NCBI RefSeq assembly: GCF_032854445.1
Contig: NC_088299.1
Coordinates: forward strand, 19,151,608 to 19,215,607
Length of the DNA stretch: 64,000 bases
Source: Liolophura sinensis
Lineage: Eukaryota > Mollusca > Polyplacophora > Chitonida > Chitonidae
Reading direction: 5' to 3'
In this document: in pieces, positions 1 to 64,000 of the stretch
Numbering within the stretch: position 1 is the stretch's first letter
Layout: every line of letters starts with the position of its first letter
Made by a program: the position numbers and the translations under genes
The notes under the pieces: generated by a model
What the model saw: the letters and a program-made list of their open reading frames with translations, nothing else
Told to the model about the DNA's origin: nothing
Databases searched by the model: none

Positions 1-344
1 TACTTTCTTGGTGCGTTGAATATGGGATAGCTTTCAGGAAGGGCCATGGGTGTGGCAAGTGCGATACCTCCGGGTCAAGCTGACTGTGGTCACATGATCA
101 CATATAGAAAAGGTCTGTAGAGATTGAAGAGGATGAAAGGTATGTGTTGTAAATCATTAAGGCCTGAAATGTCACTTAAAACGACCACAGATAAGTAATA
201 ATGGTAAAAAAAATCAAAATAAAAAAGAGTAATGTCTATGTTTACTACTTACATGTTACAAGTTCTTTTCATTTCAGATATACATCAGTTTGTTTTAAAT
301 GCCTTTGCTTTTCAGTGAATTATAACCTACACAAATGTCAGAAC

Positions 345-551
345 GCCAGCAACCTGTGGATGGTCTTGGGTTTCCCCCGGGCTCTGCCCAGTTTCCTCCC
401 ACCGCAATTCTGACCGCCGTCGTATAAGTGAAATATTCTTGAGTGCCGCGTAAAACAACAACCAAATACATAAATAATGCTGGCCGCCGTCCTATAAGTG
501 AAATATTCTTTTGAGTACGGCGTAAAACACCAGTCAAACATGTAAATAAAT
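345..551 (+). mobile_element. SINE fragment with doubled 3' tail
   Basis: 3' part of the window's SINE family (gcaacctg..., cccgggctctgcc, ataagtgaaatattcttgag). The tail segment occurs twice in tandem: about 405-475 and 476-551. Confidence 0.85.
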
Positions 552-1009
552 GCTACTGTCTGACAAAATTTATGATACCGTCGGTGGATATTACACGGTT
601 TGTAAATCAACTGATTTTACGTGTGTGGTTGTCCGTAAACGATACAGACCTGCTCCACAACACCTTGTGAAATGACCCTTTGTCTTACAAAATCGTTGTA
701 AACGATCTCAAAGTGATGTCTTCTGCAGAAGTTCTGTGTTATCACACGTCACTTCATGCTCATGTAGTAAATGGACAAAGGCTACGTCAGAGCTCAAGCG
801 GCACTATCTGATAGCAATGTGTTTGCATAAAATTCTCAAGATGGCTACCGCGATTCAAACTAGCCATAATATGTTTTAACACAAACCACCAAAGAACTAA
901 GGAAGTATATAAAGTGCGAAAATAGGACGGAATCATGCAAAGTCAAGCAGTCAGTATATTAAAGCATTGTGGAGTAATTTCCGCAATGGAGTAATTTCAA
1001 AAGGATCTA
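552..1009. other. Unannotated spacer
   Basis: I see no gene, array or recognisable element. Short open frames here have no coding character. Confidence 0.5.
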
Positions 1010-1217
1010 GGGGCCTCCGTGGCTCAGTCGGTAAGCGCGCTAGCGCAGCGTAGTGACCCAGAAGCCTCTCACCAAATGCGGTCGCTGTGAGTTCAAGGCC
1101 AGCTCATGCTGGCTTCCTCTCCGGCCGTACGTCGGAAGGTCTGGCAGCAACCTGCGGATGGTCGTGGGTTTCCCCTTGCTCTGCCCGGTTTTCACCCACC
1201 ATAATGCTGGCCGCCTT
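1010..1217 (+). mobile_element. tRNA-derived SINE, 3'-truncated
   Basis: Has the tRNA-like head: gtggctcagtcgg resembles a pol III A box and gagttcaagg a B box. It continues to ataatgctggccgcc and lacks the A/T-rich tail. Confidence 0.9.
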
Positions 1218-1488
1218 TGATTGACTTTGATTGCTTTCTGTTTTATTCGGCATGGGAGCTATCCTCAACAATCCCCGTTGTTGTCCCGTCCTTTTCCTTG
1301 TCCAATTTTGCCCAAACTGTTTGTCTTGGTTTAGGTTCTAGAAGATCTTGGGCACCATGTTGAGAATTGAAGTCTCGCTCATTGGACGATTTTGCTTTCC
1401 TGTCTCTCTCTCTCATCCCACCAAAATTCGACCATAGCAGGTAATGTTTCCAGGAAGTGTAGGAAGGGTTGTCCTCATTAGTTGCACA

Positions 1489-2757
1489 TTAACAGTTCTG
1501 CAGGACTACATCCAGCAGGCCGTGTAGGCGTAGATCATCGATAGAAAAGGATCCATTTATTTTAAGATTTTTCTTTGCTGTAGCAACAGCTCGCTGTACT
1601 TCACCGTTTGCTTGATGACGGTGTGGAGTGTTGTGTGTTGGAAGTTGTAGTCTGCTTGATGACGGTGTGGAATGTTGGAAGCCGAAGTCTGCTTGATGAC
1701 GGTGTGGAGTGTTGTGTATTGGGAGTTGTAGTCTGCTTGATGACGGTGTGGAGTGTTGTGTGTTGAGAGTTGTACTCTGCTTGATGACGGTGTGGAATGT
1801 TGTGTGTTGGAAGCTGAAGTCTGATTTATGACGGTGTGGAGTGTTGTGTGTTGGACGTTGTAGTCTGCTTGACGACGGTGTGGAATGTTGTGTGTTGGAA
1901 GTTGTAGTCTGCTTGATGACGGTGTGGAGTGTTGGGAGCTGAAGTCTGATTGATGACGGTGTGGAGTGTTGGAAGCTGAGGTCTGCTTGATGACGGTGTG
2001 GAGTGTTGTGTGCTGGGAGTTGTAGTCTGCTTGATGACGGTGTGGAATGTTGTGTGTTGGAAGCTGAAGTCTGATTGATGACGGTGTGGAATGTTGTGTG
2101 TTGGGAGTTGTAGTCTGCTTGATGACGGTGTGGAGTGTTGGGAGTTGTAGTCTGCTTGATAACGGTGTGGAGTGTTGTGTGTTGGGAGTTGTAGTCTGCT
2201 TGATGACGGTGTGGAATGTTGTGTGTTGAAAGTTGTAGTCTGCTTGATGACGGTGTGGAGTGTTGTGTGTTGGACGTTGTACTCTGCTTGATGACGGTAT
2301 GGAGTGTTGTGTGTTGGAAGTTGTGGTCAGCTTGATGAGGCTGTGGAGTGTTGTGTGTTGGGAGTTGTAGTCTGCTTGATAACGGTATAGAGTGTTGTGT
2401 GTTGGACGTTGTACTCTGCTTGATGACGGTGTGGAGTGTTGTGTGTTGGAAGTTGTGGTCAGCTTGATGAGGCTGTGGAGTGTTGTGTGTTGGGAGTTGT
2501 AGTCTGCTTGATAACGGTATAGAGTGTTGTGTGTTGGACGTTGTACTCTGCTTGATGACGGTGTGGAGTGTTGTGTGTTGGAAGTTGTAATCTGCTTGGA
2601 ATTCTTTAAATTCCCTAAAAAGGAAAGTTGTTCCGTTATCTGTGATCAGATGATCGGCTGTTCCGAATCGAGCAAAAATGTCTTTCAGTTTCAAAATTGT
2701 CTCCTTGCTGGTGAGATGGGACTATTTCGAATGTCACAAATTGGTTGTCTCTGTTAA
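1489..2757 (-). pseudogene. Ty3/gypsy-type integrase fragment expanded by an internal minisatellite
   Basis: The minus-strand frame starts with an integrase-core segment (FGTADHLITDNG, the second catalytic Asp, then REFKEF). It ends with ANGEVQRAV, the segment with the catalytic Glu. Between them the normal spacing of about 35 residues has become about 345, because a 44-bp unit has multiplied there. The frame is still open for 401 codons, but the enzyme cannot be functional. No LTRs, reverse transcriptase or gag were seen around it. A retrotransposon relic. Confidence 0.8.
1605..2600. repeat. 44-bp minisatellite inside integrase relic
   Basis: About 22 copies of a 44-bp unit (tctgcttgatgacggtgtgg...), with some shorter copies of about 34 bp. 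44 is not divisible by three, so successive units are read in three different minus-strand frames, none of which has a stop. Confidence 0.9.
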
Positions 2758-3230
2758 GTCTCTCAGGTACGGAAGAAACAGTCTCTATTGTTTACCGGAA
2801 TTTCTCTCCCGTGATTAGGCCATTCATACCGAACAAAATGTTTAACGCTTGCTAGTTGTCTGGAAATGTCTTTGGCGCGTACGCAACGGGTTTCTATTCC
2901 GATCCTTGAAGCTGGAATAAGACATGACCAGGTCCACAAAGAAATGTGTGTGTACTAACCTTTGTCGGTGGATTGAAAGAATGTCAAAAATCGAAAGCAT
3001 GGAAGTAGTACACTTCAAGCAAGTTAGTCGGATCAAGGTTTAAAAATTGAAACTCCACAGTTTGATCGAGTTCATTGAATACAGATTATATGCAAAATTA
3101 CAGCTTTCATTCATGTCACATACTCGTGTAGTAAGGCTCCAAACTTTAAACTTTCGGGCCGAATTTTCCAGGTGACAGCGTGTTCGTTTACGAACAACCA
3201 ATACCACGGATTAATAAATACCACGGAATT
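2758..3230. other. Spacer between retroelement relics
   Basis: No feature that I can support. It may be more decayed retroelement sequence, since it lies between a gypsy fragment and a BEL/Pao element. Confidence 0.4.
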
Positions 3231-3594
3231 AATCGTGGTTATCAAGAGCTAGCTCCCTTGTATTGATTTATCCGGCTTGACCTCTGAACTATATGTGTAC
3301 CGATACTGTTCAAATTATTATAAGCCGGAGTCTAAATATCACAATTACAAAAACATCAGTAAGTTTACGTCAGAAACATAACGTGAAGTGTGGCCGAATA
3401 TAGCCGTAATCATGATCAACTTCGTAAGTGTTCTCTACTGAAATCTGTAGGCTAAAAGTTAGGGATTTGACGTAAATGTTGTTGTTGCAAAGTTCGAACG
3501 CTTGTCTCCTCAGGATTCTGACACAACTGCCCTCCCTGGGCGGGCATAGGCATGATATGAATATTAAACAGTTACGTCACTGACTGACAGCACA
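3231..3594 (-). repeat. BEL/Pao 3' LTR (shortened)
   Basis: Matches 5639-6119 along its length except for a gap of about 120 bp. It shares aaattattataagccggag and gatatgaatattaaacag. Confidence 0.8.
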
Positions 3595-3689
3595 CTCCCT
3601 GCCTGACGTCATTAATTTGGGGTCAGTTAACACAAAAAAACATAAATCAAACGGAAAGAACGATAACGCTGTATCGGCGCTAACAGACG

Positions 3690-5460
3690 GACCTCGATGA
3701 GTAAGCGCAAGAATCCGTCGGTCAGTTCTTTGGAGGGAAAACCACAACCTCGCTTACAGGGCGAGTGTGAAGCACTGCACCATCTGTTTTGGGCACATGA
3801 ATCACGACTCTCCTGATTCTTCCATCAGATCCTGGTAAGATTTGGTTGATGATTTCAATGGGACAATCGTTCCTAGGAGTGTCTTTCTATTTAAGAATGA
3901 TAACGTCACCTGTCTTTGCACTTGGCTTGTCTAGCTGCCACTTACGTCTAACTTGAAGCAAATGGATGTATTCCACGCGCCTTCTTCTCCAAAACTGCTC
4001 CGCAAGCACTTAAGCCCGTTTCCACTGTACTCTGTGCAAATCTTTTATGTCACTGTGATGCAAAGGTACGACAGCAAAACTAGTCTTCTGGGTGAGAAGA
4101 GTGTTCGAAGACAAGATGAAGGGGATGTCGGGATCAGGAGAGACCGGAACGATTCGTCGATTATTCACGATGGCCCAAACCTCCGACGTAAACGTTGTCA
4201 ACACCTTATTTGTCAAATGCTTGGAAGATATCTCCGCCATCATGGAGTCCAGGACTCACTTCGAGACACCAGTCATTCGCTCGCTCGTTTAACCCACATG
4301 AGACGAACGGGGTGGATTTAAAATACACTGCACTCCACTGTTGTACAGGAACGTTTTTATTGGGGGATATCCAACGTTGATGACATCGAAGAGGAAGGAA
4401 TTCGTGGCTCCCACAAGGTTCGTACCACGGTCTGATCAGTAGGCCTACTGTACTTTCCCGCGTACTGCCTGAAATCTTCTCAGAGCGTTTATTAATGAGG
4501 AAGATGTTATCTTCAATGACTTCAATGTTAATTGCCCTAATAGTCATGCAAGTGAACAAACAGCCCATCTCTTGCTATTAGCTGTCCCTTCGAGTTCTGC
4601 GTGTGATGAAGGGCCAAACGTGTCTACCCCCACATATGTAAAATGGGCGCTTGCGACAGACGGTGAACAAGAAGGTCGGACATCTTTTGTTCACATGGTT
4701 GTCCACGAAGTTTTCCACACTTCACGCATTTGTACAGGATGGAAGTGATCAGCCTCTTGCAGCCGGTGATCCACAATCCGGCGGCCCGAACTGCTCCCTC
4801 GGTAAGCAGACGCACTTGGTGTTTGACCAACTCGTGATGGTGGCGGATGAGATCAGTAGCCACGTGGTGCTTACCGGTTAAAATGATTGGATGTTTATCC
4901 TCATCGGGTTGATCACTTCGTAGTAGTCTTTCTCCAACTGTCAGCAGACCATTTTCGTCAACGGCTGGGCCCAGAGCAAGGATGGAGCTATCTCTGGGAA
5001 GAGCTTTCCTCGCCTTCATGCAATGGATCTCAGAAGGGTAACCTTCATGCTGAATCTCCCTGCTACAGTCGAGCGATTGCGTCAACTAAACTTTTCCAGC
5101 TGCAGAAACGCGTGAAGCTTTTCAGTTCCAAGATGACCAGTTGCCATTACGTTTGTTGACATTACACTGGCTGTCGGTCGGATTTCTTTGTCAGTTTCAG
5201 GATTAGGATGTGCCAAATCATCACAATCTTCAAGTCCTTGTATCTTGGACTGTCCTTGTAACCAGACAATTGGTCCGAGATTCTCAACGATCTGTGTAAC
5301 TACATCAGCGGGGTTCAAATGAGACCGGAAGTAGGCCCTCTGTTGCGGACTGGAAGATTTGTGGATCCGTTCGACACGATTTGCCATGTATACAAAGAGC
5401 CGCCTGGTTTGGTTATGTAGATAACCGAGTACGGCCTTGCTGTCCGTGAAATATCATATA
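3690..5460 (-). pseudogene. BEL/Pao pol remnant (RNase H end to integrase C-terminus)
   Basis: On the minus strand, in order: the end of the RNase H/connection region with ANRVERIH (5380-5460), an integrase zinc-binding segment with HHHE and CVKCGKLRG (4624-5085), integrase core pieces (4206-4568), a segment with EVWAIVN and TLLTQK (4010-4243), and the C-terminal tail with a PVSEVVV-type end (about 3690-3960). The frame changes between pieces and there is at least one in-frame stop, so it is not functional. Confidence 0.85.
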
Positions 5461-5638
5461 TCGAATACTGACACCTAACACTCGGCAGTTTAGATTGTGA
5501 ACTGTTTATTCTGGGTGGGAAGAGGTAAAGGTTGAAAGGAACAAAAATAAACAATGAGGACAAACCAATGGGAGTCAAGCAATGTGCATAGCTTTACAAT
5601 GTCACACACGCGCAAGGGACAATACTTTAAACGAAATA

Positions 5639-6119
5639 AATCGTAGTTATCAAGAGCTAGCTGCCTTACATTGATTTATCGGGCGTGTCCCGTCGACTAT
5701 AGATGTACCAATACTGTTCAAATTATTATAAGCCGGAGTCTGAATATCTCAATTACAACTACAAAAACATCAGCAATTTTACGTCAGAAACATAACGTGA
5801 AGTGTGGCCGAATATAGCCGTAATTATGATCAAATTTGACGTAAATGCTGTTGTTGTAAAGTTCGAATGTTTTCTCCTCAAGATTCAAACACACACAGCT
5901 CACAAACTCAAGACGTAAACAAGAGATTGTCATGAAAGTTTCTATGTACAACTGTCACTCACACTGTGGTGGGCTCCACCCTCACCGAATCTGTCAGATT
6001 ACATCGGGGTGTGAGACGAAGCCTCATGTATTTTTCGCGGGGTTAACACGACTGCCATTGGTGGGCGGGCATACTCATGATATGAATATTAAACAGTTAC
6101 GTCAATGATTGACAGCACA
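5639..6119 (-). repeat. BEL/Pao 5' LTR
   Basis: Longer copy of the LTR, at the 5' side of the minus-strand element. It includes about 120-150 bp around 5890-6050 that is absent from the other LTR. Confidence 0.8.
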
Positions 6120-6775
6120 GTCATTCAACTGCATGCTTAATCAGTGTATTACAACGAAATTTAATCACTTAGTTTTAAGGTTAATAGTTTCTATACTTTC
6201 TGTGGATAAATAAAAAGATTAGCCCAAAAGTTAAACCGTCTTGTCAGATTTAAATACATTCTGTAATAAAATTGACATTCCTGTTGATATAATGACAATC
6301 CTATTATTTGTCAGTGGACAAAGGCTAAAAAGAAATGTACATACAAGGGCTTAGCAATTAATCCTGTCACCAAATGTCTCGTGGACAAATCTCACCAAAA
6401 TTGATTGCCATGCACCAACACAAACCTATAGCTTTCTACAGCGCGGAGCTATAGGCAGGGTGAAAATATGATCAAACTACTGTTCCTGAAAAAATACTGA
6501 ATATATGTATGATTGCAACATACTCGACAATAATGCACTGCAAGTAGTTGTTCTTGTAGCCTGTAGTGTGTTCTCCGTGATTACCAGCGTATGGTCCGTT
6601 ATCTTTTCTTATCTCGTAGCTTAGTTATCTTTACGATGTAACAGCATAAAACATTAAATCAATGCAAACAGAGCCATCCGATGAGCAAACCACTATTTCG
6701 TTCTTGTACGATAATTCTTAACACAGTGTAATTTCTAGCGTATTCCAAGATAATGCACTGCTATTGTTGTTTCAG
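6120..6775. other. Spacer with a small local duplication
   Basis: No gene seen. About 6528-6580 resembles 6751-6800 (aatgcactgc ... gtgttctccg), so the flank and start of the following exon-like block may have been duplicated. Confidence 0.45.
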
Positions 6776-7150
6776 ATAACAGAGTGTTCTCCGCGTGTGG
6801 ATGGGGCTGACTTCCAGAGAATCATCGGGTCTGTTAAGACAGACAAAGGCCAGCTTGTGCTCAGGGGAGGTATGACCCTTTTGGGAGATCGTCCTTCCTG
6901 GGTGTGGAAGAATACCGTTATCCACTGTGTTGGGGGACGGCATCGACTTCTACTTCTACAGTGGAAGCCTCACCAACCGGTTCGCGGTATGTCTTGATGA
7001 AAAGGATGGGGCGAAGAAACAATGCAGCGATACTGGTTGGAAGTTGTACCTCTACAACTGCTCTGCTCTGAGTTTGGAAATGGTGAAACTGGCAGAGACA
7101 CCTGTCGGTCTTATTACATGGTTAAGTAAGACAATCAAGAGGTGGTGATA
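6776..7150 (+). pseudogene. Exon-like fragment of unknown family, frameshifted
   Basis: A clean acceptor (ttgttgtttcag) is followed by a coding-looking stretch (ADFQRIIGSVKTDKGQLVL..., WVWKN). At about 6925-6940 the coding character moves to another frame (GDGIDFYFYSGSL..., KLYLYNCSALSLEM). That frame runs to about 7125, where TTAA|gtaaga could be a donor. The protein family is not recognised. The frame change suggests a pseudogene, although an assembly error could produce the same picture. Confidence 0.45.
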
Positions 7151-7457
7151 TTGTTCTTGAAAATGCCTTGAAGAAATTAATATCTTGTAGGTGAAATTAG
7201 GCTATCTGTCTCCATTGCGACGAGATTAGCATTCATCGTTTGCTCACTGATGTTACATGTTGTGATGTCACCTTGTTTAAATCATGACGAACAAAAAACC
7301 AGTGCCTCCGGCAAAATAAATGGTATATGGAAAATGTCCTTGGAAAATGTCGGCAAGAGATATATGCATCGACATATTTGCCTACGAGGACAGAGACCGT
7401 GTAAACCACGTTTTTGTAGCTTGCTGTGAATAATGCTTAAACGTTACACCGCCACGG

Positions 7458-7626
7458 ACACGGGGAAGCCCACGACCGTCCGCCGTTGCTGGAAGACCTT
7501 CCCACTTACGGCCAGAGAGGAAGCCAGCATGAGCTGGACTTGAAATCACAGCTACCGCATTGGTGAGTGTGCCCTGGGGGACTGTGCCCCGCTAGCGCGT
7601 TAACCCATTCGGTCACGCAGGCCCCC
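7458..7626 (-). mobile_element. SINE, 5' part
   Basis: Minus-strand copy running from the GTGGGTTTCC region to the tRNA-like head (gcccccaatc end). The 3' tail is missing. Confidence 0.85.
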
Positions 7627-7846
7627 AATCATTCATTTAGTTGAGGTAATCCTGTGAGAATCTGCGCGATGATACCAGCCTGTAGCATGTAACGGTGATG
7701 AAGAAGTAAACGTTTAATGATAATCTAGTGAATCTAACAATTATATTCACATTATTAGGGTTAATGTCACGTTTCCTACATTTGTTTGTCTATACTATAG
7801 AGGGGAGTGGTGTCATAATAAACAATGACTAATAGTGCTGAGCATG

Positions 7847-8010
7847 CCAGCGAGGCTCATGCTGGCTTCCTGTCCTGTCAGAAGTGGGAATATCTTTTCT
7901 TTGGATTTCCCTCGGACACTGGCCGATTTCCTCCCACCATGATTCTCGGGGCAAGTGAAATATTCTTGAGAACGGTGTAAAACACCAATCGAATGAAGAA
8001 ATAAATCAAA
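7847..8010 (+). mobile_element. SINE, diverged
   Basis: Retains ctcatgctggcttcct, tttcctcccacca, aagtgaaatattcttgag and caccaatcgaa with many changes. An old copy. Confidence 0.75.
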
Positions 8011-8292
8011 CGTTGTTTTGGTAATCAAAAAGTATGTGTTTCTTTGTCAGCAGGTCAGGGTTGCAATCCCGTACTGAACTATCATTTTGGGATCTTCCCT
8101 AATCTGAATAAACTCTGTGTGCTGTTCGTTTGTCTGGGTTTCACTTGAATGTCTCATGGAATGACGGAAACCTTTAGTTTGATTTCGTTGACCCTAGGGT
8201 GGTAAGCAGTGACATCTAATATGAAAATAACATTTCCAAGCATTCATAAAATGTGCGGTAAATATTACTCAGCAGCCTACGCTAATCTATGT

Positions 8293-8434
8293 TATTTATT
8301 TATTTATTTGATTGGTGTTTCACGCCGTACTCAAGAATATTTCCCTTATACGACGGCGGCCAGCATTATGGTGGGAGCAAAACCGGGCAGAGCCCGGGGG
8401 AAACCCACGACCATCCGCAGGTTGATGGAAGACG
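8293..8434 (-). mobile_element. SINE 3' end fragment
   Basis: Begins with (TTTA)n, then ttgattggtgtttcacgccg, through to the cccacgaccatccgcagg region. Confidence 0.9.
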
Positions 8435-8535
8435 TCAAATCTATGTTGGAAAATAAAACTACACAAGCCTGCTGATCAGATTGGTATAGATGTTATTTAG
8501 AGAGTGGATTTTAAGTAACTGTATTATCGTCATTA

Positions 8536-8745
8536 GGGGGGCCTCCGTGGCAGAGGTGGATAGTCCACCAGAGCTGCGCAGTGATCTAGGAGCGGTCGCT
8601 TTGAGTTCAAGTTCAGTTCATGCTGGCTTCTTTGCCAGCCGCACGTGGGAAGGTATGACAGCACTCTGCGGAACCTGCGGATGTCGGGCTCTGCCCGGTG
8701 TCTTCCCACAATAATGATGTCCGCCGTCGTATAGTTAAATTTAAC
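8536..8745 (+). mobile_element. SINE with truncated tail
   Basis: Has the head ggggcctccgtggc and runs to ccgccgtcgtatagt, where it is cut off at the start of a 44-bp tandem array. Confidence 0.85.
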
Positions 8746-9400
8746 ACCAGTAGAGGTATGCTGTGTGAGGTATTACCACGTTCTTTTGACTGGCTGGCGG
8801 TATGCGGTGTGAGGTATTACGAGGTCCATTTGACTGGGTAGAGGTATATGATGTGAGGTATTACAGCGTTCATTTGACTGGGTAGAGGTATGCTGTGTGA
8901 GGTATTACAGCGTCCATTTGACTAGCTAGAGGTATGCTGTGTGAGGTATTACAGCGTCCATTTGACTAGCTAGAGATATGCTGTGTGAGGTATTATGAGG
9001 TCCATTTGACTGGGTAGAGGTATGTGGTGTTGGGTATTACAACGTCCATTTGACCAGCTAGAGATATGCGGTGTGAAGTATTACAACGTCCATTTGACTA
9101 GCTAGAGATATGCGATGGGAGGTATTACAGCGTTCATTTGACTGGGTAGAGGTATGCGGTGTGAAGTATTACAACGTCCATTTGACTAGCTAGAGGTATG
9201 CTGTGTGAAGTATTACAACGTCCATTTGACTAGCTAGAGGTATGCGGTGTGAAGTATTACAACGTCCATTTGACCAGCTAGAGATATGCGGTGGGAGGTA
9301 TTACAGCGTTCATTTGACTAGCTAGAGGTATGCGTTGTGAAGTATTACAACGTCCATTTGACTAGCTAGAGGTGTGTGGAGTAAAGTATACCTTGTTGGA
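8746..9400. repeat. 44-bp tandem array
   Basis: About 15 copies of gtccatttgactagctagag-gtatgctgtgtgaggtatta-cagc with substitutions. It starts at the broken end of a SINE. Confidence 0.92.
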
Positions 9401-9440
9401 AGCAATTTTTGAGAATCTTTTTATCAGTAATCTTTTCACT

Positions 9441-9674
9441 CAGCGCAGCGTAATGACCCAGGCGCCTTTTACCAATGCGGTAGCGGTGAGTTCAAGTCCA
9501 GCTTATGCTGGTTTCCTCCCCGGCCGTCGGTGGGAAGGTCTTGCAGCAACCTGCGGACGGTCGTGGGTTTCTCCCGTGCTCTGTCCGGTTTTCTCCCACT
9601 ATAATGCTTGCCACTGTTGTATAAGTGAAATATTCTTGAGTACTACGTAAAACGCCAATCAACTAAATAAATAG
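9441..9674 (+). mobile_element. SINE, nearly complete
   Basis: Lacks only the first bases of the tRNA-like head. Contains ggtgagttcaagtccagct and ends in caccaat-like sequence with an ataaata tail. Confidence 0.9.
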
Positions 9675-10760
9675 ATCCTAACCAGCAACTTTCGCCAGAT
9701 TTTCATTCTTCAGTCTTCTATTGATAGGCCTACTATCTAACAAGAACTCAAAACTAAATCTATATCCATACCGCTTTCTGATTCCAACTTAGCGAATAAT
9801 TTTCTTCAGTCATACACCCATATCTTCAGCGGGCGAACATATAAGACACATTGTATCATTCTCTAATTTCATTTCAGTATAAAATGAGAAATCACCTGAT
9901 TATCATGCACATTTACTCCTAACGTGCCTGAGGTATAAAGGTTGTTAATTGTTTATAGGCGATGTTTGACCAGTCCTCACACATTTTCTTGTTCCTTCTT
10001 AACATTTGCAGCTGGCTTTTCTTTGTTTTCGCGACTTTTATTACAATTATTGATAAGTGTATGTAGTATTCATTTAATATGTTCATTTCTCTCAATTATT
10101 TTGACTCGACATAAGTCAGCTTAGCCAAGGTTGTAAGGGTACCACTATCGGCGAGTAAAGATGAGAAACAACCTTACAAGATTAAACGAATAAGTTCAAT
10201 ACATATATTTGGGGAAAAAATAGACGAATAATACAAAAGACAATAATATGGAAAACAATTCAAATAATTACAAAAATATATATAAAATATATATCCCTTA
10301 TCGATGATAGCGTCTAAATGCGGATGCAATAATACGGCTTCCAAAGGCGAATCAGTTCACGTAAACATTGAATCCACAGTCAAGAGGCATCCTCCAATCG
10401 AAGCATAACACTTCGAGATAAGCTACAAACGGCAGTGGGTACTGCAGGCTTATGATGGTTGGCACCCAACTGCCTGTGAAGGTGTAACTTCTTGGGGCAA
10501 ACGGGTTGACAATAGCGTCGGTAATGCTGAGCTGTCGATGTACGTTTCACTCTTCGGAAATATACACAAAGTCCTTTCAGGGTAAACCGAGTTGAAATGT
10601 GCGTTATCGCACAAAGAGGCAAAGAGCGATGCAAGCTCCAAAATAACGTCTCAAAAAATAGCCAGTGGCAAAACACAAGCTCACAAAGTGTTGCTAAAAA
10701 TGGAGTACAAATAACTAGACTGAATTACAGTGTAGACTGCAACGTATACAAAAGGGGGAA
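9675..10760. other. AT-rich spacer
   Basis: No supported gene. The short frames around 10380-10790 have no recognisable motif. Confidence 0.45.
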
Positions 10761-10767
10761 ATGTAGG

Positions 10768-11291
10768 TCAAACACTGACCCGGTAAAATAAAAAAATACA
10801 ATACAATATTAAAAAATGGTGTTCGTAACACGAAGTACGGGGACTGTACTTCTTCGGCATATTAACGCGACATACTCTTTCAGTTTTCCTATGATCAAAT
10901 GTTCTAATAATGTAGTTAATATTGTTAACTTTCTTCACCACCTCATATGGTCCACTAAACTTGGCCTTAATCGGTTCCTTAGGTAGGACTAACAAAACAT
11001 AGAACCTGATCTCCAGACGAAAAACTTCTTGTCCTAGCCTTTTTGTTATAATACAGTTTCATTTTTTTCCTGAGAGGCCTTCAAATTAGCTCAGGCTTTA
11101 TGTAACAAGTCCAGAAACTGGGAAACATACTCTAATAAGTTTCCTTCTGTTTCTTGCGCCAAAGTACGCTCCTTCATCAAAGCTAAAGGACCTCTAAACT
11201 CATGACCATACACCAACTCAAAAGGACTAAACCCAGCTGGTGGACTCATTGGGAGTATCCCTAGTGGCAAAGGATACAAATGGAATCCACG
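10768..11291 (-). pseudogene. Ty3/gypsy integrase 3' fragment
   Basis: The minus-strand pieces GFSPFELVYGHEFRGPL (about 11170-11250) and KAKFSGPYEVVKKVN...RVCRVNM (about 10850-10970) match the end of the integrase core and the C-terminal chromatin-side segment of gypsy-type polyproteins. The frame is broken between them and a SINE interrupts the upstream side. Confidence 0.8.
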
Positions 11292-11478
11292 CAATGACCC
11301 ATGTCAGGGGCCGCTCGCCAATGCGGTCGCATTGTCCAGCTCATGCTGCCTCCCTACCCGGACGTAGGCACTCTGAGAAGGTGTGTCAGCAAACTGTTGA
11401 TGGTCGTGGGTGTTCCCCTGACTGCCCGGTTTCCTCTTACCTTATAGCTTGTCTCTGTCGAATATGTGAAATATTTTT
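11292..11478 (+). mobile_element. SINE, diverged, inserted at a gypsy relic
   Basis: Plus-strand copy from the caatgaccca region to a tail of about gaatatgtgaaatatt. Confidence 0.75.
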
Positions 11479-11592
11479 CATTTATTTATTTATTTATTTA
11501 TTTGATTGGTGTTTTACGCCGTACTCAAGAATATATCACTTATACGACGGTGACCAGCATTTTTATGGAAGGAAACCAGGCAGGGCCCGTTG
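11479..11592 (-). mobile_element. SINE 3' fragment, head-to-tail inverted with its neighbour
   Basis: (TTTA)n, then gattggtgttttacgccgta. It directly abuts the plus-strand copy, so the two 3' ends meet. Confidence 0.85.
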
Positions 11593-13827
11593 TAAATCTA
11601 CCTCGGGATTTAACTTAAAATTGCTTTTCTTTCGGGCCGATGCACGCAACACGTGTGAAAACATACAACTACATTCATTTGTATGATTTACGATGTGTTA
11701 GTCTGTTTCGGAAATAAATTAATGCTGTAATATATCTTCTTTTTCCACCTTACACATCATTAAAAGGTGTGGAGGCCATTTGTGGATGCATGCGAACCAA
11801 TATTTCAGACAATAAACAGCATGCACATTTTATCTCGATCTGCTGCCTCGTCTTCTAGTCTTACCCCTCCAATATGATGGCAGTGTTTTATAGAACTTTC
11901 TGACATGACAGAACTATAATACATATAGGATAAGTAATGAGTGACCCGAAGATAACTCATTTATTAAACGAGAGTAGTAGTTTTCATTTGTTGTGAGCTT
12001 CCGGCGAGGAACAAAGGTTAACTACTACTCGAGTTTAATAAATTTGATATCGAGGGACACGAATTTCATATCCTATTTATCCCATAAATGCCTTATTGTA
12101 CATTTATGGCGGAAAAAATCATTACGCTTTAACCTTTTCGGAGACTGCGCCGACGTACATCACGTACATATCACATATATAGGTCAAGTAATGGCCTACC
12201 CGGGCGATGTTTCCGTTCTAGGGATTTTCCTTAGCCTTCGTGACAATAGCTCTATGTCGTAATCAATGCCGAAGATTTCCACGTTCGTTCGATTATCTCT
12301 TCTCACATTTATAGCTCTGGCGCGTCCTTTTTTGTCAATTTTTACGATATCGATCTCGTGGACGAAAGTCGGCCACGTTAACATTTGCAGACGACAAGAA
12401 AAATTTATATTACCCGTGGTGAATATCAAAACGATATGTTATGGCTTTATTACCCGGAAAAATAAACATTTATGGGATAAAGAGTCATATTCTGTTAGAA
12501 AACGCCCTCAAAAGTCCAACATTCATGAGAAAAAGAAGAATAAACAAAATATTGACATTCTACATGTGTTAGGCTATTCTAAGAATGCAGAAACGTAGTT
12601 TCATTAATTTTTACTCTCCTTGACAGTTTTTCAATTTGTATTTGTACAAATGGGTGAGAGGGGAGATAATAACGTCATTGAGGAGTATTCTCCCTTCATT
12701 GTCTCTTTCGCGGGAAGATAAATTTGGTGCTGATGAAACGGATATCGTCACGTAGTTGTAAAAGTATCGTTAATCTGACAGGCAGGTACTGTTAATAATG
12801 TTTTAGAAAAGTTAATACTGTTCAGTGCGTTACACTTGCCGCATGAAATTAATCTTAATTCATTGGGGGTGTGTGGGGGGTTTCTTCCGTGTGCATTGCT
12901 GATTTGTTGAATACTTGTGTGCAACATCAACATTCACAAGTGGAGAAAAAATCTTCGGTTTAATTTAAATTTTATTGTTGGTGGGATTTTGACAACTGAA
13001 AACTGCTGTGTTAACATAATGATATTACCATTTTGCTGTAGTATTATCACATGGCTTCATGACCAAACAATCGGCTGTGAACTTGAAACATATGGATGAG
13101 AATTTCTAGCAGATAAACCGTAGTTAACCCCGCTAGTTGGACACTACTTACGGGAACGTAGCGTTACGGTGGCGGGGTATTTGCAGAATGGGGTAACTCT
13201 TAACGAGCAACTCAGTTGCGACAATACTGTGAGAAACAGCCCAAAGTGTGCAGGTGTTGAACATTTACCGCTGTTTACATGCGTATGAAATCTTCCCTAG
13301 CTTAAATCGATGTCAACCCAGTGTTCTCTGCAATTATTAAACTAACCAATTGTGAGACCCGTCGAACCATGGCAAACATATATGTTCATGAAAAAATAGT
13401 CATATTTTCGGATCCTACACCATAGCAGTTCATGGGTTATCGAAATGATGATAGCAGTACAGTGAAACCTGAAATCATCCTTGTGTTTGTCAGTTTGGTT
13501 TATCCAACCTAGGAACAGGCTAGTTAATTTGTAGGAACATACAGCTGACACCAATTATAGCTAAGGTAACGAAGATTAAATACGCATGTTAATGTTACAC
13601 AGCAGTAAACAGTCCTTACCCTCAACTGGAAACATTTGGGGCTGTTTCTGACTGTAACTCTTGCCACTGGGTTGCTCAATAAGAGTTACCTCCTATCTGC
13701 AACTAGATGGTGGTGATCGATCAAATTCAATCTTGCCCCCTATGTGCAAATTATCTTATTGAGTTTTCCTGTAATCAAAGCCACACTTTTACCACCTCAA
13801 CGTGGTTATTTCACCGCCATAAATATG
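11593..13827. other. Spacer with a possible foldback segment
   Basis: Around 11960-12050 and 12075-12490 there are short inverted repeats (taaacgagagtagtag against ctactactcgagttta; atcccataaatg against catttatgggat). This may be a foldback element. A 77-codon minus-strand frame at 12196-12429 (VHEIDIVKIDKKGRARAINV) has a coding look but no family that I recognise. Confidence 0.35.
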
Positions 13828-13953
13828 ATTTGTTTGATTGGTGTTTTATGCAGTACTCAAGAATATTTCACTTATACGACAGCGACCAGCATTATGGTGG
13901 GTGGAGGAAACGCATAACCATCTGCAGGTTGCTGGCAGACCTTCCCATATATG
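13828..13953 (-). mobile_element. SINE 3' fragment
   Basis: ttgattggtgttttatgcag through gtgggtggagg to cagaccttcccat. Confidence 0.85.
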
Positions 13954-14387
13954 CCACAAATATGGGGATGGGATTGGATGGTCAGGTTACTGTCACATGT
14001 TGGAATATGTCAGATCATTGAAGAATCAAGTTTTCAGAATGAGAAGGGGCTCAACAAACAATCAGAGCTAACTGCTAGTCAGAAACATGGCCCACCGTTG
14101 ATGTCAAAACTCACTAGTTCTGTGTTGCAAAATTCTAAACGAAGCCAAATGCTGCTAAAGTCATTGCTCAAATATGGGGTGTGGTTGTCATTACTGGTTG
14201 TGTAAGTATTTAATGTGGGTTGCCTGCTAAAGAATAAAGATGAAGCCACTGAAATTGGTCTGTACGTTCACAGGAGACATAAGCTTAGTTTCTGAGGTGT
14301 TAGGTGGCAGAACTCTGACATGATTGCAAGAAAGGTAAATATTACTGTATGACTGCATTGTTGTGACTTTAACATCATATTGGGCTG

Positions 14388-14505
14388 CTGTAGCCGAAGG
14401 AGTGCAGTGACCCAGGAGCCTCTCACTAATGCAGTCGCTGTGAGTTTAAGTCCAGCTCATGATTGCTACCTCTCCTGCTGTACATGTATGTGGGATTGTC
14501 TACCT
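14388..14505 (+). mobile_element. SINE 5' fragment
   Basis: gcagtgacccaggagcctct and gagtttaagtccagctcatg, diverged, without a 3' half. Confidence 0.75.
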
Positions 14506-14605
14506 ACTAATCAGTGTACTCAGGTGATGTACATGTAGTTACAAGATTTCAGGACAGAGTCACTTGTTCATGCGTAAAATAAATGTCAGTTTTCATTCTT
14601 TGCAG

Positions 14606-14704
14606 AAGCTCATCAGATCTTTGCTGACATGGCCACTAAAGAGGATGTTGAATTGTGGGTACTGGAATACGCTTGTCGCTACCAACATGCTGAAGCCATT
14701 CAAG
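14606..14704 (+). CDS. TIN2-like exon 1 (first one visible)
   Basis: The acceptor ttctttgcag precedes it and the donor is CAAG|gtcagg. An ATG at 14629 opens the frame MATKEDVELW..., and the frame is also open back to the acceptor, so upstream coding or 5' UTR exons are possible. It ends in phase 1, which joins exon 2 to give a Gly codon. No part of human TIN2 matches this exon; the conserved domain starts in exon 2. It is therefore the least certain N-terminal piece. Confidence 0.55.
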
Positions 14705-17700
14705 GTCAGGTAACCCTGTTCATCGTGATTCTGTCTGCAAATACTCCCACACTAAAATGCGCTTTTGTAATGACATTTCTGTATGTCTTTGAGGGAAAGT
14801 TGGAGTTTCGAGAACAAAGACTCTTCTGTCTCTCTCCATTTTCTGTCTCTAGGAAGAAACAGTTCTTCTGTATCATGCGACTTGTAAAATATGTGAAGAA
14901 ACCTTAACAGTCATTTGTCTGCTCTCAATCGCTTCTTGTGGTACTATTTTCAGATGCCCATTTTATAGTACATTGCAAATGTGATCAAACACAGTTGCCT
15001 AACATTTTTAACAGGTTATGTGATAAAGTAGGACTTTTTTTACCTTTAGAAAAAAAAGAGATGGTTAACTTTTGAAACTATCCTATTGTCTTTCAGTCGC
15101 TGGTAAATGTGACATGTTGAATGACAGGGAATATTGCTGAACATGCAGTACTTACACACTCTGGCTTTGGTGGAAGTAGTGGTTGACAGTTGGTAGGACT
15201 GCTTGTGTGGTCTTACATCAAATTCAATTGACATCACTGGCCTTATGCCAATATGGCTTACACATTGAGCTCACTCTGGGTGTGGAAATCTGTCACATGT
15301 AAGAAAGTGTGTTAGTTACTTGCCCAAGGACTGTACTAAGCTTTACTCCAGGCAACTCTGTCACATGTTAGAAAGTTTGTCAGTTACTTGCCCAAGGACT
15401 GTACTAAGCTTTACTCCAGGCAACTCTGTCACATGTTAGAAAGTTTGTCAGTTACTTGCCTGTGGACTGTACTAAGTTTTACTCCAGACAATCTTTTTTG
15501 TCCATCCATATAACTGACTACTGTCATGTATAATATGTAAATTATTGTTCAGCATTAAACCCCAAATTCCTCTCTGGTTGTATGTGGGACAGTCGGTCAG
15601 CAACCTGCGGATGGCCGTGGGTTTCCCCTAGGTTCTGCCCGGTTTCCTTCCATCATAATGCTGGCCGCCATAGTCTATGTGAAGTATTCTTGAGTGCAGC
15701 GTACAACACCAATCAAATGAATAAAGAAATAAACTCCAAGTTCACAAGGCCAATCAAAATCATTAATTTGTGTTAATTTGTATATGAGGTGAAAAAGCAT
15801 GTGTTTTTTGTATGTTAACAGGCATCTGTAAAAGACGGAATGGCAGTGTACTGGGCTTTAACATGCCCCCTATACGATTAGCAGAAGGGACGCTGTGTCT
15901 CATCGTGGGTCATGAAGAGTTTGATGACTTTGCTGTGGCCATACAACTTGTGGAGGAGATCTATAATGGTTCTGGGGATCTGGTGCCATTCAAACTGTTT
16001 GCTAAGTTGAGCAGCGGGCTAAAGATTAAGGTATCTTTTTATCTTCAAAGTCTCTGGATATAGACGTTTAACTTTAAATTTGAAAATCCAATTGTCGCTG
16101 GTTTGACCTCCAAAGGTCAGATTTTTCTTCATATTTCTTGCATAATTGATTGTCAGTGGTAACCAGTCTTTTTTGAATACCATGTACATCACATAATAAT
16201 GGTAAGTCTACTCCTCCTTCATCCGACACAGCGGCGAGAGTTTATGTTTTTTGTTTCATCCTGGTTGATTTGCTTCATCTTGGTTGATTTCTTTAGTAAC
16301 AGGGGGACATGGCGGTCATTGTGTTATGAGAAAGCTTCTGACAGCTGTTACAGAGTACTAGAGTAGTAGTTTGTGAATTCAGAAAGGTGATGCGATATGA
16401 ATCAGCATTCACTTCCCACCTAACACAGTAATAAAGTCGCTGATGGTTACCTTAGTTAAAGCATTCACTTCCCACCTGAGCACGGTAATAAAGTCGCTGA
16501 TGGTTACCTTAGTTACAGCATTCACTTCCCACCTGAGCGCAGTAATAAAGTCGCTGATGGTTACCTTAGTTACACCATTCACTTCCCACCTGAGCGTAGT
16601 AATAAAGTCGCTGATGGTTACCTTAGTTACACCATTCACTTCCCACCTGAGCGCGGTAATAAAGTCGCTGATGGTTACCTTAGTTACAGCATTCACTTCC
16701 CACCTGAGCGCGGTAATACAGTCGCTGATGGTTACCTTAGTTACAGCATTCACTTCCCACCTGAGCGCGGTAATAAAGTCGTTGATGGTTACCTTAGTTA
16801 CAGTTAAGATCATGACTTGTGTAAAATTCCTAAAATGACTAGATCTCATATGTTTTTTCTGGCCAGAATTCTTGTTCATAGAGTTTTTAGACCCAGGCAT
16901 CAAACTATCATTTTAAAATTGTTAAATACATACATGTATACATGTTTATTTTCTACCTCTGCGCAGTCACTTCTCCATATGCTAGCCACTAGACAGAACA
17001 ACATCCTTGAAAAGCTGAACGAGTACTTCCCCAGATCTGGACTGAATCACCAGAACGCCGTGAGTTTGGAACAAACCACTACTATAACAAAGTTAACTTT
17101 CCGTACAAATCAGTATTTGTACATCGCAGACCCCAGGTTCTCTGGTTTACTCCACCAACAAAACCGACTGTCATGCATAAGGAAAAGATTCTTGAGTATG
17201 GCTTTAAACAACAGATGAACTTAAATTGTCGATATATATCAGCCTATCAACATTTGTGTGTACATGTTATATGTGGCTGAAGCACAGGTATCATGAGGAA
17301 CCTGTTAGCATTCATTTTTAGCTCACCTGTGCAACTGTCACACCTCAAGCGTCATTGTCAACATCCAGTAACACAGGGAAAGCAGAGTTAAGTAAATGTT
17401 ACGGGTGGTATGGTAAGAAGTACAGCATATATTGAGCTCTTGTTTTGCATACATGTAGAGCACACCAGGTGGATGTTCCATCGTTGATGGATATGCATAT
17501 TTATTAATTACTGTAAAGTTCCGCATTCACAGCTTCATTACTTTATTGGGTTAAAGTTTTACATTCATGCGTATCCTGTGGGCATGTTCTTTGGTAAGTT
17601 ACAAATCAGTGTTATGGTGCACGTGTACTCGCCTTCTCTCCAGAGATCAGTCAGCTTTCCTGTGTCTGTTCTATTTCAGAGTAAGAAGACTCTGGCACAT

Positions 17701-20700
17701 CTCAACACAAGCCAGTTCCAGTTCAGGAAATTTTTCCTTCCATTATTAGCCAATGAGAATCAGAGATTGGCATATCTGCGGGATGAATATTTACTGACGT
17801 TTGGGAATTCCTTTGTGAATCGCTTAAAAGAACTGGTTAAAGAGTTCATTGGTGCTGTAGAAGAACATCTGCCCCCAACATTTCTTGAAAAGGTATCTTC
17901 ATTTGTCTATTAACATTGAGTTACTATGGTAATACCTGAACAGGGAGGACTGTAAACAGTAACTGGATTTAAAGCATCTGCAATTCTTACTGTTGAAATG
18001 ATCTGCATGGTTTGTAATCCACCTTTGACTAGTGAGATTTTGTAGCCTGATTAGCAGGGGTAGCCAGAAATGAGGCCTTTTTGAGGCCATTTTGTTCAGA
18101 GCAGAGTGTCCAAATCTCACTTTCTCCCATCTGTGCCATGTTGAATGTGCTGAAAACAGGGTGTCCAGATCTCACTTTCTTCCATCTCTGCCATGTTAAA
18201 TGTGCTGAAAACAGGGTGTCCAAATAGTACCATGTTTCTGTGTTACCCGTTCAGTTACGGGTGACTGGTTTACTCCATGCTGGTTAGTTCTCCAGACCAA
18301 ATGGATTTAAAGCCCAGGTAGTAGTGGCACAGGTATCTGTGAGCATGGATATAGAGATTGGGCATCTTACCTCCTTTTCCCTGTCTTTTTATCCTGTCTC
18401 AGTGAGGGAATTTCAACTTTATGCTTCCTCCATTGTTCAGAGCATCTTGACAAACATTTGACAGCACTTTGGTTTTGTTGGGCCTTCAAAGAGAGTAAAC
18501 TCCAATGGAAATGTAATCAGTATTCAGACTTCATTTGGTCCATTTGCTCTAAATAATACCTACCTTTAATGTGATGTGATGTGATGACTTTTTTTGTTTG
18601 GATGGTTCCAGAATAACTTTTGGATCCAACTGGTAGCATGCTTGTGAGAATCTTTACCCAGTTTTGTGGCTGATCACTGTTTAAGCTTACATGTACATCA
18701 TTCATATCATAGAACTGAAATATGCAGGTTTGACAAATTGGTATCATGGATGTGATTTGATACTCAGTCCAGTACAGTTTTTTCCATCCCTCCATCTGTA
18801 CAAGTTTACAGTTTTATCCATCCCTGCATCCATTTTGCTGTTTACAGTTTTATCCATCCTGCTGTACAAGTTTACAGTTTTATCCATCCTGCTGTACAAG
18901 TTGACAGTTTTATCCATTCCTGCTGTACAAGTTTACAGTTTTGTCCATCCCTGCTGTACAAGTTTACAGTTTTATCCATCCTGCTGTACAGGTTTACAGT
19001 TTTATCCATCTGGCTGTACAAGTTTACAGTTTTATCCATCCCTGCTGTACAAGTTTACAGTTTTAACCACCCAGCTGTACAAGTTTACAGTTTTATCCAT
19101 CCCTGCATACATCCGGCTGTACAAGTTTACAGTTTTATCCATACTGCTGTACAAGTTTACAGTTTTATCCATCCTGTTGTACATGTTTACAGTTTTATCC
19201 ATCCCTGCTGTACAAGTTTACAGTTTTATCCATCCCTGCTGTACAATTCTACACTTTTATCCATCCCTGCTCTACAAGTTTACAGTTTTATCCATCCTGT
19301 TGTACAGGTTTACAGTTTTATCCATTCCTGCTGTACAAGTTTACAGTTTTATCTATCCCAGCTATACAAGTTTATAGTTTTATCCATCCCTGCTGTACAA
19401 TTCTACACTTTTATCCATCCCTGCTGTACAAGTTTACAGTTTTATCCATCCTGCTGTACATGTTTACTGTTTTGTCCATCCCTGTTGTACAAGTTTACAG
19501 TTTTATCCATTCCTGCTGTACAAGTTTACAGTTTTATCTATCCCTGCTGTACAAGGTTACAGTTTTATCTATCCCTGCTGTACATGTTTACAGTTTTATC
19601 CATCCCTGCTGTGCAAGTTTACAGTTTTATCCATCCCTGCTGTACAAGTTTACAATTTTATCCATCCTGCTGTACAGGTTTACAGTTTTCTTCGTCCCTT
19701 CTGTACAAGTTTACAGTTTTATCCATCCCTGCTGTGCAAGTTTACAGTTTTATCCATTCCTGCTGTACAAGTTTACGGTTTTATCCATCCCTGCTGTACA
19801 AGTTTACAGTTTTATCCATCCTGCTGTACAAGTTTACAGTTTTATCTATCCCTGCTGTACAAGTTTACAGTTTTATCCATTCCTGCTGTACAAGTTTACG
19901 GTTTTATCCATCCCTGCTGTACAAGTTTGCAGTTTTTTTCCATCCTTGCTGTACAAGTTTATAGTTCTATCCACCCTACTGTACATGTTTACAGTTTTAT
20001 CCATCCCTGCTGTACAAATTTACAGTTTTATCCACCCTACTGTACATGTTTACAGTTTTATCCATCCCTGTTGTACAAGTTTACAGTTTTATCCATCCCT
20101 GCTGTACAAGTTTACAGTTTTATCCATTCCTGCTGTACAAGTTTACAGTGTTATCCATCCTGTTGTACAAGTTTACAGTTTTATCCATCCCTGTTGTACA
20201 AATTTACAGTTTTATCCATCCCTGTTGTACAAATTTACAGTTTTATCTATCCCTGCTGTACAAGTTTACAGTTTTATCCATCCCGGCTGTACATGTTTAC
20301 TGTTTTATCAATTCCTGCTGTACAAGTTTACAGTTTTATCCACCCTGCTGTACAAGTTTACAGTTTTATCCATCCTGCCGTACAAGTTTACAGTTTTATC
20401 CATCCCTGCTGTACAAGTTTACAGTTTTATTCATCCTGTTGTACAAGTTTTCAGTTTTATCCATCCCTGCTGTACAAGTTTACAGTTTTATTCATCCTGT
20501 TGTACAAGTTTTCAGTTTTATCCATCCCTGCTGTACAAGTTTACCGTTTTATCCATCCTGCTGTACAGGTTTACAGTTTTATTCGTCCCTTCTGTACAAG
20601 TTTACAGTTTTATCCATCCCTGCTGTGCAAGTTTACAGTTTTATCCATTCCTGCTGTACAAGTTTACCGTTTTATCCATCCCTGCTGTACAAGTTTATAG

Positions 20701-23700
20701 TTTTTTTTTTTCCATCCCTGCTGTACAAGTTTACAGTTTTATCCATCCCTGCTGTACAAGTTTGCAGTTTTTTTCCATCCTTGCTGTACAAGTTTATAGT
20801 TCTATCCACCCTACTGTACATGTTTACAGTTTTATCCATCCCTGCTGTACAAATTTACAGTTTTATCCACCCTACTGTACATGTTTACAGTTTTATCCAT
20901 CCCTGTTGTACAAGTTTACAGTTTTATCCATCCCTGCTGTACAGGTTTACAGTTTTATCCACCCTACTGTACATGTTTACAGTTTTATCCATCCCTGCTG
21001 TACAAATTTACAGTTTTATCCACCCTACTGTACATGTTTACAGTTTTATCCATCCCTGTTGTACAAGTTTACAGTTTTATCCATCCCTGCTGTACATGAT
21101 TACTGTGATAAACATTTAGTATGTGTGTTCCTCTGTCCATCCTGCTCAGCTGATGACTGCTTCTAAAGACGGCCTTGACCTGGAGAGAAAGCTTCGAGAG
21201 CAGGCTGTCTTCTGTCCAGTGTTGGAGATTGTGCTGGACACCGTCCTTGGCCAGACTACGCTGACTGGTCAGTCCCTGCAGGAGTTACTGACCATGGTGA
21301 GCCCTCTTAACACCCAGGACCGGCTAATCACCTCACACCCAGACCCCTTCACTCACCATGTGGACAGGTTTGTGGTATTCACTGCACAACCAACCGCGGA
21401 CTAAAGATAACAGCCACGGCCACATTAACGACCATGATCTATGAGGCAAAAATCTGCCCTCAAGCACATAACATCCATCCACTGCCACATAACGTCCATC
21501 CACTGCCACATAACATTCATCCACTGCCACATAACATTCATCCACTGCCACATAACATCCATCCACTGCCACATAACGTCCATCTTCTGCCACATAGCAT
21601 TTATCCACTGCCTCATAACGGTCATCAACTGCCACATAACATCCATCCACTGCCACATAACATCCATCCACTGCCTCATAACGGTCATCAACTGCCACAT
21701 AACGTCCATCCACTGCCACATAGCATTCATCCACTGCCACATAACATCCATCCACTGCCACATAACATTCATCCACTGCCACATAACGTCCATCCACTGC
21801 CACATAACATTCATCCACTGCCACATAACATTCATCCACTGCCACATAACATTCATCCATTGCCACATAACATCCGTCCACTGCCTCATAACATTCATCC
21901 ACTGCCACATAACATTTATCCACTGCCACATAGCATTCATCCACTGCCGCATAACATCCATCCACTGCCAAATAACATTCATCCACTGCCATATAACATC
22001 CATCCACTGCCTCATAACATGCATCCACTGCCACATAACATTTATCCACTGCCACATAGCATTCATCCACTGCCACATAACATTCATCCACTGCCACATA
22101 ACATTCATCCACTACCACATAACATTCATCCACTGCCGCATAACATCCATCCACTGCCAAATAACATTCATCCACTGCCACATAACATCCATCCACTGCC
22201 TCATAACGGTCATCCACTGCCACATAACATTCATCCACTGCCACATAACATTCATCCACTGCCACATAACATTCATCCACTGCCACAAAACATCCATCCA
22301 TTGCCACATAACATTCATCCACTGCCACATAACATTCATCCACTGCCACATAACATGCATCCACTGCCACATAACATCCATCCACTGCCATATAACATTC
22401 ATCCACTGCCACATAACATGCATCCACTGTCACATAACGTCCATCCACTCCCACATAACATCCATCCACTGCCTCATAACATCCATCCACTGCCTCATAA
22501 CATCCATCCACTGCCAAGTAACATTCATCCACTGCCACATAACATTTATCCACTGCCTCATAACGGTCATCAACTGCCACATGACATTTATCCACTGCCT
22601 CATAACGGTCATCAACTGCCACATAACGTTTATCCACTGCCACATAACGGTCATCAACTGCCACATAACGTTCATCCACTGCCACATAACATTCATCCAC
22701 ATAACATCCATCCACTGCCACATAACATCCATCCACTGCCACATAACATTCATCCACTGCCAAATAACATTCATCCACTGCCACATAACATGCATCCACT
22801 GCCACATAACATCCATCCACTGCCATATAATATTCATCCACTGCCACATAACATGCATCCACTGTCACATAACGTCCATCCACTGCCACATAACATCCAT
22901 CCACTGCCAAATAACATCCATCCACTGCCACATAACATCTATCCACTGCCAAATAACATCCATCCACTGCCACATAACATTCATCAACTGCTACATAACA
23001 TTTATTCACTGCCACATAACATTTATCCACTGCCACATAACATGCATCCACTGCCACATAGCATTCATCCACTGCCACATAACATTCATCCACTGCCACA
23101 TAACATTCATCCACTGCCACATAACATCCGTCCTCTGCCAAATAACATTCATCCACTGCCACAGAATATGCATCCACTGCCACATAACATTCATCCAATG
23201 CCATATAACATTCATCCACTGCCACATAACATCCATCCACTGCCACATAACATCCATCCACTGCCAGATAACGTCCATCCACTGCCACATAACATCCATC
23301 CACTGTCACATAACATCCATCCACTGCCTCATAACGGTCATCAACTGCCACATAACCTCCATCCACTGCCACATAACATCCATCCACTGCCTCATAACGG
23401 TCATCAACTGCCACATAACATTTATCCACTGCCTCATAACGGTCATCAACTGCCACATAACGTTTATCCACTGCCACATAACATTCATCCACTGTCACAT
23501 AACATCCATCCACTGCCACATAATATCCATCCACTGCCTCATAACGGTCATCAACTGCCACATAACATCCGTCCACTGCCGCATAACATTCATCCACTGC
23601 CACATAACATCCATCCACTGCCACATAACCTTCATCCACTGCCACATAGCATTCATCCACTGCCACATAACATCCATCCACTGCCACATAACATTCATCC

Positions 23701-26700
23701 ACTGTCACATAACATCCATCCACTGCCGCATAACATCCATCCACTGCCTCATAACGGTCATCAACTGCCTCATAACGGTCATGAACTGCCACATAACGTT
23801 TATCCACTGCCACATAACATTCATCCACTGTCACATAACATCCATCCACTGCCACATAACATCCATCCACTGCCTCATAACATTCATCAACTGCCACATA
23901 ACATCCATCCACTGCCACATAACATCCATCCACTGCCACATAACATTCATCCACTGCCTCATAACATCCATCCACTGCCACATAACATGCATCCACTGCC
24001 ACATAACATTCATCCACTGCCACATAACATTCATCCACTGCCACATAACATTCATCCACTGCCACATAACATCCATCCACTGCCACAAAACATCCATCCA
24101 CTGCCACATAACATCCATCCACTGCCACATAACATTCATCCACTGCCACATAACATGCATCCACTGCCACATAACATCCATCCACTGCCATATAACATTC
24201 ATCCACTGCCACATAACATGCATCCACTGTCACATAACGTCCATCCACTCCCACATAACATCCATCCACTGCCTCATAACATCCATCCACTGCCTCATAA
24301 CATCCATCCACTGCCAAGTAACATTCATCCACTGCCACATAACATTTATCCACTGCCTCATAACGATCATCAACTGCCACATGACATTTATCCACAGCCT
24401 CATAACGGTCATCAACTGCCACATAACGTTTATCCACTGCCACATAACGGTCATCAACTGCCACATAACGTTCATCCACTGCCACATAACATTCATCCAC
24501 ATAACATCCATCCACTGCCACATAACATCCATCCACTGCCACATAACATTCATCCACTGCCAAATAACATTCATCCACTGCCACATAACATGCATCCACT
24601 GCCACATAACATCCATCCACTGCCATATAATATTCATCCACTGCCACATAACATGCATCCACTGTCACATAACGTCCATCCACTGCCACATAACATCCAT
24701 CCACTGCCAAATAACATCCATCCACTGCCACATAACATCTATCCACTGCCAAATAACATCCATCCACTGCCACATAACATTCATCAACTGCTACATAACA
24801 TTTATTCACTGCCACATAACATTTATCCACTGCCACATAACATGCATCCACTGCCACATAGCATTCATCCACTGCCACATAACATTCATCCACTGCCACA
24901 TAACATTCATCCACTGCCACATAACATCCGTCCTCTGCCAAATAACATTCATCCACTGCCACAGAATATGCATCCACTGCCACATAACATTCATCCAATG
25001 CCATATAACATTCATCCACTGCCACATAACATCCATCCACTGCCACATAACATCCATCCACTGCCAGATAACGTCCATCCACTGCCACATAACATCCATC
25101 CACTGTCACATAACATCCATCCACTGCCTCATAACGGTCATCAACTGCCACATAACCTCCATCCACTGCCACATAACATCCATCCACTGCCTCATAACGG
25201 TCATCAACTGCCACATAACATTTATCCACTGCCTCATAACGGTCATCAACTGCCACATAACGTTTATCCACTGCCACATAACATTCATCCACTGTCACAT
25301 AACATCCATCCACTGCCACATAATATCCATCCACTGCCTCATAACGGTCATCAACTGCCACATAACATCCGTCCACTGCCGCATAACATTCATCCACTGC
25401 CACATAACATCCATCCACTGCCACATAACCTTCATCCACTGCCACATAACATTCATCCTCTGCCACATAACATCCATCCACTGCCACATAACATTCATCC
25501 ACTGTCACATAACATCCATCCACTGCCGCATAACATCCATCCACTGCCTCATAACGGTCATCAACTGCCTCATAACGGTCATGAACTGCCACATAACGTT
25601 TATCCACTGCCACATAACATTCATCCACTGTCACATAACATCCATCCACTGCCACATAACATCCATCCACTGCCTCATAACATTCATCAACTGCCACATA
25701 ACATCCATCCACTGCCACATAACATCCATCCACTGCCACATAACATTCATCCACTGCCTCATATCATCCATCCACTGCCACATAACATGCATCCACTGCC
25801 ACATAACATTCATCCACTGCCACATAACATTCATCCACTGCCACATAACATTCATCCACTGCCACATAACATCCATCCACTGCCTCATAACGGTCATCAA
25901 CTGCCACATAACATTTATCCACTGCTTCATAACGGTCATCAACTGCCACATAACGTTTATCCACTGCCACATAACATTCATCCACTGTCACATAACATCC
26001 ATCCACTGCCACATAACATCCATCCACTGCCTCATAACGGTCATCAACTGCCACATAACATCCGTCCACTGCCGCATAACATTTATCCACTGCCACATAA
26101 CATTCATCCACTGCCACATAACATTCATCCACTGCCACATAACCTTCATCCACTGCCACATAACAGTCATCCTCTGCCACATAACGTCCATCCACTGCCA
26201 CATAACATCCATCCACTGCCACATAACCTTCATCCACTGCCACATAATGTTCATCCACTGCCACATAACGTCCATCCACTGCCACATAACGTTCATAACA
26301 TTCATCCAGTGCCACATAACGTTCATCCACTGCCACATAACATTCATCCACTGCCACATAACATCTATCCACTGCCACATAACATTCATCCACTGCCACA
26401 TAACGTCCATCCACTGCCACATAACGTTCATCCACTGCCACATAACGTTCATCCACTGCCATATAACTTCCATCCACTGCCACATAACATCCATCCACTG
26501 CCACAGAATATGCATCCACTGCAAAATAACGTCCATCCACTGCCACATAATGTCCATCCACTGCCACATAACATCCATGCACTGCCTCATAACGGTCATC
26601 AACTGCCACATAACATTTATCCACTGCCTCATAACGGTCATCAACTGCCACATAACATTTATCCACTGCCTCATAACGTTTATCCACTGCCACATAACAT

Positions 26701-29700
26701 TCATCCACTGCCACATAACATTCATCCACTACCATATAACATTTATCCACTGCCACATAACATGCATCCACTGCCACACAACATCCATCCACTGCCACAT
26801 AACATCCATCCACTGCCACATAACGTCCATCCACTGCCACATAACATTCATCCACTGCCACATAACATCCATCCACTGCCTCATAACGGTCATCCACTGC
26901 CACATAACGTCCATCCACTGCCACATAGCATTCCTCCACTGCCACATAACATCCATCCACTGCCACATAACATCCATCCACTGCCTCATAACGGTCATCA
27001 ACTGCTACATAACATTTATTCACTGCCACATAACATTTATCCACTGCCACATAACATTTATCCACTGCCACATAACGTCCATCCACTGCCACATAACATC
27101 CATCCACTGCCACATAACATTCATCCACTGCCTCATAACGGTCATCAACTGCCACATAACATTTATCCACTGCCACATAACATTCATCCACTGTCACATA
27201 ACATCTATCCACTGCCACATAACATCCATCCACTGCCACATAACATTCATCCACTGCCACATAACATTCATCCGCTGCCACACAACATCCATCCACTGCC
27301 ACATAACATTCATCCACATAACATCCATCCACTGCCACATAACATTCATCCGCTGCCACATAACATTCATCCACTGCCACATAACATTCATCCACATAAC
27401 ATCCATCCACTGCCACATAACATTCATCCACTGCCACATAACATTTATCCACTGCCACATAACATCCATCCGCTGCCACATAACATCCATCCACTGCCAC
27501 ATAACATCCATCCACTTCCACATAATATGCATCCACTGCCAAATAATGTCCATCCACTGCCTCATAACGGTCATCAGCTGCCACATAGCATTCATCCACT
27601 TCCACATAACATTCATTCGCTTCCACATAACGTCTATCCACTGCCACATAACATTCATCCGCTGCCAAATAACATCCATCCACTTCCACATAACATCCAC
27701 TCATTTCAACTGTTGTGTGTTCATCACGTGAAAAAGGTTGTGTGTTTTCATGATTGTGACAGTTAAAACGCCATGATGTGTGTCTTAATATCTATCTTTT
27801 TTGGTTTGAACATATTACAGCTATTGCAGACAAGTCCTCCTTTATTTGGTAAACCATCCTCTGAAATATTGCAGTTTTTACTTTGTACATGTACCTATCA
27901 TGTTGATGGTATAGTACGGAGTTTGCTGTGAAAGTATGTTCTGGGTCTTTAGTTTCAGTGAGGACAGCGGCACGGATCAGACCCCACCTGTGGATGGTGA
28001 GGAGGCCCTGCAGGAGAGGGGACAGCACCGGACACGCCTACCTTGTAAGCGGGGCAAATGTTTTGACTCTGAAACAGCTTCAAAGAGGCTACCACATTCA
28101 TCCTCTCCACTTTGCAAATGGGGTGCTTCTGAAACAGTAGGTAGGATGTCTTCACAAATGGCACCTGGCCCATCCTGCTCATCTCAAGAGGCTTGTAGAG
28201 ATAGGTTAAGTGGTGGCTGTGACAGTGTTTTAATGTCGACTGCCCAGGGTGAACATCAGCTGCCAGCAAGCTCGAGTGTTGAACATGGGTACACTGATAC
28301 TGACATGTGCACTAGACAGGACAGGCTCCATCAGGACTCCAGGAAAAATGACAGACTTTTGGGCGGGCACGCTCAGTCAGTCACTGCCAAGGGAACTTCA
28401 GTTACAAAGACTTCAAACACTTGGTGTGGTGTTCCACTTAGCCCAGTGAGAGGTTTAGTTGCAGATGAAATAGTCAGTGAGGAGAGCTTGTGGAGAAGGG
28501 GAGATAACTATGGGAGGACTACAATGGACATGTGCTCAGATGGTCACTTTACTGAACATACTTCATCAGGCAGGAGACAGAGGTGAGGTTTTACACGTGT
28601 GTGAAGCTCACATCTAACCAAAGAACAACAACTACATGATATCGGGAATTCAGGGAGTGAATTGTTATTAAATGAATAAATATGATAGTCTGGTACCAGG
28701 TGATGGGCTTTGAATATCCTTCAGGTAATCTGGTTTCCTCCGCCCGTAAGACTGACTCCCATCTTGTAAGGATTTATGAAAAGTACATTCAGTTGGAGAA
28801 TAATCATGGAAAATGTCCATTATTTCAAGTAACACTACAGAAATAAATAAAGCAATATTTTTTCATTCTTGGAAGTTGCGGCCACTTTACTCCCTTGCAG
28901 GTGTGATGCCCATTATGCATATTTGTTTCATATTTCACGAATTTTCACAAATTTCACAAAAATGAAGCATTGACCAATGCTAAAATCTCAAAACAGTCCC
29001 TAGTCATGTGTCTTCAATGATTTCTGCTATTATTTAAATTTCACTCTCTTTTTAACAGTTCAGCCAACAGGCCCCGTTTACATGAAGTGCACTTAGCTAA
29101 GTAAACCCTTAACTGCCATGACAGCATATGTATATAGAGACATGAGGCACACTTAGCTAGGTAAACCCTTAACTACCATGACAGTATATGTACATAGAGA
29201 CATGAAGCGCACTTAGCTAGGTAAACCCTTAACTGCCATGACAGTATTTGTGCATAAAGACATAAAGCGCACTTAGCTAGGTAAACCTTTAACTACCATG
29301 ACAGTATATGTACATAGAGACATGAGGCGCACTTAGCTAAGAAAACCTTTAACTACCATGACAGCATGTGTACATAGAGACATGAGGCACCCTTAGCTAA
29401 GTAAAGCCTTGACTACCATGACAGCATGTGTACATAGAGACATGAGGCACACGTAGCTAGATAAACCCTTAACTACCATGACAGCATGTGTACATAGAGA
29501 CATGAGGCACACTTAGCTAGGTAAACCCTTAACTACCATGACAGTATATGTACATAGAGACATGAAGCGCACTTAGCTAGGTAAACCCTTAACTACCATG
29601 ACAGTATATGTACATAGAGACATGAAGCGCACTTAGCTAAGTAAACCCTTAACTGCCATGACAGTATATGTACATAGAGACATGAGGCGCACTTAGCTAA

Positions 29701-32700
29701 GTAAACCCTTAACTACCATGACAGCATGTGTACATAGAGACATGAGGCACCCTTAGCTAAGTAAAGCCTTGACTACCATGACAGCATGTGTACATAGAGA
29801 CATGAGGCACACGTAGCTAGATAAACCCTTAACTACCATGACAGCATGTGTACATAGAGACATGATTCGCACTTAGCTAGGTAAACCCTTAACTACCATG
29901 ACAGCATGTGTACATAGAGACATGATTCGCACTTAGCTAGGTAAACCCTTAACTACCATGACAGTATATGTGCATAGAGACATGAAGCGCACTTAGCTAG
30001 GTAAACCCTTAACTACCATGACAGTATATATACATAGAGACATGAAGCGCACTTAGCTATGTAAACCCTTAACTACCATGACAGCATGTGTACATAGAGA
30101 CATGAAGCACACTTAGCTAGGTAAACCCTTAACTACCATGACAGTATATGTACATAGGGACATGAAGCGCACTTAGCTATGTAAACCCTTAACTACCATG
30201 ACAGTATATGTACATAGAGACATGATTCGCACTTAGCTAGGTAAACCCTTAACTACCATGACAGCATGTGTACATAGAGACATGAAGCGCACTTAGCTAT
30301 GTAAACCCTTAACTACCATGACAGTATATGTACATAGAGACATGAAGCGCACTTAGCTAGGTAAACCCTTAACTACCATGACAGTATATATACATAGAGA
30401 CATGAGGCGCACTTAGCTAAGAAAACCTTTAACTACCATGACAGCATGTGTACATAGAGACATGAAGCACACTTAGCTAGGTAAAGCCTTGACTACCATG
30501 ACAGCATGTGTACATAGAGACATGATTCGCACTTAGCTAGGTAAACCCTTAACTACCATGACAGCATGTGTACATAGAGACATGAGGCACACTTAGCTAG
30601 GTAAACCCTTAACTACCATGACAGTATATGTACATAGAGACATGAAGCGCACTTAGCTAGGTAAACCCTTAACTACCATGACAGTATATGTACATAGAGA
30701 CATGAAGCGCACTTAGCTAAGTAAACCCTTAACTACCATGACAGTATATGTACATAGAGACATGAGGCGCACTTAGCTAAGTAAACCCTTAACTACCATG
30801 ACAGCATGTGTACATAGAGACATGAGGCACCCTTAGCTAAGTAAAGCCTTGACTACCATGACAGCATGTGTACATAGAGACATGAGGCACACGTAGCTAG
30901 ATAAACCCTTAACTACCATGACAGCATGTGTACATAGAGACATGATTCGCACTTAGCTAGGTAAACCCTTAACTACCATGACAGCATGTGTACATAGAGA
31001 CATGATTCGCACTTAGCTAGGTAAACCCTTAACTACCATGACAGTATATGTACATAGAGACATGAAGCGCACTTAGCTAGGTAAACCCTTAACTACCATG
31101 ACAGTATATATACATAGAGACATGAAGCGCACTTAGCTATGTAAACCCTTAACTACCATGACAGCATGTGTACATAAAGACATGAAGCACACTTAGCTAG
31201 GTAAACCCTTAACTACCATGACAGTATATGTACATAGAGACATGAAGCGCACTTAGCTAGGTAAACCCTTAACTACCATGACAGTATATGTACATAGAGA
31301 CATGAAGCGCACTTAGCTATGTAAACCCTTAACTACCATGACAGTATATGTACATAGAGACATGATTCGCACTTAGCTAGGTAAACCCTTAACTACCATG
31401 ACAGCATGTGTACATAGAGACATGATTCGCACTTAGCTAGGTAAACCCTTAACTACCATGACAGTATATGTACATAGAGACATGAAGCGCACTTAGCTAG
31501 GTAAACCCTTAACTACCATGACAGTATATATACATAGAGACATGAAGCGCACTTAGCTATGTAAACCCTTAACTACCATGACAGCATGTGTACATAGAGA
31601 CATGAAGCACACTTAGCTAGGTAAACCCTTAACTACCATGACAGTATATGTACATAGGGACATGAAGCGCACTTAGCTATGTAAACCCTTAACTACCATG
31701 ACAGCATGTGTACATAGAGACATGAGGCACACGTAGCTAGATAAACCCTTAACTACCATGACAGCATGTGTACATAGAGACATGATTCGCACTTAGCTAC
31801 GTAAACCCTTAACTACCATGGCAGTATATGTACATAGAGACATGAAGCGCGCTTAGCTAGGTAAACCCTTAACTACCATGACAGTATATATACATAGAGA
31901 CATGAAGCGCACTTAGCTAGGTAAACCCTTAACTACCATGACAGCATGTGTACATAGAGACATGAGGTGCACTTAGCTAGGTAAACCCTCAACTACCATG
32001 ACAGCATGTGTACATATAGACATGAAGCGCACTTAGCTAGGTAAACCCTTAACTACCATGACAGTATATATACATAGAGACATGAAGTGCACTTAGCTAG
32101 ATAAACCCTTAACTACCATGACAGTATATGTACATAGAGACATGAAGCGCACTTAACTAGGTAAACCCTTAACTACCATGACAGTATACATGTATGTACA
32201 TGGAGACGTGAAGGGCTCTTTATCTGAGCTCTACTTAATACTTTTAAGGTAGGCTTCATGCTCTTGTACGGGTGCCTTCCATCAGTTAGTAGACCCAACC
32301 TTCTGATATTCATGAACGACATCTAAGACTCAGACTACTTGAGAGCACCCAAGCCCGGGTTTTATAGACCCGCTTTCATACCGTCATATATGTAGTGATC
32401 AACCTACTTCCGTAACGGTTAGTTGTACAGTGTTCACAAGTCAAGAATTCTTGAGTACATATACAAAGTTGGGACACCAATCAAATAAATAGACAAAATA
32501 TTGGTAAATTCTGTGGACTGGGGAATTTTGAATCAGAACTCTTTATGGCTAAAGTTAAAGTCCTATTGTGTCGTGTGACTTGTAAAGAATGTGAGGTAAG
32601 TATTTACTATAACGTGAGCGTCTGAAAAACATTTCACTACAAAATGAGTTATTTAGAGTATACAAGCAGTGAAGAAAATTGATAAGCTGAGTGTTCGTCA

Positions 32701-35700
32701 ACTTCAAGTTTCTGTATGAAAGAGGTGTCATTTGTGCTCCTGGAACATGGTGAGATAATTACTGTCAGCAAAGATTGCCTAACATTTTTCACAGGTGGAG
32801 TGATACCGTAGGGACTGTTTTTACCTTCAGCGACAGAAAAAGTGCAAATTCAAGACTGCCTTATTGCGTCAAAATATGTTAAAAGTGTTGGAGTGCATAC
32901 TTGTATTTGAAGGTGGAGGCAGAGGTTCCACTTTTGTGATTTCTGTTCATAGTGAAGCCAAAAGGAAGTTTCCTGTCACGTCTGATTTGCTGAAAACCAC
33001 AGCTTCCTGTGGACAGGTAAGTGATATAACTACTGTATTTTAACATACATGTAACATAATCTATCTGACAGAACCTAGTAATAGCGTACCATTTTATTTT
33101 TGTGATGTTGCATAACCGAGATAGCTCAGTTCCGAGTATGAAGCAGATAAACATAGTGTGTGCACATGGAGAAAGTACAGATGCTGCCATGGGATAAATC
33201 TAAGCCTGTTAGCCCGGAGTTGTTTCTTTAACCCACAAACTTACTTATTTCTGAGGTCATGTGAACACTGTGTTGCCTTTTGGCTGTGTGCGCATGTGGT
33301 GCGAGTGACGCCACATCATCTTTCAGGTTTCTGTATAAACATGGCGTCTCACATGGCATAGTAAGCATTCCAGATTAAAAGTTAATTTATAGAGTTAGCA
33401 AGCACTTCATAGCCAAACAGCCGTAGCCATTTAGGTCCATTTCCCTCTTCTCTTCAAACTAATCAGTCGTATTATTTATCTATATTGCAACTTGCAACCT
33501 CAGTTCACATATCTCCACTCACTTCAGTCGTGATGGCATTGTTGAAAATGACACATTTATCTACAGAGGACAAACATCTTTATCAGGCTTTGAAAGCTTT
33601 GGTTTTGATTAACCTTGTGTGTGAGAACATTGCACTGTGTACCGAGATTAACCTTGTATGTGAGAACATTACACTGTGTACCATGATTAACCTTGTATGT
33701 GACAACATTGCACTGTGTAACGTGATTAACCTTGTATGTGACAACATTGTACTGTGTACCATGATTAACCTTGTATGTGACAACATTGTACTGTGTACCA
33801 TGATTAACCTTGTATGTGAGAACATTACACTGTGTACCGAGATTAACCTTGTATGTGAGAACATTGCACTGTGTACCGAGATTAACCTTGTATGTGAGAA
33901 CATTACACTGTGTACCATGATTAAACTTGTATGTGGAAACATTACACTGTGTACCATGATTAACCTTGTGCGTGAGAACATTGCACTGTGTACCATGATT
34001 AAACTTGTATGTGGAAACATTACACTGTGTAACGTGATTAACCTTGTATGTGACAACATTACACTGTGTACCGTGATTAACCTTGTATGTGAGAACATTA
34101 CACTGTGTACCATGATTAACCTTGTATGTGAGAACATTACACTGTGTACCGAGATTAACCTTGTATGTGACAACATTGCACTGTGTAACGTGATTAACCT
34201 TGTATGTGACAACATTGTACTGTGTACCATGATTAACCTTGTATGTGACAACATTACACTGTGTACCGTGATTAACCTTGTATGTGAGAACATTACACTG
34301 TGTACCATGATTAACCTTGTATGTGAGAACATTACACTGTGTACCGAGATTAACCTTGTATGTGACAACATTGCACTGTGTAACGTGATTAACCTTGTAT
34401 GTGACAACATTGTACTGTGTACCATGATTAACCTTGTATGTGACAACATTACACTGTGTACCGTGATTAACCTTGTATGTGAGAACATTACACTGTGTAC
34501 CATGATTAAACTTGTATGTGGAAACATTACACTGTGTACCATGATTAACCTTGTGCGTGAGAACATTGCACTGTGTACCATGATTAACCTTGTATGTGAG
34601 AACATTACACTGTGTACCATGATTAACCTTGTATGTGAGAACATTACACTGTGTACCATGATTAAACTTGTATGTGGAAACATTACACTGTGTACCATGA
34701 TTAACCTTGTGCGTGAGAACATTGCACTGTGTACCGTGATTAACCTTGTATGTGAGAACATTACACTGTGTACCATGATTAACCTTGTATGTGAGAACAT
34801 TACACTGTGTACCATGATTAACCTTGTATGTGAGAACATTGCACTGTGTACCATGATTAACCTTGTATGTCTTAAAAACTTAAAGTGATGCTGCAATGAT
34901 GAGGTGAGCAATGATTGTCGATGGGGTGGGTGACAAACATCACTGCATCACTTCTCACTGCCATAACTTCATAAGTTCAGCGTGGTATGCAGCGTGGTAT
35001 TCAGTCAGGTTTTGGTCACTATTACATGTACATTCCCCTATGAGTACACATTGGGTTTTCTCTCTGTTCATAGGCTTGTGTAAAGTGTGTGTCTCCAGTA
35101 AAACCCCGAGAAGAGCCCCAGAAGTCATGGCATGAGGATAGTTCATCAGGTGTGTGTTGATTTGTGGTTTCCTTCAGGCTCTGCACAGTTTTCTTACACT
35201 TGCAACAGAAAGTATGTCAAGAACCTGGCATAGGGCTGTGGTTTCCTTCTGGCTCTGCACAGTTTCCCTGCACTTGCAACAGAAAGCATGTCAAGAACCT
35301 GGCATATGGCTGTGGTTTCCTTCAGGCTCTGCACAGTTTTCTTACACTTGCAATAGAAAGCATGTCAAGAACATGGCAGAGGGCTGTGGTTTCCTTCAGA
35401 CTCTGCACAGTTTTCTTACACTTGCAACGGCAGGCTTGTCAAGCACCTGGCAGAGGACTGTGGTTTCCTTTGGTCTCTGCTCAGTTTCCTTGCACTTGAA
35501 GGAGAAGGCTTGGCAGGAACCTGGCAGAAGGCAGTGGTTTCCTTCACTTGTATACCTTACTCTCATCATATAATTTAAGTCTTACTGAATAGGGCTTTCA
35601 GCCCAATGAATTAGATAAATTATGATATTTCAGTGTACTGAAAAGTGAGCAGAAAGAGCACTATATCGTGGCTTTATATAATAGATGTTTTGCTCCAGTG

Positions 35701-38700
35701 TTCTTTCTCTAAAGAAAGATGAAGCGACCTGGGATTAGTGGCAATTAGTTGGTCTGTCTGTCTTCTACCTGCTATGTCTTTGTGCAGGGCTTTTGGGGTC
35801 ACCAAGGCCCCACAATAGGGTGACCCACTTCATCAACCACCACCTTTCACCTGAGAAGATCTAAAGTTTTGTGTAATTTACTACCCTAATGGCTGTCTGT
35901 CCTGCTTCATCACCCACCACCCTTAACCTGAGAAGCTCTAAGGTTTTGTATAATGTACTACCCCAATGGCTCTCTGTTCCACTTCATTACCCACCATCCT
36001 TCACCTGAGAAGCTCTAAGGTTTTGTGTAATTAACTACCCTAATGGCTCTCCGTCCCACTTCATCACCCACCATCCATCACCCCAGAAGCTCTAAGCTTT
36101 TGTATAATGTACTACCCTAATGGCTCTCCGTCCCACTTCATCACCCACGATCCTTCACCTGATAAGCTCTAAGGTTTTGTGTAATTAACTACCCTAATGG
36201 CTCTCCGTCCCACTTTATCACCCACGATCCTTCACCTGATAAGCTCTAAGGTTTTGTGTAATTAACTACCCTAATGGCTCTCCGTCCCACTTCATCACCC
36301 ACCATCCATCACCCGAGAAGCTCTAAGGTTTTGTGTAATGTACTACCCTAATGGATCTCCTTACCACTTCATCACCCACCATCCTTCACCCAAGAAGCCC
36401 TAAGGTTTTGTGTAATGTACTACCCTAATGGCTGTCCGTCCCACTTCATCACCCACCATCCTTCACCCGAGAAGCTCTAAGGTTTTGTGTAATGTACTAC
36501 CCTAATGGCTCTCCGTCCCACTTCATCACCCACCATCCATCACCCGAGAAGCTCTAAGGTTTTGTATAATGTACTACCCTAATGGATCTCCTTACCACTT
36601 CATCATCCACCATCCTTCACCCGAGAAGCTCTAAGGTTTTGTGTAATGTACTACCCTAATGGCTCTCCGTCCCACTTCATCACCCACCATCCTTCACCTG
36701 ATAAGCTCTAAGGTTTTGTATAATGTACTACCCTAATGGATCTCCTTACCACTTCATCACCCAAAATCCTTCACCTGATAAGCTCTAAGGTTTTGTGTAA
36801 TGTACTACCCTAATGGCTCTCCGTCCCACTTCATCACCCACCATCCTTCACCCGAGAAGCTCTAAGGTTTTGTGTAATGTACTACCCTAATGGCTCTCCG
36901 TCCCACTTCATCACCCACCATCCATCACCCGAGAAGCTCTAAGGTTTTGTATAATGTACTACCCTAATGGATCTCCTTACCACTTCATCACCCACCATCC
37001 TTCACCCGAGAAGCTCTAAGGTTTTGTGTAATGTACTACCCTAATGGCTCTCCGTCCCACTTCATCACCCACCATCCTTCACCTGATAAGCTCTAAGGTT
37101 TTGTGTAATTAACTACCCTAATGGCTCTCCGTCCCACTTTATCACCCAAAATCCTTCACCTGATAAGCTCTAAGGTTTTGTGTAATGTACTGCCCTAATG
37201 GCTCTCCCTCCCACTTCATCACCCACCATCCTTCACCTGAGAAGGTCTAAGGTTTTGTGTAATGTACTACCCTAATGGCACTCCGTCCCACTTCATCACC
37301 CACCATCCATCACCCGAGAAGCTCTAAGCTTTTGTATAATGTACTACCCTAAGGGCTCTACGTCCCACTACATCACCCACCATCCATCAACTGAGAAGCT
37401 CTAAGGTTTTGTATGATGTACTACCCTAATGGCTCTCTGTCCCACTTCATCACCCAACATCCATCACCCGAGAAGCTCTAAGGTTTTGTATGATGTACTA
37501 CCCTAATGGCTCTCTGTCCCACTTCATCATCCACCATCCATCACCCGAGAAGCTCTAAGGTTTTGTGTAATGTACTGCCCTAATGACTCTCCGTCCCACT
37601 TCATCACCCACCATCCTTCACCTGAGAAGCTCTAAAGTTTTGTATAATGTACTACCCTAATGGCTCCGTCCCACTTCATCACCCAAAATCCATCACCAGA
37701 GAAGCTATAAGGTTTTGTGTAATGTACTACCCTAATGGCTCTCCCTCCCACTTCATCACCCACCATCCTTCACCTGAGAAGGTCTAAGGTTTTGTGTAAT
37801 GTACTACCCTAATGGCACTCCGTCCCACTTCATCACCCACCATCCATCACCTGAGAAGCTCTAAGGTTTTGTGTAATGTACTACCCTAATGACTCTCCAT
37901 CCCACTTTATCACTCACCATCCATCACCTGATAAGCTCTAAGGTTTTGTATAATGTACTGCCCTAATGGCTCTCCATCCCACTTCATCACTCACCATCCA
38001 TCACCGGAAAAGCTCTAAGGTTTTGTATAATGTACTACCCTAATGGCTCTCCTTACCACTTCATCACCCACCATCCTTCACCTGAGAAGCTCTAAGCTTT
38101 TGTGTAATGTACTACCCTAATGGCTCTCCGTCCCACTTCATAACCCACCATCCTTCACCTGATAAGCTCTAAGGTTTTGTGTAATGTACTACCCTAATGG
38201 CTCTCCGTCCCACTTCATCACCCACCATCCTTCACCTGAGAAGCTCTAAAGTTTTGTATAATGTACTACCCTAATTGCTCTCCTTACCACTTCATCACCG
38301 ACCATCCTTCACCTGAGAAGCTCTAAGGTTTTGTGTAATTAACTACCCTAATGGCTCTCCGTCCCACTTCATCACCCACCATCCTTCACCTGAGAAGGTC
38401 TAAGGTTTTGTGTAATGTACTACCCTAATGGCCCTCCGTCCCACTTCATCACCCACCATCCTTCACCTGATAAGTTCTAAGGTTTTGTGTAATTAACTAC
38501 CCTAATGGCTCTCCGTCCCACTTCATCACCCACCATCCTTCACCTGATAAGCTCTAAGGTTTTGTATAATGTACTACCCTAATGGCTCTCCGTCCCACTT
38601 CATCACCCACCATCCTTCACCCGAGAAGCTCTAAGGTTTTGTATAATGTACTACCCTAATGGCTCCGTCCCACTTCATCACCCAAAATCCATCACCAGAG

Positions 38701-41700
38701 AAGCTATAAGGTTTTGTGTAATGTACTACCCTAATGGCTGTCCGTCCCACTTCATCACCCACCATCCTTCACCTGAGAAGGTCTAAGGTTTTGTGTAATG
38801 TACTACCCTAATGGCACTCCGTCCCACTTCATCACCCACCATCCATCACCCGAGAAGCTCTAAGGTTTTGTATAATGTACTACCCTAAGGGCTCTACGTC
38901 CCACTTCATCACCCACCATCCATCACCTGAGAAGCTCTAAGTTTTTGTGTAATGTACTACCCTAATGGCTCTCCGTCCCACTTCATCACCCACCATCCTT
39001 CACCTGAGAAGGTCTAAGGTTTTGTGTAATGTACTACCCTAATGGCACTCCGTCCCACTTCATCACCCACCATCCATCACCCGAGAAGCTATAAGGTTTT
39101 GTATAATGTACTGCCCTAATGGCTCTCCGTCCCACTTCATCACTCACCATCCATCACCGGAAAAGCTCTAAGGTTTTGTGTAATGTACTACCCTAATGGC
39201 TCTCCTTACCACTTCATCACCCACCATTCTTCACCTGAGAAGCTCTAAGGTTTTGTGTAATTAGCTACCCTAATGGCACTCCGTCCCACTTTATCACTCA
39301 CCATCCATCACCCGAGAAGCTCTAAGGTTTTTTTGTGTAATTTACTAATTTTTGTTTTATTACAGATGAGGAGGTAATAGAACTAAGTGATTGCTCAGAG
39401 AAGTGTGGCGAGCAGGTCTTGCTCCCTCGTGCCGGCACGAGGAGGAGTTTGTGTCTGGCAGATTCAGGCAGCATCTCTGACATAGACCGATCATCAGACT
39501 GCGACATTGACCAGGATGTAGTCTCTGGGAGTGAAGAAAATGTAAGTGTAACTGTTATTTAGGTCTTAAAGAGAATGAAGTTTTTATGGGTCTATTGGTG
39601 AGAATTACCAGAGGACCATTGTAGAGGCATGACAAAATGTGAAGAAATTGCCAGAAGTTTCACCCAAGTATGATGTGTCAGTGCGCCTAATGAAGTAGAC
39701 CGTGTGTTATGTCAGGTGATAGCTTCCTTTCGTGATGTTTGCTTCATTGTTTTGTTAGGATTTATATGTTATGAGTATGCATTGACAAAAATTTTAATTA
39801 TGTTTGGAGTCGTGCTTTCTTTTTTTTTTGTTTGTTCGTTTAGTATCGTGTGACAAAAGGTTATGGAATGCGCCTGCGCTATTTTGAGGATCATAACGGT
39901 AAATGCCTTGTTCCAGTCGGCATCTTGATCACCTATAATAGCATATGTAGCGAACAGATTTACACCATGTAAGGTAGCCTACATTCATGTGTTTAACAGC
40001 TCCTAATAATATATAGGCTTACCTTACCGCAATCAAGTGCTTTGTTAGTCACCAAAATGGTGAGAATAAAGAATGCGACAGTTATCGGATGGCAGGTATG
40101 CCATTTGACCTTGATCCCAGTACTACAAATAAGGGATATGCAGACGTAAATGAGTATAAAAATTAGTTTGTATGCTTTTAAAATTAAAACAGAGTGTACT
40201 GAATACGCCTGACAATTTACGTGGCTGCCCATATTCCTGAGAGCTTTCGCATACATGTGAGATTTGAAGCCCTGTCAAAATCGAAAGTAGATCACCTCAG
40301 TAATTTTCGTGCGTGGCGTTCTCCACAACGTGTTAGTTTTCAGAAAGTGAAGGTTACAGCAAAGGCTCTTGTACCACTACCCGCAGTCATGGAGAATGAC
40401 TACTGTGATATTTGTATTTGTAACATTCTCTAGTGTTTGCCATGAAGATGTAGCAAGAGGTAAAAAAATGGCCATTTGCGCTACTATACAGCAAGTTCTG
40501 CTACTGCACTGCATTAAATCTCTTGAAGTATGCTTTTAATTCTACACCAATCCTCGGTTGTTTATGCTATGTTAGTGTCATCGAGGGTCCAGTTTCCAAC
40601 GTGTACATGTATTGGTGATTTCTGAGGAGAGAAGTTAATGCAATGAAGTACAGCAATCACGAGAACAGCTAGTGTTCACAAACACTTTAGATTTATACTA
40701 TATTCTGCCAGTAAATAAAGCACAAATAATACATTTTGCCTTCTAATGTAGGTCTACATTTGAACTTACCATAACAAACATATCTTGTTTTGATCCGAAA
40801 ACTGCAGTTGTTCTTCCATACAGAAATGTTTTGACAGTTAAAAAAAAAAGTTACCGTGCATATTAGGCAAGTTACCATAGAATGAAATAATACTGCAACC
40901 CCTGCTATCAAACCAAAATGAAATGGTAAAGTTTTCAGTGAGTGAGTTACTGGAATAAACCCGTTAGGCCTACCAGTTGAGGTGTAATAAATAAATGTAG
41001 GCCTCCGAGCGTCATTCATTCCTCGTGAGGAAGAGCTGAAATAATTAATATATTCTAGAATGATCTTGTGGCAGTGTGGAATTGTACAAGTGTTTGTGAA
41101 TTCCTCCCTTAAGTTAATGGCCAGTCCACTAATGTAAGTCATAATTCTGGGCAATTAACATGTACATGCATATACTTGTAGCCCTACATGAAACTACAAA
41201 AACCTCTGTAGCGGTAGATCTATGTAGGCCTAAACATGTATTTTGATTTTGTCAACTACCTTCACTCAGTCAATTTTACACTTTCCAGGCGTATTGCTGG
41301 CGTCCCCAAATAATGAAGTGGGCTTAATCTGTGCTCCCTCTTTTGACAAAGTAGGGAGTACCGCACTACCTCTGAAAATTATGTGTAGCACTGTTTGACC
41401 GCTTGGGTGACTGCCCAATAGTTGATCTTCCTAATTGCGTGACTGCCAACAAACTTGTTGTACAAAGTTTTTCATGGTCTGTTGAAGAAGTTAAGTGTTA
41501 AATTTTGGAATTAGCTGTTAATTAGATTTGCTATATGTTATGAACATTTGGACATAATCCTAGAAAGGTTGAGAGATTCTACATGTATTTTATGTGTGAT
41601 TGGCATATTTGTACTGTTGAGATACAACTACATGTATACAATGTAAGGATCCAAACATGTATTACGATATGTTGCTTTGATCTGTTGCCACCTAAGGCAG

Positions 41701-44700
41701 CGGTATGAATAATGAAGATTTTCATGCTCACTCGGACGGAACATATTGAAATGGTAACAGCTTAGTTGCACAGAAAATTTCGGGAAAATGTCTACAATCT
41801 TACAGTATATCTTACAGTAATATGACGTTCTGGTGCAGTGCATTCTCTTTAAAGTCTTGTCATAATGAGGTGGGGCTGGGTTCTCCATTACAGGCAGAAT
41901 AACTGGCAGGCCTTTTGTAGGTGGAGAAGACCAGTGAATTGTACTAGAAGATGGTCAAAAATGAAAATAGAAAAAAAGCAATAGATTCATTTCACAGCCC
42001 GTGGACTCTAGTTTATGTGTTAGTGTAGAATGTGTAAGTAAAACCATTACTTACATATTACATTATATGTCTGAAAAAATTAATCTCAAACCCGTAAGTA
42101 GAGGAAGGTATAAAATGCAGCATTTTTCAGATGATAGGGTGTGATAAGTTATATGTAATTGTGGTTGTCAATATTTTGTTTGATTTTTGTTTCGGCTTTT
42201 ATATATTGTCTCTGCAGAGCATTTGTTAGGTGTAAATACCAAATACAAGGGCAAGCAAATTTCTGAAATAAATTAGCAAAAAACATTTCACACAAGCTCA
42301 TTTGAAGTCTACATAACATGTTTATTTACTACTCAGTTAAGCTGCATGCTGCAGGGGATGATGGCTTTGGTGTATTGTGTAGAAATTGTACGGCATACAT
42401 TTATATACATGGAACAAAAGGTAAGTGGGGCGGGGGCCACGTGGCTCAGTTGGTTAGTGCGCTAGCACAACGTAATGACTCAGGAGCATCTCTTCAATAT
42501 GGTCACTGTGAGTTCAGTGCTCATGCTGGCTTCCTCTCCACCTGTCTGTGGGAAGGTCTGTCAACCTGCGGATGGTTGCGGGTTTCCCACGAACTCTGCC
42601 CAGTTTCCACCCACCATAATGCTGGCCGCCGTCATATAGGTGAAATATTCTTGAGTACAGCGTAAAACACCAATCAAACAAATAAATAAATCAAAAGATA
42701 AGGGGTTTTGGCTGTGAATGAAGAAATGTGGTTAAAACATTAGTACACTGTTGTTTGTTCTAACAGGGCTCACCCACGGGAGTAAATGACTGGCAGACTT
42801 CCACTTCAGTAACCCTATTGTTTGCTCCAACAGGAGTCACCCACAGGAGTAAATGACTGGCAGACTTCCACTTCAGTAATGCTGTTGTTTGTTCTGACAG
42901 GACTCACCCACGGGAGTAAATGACTGGCAGACTTCCACTTCAGTAATGCTGTTGTTTGTTCCAACAGGAGTCACCCACGGGAGTAAATGACTGGCAGACT
43001 TCCACTTCAGTAACGCTGTTGTTTGTTCCAACAGGAGTCACCCACGGGAGTAAATGACTGGCAGACTTCCACTTCAGTAACGCTGTTGTTTGTTCCAACA
43101 GGAGTCACCCACGGGAGTAAATGACTGGCAGACTTCCACTTCAGTAATGCTGTTGTTTGTTCTGACAGGACTCACCCACGGGAGTAAATGACTGGCAGAC
43201 TTCCACTTCAGTAATGCTGTTGTTTGTTCCAACAGGAGTCACCCACGGGAGTAAATGACTGGCAGACTTCCACTTCAGTAACCCTATTGTTTGCTCCAAC
43301 AGGAGTCACCCACGGGAGTAAATGACTGGCAGACTTCCACTTCAGTAATGCTGTTTTTTGTTCTGACAGGACTCACCCACGGGAGTAAATGACTGGCAGA
43401 CTTCCACTTCAGTAATGCTGTTGTTTGTTCCAACAGGAGTCAGCCACGGGAGTAAATGACTGGCAGACTTCCACTTCAGTAACGCTGTTGTTTGTTCAGA
43501 CAGGAGTCAGCCAAAGGAGTGAATGACTGGCAGACTTCCACTTCAGTAACGCTGTTGTTTGTTCCAACAGGAGGCAGCCAGGGGAGTAAATGACTGGCAG
43601 ACTTCCACTTCAGAAACGCTGTTGTTTGTTCCAACAGGAGTCAGCCACAGGAGTTAATGACTGGCAGACTTCCACTTCAACAATGCTGTTGTTTGTTCCA
43701 ACAGGGCTCACCCACGGGAGTAAATGACTGGCAGACTTCCACTTCAGCAACGCTGTTGTTTGTTCCAACAGGACACCCACAGGAGTAAATGACTGGCAGA
43801 CTTCCACTTCAGTAACGCTGTTGCTTGTTCCGACAGGAGTCAGCCACGGGAGTAAATGACTGGCAGACTTCCACTTCAGTAACACTGTTGTTTGTTCTGA
43901 CAGGAGTCACCCATGGGAGTGAATGACTGGCAGGCTGGGACTGGAAAACCGGAGTCTTCCATCCTTACACAGCTCATCTCACCCTACAGGAAGAGTTCTG
44001 CCCTCAAGCTGTGTGTGATTAAACTCTTCAGAGACAAGGTAAGTTAAAAGAACGAATTCCACAAATGATGATGCAGGTGGCTGCAGTAGGACCCTTGACA
44101 GAATAGGGGATTTCGGAGTTCAAACTCGTTACAGGTAAAAATCGTCATACTGTATTATGTGACCTGTCAAAAATATTAGACAACAATTTTTGATCACACT
44201 TACTATAATGTGGGCAAGTGAAAAAAGATTCACACGTTATTTACAGTATATTAACAGTGGAGAAAACTGAGAAGCTGAACGTTTGTGCGTTTGTGAATTT
44301 AAGAACCTCATAAAGGTAAGAGGTGCCATTTGTGCCTCTGGAACATGTCGATACAGGATATCAGAAAATTAATGTCAACAAAAGTTGCCTTAAATTTGGC
44401 GACGAGTTACAAGATACAGTAGGACTGTTGTTACTTCTAATGACTAAAGAGTTTGAACTCATATTTCTCCTACTGTACATGTACATGGCAGTTAGTTGGA
44501 CGTAGTTGCAGGTTAAGTACATGTAAGTCACCCAATGAGATCTCTCAGTACATATGCTACTTGTTATTTTTATAGAGTTTCAAGTTGTTTGATTTGATTT
44601 TATTTATTTGATTGGTGTTTTACGCCGTACTCGAAAATATTTCACTTATACGACGGCAGCCAGCATTATGGTGGGTGGAAACGGGGCAGAGCTAGGGGGG

Positions 44701-45037
44701 AAACCCACGACCATCTGCAGGTTGCTGGCAGACTTTCCCACGTACACCCAGAGAGGAAGCCAGAATGAGTTGGACTTGAACTCACAGCGACCGCATTGGT
44801 GAGAGGCTCCTAGGTCATTACGCTGCGCTAGAGGGCTAACCAACTGAGCCACGCAGGCCCCTGAAGTTGATTGAGCTCAAGTCCACTGCACAAGCCACAT
44901 ACTCTAATTGGTTACTAGAGCTCTTTTGTTCTAGCGCTTCATTGGGTGGAACATGCTACATGTGTTTGATCTCTTTGTTTCAGCAGAGTCATGTGTTGGA
45001 CGAGAAGACAGGGGCTAGTGTGGAGCTGTATTCTTGA
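14629..45037 (+). CDS. TINF2: TIN2-like (TERF1-interacting nuclear factor 2-like) gene, 12-exon model
   Basis: Proposed shelterin component. In vertebrates TIN2 bridges TRF1/TRF2 to TPP1/POT1 at telomeres. Exons: 14629-14704, 15822-16030, 16967-17059, 17680-17892, 21150-21367, 27959-28582, 29059-29100, 33327-33360, 35074-35149, 39366-39541, 43904-44038, 44984-45037. They total 1950 nt (649 aa) with every phase matching and GT-AG introns. Residues about 40-197 align by eye with the N-terminal TRFH-like domain of human TIN2: a shared GLK-x-K, then LN-x-x-FP-x-SG, then a helix ending in E-x-x-LP. The C-terminal half is Ser/Asp-rich, with a VPLSP candidate TRF-binding motif (about residue 428) and a VIELSD SUMO-interaction-like motif (532-537). 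Human TIN2 is 451 aa at most. The acceptor at 14605 implies exons further upstream, and the start could instead be the Met at 15863. The homology is recalled, not searched. The two short exons are the weakest part. Confidence 0.75.
14860..15095 (+). repeat. Dispersed repeat family, copy 1
   Basis: Shares gcgacttgtaaaatatgtg, gttgcctaacattttt-acagg and aagtaggact-tttttacctt with copies at 32555-32885 and 44095-44470. This copy lacks the middle. No TIRs or tail identified. Confidence 0.65.
15290..15490. repeat. 68-bp direct repeat, three copies
   Basis: ctgtcacatgttagaaagtt...actccaggcaact at 15290, 15358 and 15426, in intron 1 of the TIN2-like gene. Confidence 0.9.
15572..15738 (+). mobile_element. 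SINE 3' half
   Basis: cagcaacctgcggatggccg through the caccaatcaaatgaataaag tail, about 85 bp before TIN2-like exon 2. Confidence 0.88.
15822..16030 (+). CDS. TIN2-like exon 2, start of TRFH-like domain
   Basis: The acceptor is tatgttaacag and the donor AAG|gtatct. It encodes 70 residues, including MPPIRLAEG near the start and GLKIK at the end. The last 40 residues align without gaps to the human TIN2 segment that ends in GLKAK. The ATG at 15863 sits where human TIN2 begins and is the alternative start. Confidence 0.85.
16407..16806. repeat. 57-bp tandem array, seven copies
   Basis: cattcacttcccacctgagc-gcggtaataaagtcgctgat-ggttaccttagttacag. 57 = 19 codons, so frames stay open on both strands. 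It lies in intron 2 of the TIN2-like gene. Confidence 0.95.
16967..17059 (+). CDS. TIN2-like exon 3
   Basis: The acceptor is cctctgcgcag and the donor GCC|gtgagt. These are 31 codons in phase 0-0. It carries ILEKLNEYFPRSG, which matches the vertebrate TIN2 pattern LN-x-x-FP-x-SG at the same distance from GLK-x-K. This is the strongest single diagnostic for the family assignment. Confidence 0.87.
17680..17892 (+). CDS. TIN2-like exon 4, end of TRFH-like domain
   Basis: The acceptor is tctatttcag and the donor AAG|gtatct. These are 71 codons in phase 0-0. The predicted helices end in FVNRLKELVKEFIGAVEEHLP, aligned with the human TIN2 helix that ends in LE-x-x-LP. The exon is followed by a 3.2-kb intron filled with a 31-bp array. 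Confidence 0.87.
18090..18225. repeat. Short direct repeat, 2-3 copies
   Basis: About 53 bp: gtgtccaaatctcactttct...gccatgtt-aaatgtgctgaa, in intron 4. Confidence 0.8.
18790..21105. repeat. 30-31-bp tandem array abutting TIN2-like exon 5
   Basis: About 75 copies of tttatccatccctgctgtac-aagtttacag; a 30-bp form loses one c. The polypyrimidine tract before exon 5 (gtccatcctgctcag) resembles the unit (tccatcctgctgtac), so the acceptor region may be the source. Open frames here are repeat artefacts. Confidence 0.95.
21150..21367 (+). CDS. TIN2-like exon 5
   Basis: The acceptor catcctgctcag lies about 45 bp after the 31-bp array. Only one frame is open. Two donors are possible: ATG|gtgagc at 21296 and GACAG|gtttgt at 21367. 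Only the second gives the phase (2) needed by exon 6, producing ...HHVD-SEDSG. Use of the first would need a further exon. Confidence 0.75.
21455..27710. repeat. 21-bp satellite-like array, 6.3 kb
   Basis: About 300 copies of cactgccacataacatccatc with variants (catt, cgtc, cggtcatcaa; shortened units of about 15 bp). Because 21 = 7 codons, two plus-strand frames and two minus-strand frames stay open for hundreds to 2,110 codons. It lies wholly inside intron 5 of the TIN2-like gene and should not be called protein coding. Confidence 0.97.
22200..25880. repeat. 1.8-kb higher-order duplication in the 21-bp array
   Basis: Sequence at position n and n+1800 is nearly identical from about 22,200 to 24,080 (for example 22441-22540 against 24241-24340), including unusual variants such as the 15-bp short unit and an agaatatgc variant. 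Only scattered differences separate the copies. Confidence 0.9.
27959..28582 (+). CDS. TIN2-like exon 6, long Ser/Asp-rich linker exon
   Basis: The acceptor is ctttagtttcag and the donor CAGAG|gtgagg. The exon is 624 nt, open throughout in one frame and low in hydrophobic residues, as expected of a disordered linker. A basic stretch (RTRLPCKRGKC) could be a nuclear signal. VPLSPVRG at 28431-28454 resembles the TRF-binding motif of human TIN2 ([FY]-x-L-x-P), with Val in place of the aromatic residue. A weak in-frame donor at about 28136 is an alternative end. Confidence 0.8.
29059..29100 (+). CDS. TIN2-like exon 7 (42 nt, seed of the 60-bp array)
   Basis: The acceptor is ctttttaacag and the donor GCTAA|gtaaac. 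It encodes 14 codons in phase 2-2, reading SANRPRLHEVHLA without a stop. Its last 20 nt plus donor are the first member of the 60-bp array that follows. Because its length is a multiple of three, skipping it would leave the frame intact. Inferred from phase and splice signals only. Confidence 0.5.
29081..32190. repeat. 60-bp array carrying exon end plus donor
   Basis: About 52 copies of catgaagcgcacttagctag|gtaaacccttaactaccatg followed by acagtatatgtacatagaga. The first part of the unit equals the end of TIN2-like exon 7 and its donor. Identity is high, and blocks of 18 units recur at a 1,080-bp spacing (for example 29701 and 30781). Confidence 0.96.
32191..32554. other. Intronic spacer with a weak SINE tail
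   Basis: Around 32440-32495, aattcttgagtacat...caccaatcaaataaataga is a SINE 3'-end remnant. Nothing else recognised. Confidence 0.5.
32555..32885 (+). repeat. Dispersed repeat family, copy 2
   Basis: Same order of shared blocks as copies 1 and 3: gtgtgacttgtaaagaatgtg, tttactataa, gaggtgtcatttgtgctcct, attgcctaacatttttcaca, actgtttttacctt. Confidence 0.7.
33327..33360 (+). CDS. TIN2-like exon 8 (34 nt)
   Basis: The acceptor is catctttcag and the donor ATA|gtaagc. Phase 2 in and phase 0 out is exactly the change needed to connect the preceding exons to the exon at 35074. It encodes FLYKHGVSHGI. There is no homology support, so this is a model-building inference. Confidence 0.45.
33601..34885. 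repeat. 39-bp tandem array
   Basis: About 32 copies of gattaaccttgtatgtgaga-acattacactgtgtaccat. 39 = 13 codons, so long frames are open on both strands (467 and 442 codons). In intron 8 of the TIN2-like gene; not coding. Confidence 0.96.
35074..35149 (+). CDS. TIN2-like exon 9
   Basis: The acceptor is ctgttcatag and the donor TCATCAG|gtgtgt. It is 76 nt in phase 0-1. The frame ACVKCVSPVKPREEP... is open and ends with a partial codon that completes an Asp in the next exon. It lies between the 39-bp array upstream and the 74-bp array that starts about 13 bp after its donor. Confidence 0.65.
35163..35555. repeat. 74-bp tandem array just after TIN2-like exon 9 donor
   Basis: About five copies of tgtggtttccttcaggctct-gcacagttttcttacacttg-caacagaaagcatgtcaaga-acctggcatagggc. 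Each copy contains an acceptor-like ttccttcag. Confidence 0.93.
35840..39345. repeat. 77-bp tandem array abutting TIN2-like exon 10
   Basis: About 45 copies of tctaaggttttgtgtaatgt-actaccctaatggctctccg-tcccacttcatcacccacca-tccttcacctgagaagc. Variants recur in blocks about 1,000 bp (13 units) apart. The last partial unit merges into the polypyrimidine tract of exon 10. Confidence 0.95.
39366..39541 (+). CDS. TIN2-like exon 10, acidic with SUMO-interaction-like motif
   Basis: The acceptor is gttttattacag and the donor GAAAAT|gtaagt. It begins DEEVIELSDCSE; VIELSD flanked by acidic residues fits the SUMO-interaction pattern (hydrophobic core next to acidic and Ser residues). It is acidic and Ser-rich to the end (SDCDID, SGSEEN). 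The 77-bp array ends about 20 bp before it. Confidence 0.8.
39542..42427. other. Intron 10 unique sequence
   Basis: 2.9 kb of AT-rich intron. I see no exon, array or element; the short frames look random. Confidence 0.55.
42428..42695 (+). mobile_element. SINE, full length
   Basis: Head gggccacgtggctcagttgg to tail aacaaataaataaatc. The flanks aaaaggtaag and aaaagataag may be an imperfect target-site duplication. Confidence 0.93.
42760..43935. repeat. 67-bp array of a splice acceptor plus exon start
   Basis: About 17 copies: gttgtttgttccaacag, then gagtcacccacgggag-taaatgactggcag, then acttccacttcagtaacgct. The last copy is the true acceptor and first 30 nt of TIN2-like exon 11; upstream copies are decoys. 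Splicing to one would meet a stop after about 29 codons. Confidence 0.95.
43904..44038 (+). CDS. TIN2-like exon 11 (seed of the 67-bp acceptor array)
   Basis: The acceptor is tgttctgacag and the donor GACAAG|gtaagt. These are 45 codons in phase 0-0, starting ESPMGVNDWQ. The first 30 nt and the acceptor are the last unit of a 67-bp array upstream. QLISPYRK in the middle has an L-x-x-P/basic look but does not fit the TRF-binding consensus well. Confidence 0.8.
44095..44470 (+). repeat. Dispersed repeat family, copy 3
   Basis: Longest alignment to copy 2: cttactataatgtg, acagtggagaaaactgagaa, gaggtgccatttgtgcctct, ggaacatg, then acagtaggactgttgttac. Confidence 0.7.
44600..44862 (-). mobile_element. 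SINE, full length
   Basis: Minus-strand copy from the tatttatttg tail to the ggcctgcgtggctcagttgg head, in the last intron of the TIN2-like gene. Confidence 0.95.
44984..45037 (+). CDS. TIN2-like exon 12, terminal
   Basis: The acceptor is ctttgtttcag (a second AG three bases on would remove one Gln). It encodes 17 codons, then TGA, and is in phase with exon 11. The intron before it holds a minus-strand SINE and a copy of the dispersed repeat. A poly(A) signal is not obvious nearby; AATAAA occurs at about 47342. Confidence 0.65.
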   Translation, partial: QSHVLDEKTGASVELYS

Positions 45038-45957
45038 CCTTGTGGGGGAGAAGTCGGGGTAGGGGACAGTTGTGATCTGGTCAAGCAGGGGATGGCCAAC
45101 AGGATCCTGAGATAGGCCATTGTCAGATAATACCTAGACTTTTATATACATTACCTGATATATACCAATACCGTTAATGACCTAAAACCCCGCTCATGGA
45201 TCAGTTGCAGATGTTGCTGGATTCTGAGAGCTATGTATATACTTCTATCATAGAACGATGCTTTCTAGAAAAAAAGATGTTGCTGTGTGTTTTTTATCTC
45301 ATGTATAGGCCTCTAAAACTTCATTTGGTGGTGGGGATTAGGGTGGGCTGGTGATCAGACAGGGGGATGACAAACTTTTAGGTAATTTACCGTACACGTG
45401 TTCCATCAAGTACTGAGAGAGAGGCGCATGTCCTTTTTGATCTCTCTGATTGGCAGACATTCGTTAAATGTACAGAAAATGTGAACGCTGTATGATTTGT
45501 CGGGACATTCTTGTAGAAGCATGCCATGAAGACAGATTTTGTTTTCAGTTCTTGAACATGGTGATATCTAAATAATCAGTTTGATCTGACAAAATGTGAA
45601 TTATTCTATCTCTTCTTGTACATGTGACACTTGGTGGAAATGTAGGTGAATTGCCCGTGTATAGCCACTAATTTGCAGATTATTAGACTACATCAAATTA
45701 ATTTCATGATATGAAACTGAACATTGTAGATGTATATTAGCAGAAGTCCATTACCTAGAAGTATGCAACTTGCCTATAGCTAGTCCACACTTCACCATGC
45801 ACTTCTCTTTGATCTCTAACACATTATGTGACGTACATGTATGTATGCAGCCATGTATTTCTCTTCCTCTCTGTTGCGCAGCTAATGTTGGAGGAAGTTC
45901 TTACTTCGTATGATGGAAGTTAAACAGTTTAGCTTTCATCCATGAAGTTTATGATTT
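45038..45957. other. Downstream of TIN2-like stop
   Basis: Probably 3' UTR or intergenic. No gene or repeat recognised. Confidence 0.45.
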
Positions 45958-46185
45958 ATCTGTTTATTTGACCTTCGTTTTACGGTGTACTCAAGAATAT
46001 TTTATTTGTACAACGGTGGTCACTATGATGGTGAGAGGTAACTAAGCAAAGCCCAGGGAAAATCATGACTGTTCGCAGGTTTGCTGGCAGGCCATCCCAC
46101 ATTCGACCAGAGGGAAAGCCGTCATGAGCTGGACATAAAAGCAGAGAGACCGAGTTTGGTGATAGTCCCCTGGGTCATTGTGCAT
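45958..46185 (-). mobile_element. SINE, diverged
   Basis: gtactcaagaatattttatt, aacggtggtcactatgatgg and gagctggac remain recognisable; many substitutions. Confidence 0.8.
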
Positions 46186-46418
46186 GAAGTTTATAGCCTG
46201 GCCAGTGAAAATGTCTTATACAAGGTTTAACTAATGATATAATATGTTGTGAGTGACAGATGTAACTTATTTTACATGCGTTCAGTTTACCAAGTGTGGA
46301 ATATTTCCTAGCACTCCACTTGCATCTATGGATGATTGCTGTTTCATATTAAAGCCACAATTTCTCAACTTCTATTTTAAGTGGTAATGAATATCCTGGA
46401 AAAGCCATGCTATTCCAG

Positions 46419-46660
46419 GTTCTACCTGAAGACTGGTGTGAAGGTACATTCTATTCCAGGTTCTACCTGAAGACTGGTGTGAAGGTACATTCTATTCCAG
46501 GTTCTACCTGAAGACTGGTGTGAAGGTACATTCTATTCCAGGTTCTACCTGAAGACTGGTGTGAAGGTACATTCTATTCCAGGTTCTACCTGAAGACTGG
46601 TGTGAAGGTACATTCTATTCCAGGTTCTACCTGAAGACTGGTGTGAAGGTACATGTAATG
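46419..46660. repeat. 41-bp direct repeat, six copies
   Basis: Each copy reads gttctacctgaagactggtg-tgaaggtacattctattccag. ctattccag resembles an acceptor and tgaag|gtacat a donor, framing a 26-nt block. Copies are almost identical. Confidence 0.93.
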
Positions 46661-46804
46661 GAATGTATTAAGTATCGTGTTTATTGAACCCTGACATCTT
46701 CTTAAACTGGTTATATCGTAGATATGATGTAAATATTCATTGGAGTTTTAACAATACGTGTATTCCTGAAAATGTAAAAATATCTTTGCAGATAAAATGT
46801 TTAC

Positions 46805-47262
46805 TACATGAGGTTCTGTATGCATAAGTATTGAAATGTTATACATGAGGTGGTGTATTCATGAGTATTAAAATGTGTTTTACATGAGGTTCTGTGTGCA
46901 TGAGTATTAAGATGTGTATTGCACGAGGTTCTGTATGCATGAGTATTAAAAGGTGTATAACATGAGGTTCTGTATGCATGAGTCAAAATGTGTTTTACAT
47001 GAGGTTATGTGTGCATGAGTATTGAGATGTGTATTGCATGAGGTTCTGTATGCATCAGTATTAAAATGTGTATTACATGAGGTTCTGTATGTAGGAGTGT
47101 TAACATGTTTATTACATGAGGTTATGTATGCATCAGTATTAAAATGTTTTACACGAGATTCTGTGTGTATGGGTATTAAAATGTGTTTTACATGAGGTTC
47201 TGTATTCCTGAGTATTAAAGTTTGTGTTGCATGAAATTCTGTATGCATTAGTATTAAAATGT
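46805..47262. repeat. About 39-bp diverged tandem array
   Basis: About 12 copies of catgaggttctgtatgcatg-agtattaaaatgtgtatta with many changes. Old compared with the neighbouring 41-bp repeat. Confidence 0.9.
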
Positions 47263-47504
47263 CACATAGTTTTAAGTATTAAAATTTGTCACTTGGAACA
47301 CAGGTGCATGTTCTGCATGTATGTCCATGTATACTGACTTGTAATAAAAGTGTTTAAGAAATAAATTTGATCTTCCTTACCATCATGCACAGCTATTTAG
47401 TGTATCTGAAATAAGCATGTATTGCTTAGAAATGCCTTCTATCTCATTATTACCCAGTCGGCTTAGTGTGCTGCAGTAGGGATGGTTTTGTCACAATGTC
47501 CATT

Positions 47505-47733
47505 TGCACTCAAGAATATTTCAGTTAAACGAGGGCCAGAGTTACGGTGAAAACCGAAACCCGCAACCGAAACCCACAACCATCCACAGGTTACTGACAG
47601 ACCTTCCCACATACAACTGCAGAGGAACTCAACACAAGCTAGATTTGAACTCGCTGATTTGAACTCGCAGAGGTGAAGGCCCCTGGGTCATTGTACTGAG
47701 CTTAACACGCCAACCACTCGGCCACTCTGCTTC
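47505..47733 (-). mobile_element. SINE, diverged
   Basis: ctcaagaatatttcagttaa to the gagtggccgag-like head; diverged, with an internal duplication of gatttgaactcgc. Confidence 0.75.
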
Positions 47734-47898
47734 CTGTATGATCTCAATAGAACTCAAACTAGTTTAGGTGATGTCATATTTGGTAGGCAGGTTCAAGTGT
47801 GAAAGATGTGAATACAAAATACGACACAGCTTCTGACTTGACTCATCATACTAGATGGTTTTAAGTAAGTCATCTCGAATATGTCCGTGTGAAATATT

Positions 47899-47970
47899 TG
47901 TTTATTTAGTTGATTGGAGTTTTGTGCCCAAGAATATCTCGCTTATATGATGGCAGATTTTGCGGAGGAA
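47899..47970 (-). mobile_element. SINE 3' end remnant
   Basis: tgtttatttagttgattgga-gttttgtg-cccaagaatatctcgcttata. Another tail remnant is at about 48483-48535 on the plus strand. Confidence 0.65.
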
Positions 47971-48299
47971 ACACGACAGCACCAGAGGCAGACACCATCA
48001 CAATAAGTGTTAACAAAACGAGTGCTGCAAAAAAGTGCAGCCCCACCATATTGACATACCATCTACACACTACCGGCCTTTCAACTACAACCCAGACTTC
48101 CAAGGCAACAATGTGGATGATGGTATCAACAAAATGGTGTGCAAACTTAAGACCCAGAAGGTCAGAGTAATATATTTTTGGTTTCTTCAGGAACACTCTG
48201 ATCTTGTGTCACAGAAACCCAACTCACAGGTTAAGCAGAGCTCTCACAGGCTGAGCAGAGCTCTCACTGGCTATTCAATTGCTGTGTGCATTTAACTGG

Positions 48300-49200
48300 A
48301 GTCATGATGACAGCCATGATACTGTTTCAGTTCTATCTACGTTATAAGAATCCAAACAGATAGCCCCATAGCCTTCATCAATTATCTAGCAAAGGTAGAG
48401 ATGTTTGTCTCTAAATTCCCTGAGGTCGGTGATTCAATTCAATCACTCTGGTTCCCCATTAAACATCTAATATAAACAAGTCCAAAATTCTGGAGTATGG
48501 CATCACACCACACTCAAATAAATAAACAAATGCTAAAATCTAACATTACATTTCTTTCAGAAAAAAAAAGAAGCATTAACATATATGCTTTCAGTCACCA
48601 TTGTAGAAATATTCTGACAATTTTTATTTCAAATGTCACATCTTACAATACATCCAAAATTTTTCACATTATATAAATCATTATGACTAGTAATGAATAT
48701 CGACAGACTGCCACAACCTCACTGGATAAAACAAGTATTACCAAAGCATTTTTCACAGTAATAATGAAAGTATAAATTTCCAAACTAGATAAACAATGTA
48801 CTGAGCATTCTAATTTGTGGAGGATCGTGATAACTAGCAGTAGAGCAGGCCACAATATAATACTATACTGACTTACCCATTACTACCGAGTTCCCACCCT
48901 CCACAGAAAACGTTTTTAATAAACCTAAATATCTTGCGTTTCCAGCATTTTTAAGTACAAATCTTCAAGAGGAGATTATGGTTGACTATTTTGATAGTTT
49001 AATATTTATAGGAATTTGTCCTGAAAAAAAACACTTTTTAAAACCTTTGAAAAGAATTCAAGTGCTTCCATGGACCAGTGAGAACCATGTAAACTGGTTA
49101 GACCTACTTCATCTCAGATTGGCACCTCCTTGTGATACTGAAAACAGACATTAATGAGTAAAATATGTTCTAAATAAATGCAGGTACACAGCATGGAATG
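48300..49200. other. Intergenic spacer between convergent genes
   Basis: Apart from the weak SINE tail near 48.5 kb I see nothing to annotate. Confidence 0.45.
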
Positions 49201-49204
49201 TGGA

Positions 49205-49997
49205 TGGTGGGTGCAGCCTCACTCACGTTATCAGCTACAACATGGTGCAGCCTCACTCACGTTATCAGCTACAACATGGTGCTGCCTCACTCACGTTAGT
49301 TATCAGCTACAACATGGTGCAGTCTCACTTGCGTTATCAGCTACATGTGCAACTTCACTCACGTTATCAGCTACAACATTGTGCAGTCTCACTCATTATC
49401 GGCTACAACATTGTGCAGCTTCACTCACCTTATCAGCTACAACATGGTGCAGCCTCACTCACCTTATCAGCTACAACATGGTGCAACTTCACGTTATCAG
49501 CTACAACATGGTGCAGCCTCACTCACATTAGTTATAAGCTACAACATGGTGCAGCTATACTTACTATATCAGCTACAACATGGTGCAGCTTCACTCACGT
49601 TATCAGCTACAACATGGTGCAACTTCACTCACGTTATCAGCTGCAACATGGTGCAGCCTCACCTACGTTATCAGCTACAACATGGTGCAGCCTCACCTAC
49701 GTTATCAGCTACAACATGGTGCAGCCTCACTCACGTTATCAGCTACAACATGGTGCAGCCTCACTCGCATTATCAGCTACAACATGGTGCAACTTCACTC
49801 ACGTTATCAGCTACAACATGGTGCAGCCTCACCTACGTTATCAGCTACAACATGGTGCAGCCTCACTCACGTTATCAGCTACAACATGGTGCAGCCTCAC
49901 CTACGTTATCAGCTACAACATGGTGCAGCCTCACTCACGTTATCAGCTACAACATGGTGCAGCCTCACTCATGTTATCAGCTACAACATGGTGCAAT
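49205..49997. repeat. 34-bp tandem array
   Basis: About 23 copies of cgttatcagctacaacatgg-tgcagcctcactca. It lies downstream of the CTSA stop codon, so intergenic or in its 3' UTR. Confidence 0.95.
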
Positions 49998-51033
49998 CTG
50001 TTATAAACCATAATTTTCTTATGCAAGAATTGTTAGGAATAAATGCTTGTCAAGAAAAAGCAATGCATACAAAGTTGTCTTGCCTGACACAAGGAGCTGG
50101 AATAGTAAGAGGTCATCATTTCAAAACACTGTTATCAAAGTACCCCGTCCTTTACTATTTTCATACTATGCTGATGAAAGCTGGTTGCTTTCTGCACATA
50201 GGGTTTATATATGGTTTATATGTGGAGTATTAAACACCTACAAATGGTTATAACAGCGGTGAATTTCACAGCACATGAGAGTCTACACACGTTATCACTA
50301 AGCCGCTTAAATATCACAAACTATCATTTAAATCATTATCATATCGTCCTTACACACATGAAATAAACTTGTTACAACAACTCTGCAGTTCTTTAAACAT
50401 CTGACCTGAAGATGCTAAAAAAATTCCATACAAATTTCAAGGAATTAAACCTGCCAAAATAAAACATGCACATATACAGTAAGCTACTTATGCAACAGTT
50501 CAGATAAATCAATTTCAACCTTTACAGAAGAGGTAAATTTCAATGAATTCTGACTCATATTTTAAGACTTAGGATAATAACAATTACACGTTCACTGAAC
50601 TGTTTACACCTTCATGTACCCTGTACAGCACATTATTTAATCTCTATAAAGAAAATATACAAGCAGACTTTGTATGATTCAACTTGAAAGTGCACGATCT
50701 TGTCTGATACAGCTTCACAAAATGTGCCACCTTGTCTGACACAGCTTAACAAACATCATCTCTTCAGGGGAGACTACTCTGCTTGGAAATGCGTGCACAA
50801 GACGGTCATATACATGGGGATTTCCCTCTGTTTTACATGTCCATACAGAGCTTACAGGCTAGGGCCTCCATGTGCTTGTGTTCTCCCCTGAACAGATGAA
50901 TGGATTTATGTACATGTACAGCCTCAACATGGTGGAAATATGAATTATGGCAAAGGGTGCTGGTCCCTGACTGCACGAGGTATCCCTCTAAGGCAGATAG
51001 AATCAGCTGGCTGTTTCCCTGTTGGTCCCAGTC
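49998..51033. other. CTSA 3' flank
   Basis: Presumed 3' UTR and flank of CTSA (minus strand). On the minus strand an ATTAAA variant signal falls at about 50636; no canonical AATAAA is evident close to the stop. Confidence 0.4.
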
Positions 51034-51117
51034 TCAGTATGGGATGTTCTGTATGAAGTTTGTAAAGAGTTTGAGGGCTGGTGCAGGTCTGTCTGTGGGC
51101 ACCATGTGACCAGATCC
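51034..51117 (-). CDS. CTSA: CTSA exon j, catalytic His and stop
   Basis: 27 codons plus [14 protein letters not shown], with the catalytic histidine, to the C-terminus NIPY. The acceptor is tgtttggcag. A 1.9-kb intron with two arrays precedes it. Confidence 0.95.
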   Translation of the reverse strand, partial: GSGHMVPTDRPAPALKLFTNFIQNIPY

Positions 51118-54100
51118 CTGCCAAACACAACAATGTCACACTTTAATAGAATGGCCCACTTAAACTTTCACACTTGAAATAAATATTTACTGACTTTAAG
51201 GCCATTCTCGAAATTTTTCACTTTATACGACAGTGGTCAGCCTCATGACTCATGAGTGGAGGAAACCAGAGGGCACGGCATACACCACTGACCTGTGGCT
51301 AGCTGACAGTGGTTAGTCTCATGAGTGGAGGAAACCAGAGGGCATGGCATACACCACTGACCTGTGGCTAGCTGACAGTGGTCAGTCTTATGAGTGGAGG
51401 AAACCAGAGGGCACGTCATACACCACTGACCTGTGGCTAGCTGATAGTGGTCAGTCTTATAAGTGGAGGAAACCAGAGGGCCCGGTGTACACCACTGACC
51501 TGTGGCTCACTGACAGTGGTCAGTCTCATGAGTGGAGGAAACCAGAGGGCACGTCATACACCACTAACCTGTGGCTAGCTGACAGTGGTCAGTTTTATGA
51601 GTGGAGGAAACCAGAGGGCCCGGCATACACCACTGACCTGTGGCTAGTTGACAGTGGTCAGTCTCATGAGTGAAAGAAACCACGGGGCCCGGCGTACACC
51701 ACTGACCTGTGGCTAGCTGACAGTGGTTAGTCTCATTAGTGCAGGAAACCAGAGGGCCTGGTGTACACCACTGACCTGTGGCTCACTGACAGTGGTCAGT
51801 CTCATGAGTGGAGGAAACCAGAGGGCCCGGCGTACACCACTGACCTGTGGCTAGCTGACAGCGGTGGGTCTCATGAGTGGTGGAAATCAGAGGGCCCGAT
51901 GTACACCACTGACCTGTGGCTAGCTGACAGTGGTTAGTCTCATGGGTGGAGGAAACCAGAGGGCCCGGTGTACACCACTGACCTGTGGCTAGCTCACAGT
52001 GGTCAGTCTCATGAGTGGAGGAAACCAGAGGTCCCGGTGTACACCACTGACCTGTGGCTAGCTCACAGTGGTCAGTCTCATGAGTGGAGGAAACCAGAGG
52101 TCCCGGTGTACACCACTGACCTGTGGCTAGCTCACAGTGGTCAGTCTCATGAGTGGAGGAAACCAGAGGGCCCGGTGTACACCACTGACCTGTGGCTAGC
52201 TCACAGTGGTCAGTCTCATGAGTGGAGGAAACCAGAGGGCCCGGTGTACACCACTGACCTGTGGCTAGCTCACAGTGGTCAGTCTCAAGAGTGGAGGAAA
52301 CCAGAGGTCCCGGTGTACACCACTGACCTGTGGCTAGCTACTGATTAATTTCCCACAGGTGACGTTATAATATAATATGTAATATAATATATAATGGTGG
52401 AAGACAAAGTGGTGACGAGAGCACCGGTCATCAACTGTTGAAATAATTGTCACCAATCAAAGTGGGAGAATATATAAACTCCCCGCACCTCATGTTTGCT
52501 GCTGACAGATAGGTAGTCATTCTCAAATATTACATAAAAATCTAAATTAACAAAGTGATTAAGCCTATCACTCACGACACTGGTATATCCCTCATGACAA
52601 TGGTATATCCCTCATGACAGTGGTATATCCCTCATGACAGTGGTATATCCCTCATGACAGTGGTATATCACCCATGACAGTGGTATATCCCTCATGACAG
52701 TGGTATATCCCTCATGACAGTGATATATCACCCATGACAGTGGTATATCCCTCACGACAGTGGTATATCCCTCATGACAGTGGTGTATCCCTCATGACAG
52801 TGGTACGTCACCCATGAAAGCGGTATAAATCTTCATATGATTATAAGGTTTCCTTTCCTGAACTTAATAAAAAATCTTGTGATGAAATATTGAGAGTCTC
52901 CATGCTACATGGACAATTTTCTTTTTTTTCTTTTAATCAGAAAGCCTTAGTTGGGTGTCCTTAAGGAAATCTTGAACCTCAATGGTTCTAGTGTTTAGTT
53001 CTTGAACATGTTTAATGTATGACTCACCCTGACAGTGACGAATGTGAGTCGCTCATACTGCTTGACGAATCCGGCCACCTGCTTGGTTCCATCAGCAGCT
53101 ATGTAATACCAAGCCTTACGCTCCTTAGGTTTCTGTAATACAGTCACAGATAAGCAATGAATACAGAACCTGCTTGGTTCCATCAACAGCCATGTAATAC
53201 CAGCCCGAGGCCTCTGTGGCTCAGTTGGTTAGCGTGTTAGCGCAGTGTGATGACCCAGCAGTCGCTCACCAATGCGGTCGCTGTGTTTTCAAGTCCAGCC
53301 CATGCTGGCTTCCTCTCCGGCCGTACCTGGGAAGGTCTTTCAGCAACCTGCGGATGGTCTTGGGTTTCCCCCGGGCTTTGCCTGGTTTCCGCCCAAAACA
53401 ATACTGGCCTTCGTCGTATAAGTGAAATATTCTTGAGTACAGCGTAAAACACCAATCAAATAAATAAATACCAGGCCTTACGCTCCTTAGCCTTCTGTAA
53501 TACAGTCACAGATAAGCAATGACTACAGAGTGTTTAAGTTATTCCTACTTAAGCATTTACATGAATATTTGTCATGGTTGGAATAAAACCTTGAGGGAAA
53601 TTGACAAGAGCACAGATTTCACCAGTTACATGTGGCCATTTGCCAACTATCATACGGTCATTGATGCTCAAGCAGCAAGACACCAGACATGACACCTCAA
53701 CTTGTCATAAAATACTGATGCTGGGCCAACCAGGCAATGGTTTAATGAAGCGCACGTTGATAAACCCTGAACTATCATGTCAACATATGTTGTAGAAATA
53801 TAAACGTCACTTAATTAAGGGTTACTTAACCCTAACTACAGTAAATCACGTAGAGTTTAGCCAAAAATTTCTGGCTGTTTAGCTGATTTGAGTTGCTGCC
53901 AGAGATGACAGGGGAGAGTGATCCGCCCCCAGCTGTGCACTTCATATGCCACATGGAGCAACTCCCCAGGCATAGAATGAGAAACGAGTGTTTATACACC
54001 CACTAGTCCATCTAGACCATCAGTGAAACGTTGTTGGTTGACTTGTTCTCAAGGTTGGGTCGGTCAGTTGTCAAAAAATTTTGACAACATAATTTGTGTA

Positions 54101-57100
54101 AATGATCTAAAATTTCCCCCCTCTGCTACTTTCTCACAGTATGAGTGGGGGGGGGGGGGGGGGGGCATGACGTATGAGATATTATCCCCCTCACCTCACA
54201 TTAGACTTCATGAAGGCTTAGGTTGCTAATCCTCACCACACGTATGCGGGTCAACAACAGTACTTGACAGTGAGGCTTTAAGATTTCCCAACCAGTCACA
54301 CCTTGTTTTTTCTCATGAATTTTACTCATGAAAGTGAATAAAGTATCAAGTGACAATCACATAAAAGTACATTCCAAAAATCTCCACACTAAACAGCCAT
54401 TCTGGCAGAAAATATGTAGAGATGGTACTCGCAACATTTCAACTGCTCAGTGAAGTGTTTTGACTCGACTCATTCAGCACACCATACCTGAGACGTGCAT
54501 TCTGACGCTAGCTTTGTAGCGATTCCACCAGAGCTAACAGCTGCATGTTCACTGAAGCGTGAGCGTGTTTATTGCCACAGGTATGTACAATCCTGTGAAC
54601 ACACTGCTCAGATCCCCACTGCCCCCCAGCTGTGTCCAATTACCAGAAATCACCACTAGACACAAGGAATCATGGGATACACTTTTTAAAATCATCGGCT
54701 AAACTCTACGTGATTTACAGTACCCTTCAGGAAACCAGTCCCAGTCCTGTTTCCTAGCTCTAACCTCACTGTGCTGTGTGCCAAGCAAGGTAGCGTCTAT
54801 CATTTCTCTTTTCACGAGACTAATAACTCTAAACTCTGTTTTTACACTGCACACCCACTGACAACATGGACAGATGGGATGGGGTGGGGGAAAGATGAAG
54901 GGGCACACAGACACCTGTGTGGGTGGGCAGAGAACGGGGTAATTACCGGCTGATTGAGAGAATCCACGAACCACTCATCTCCCAGGAAGTTACACGCCAT
55001 GTCAACATCTCCATTGTACACCAAAACTCGTTTCTGCAAACAGAAGTCATGTTGGATGTGTTCATCTGGTAATTTCCCTCAAACATGTGTAGGTACTGAC
55101 ATTATCTATTGTGTGAGATTAGCATATGTAGTGCACTTGAACTTTTACAACATCTTAAGTCCTGTCGGAGATTATAACCATGCTATCTGAGATTATAACC
55201 ATGCTATCTGAGATTATAACCATGCTATCTGAGATTATAACCATGCTATCTGAGATTATAACCATACTATCTGAGATTATAACCATGCTATCTGAGATTA
55301 TAACCATGCTATCTGAGATTATAACCATGCTATCTGAGATTATAACCATACTATCTGAGATTATAACCATGCTATCTGAGATTATAACCATACATATCCA
55401 GGAGTAGATAAAAAACAAAACATGCTGCTGTCACACTAATCAACAAATGCATACAAGTACATGTGATGGACAAATGGAGATCTGTGATGTGTTAAGATGT
55501 TAGTCTGGTATAAGCTGAAGCATACAGTAAACAAACACAGACAGGAACTCAATGCCACAGTGCTTGGTGCACGTTTGCATGTTACTGTCCTCTTTGAAAA
55601 AAGCCTTTGTGTAAGTATTTCTTGGGCTCTGATTTTGTTGTTTATAGACATTGTAGAAATAGTAATTAGAATCTGTCTGTAGACATAGTTATTTTTCTTG
55701 TTTTTTTTCATGTACAATGAAAATGAGCATATTTTGCTAATATGCCAAAAATGTCTTTTGTTAGAGAAATGCATTTAAAGTTGCTTGTAATTTTGAAATC
55801 CACATACAACAATATATTTAATGTATTTGACTTTACTTTAATACATGTAGTTGGGTGAACAAAGATCTTGGCCACTTTAATCAGACGTTTACAGAGAGAT
55901 ACAGAAGTGTACATTGATCTGTGGGTAGAGACCAGTAATGTTACATGTAACATACCCCTGCATCAAGCACTTTGTGGTAAAACTGCTTCGTGGTAGAGTA
56001 AAGGTTCTTGTAGTGTGAGCCAACTTCAGTGCTGCAAAAATGAAAGAAAGTACTTGAGCCCACTGAAATGCTATAAACATGATACAAATTAGTTATGCCC
56101 AATTCAGAGCGACAAATAGATACAAAGTATTTAGTTCTGCAAATTATGTCAAGTGTTTTGAGTCCACTTCAGTTTTATGGAAAGAAAACCACCATGGTGA
56201 CTTGGGTAAACCACCGACTTAAGGTAAGTCACTCAATAACTTTACCAGGTGTGACTTACTAACTTTAGGTGAGTAACTCAATAACTTTACCAGGTGTGAC
56301 TTACTAACTTTAGATGAGTAACTTTAGGTGAGTAACTCAATAACTTCACCAGGTGTGACTTACAGATATGCGCAGCAGATTGGTAAAAGAAAAGAAGTCT
56401 AACAAATCTAAGATGACAAACACTATAAACAGACACAAGAGCATCACTGCGTCACCATAACCCACAAACAGTGACAGGGACAGAACACACAGGCCATGTC
56501 TGAGGCCGGGTTTTATACATCTACATCTGCAGGCAGACTCTACATACAACAAACTGTACTTGGAACGTACAAAGTACAAACATTTTCGCAGTTCTGGCAC
56601 TGTGGTTTACCTGCATGGCGTCCAGGGGAGAGAACTGGGGGAGATATGGAGGGCCTGCCGTACGGCCTCCTGCTGCAGATACATCACAGTATTCGTGGCA
56701 TTTATACACGGGGGTGTCAGCATCACCTTGCTGGCCTGGTATTTCTCCAACATCTGAAACAGCACAGTCATTCAAAATTACATTTACAGGTGTGTGGTTG
56801 ATGTAATTAAGCAGTGTTATAAGTGCTTCTCTAAATCCTCCAGCTTTTTTTCATACTCTGATCGTAAAATAATATAGTGGCAGTCAGGTTATGGTCAGAA
56901 TTTTTAAAGCAACACCAACTGAATCTTTATTTATTTTTTGTTCACCTTCTAATTTCACTGTTAAGGTAAGAAGGCATGGTCAAGATGAAGTAGTTCACTT
57001 TGACTTTCTATCAACAGATAAATTAACCTTGATTCATGGATACAATATTTAATTGAGCATTAAGTCTGCCACTATATGTACATACAGAAAGAATGATTCA

Positions 57101-60100
57101 AGACACGGTTATCCCAGAAGAATATGTCAAAAATTCTATAAAGTTTTGAAAGCCTAGAAGATGAAGTTCAGCGCTGGGGATATGGCACTGACGGACAATT
57201 CACTCCGCCATCTTGTAGAAGCCCTTATGAACTTGGTCAATCACTACCGCTGAAAACGTCACAGAATAACTGGCTGTAACGTAAAAAAACTATTAGCTCT
57301 CGATTGTTACTGTGGTTTCTTGTAATGGATAGAATGATATCAATGCAACAAACTGGATTTGCAGTTAGCCTAAGTGTTAACCTGATGCATTTTGGAACAC
57401 ACATTTATGATCAGGGAACTGAGAACGGCTGCCAGTGTCACAATGCGTAGGATACTGCAGTAACTGGTCAAGGTGAGCTGGCAAGAAAACCGCCTCAGAA
57501 GAGTCTTTGCTTGAAGAAAATAGTGTGACTTTGCATTATTTTTCCTTACCAAGGTCAGATTTATTTAGAAAATATCTTCCCAAAATCTGAATGAAAGGGT
57601 CTGTTATCAATCAGAAAGTCCTGCTACATTTGGTAAATTCCCTGAAGTCGGTGCAGCCAGCTAGGCCTAATGCTTACACCCATACAGGACAAGGACAAGC
57701 AGGACCGCTAAAACACGACGTTTGTGTCCACGAACACGGCCCTAACCAAGTACCAAACTGAAAGAAACATCAGCCCTTTGAACACAGAACAAAGCTAGGA
57801 CTTTGGTTGGGTATCAGGCGTTTGTTTGTGTTTTCTTATCATGACATCATTAAATTTGATGTCGTCACTCTAGATAGCTATAACATGGCAAGTGGTGTCA
57901 CACATGAGTGGCCAGGTACTGACGATTGTTTGCTATTTATTTTGTTGATAAGCAATGTAGAATTTTTTACATATTTTTAGAACATTTTTGGCATACTACT
58001 TTTTAATTAATTCAGGTTAGTGGTTTACTTTATGCTCACTTCATTACTATCCACAATACTATATAATAAGGACATACCTGTACATGTATTTAGTGAAAAA
58101 TAAACTTTCACTGCCAAAATATCCCAGACAAACTTTACATCAGACAGATATAACCTAGGTGTAGACCATGCATACTTGTAGGTTAGGAGGGTTGCAGTAC
58201 CTTCTTCTGGGCTATGACTCTAGGGTTTGCGCTCATTGGCCAGCCGAACTCGGAGAACTCGAATGTTTGCAGCTGCTCATTATAGCGCAGGCCTTGTCCG
58301 TTCACACACTCGCCGTACAGGTTGTAGATATTCAGTCCTGAGCCGCTGATAGCGCTCTGAGCCCGCAAAATCTGAACAGAAAAGTATGAGAAGTATTGCC
58401 AGTGTAAATTATACCCGCAGTCAGCCATAGATACAAACACTTACTGGAATATACACGAAAATGTCAGCCACAGACACAAACACATGCACTGAGATGTACA
58501 CGAAAACGTCAGCCACAGTCACAAACACATGCACTGAGATGTACACGAAAACATCAGCCACAGACACAAACACATGCACTGAGATGTACACGAAAACGTC
58601 AGCCACAGACACAAACACATGTACTGAGATATACAGGAAAATGCATATAGAATGCTACTGTCTTTTTGGAATACATATCCTCTTCAACACAAACTATTAT
58701 TCTGTGAAGTAACTCCTGCTTAAATTAAGAAGGAAGGAGACATCATAACAGCTTGTCCACAATTTTGCTATCAAAATGTACTCTACAGATTTGCTGTCTA
58801 TTACTCAATGTTTGTCTACTGTTTAAAGATCTGTCAAAAACCTACTGCGTGTCTGCAGCTGTCCTGTCCAACTGCTCCCACAAAGTTACACCTGGTAGCA
58901 TTTCCTCCACAGCAGTTTCCCAGCATATTATTCCAGACCCTATCACAAACAAACAGGAGCATAAGCAATACAACAATATCAACTAAATCTGACTGGATAT
59001 TAAACTTACCAAACAAATACGCATCAAAAAAACTTGATAGAGGAACTGTGCCCAGGTAAAGTGTGTATGCTCTATTTACACATCTTTAGCAAAGAGATTC
59101 TCAAATCAATCAACTCTTCACTGAGTTTACTTCCTATCAGAAGCTGTAGTGTCAAAGATAACAACATTATATTTGCAAGAACAACTTGCGAGTAACAGAA
59201 TAAATATCAGAGACTATGAAGCCCATGGTACAACTTACACATCCCCCATAAGTCCATGGTACAACTTACACATCCCCTATAAGTCCATGGCACAACTTAC
59301 ACATCCCCTATAAGTCCATGGTACAACTTACACATCCCCTATAAGTCCATAGTACAACTTACACATCCCCTATAAGCCCATGGTACAACTTACACATCCC
59401 TTATAAGTCCATGGTACAACTTACACATCCCCCATAAATTCATGGTACAACTTACACATCCCCTATAAGTCCATGGTACAACTTACACATCCCCCATAAA
59501 TTCATGGTACAACTTACACATCCCCTATAAGTCCATGGTAGTATCCAAAGTACAGGAGAGAGTTCTCATTCATGACTGAATCCGACAGTCCATTTCCCAC
59601 ACCAAATCCCTGAAACGTGGAAATTACTGTGAATGACTCCAGAACGTACATGTGTGGGTGGAAAAACATGGCAATCATTTTCACAGTTACAGGATAACTG
59701 TGAGCTAAATGTCAGAATTACTCCTTTGTCTTGTTAATAAATAAAACATTGCCAGACAAAATTGAACCCGTGACAAAGTTTCTGTGTCACAGCTCCTGTA
59801 TTGCGCTAACGTTTGGGGCCTAAAGATGCACCTTCAGAAGCATGTAAAACTTTAAAATTACACTTTTGATGCAAACACTAAAGTTTCTCTGGCAAGAAAT
59901 TAATCAAAGTTCACAAAAAGCTCTCAAGTGTCACAAGAACTAAGAGGGTGGATGAATCAATCAGAATCAAGCCAAATGTGTCAATTGAAGAATTCTAAAC
60001 TTAAGGTGAAACACAGTGTTTTTACCCACAATGAGCCAATGTAAAGATGATTCATTTAATCCAGTATCAGACTGACATACATGTACATGTCAAGGAGCAT

Positions 60101-62257
60101 GACTTTGTGTGCATGAATGAATGAATGAATGAAACATGTTATTCATAGAGGGTACATGTACAGCGTAAACTCAATATATGTCTAAGTATGTCATATATGT
60201 CTACCCGCCCAAAAATTTCTTTCAAAACCTCAGATCAGCTTACAATAAGCCTGCAAGGAAGTTAAATTGTCAGTTAAGACTGCAAAGCAATTACATGTAC
60301 CAGAGGTCAGCAGAACTCAAATGTTCCCCTCAATTACATGTACCAGAGGTCAGCAGAACCCAAATGCTCCCCTCAATTACATGTACCAGAGTTCAGCAGA
60401 ACTCAAATGTTCCCCTCAATTACATGTACCAGAGGTCAGCAGAACTCTAATGTTCCCCTCAATTACATGTACCAGAGGTCAGCAGAATTTAAATGTTCCC
60501 CTAATTACATGTACCAGAGGTCAGCAGAACTCAAATGTTCCCCTCAATTACATGTACCAGAGGTCAGCAGAACTCAAATGTTCCCCTCAATTACATGTAC
60601 CAGAGGTCAGCAGAACTCAAATGTTCCCCTCAATTACATGTACCAGAGGTCAGCAGAATTTAAATGTTCCCCTCAATTACATGTACCAGAGGTCAGCAGA
60701 ATTCAAATGTTCCCCTCAATTACATGTACCAGAGGTCAGCAGAACTCAAATGTTCCCCTCAATTACATGTACCAGAGGTCAGCAGAACTCAAATGTTCCC
60801 CTCAATTACATGTACCAGTGGTCAGCAGAACTTAAATGTTCCCCTCAATTACATGTACCAGAGGTCAGCAGAACTCAAATGTTCCCCTCAATTACATGTA
60901 CCAGAGGTCAGCAGAACTCAAATGTTCACCTCAATTACATGTACCAGAGGTCACCAGAACTCAAATGTTCACCTCAAATAGAAAGGGCTTCCACTACGCA
61001 TTACATAACCACAAATATCACACATCAGAAATTTGATGTTAGGCTAAGTCAAGAACATTCAGAGGTAAAATTTTCTGGTCCATTTTGGGTTTGCAGACTG
61101 GAGGTTTCTTGTAATATATTAGACTTACTTGGAAGTTGAAATCGGTATCGTTAACAACCAGAGAGGACAGAGTGGGCACATAAATGCCTCCGTAACTCTC
61201 CCCTGTGATGAAAAATTCATTAGATTTGTACTCAGGGTATTTCTGGAAGAAATCCTTCAAAGCCAAATAGTTGTCATGAGCCACCTGTAAGGACAAAGAA
61301 AAAAAATCTGAAGCCTTCCTCATTTATTTACTGAGCCACAAAATCAAATGTTTTAATGTCTGTACCAAATCACTACCCAATATCTAACCTTTTTATCACA
61401 TTCTATCATAATACCTACCACTATTTACTTTGTGTGCTATCCATATCTTACCATATCATCATCTACACCTGACATTTACACTCCACCTTACCCACCATCA
61501 TCTACACCTCACATTTAACATCCTATCTTACCCTATCATCATCTACACCTGACATTTACACTCTACCTTACCCACCATCATCTACACCTGACATTTACAC
61601 CTCATTTTACCATAACATCAGCTACACCTAACATTTACATCTCATCTTACCATATCATCATCTACACCTGACACTTACACCCCATCTTACCACATCATCA
61701 TCCCCACCTGACATTTAAATCCCATCTTACCCTATCATCATCTACATCTGACATTAAAATCCCTTCTTACCATATCATCATCTCCACCTGACATTTACAT
61801 CCCTTCTTACCATATCATCATCTACACCTGACATTTACATCCCATCATACCATATCATCATCTCCACCTGACATTTACATCCTTTCTTACCATATCATCA
61901 TCTACACCTGACATTTACATCCCTTCTTACCATATCATCATCTACACCTGACATTTACATCCCATCTTACCATATCATCATCTACACCAGACATTTACAC
62001 CCCCATCTTACCATATCATCATCTACACCTGACATTTTTATCCCATCTTACCATATCATCTTCCAGGCCTGACATTTACATCCGATCTTACCATATCATC
62101 ATCTACACCTGACATTTTTATCCCACTTTACCATATCATCATATACATCTGACATTTACCCCCATCTTACCATATCATCATCAAAGGCGTAATCCTTGTC
62201 ATCCGCATAGGAGTAGCCTACACCTGCTGGAGCCTCCAGGTACAACACGTTGGCAAT
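51034..62257 (-). CDS. CTSA: Lysosomal protective protein / cathepsin A (serine carboxypeptidase), 3' ten exons
   Basis: Peptidase family S10 lysosomal carboxypeptidase. In vertebrates it also stabilises beta-galactosidase and neuraminidase. Ten exons (62171-62257, 61129-61284, 59518-59609, 58846-58939, 58201-58371, 56611-56753, 55956-56031, 54947-55033, 53028-53132, 51034-51117) total 1095 nt with all phases matching: 364 residues plus stop. This is about the length of the human protein from the equivalent residue onward. The full catalytic triad is present: Ser in GESYGG (61 kb), Asp in NGDVDMAC (54.9 kb), His in GSGHMVP (51.1 kb). The Cys-rich [10 protein letters not shown] segment and the C-terminal NIPY end also match. 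The signal peptide and about 115 N-terminal residues lie beyond the right edge. No frameshift was seen. Introns carry at least eight tandem arrays, one MITE and one SINE. Confidence 0.96.
51230..52345. repeat. 69-bp array derived from a SINE end
   Basis: About 16 copies of gtacaccactgacctgtggc-tagctcacagtggtcagtct-catgagtggaggaaaccaga-gggcccggt. At the left end, 51205-51260 (ttcactttatacgacagtgg-tcagcctcatg, then gaggaaacc) matches the 3' part of the minus-strand SINE, from which the unit appears to be built. Confidence 0.93.
52565..52832. repeat. 20-bp tandem array
   Basis: About 13 copies of ccctcatgacagtggtatat in the last CTSA intron. Confidence 0.93.
53028..53132 (-). CDS. CTSA: CTSA exon i
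   Basis: 35 codons in phase 0-0, with [14 protein letters not shown] before the His exon. The donor is AGG|gtgagt. Its 5' part and acceptor are duplicated immediately upstream on the minus strand (53169-53535), and that copy is broken by a SINE. Confidence 0.95.
53078..53535 (-). repeat. 91-bp duplication of CTSA exon i start plus acceptor, second copy split by SINE
   Basis: 53078-53168 contains the first 55 nt of exon i, its acceptor and intron flank. The same sequence recurs at 53169-53203 and continues at 53467-53535, with a SINE in between. The copy has a few substitutions and no donor. Confidence 0.9.
53204..53466 (+). mobile_element. SINE, full length, with target-site duplication
   Basis: Head gaggcctctgtggctcagtt to tail aatcaaataaataa. 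Flanked by aataccag at 53196-53203 and 53467-53474. The insertion lies inside the duplicated CTSA exon copy. Confidence 0.95.
53839..54720. mobile_element. Tc1/mariner-like MITE with TIRs and TA duplication
   Basis: The left end cagtaaatcacgtagagttt-agcc and the right end ggctaaactctacgtgattt-acag are inverted copies with one mismatch in 24 bp. TA flanks both (53837-53838 and 54721-54722). The 882 bp hold no transposase frame. A run of 19 G lies at 54147-54165. In the CTSA intron between exons h and i. Confidence 0.75.
54947..55033 (-). CDS. CTSA: CTSA exon h, catalytic Asp
   Basis: 29 codons, nearly identical to the vertebrate protein: [11 protein letters not shown] followed by [11 protein letters not shown]. 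The Asp in DVDMAC position is the catalytic one by family alignment. The donor is CCG|gtaatt. Confidence 0.97.
55168..55395. repeat. 21-bp tandem array
   Basis: About 11 copies of gagattataaccatgctatc-t. Open on both strands because 21 is divisible by three; intronic in CTSA. Confidence 0.95.
55956..56031 (-). CDS. CTSA: CTSA exon g
   Basis: 76 nt, phase 2 in and 0 out: [20 protein letters not shown]. It precedes the Asp exon as in the family. The acceptor is tttttgcag and the donor GGG|gtatgt. Confidence 0.88.
56222..56362. repeat. About 50-bp repeat, three copies
   Basis: gtaactcaataactttacca-ggtgtgacttactaacttta with length variation. In the CTSA intron between exons f and g. Confidence 0.85.
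56611..56753 (-). CDS. CTSA: CTSA exon f
   Basis: 143 nt ending in phase 2. Contains PPCINATN, then VRQALHI, as in S10 carboxypeptidases. The donor is TGCAG|gtaaac. Confidence 0.92.
56815..58200. other. CTSA intron between exons e and f
   Basis: 1.4 kb without a recognisable element or exon. Confidence 0.5.
58201..58371 (-). CDS. CTSA: CTSA exon e
   Basis: 57 codons in phase 0-0, with [12 protein letters not shown] matching the conserved family segment. The rest of the exon (linker region) is divergent, as expected. The donor is AAG|gtactg. Confidence 0.92.
58440..58645. repeat. 45-bp tandem array, about 4.5 copies
   Basis: tcagccacagacacaaacac-atgcactgagatgtacacga-aaacg. Intronic, between CTSA exons d and e. 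Confidence 0.94.
58846..58939 (-). CDS. CTSA: CTSA exon d, Cys-rich
   Basis: 94 nt, phase 2 in and 0 out. It carries [12 protein letters not shown] with a potential N-glycosylation site (NAT), and ends in DSCRHA. The donor is GCA|gtaggt. Confidence 0.92.
59222..59550. repeat. 32-bp array of CTSA exon c end plus donor
   Basis: About ten copies of acttacacatcccctataag-tccatggtacaa. On the minus strand each reads CCATGGACTTATAGGGGATG-T|gtaagt, the exon c end and donor. The rightmost copy is the real exon end. Confidence 0.95.
59518..59609 (-). CDS. CTSA: CTSA exon c
   Basis: 92 nt ending in phase 2: [10 protein letters not shown]... YYHGLIGDV. The donor GGGGATGT|gtaagt is the one that keeps the alignment with the human sequence across the junction (HGL-x-G-x-x-x-W). 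Exon end plus donor are the first unit of a 32-bp array running into the intron. Confidence 0.93.
60113..60135. repeat. (GAAT)n microsatellite
   Basis: Five to six tgaa repeats in the CTSA intron. Confidence 0.85.
60290..60985. repeat. 43-bp tandem array
   Basis: About 16 copies of tcaattacatgtaccagagg-tcagcagaactcaaatgttc-ccc, in the CTSA intron between exons b and c. Confidence 0.96.
61129..61284 (-). CDS. CTSA: CTSA exon b, nucleophile elbow
   Basis: 52 codons in phase 0-0. Contains the G-E-S-Y-G-G nucleophile motif with the catalytic serine, after [16 protein letters not shown]. The donor is TTCCAA|gtaagt. Confidence 0.97.
61435..62185. repeat. 40-bp array of CTSA exon a end plus donor
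   Basis: About 18 copies of catatcatcatctacacctg-acatttacatcccatcttac. On the minus strand the unit reads GATGATGATATG|gtaaga, the exon a end with its donor. The rightmost copy is the real junction at 62171. Confidence 0.95.
62171..62257 (-). CDS. CTSA: CTSA exon a (first one in window)
   Basis: 29 codons in phase 0-0, from [17 protein letters not shown] to FDDDM. The donor is GATATG|gtaaga. The exon end and donor are copied about 18 times in the 40-bp array just downstream in the intron. The acceptor is aatgttacag. Confidence 0.95.
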
Positions 62258-62344
62258 CTGTAACATTGTTTGCAAAAATTCACTTCACATATTCTTAATG
62301 AATGATTACAGCTGAATGTACTTTGACATTATTGCAGCCATGTT

Positions 62345-64000
62345 GTCTAGACCATGACCAGAACTTCACACATGTTTGTATGGTGCACCAAGGTTAGACA
62401 TGGACACCAGTCACAACCAGGCCTTAACCCAGACCATGACCAGAACTTCACACATGTTTGTATGGTGCACCAAGGTTAGACATGGACACCAGTCACAACC
62501 AGGCCTTAACCCAGACCATGACCAGAACTTCACACATGTTTGTATGGTGCACCAAGGTTAGACATGGACACCAGTCACAACCAGGCCTTAACCCAGACCA
62601 TGACCAGAACTTCACACATGTTTGTATGGTGTACCAAGGTTTGACATGGACACCAGTCACAACCAGGCCTTAACCCAGACCATGACCAGAACTTCACACA
62701 TGTTTGTATGGTGTACCAAGGTTTGACATGGACACCAGTCACAACCAGGCCTTAACCCAGACCATGACCAGAACTTCACACATGTTTGTATGGTGCACCA
62801 AGGTTAGACATGGACACCAGTCACAACCAGGCCTTAACCCAGGCCATGACCAGAACTTCACACATGTTTGTATGGTGTACCAAGGTTTGACATGGACACC
62901 AGTCACAACCAGGCTTAACCCAGACCATGACCAGAACTTCACACATGTTTGTATGGTGCACCAAGGTTAGACATGGACACCAGTCACAACCAGGCCTTAA
63001 CCCAGACCATGACCAGAACTTCACACATGTTTGTATGGTGTACCAAGGTTAGACATGGACACCACTCACAACCAGGCCTTAACCCAGACCATGACCAGAA
63101 CTTCACACATGTTTGTATGGTGCACCAAGGTTAGACATGGACACCAGTCACAACCAGGCCTTAACCCAGGCCATGACCAGAACTTCACACATGTTTGTAT
63201 GGTGTACCAAGGTTAGACATGGACACCAGTCACAGCCAGGCCTTAACCCAGACCATGACCAGAACTTCACACATGTTTGTATGGTGCACCAAGGTTTGAC
63301 ATGGACACCAGTCACAACCAGGCCTTTAACCCAGACCATGGCCAGAACTTCACACATGTTTGTATGGTATACCAAGGTTTGACATGGACACCAGTCACAA
63401 CCAGGCCTTAACCCAGACCATGGCCAGAACTTCACACATGTTTGTATGGTGCACCAAGGTTAGACATGGACACCAGTCACAACCAGGCCTTAACCCAGAC
63501 CATGGCCAGAACATCACACATGTTTGTATGGTGCACCAAGGTTTGACATGGACACCAGTCACAACCAGGCCTTAACCCAGACCATGACTAGAACTTCACA
63601 CATGTTTGTATGGTGTACCAAGGTTTGACATGGACACCAGTCACAACCAGGCCTTAACCCAGACCATGACCAGAACTTCACACATGTTTGCATGGTGCAC
63701 CAAGGTTTGACATGGACACCAGTCACAACCAGGCCTTAACCCAGACCATGACCAGAACATCACACATGTTTGTATGGTGTACCAAGGTTTGACATGGACA
63801 CCAGTCACAACCAGGCCTTAACCCAGACCATGACCAGAACTTCACACATGTTTGTATGGTGCACCAAGGTTTGACATGGACACCAGTCACAACCAGGCCT
63901 TAACCCAGACCATGACCAGAACTTCACACATGTTTGTATGGTGCACCAAGGTTAGACATGGACACCACTCACAACCAGGCCTTAACCCAGACCATGACCA
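62345..64000. repeat. 82-bp tandem array, continues past the window edge
   Basis: About 20 copies of ccagaccatgaccagaactt-cacacatgtttgtatggtgc-accaaggttagacatggaca-ccagtcacaaccaggcctta-ac, in the CTSA intron upstream of exon a. Copies differ at only a few positions. Confidence 0.96.

Follow-up and report, generated by a model that had tools for sequence, protein, structure and literature searches.

Mirage-type minisatellites at splice junctions of two neighbouring genes in the chiton Liolophura sinensis

Two genes and the arrays at their splice junctions

The stretch of DNA analysed here, which we call the window, comprises 64,000 nucleotides (C5:19151608-19215607) of the 609-Mb assembly of Liolophura sinensis, a chiton and hence a marine mollusc (Mollusca: Polyplacophora). 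It lies approximately 264-328 kb from the end of a 19,479,325-base contig and, as an earlier note on this DNA had proposed, holds two neighbouring genes on opposite strands. A TINF2-like gene (LOC135465712 isoform X2) extends on the plus strand over 11 coding exons, from start codon to stop codon (14629..45037), and the minus strand carries the last 10 of the 13 coding exons of a gene for cathepsin A, or lysosomal protective protein (51034..62257), whose first three coding exons fall beyond position 64000 in an adjoining 10-kb stretch, L027. The exon models, in which all introns are GT-AG, reproduce two annotated Liolophura sinensis proteins letter for letter: P0121, annotated as LOC135465712 isoform X2, and P0001, annotated as lysosomal protective protein-like. 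Small mismatches at exon ends in the initial protein searches were gone from these final models. With a protein of Liolophura sinensis as the top match, an origin of this DNA from a lancelet was rejected. Cathepsin A is identified by Pfam PF00450 (E 1.2e-64) together with PDB matches to lysosomal protective protein, and the TINF2-like gene by PF14973, which is below the cut-off for one exon and also labels P0121. At two TINF2-like acceptors (27951-27959 and 44983-44987) a second AG lies 6 or 3 nt off, a possible source of isoform differences. Elsewhere in the window, open stretches at 4000-5500 and 10770-11060 look like pieces of LTR-retrotransposon polyproteins.

TRF finds all four arrays that had been reported earlier (29080-32188, 42748-43933, 59214-59540 and 61445-62182), and three of them, with units of 67, 31 and 40 bp, span junctions confirmed by the exact protein models. 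The 67-bp array (42748..43933, plus strand; 17.7 copies by TRF, 18 copies of the junction motif) has a unit composed of 37 nt of intron end, acceptor included, and 30 nt of coding exon 10 of the TINF2-like gene (43904..44038, plus strand). It crosses the acceptor at 43904, which belongs to the exon-proximal, last copy of the array, and AG is kept in 18/18 copies, the used one counted. The other two arrays are found at cathepsin A donors on the minus strand. At 59214..59540 (10.5 copies by TRF, 10 motif copies) the array is as reported, and only the unit length needs amending, from 32 bp to the 31 bp measured by TRF; this unit, consisting of 23 nt of exon end with the donor and 8 nt of intron, crosses the donor at 59518, the exon-proximal copy, of the exon at 59518..59609. 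The 40-bp unit of 61445..62182 (18.5 copies by TRF, 17 motif copies) combines 12 nt of exon end, donor and intron, and crosses the donor at 62171, again the exon-proximal copy, of the exon at 62171..62257. With the used copy counted, GT is kept in 10/10 copies of the former and 17/17 of the latter. Just outside the window, in L027, a 79-bp array with 15 motif copies crosses the acceptor of cathepsin A exon 2. In the annotated proteins it is the exon-proximal copy that is used at all four junctions. A separate 99% perfect 41-bp array is located at 46406-46654, 1.4 kb past the TINF2-like stop and outside annotated coding exons; its unit looks like an acceptor, 25 nt and a donor, and the array as such resembles a ladder of exons.

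The two remaining cases described at this locus differ in kind. A 60-bp array (29080..32188, plus strand; 52 copies by TRF) is present where it had been placed, at 29.1 kb, but the exon whose junction it was said to span, a candidate 42-nt cassette exon at 29059..29100 on the plus strand in which the array begins, is absent from isoform X2. That isoform, the sole one compared, joins 28582 to 32953 and skips the segment. Bounded by AG and GT, in frame with its 42 nt and free of stops, 29059-29100 could, to judge by its sequence, be an in-frame cassette exon. At 53.1 kb, the 91-bp case has proved to be what was claimed, a single copying of the start and acceptor of a cathepsin A exon, as seen both in the sequence and in a second protein match. 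The 5' part and acceptor of the exon at 53028..53132 (minus strand) have been duplicated once into the intron, such that the acceptor 30-mer of this exon (53132-53028) has one local copy and a protein search matches cathepsin A residues 412-420 a second time at 53494-53468. The duplicate spans 53165..53512 on the minus strand, with approximate borders, and an insert, which we take for a tRNA-type SINE, divides it in two.

Repeat background and recurrence in other genes

Tandem arrays are plentiful in this genome. There are 24 in the window, where they make up 42% of the sequence, and a set of 20 stretches of 10 kb, placed arbitrarily, has a mean coverage of 16% (median 11%) by arrays with a period of at least 10; periods below 10 were excluded and overlapping TRF rows merged.

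To compare junctions with their surroundings, we scored a position as locally repeated if the 30-mer centred on it recurs within 1.5 kb at a match of at least 24/30. In the two window genes the repeated share rises from 1/44 at -30 in the exon through 5/44 at the junction to 22/44 at +300 in the intron; in the myosin genes described below it is 2/68 at -30, 4/70 at the junction and 8/58 at +300, the junction counts having been made with the donor borders of cathepsin A exons 2 and 3 off by one, an offset that was removed for the per-array counts below. Among positions within the same introns, and introns only, the corresponding figures are 3594/6129 and 672/3423. Counted base by base, repeats are rarer at junctions than in introns, and over the 44 window-gene and 70 myosin junctions coverage forms a ramp from exon to intron with no peak at the junction. 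A reversed-sequence control of the test returned 0/733 and 1/737 matches. The edges of repeats have an even density across the TINF2-like and cathepsin A genes, with 4 in 1759 bp of exon, 3 in 1644 bp of near intron and 16 in 6769 bp deeper, and are denser near junctions in the myosin genes (4 in 2927 bp, 3 in 2789 bp and 3 in 14261 bp, respectively), where one of the edges is a weak 24-nt match. Locally repeated positions amount to 64% of the sampled intronic positions in the TINF2-like gene and 36% in cathepsin A, versus 12% and 24% outside both genes; arrays may be denser within genes than outside.

Further genes were drawn from two sources. Nine stretches (L022-L026 and L028-L031) out of 81 listed myosin matches were chosen for dense neighbouring matches, eight of them at a point when none of their arrays was known, and L031 once arrays had come to light in the other eight. 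The first eight gave 41 neighbouring exon pairs, from which 35 introns were kept once five weak pairs and one uncalled pair were dropped; L031 contributed six introns out of six. All pairs used are adjacent in the profile. Repeated exon copies in L030 were reduced to one for intron calls, and myosin exon borders are throughout homology calls. The second source was a set of Pfam scans of 20 open reading frames from the arbitrarily placed stretches, which led to one multi-exon gene model, an aminopeptidase in L015 with five introns and three arrays (borders approximate, two donors unresolved). These stretches contain other genes as well, among them a pecanex exon in L021.

Junction-spanning arrays occur in 4/46 introns of these other genes. 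All four are in myosin genes, with none in the six L031 myosin introns or the five aminopeptidase introns. Together with the window and L027 this makes eight spanning arrays, five at donors and three at acceptors, with 9 to 43 motif copies in seven of them and five in the eighth. Junction-anchored arrays of this kind, known as mirages, are probably frequent in this genome.

Individual myosin loci have features of their own. The longest ladder that we encountered, with 43 motif copies including the used one, is at a myosin acceptor (L028:2146-3506). A myosin array on the reverse strand of L030 (oriented 7361-8043) has five repeats of a donor together with as much as 113 nt of its exon, and the open reading frame of the last copy is close to that of the first, making it possible raw material for new exons. 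Elsewhere, at L022:690-1890 (C1:26641500 onwards), one exon of a myosin gene that we take to be of the muscle type is present in three similar versions, an arrangement that mutually exclusive exons would be expected to show.

Splice-site copies and the origin of the arrays

The position of the used site within the arrays might seem informative in itself. That the true site is always the exon-proximal one, as the earlier note held, is correct for the three confirmed window arrays, but we discarded the pattern as evidence. Where the protein is known, at four junctions, 56 other copies were tested (16, 9, 17 and 14, the last number including two exon-2 acceptor copies without AG), and splicing at any one of them would introduce an in-frame stop into the mRNA. 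Because every copy tested gives a stop, exon-proximal use is partly a necessity, and the other copies cannot simply replace the true site. This weighs against the suggestion that the additional splice sites are useful, whether as spares that buffer the true site or as a means of tuning alternative splicing, and have been kept by selection. What speaks for such a benefit is that GT or AG is kept in 131/135 copies of the eight arrays, used ones counted, and that the splice dinucleotides in unused copies vary in 2/16 columns. Compared with random neighbouring columns by permutation, they are a little less variable (P 0.10 for variable columns, P 0.02 for mean variability), which pure neutrality would not predict. 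Retention of GT and AG is nevertheless only weakly above that of the neighbouring columns, such that homogenisation suffices to produce it, and we regard a benefit as improbable. Anchoring of the units at a fixed register to the splice site could be ruled out, since the junction occupies no fixed place in the unit: in units of 31-140 bp, anywhere between 9 and 113 nt are exon, an overlap too variable for a unit tied to the splice site. In most arrays, moreover, the units are not identical. This variety, and the exact reconstruction of the annotated proteins from all other borders, run counter to an artefact of mis-assembly or wrong exon borders, for which the absence of the 29.1-kb exon from isoform X2 might be cited. 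Considering also that the available part of a genome paper describes a Liolophura assembly of equal size, with a scaffold as long as the window's contig, as PacBio HiFi (PMC11068029, where the species is named L. japonica), an artefact is hardly credible.

A more serious contender treats splice junctions as hotspots, at which founding duplications take place, and arrays start, more often than elsewhere. This was addressed per array, under a null that places the founding unit uniformly over the intron and its flanks. In the 22 introns of the window genes, 4 of 23 arrays span a junction where 0.95 are expected (P 0.016), a value that does not stem from an unbiased sample, given that the window was chosen for the feature. 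The 35 myosin introns give 4/10 against 0.55 (P 0.002), and pooled with the window 8/33 against 1.5. For the full 46 introns of other genes, with an 8-nt overlap, 4 of 13 arrays span a junction, compared with 0.59 or 0.93 expected depending on the unit (P 0.003 or 0.015), and three do so if 12 or 16 nt of exon are required (P 0.006-0.046); these numbers are small, the sample is partly post hoc, and the test was devised after the first matches were known. The per-array count does rule out that junction overlaps are a trivial outcome of 42% array coverage. The excess, alongside the denser myosin repeat edges near junctions, is what a hotspot would produce; its cause might be, for instance, breaks linked to transcription, a high GC content of exon ends or pausing of the polymerase. 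Set against this, all four cases outside cathepsin A and the TINF2-like gene come from myosin, per-base coverage has no junction peak, edge density is flat in the window genes, and the register of the unit varies. Base composition alone may account for part of the excess: in the 46-intron set the four spanning arrays have a GC content of 42-52%, versus 37% for introns, with the nine other arrays at 0 to 59%. On balance we find a hotspot rather unlikely, while noting that it is compatible with the steps of tolerance and growth outlined below. Of about the same probability is the broader prospect that junctions are true array hotspots in chitons, and perhaps in further animals rich in minisatellites, with several percent of introns carrying ladders of near-identical splice sites among which the spliceosome reliably chooses the exon-proximal one.

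The reading that we consider probable is that the arrays are mirage-type minisatellites, in which a tandem duplication happened to include an exon border, was tolerated, and grew into the intron, its limit on the exon side being set by selection for an intact reading frame. We infer an origin by ordinary tandem duplication, where a short event (unit 31-140 bp) would have taken in an exon-intron border by chance. Such a duplication would be tolerated, as splicing at the exon-proximal site continues to connect the exon with its right partner. The array could then have expanded intronwards and become homogenised, as other minisatellites do in this genome rich in repeats, with its exon side held in place by selection on the reading frame. 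Exon definition, as understood from splicing in general, would choose the proximal site, and together with decay of mis-spliced mRNA it would render the extra sites nearly neutral. Of the two explanations that had been put forward for junction-anchored arrays, selective survival is supported, both by the exon-to-intron ramp and by the stops from 56/56 other copies, whereas junction-biased duplication has in its favour the small-sample excess.

Mirages in lancelets and related repeats

The earlier note knew of no named mechanism for such arrays. The phenomenon does have a name, mirages, known from minisatellites of lancelets, and it is the mechanism that is called unclear in the source. As far as the available text of that work goes, mirages affect globin and Adh3 genes, involve both types of boundary and leave splicing regular (PMC3087553); another paper, likewise available in part, adds PGBD5 and cites troponin C (PMC3902484). 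The lancelet genes concerned are Adh3, troponin C, the globins BflGb6 and BflGb9, and PGBD5. The chiton arrays share several properties with them. A genuine exon-intron boundary lies within the repeat unit (in three window arrays, the adjoining one and, at homology-called borders, four in myosin), donors and acceptors are both affected, and many copies keep AG or GT. Regular splicing may hold for the chiton genes too: at four arrays the annotated proteins, which are gene models, fit the exon-proximal copy. Unlike in lancelets, the host is a mollusc and several junctions of one gene are affected, and copy numbers, at the values given above, are higher than the 3 and 6 units known in two BflGb6 haplotypes.

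Among molluscs, the available text of an abalone study describes a 27-bp minisatellite in intron 3 of a TSSK1-like gene whose repeat number varies among individuals (PMC6905558); it is molluscan and intronic as here, and overlap with a splice site is not stated in that text. The accessible part of a cone-snail paper concerns intronic microsatellites rather than junction arrays (PMC3862624), and junction arrays are likewise no topic in what is accessible of two papers on chiton genomes. We found no report of mirage minisatellites for molluscs in the open-licence literature, and an earlier one elsewhere is possible. The mirage pattern, known from lancelets, is apparently new for molluscs.

With as many as 43 almost identical splice sites to a ladder, these arrays amount to natural experiments in spliceosomal choice between equal sites, and they bear in addition on the evolution of introns and exon ends. 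Their occurrence outside lancelets suggests that mirages may be common in minisatellite-rich animal genomes, and their recurrence in other genes makes a genome-wide test of junction bias feasible.

Comparable repeats are also documented in human. Genes in segmental duplications have internal tandem repeats at exon-intron boundaries that are able to alter splicing, according to the available part of the report (PMC2812944). Alternative splicing and new introns are described there, and neither is found in the two annotated chiton proteins, which show no new intron made from the arrays through a duplicated AG|GT. Another structural parallel is the 31-bp VNTR of human CBS, given in the accessible text as c.1444_1467+7(16_21), a unit of 24 nt of exon end and 7 nt of intron start present in 16-21 copies (PMC2630376). 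Its unit spans an exon-intron border just as those of the chiton do, at a single polymorphic locus.
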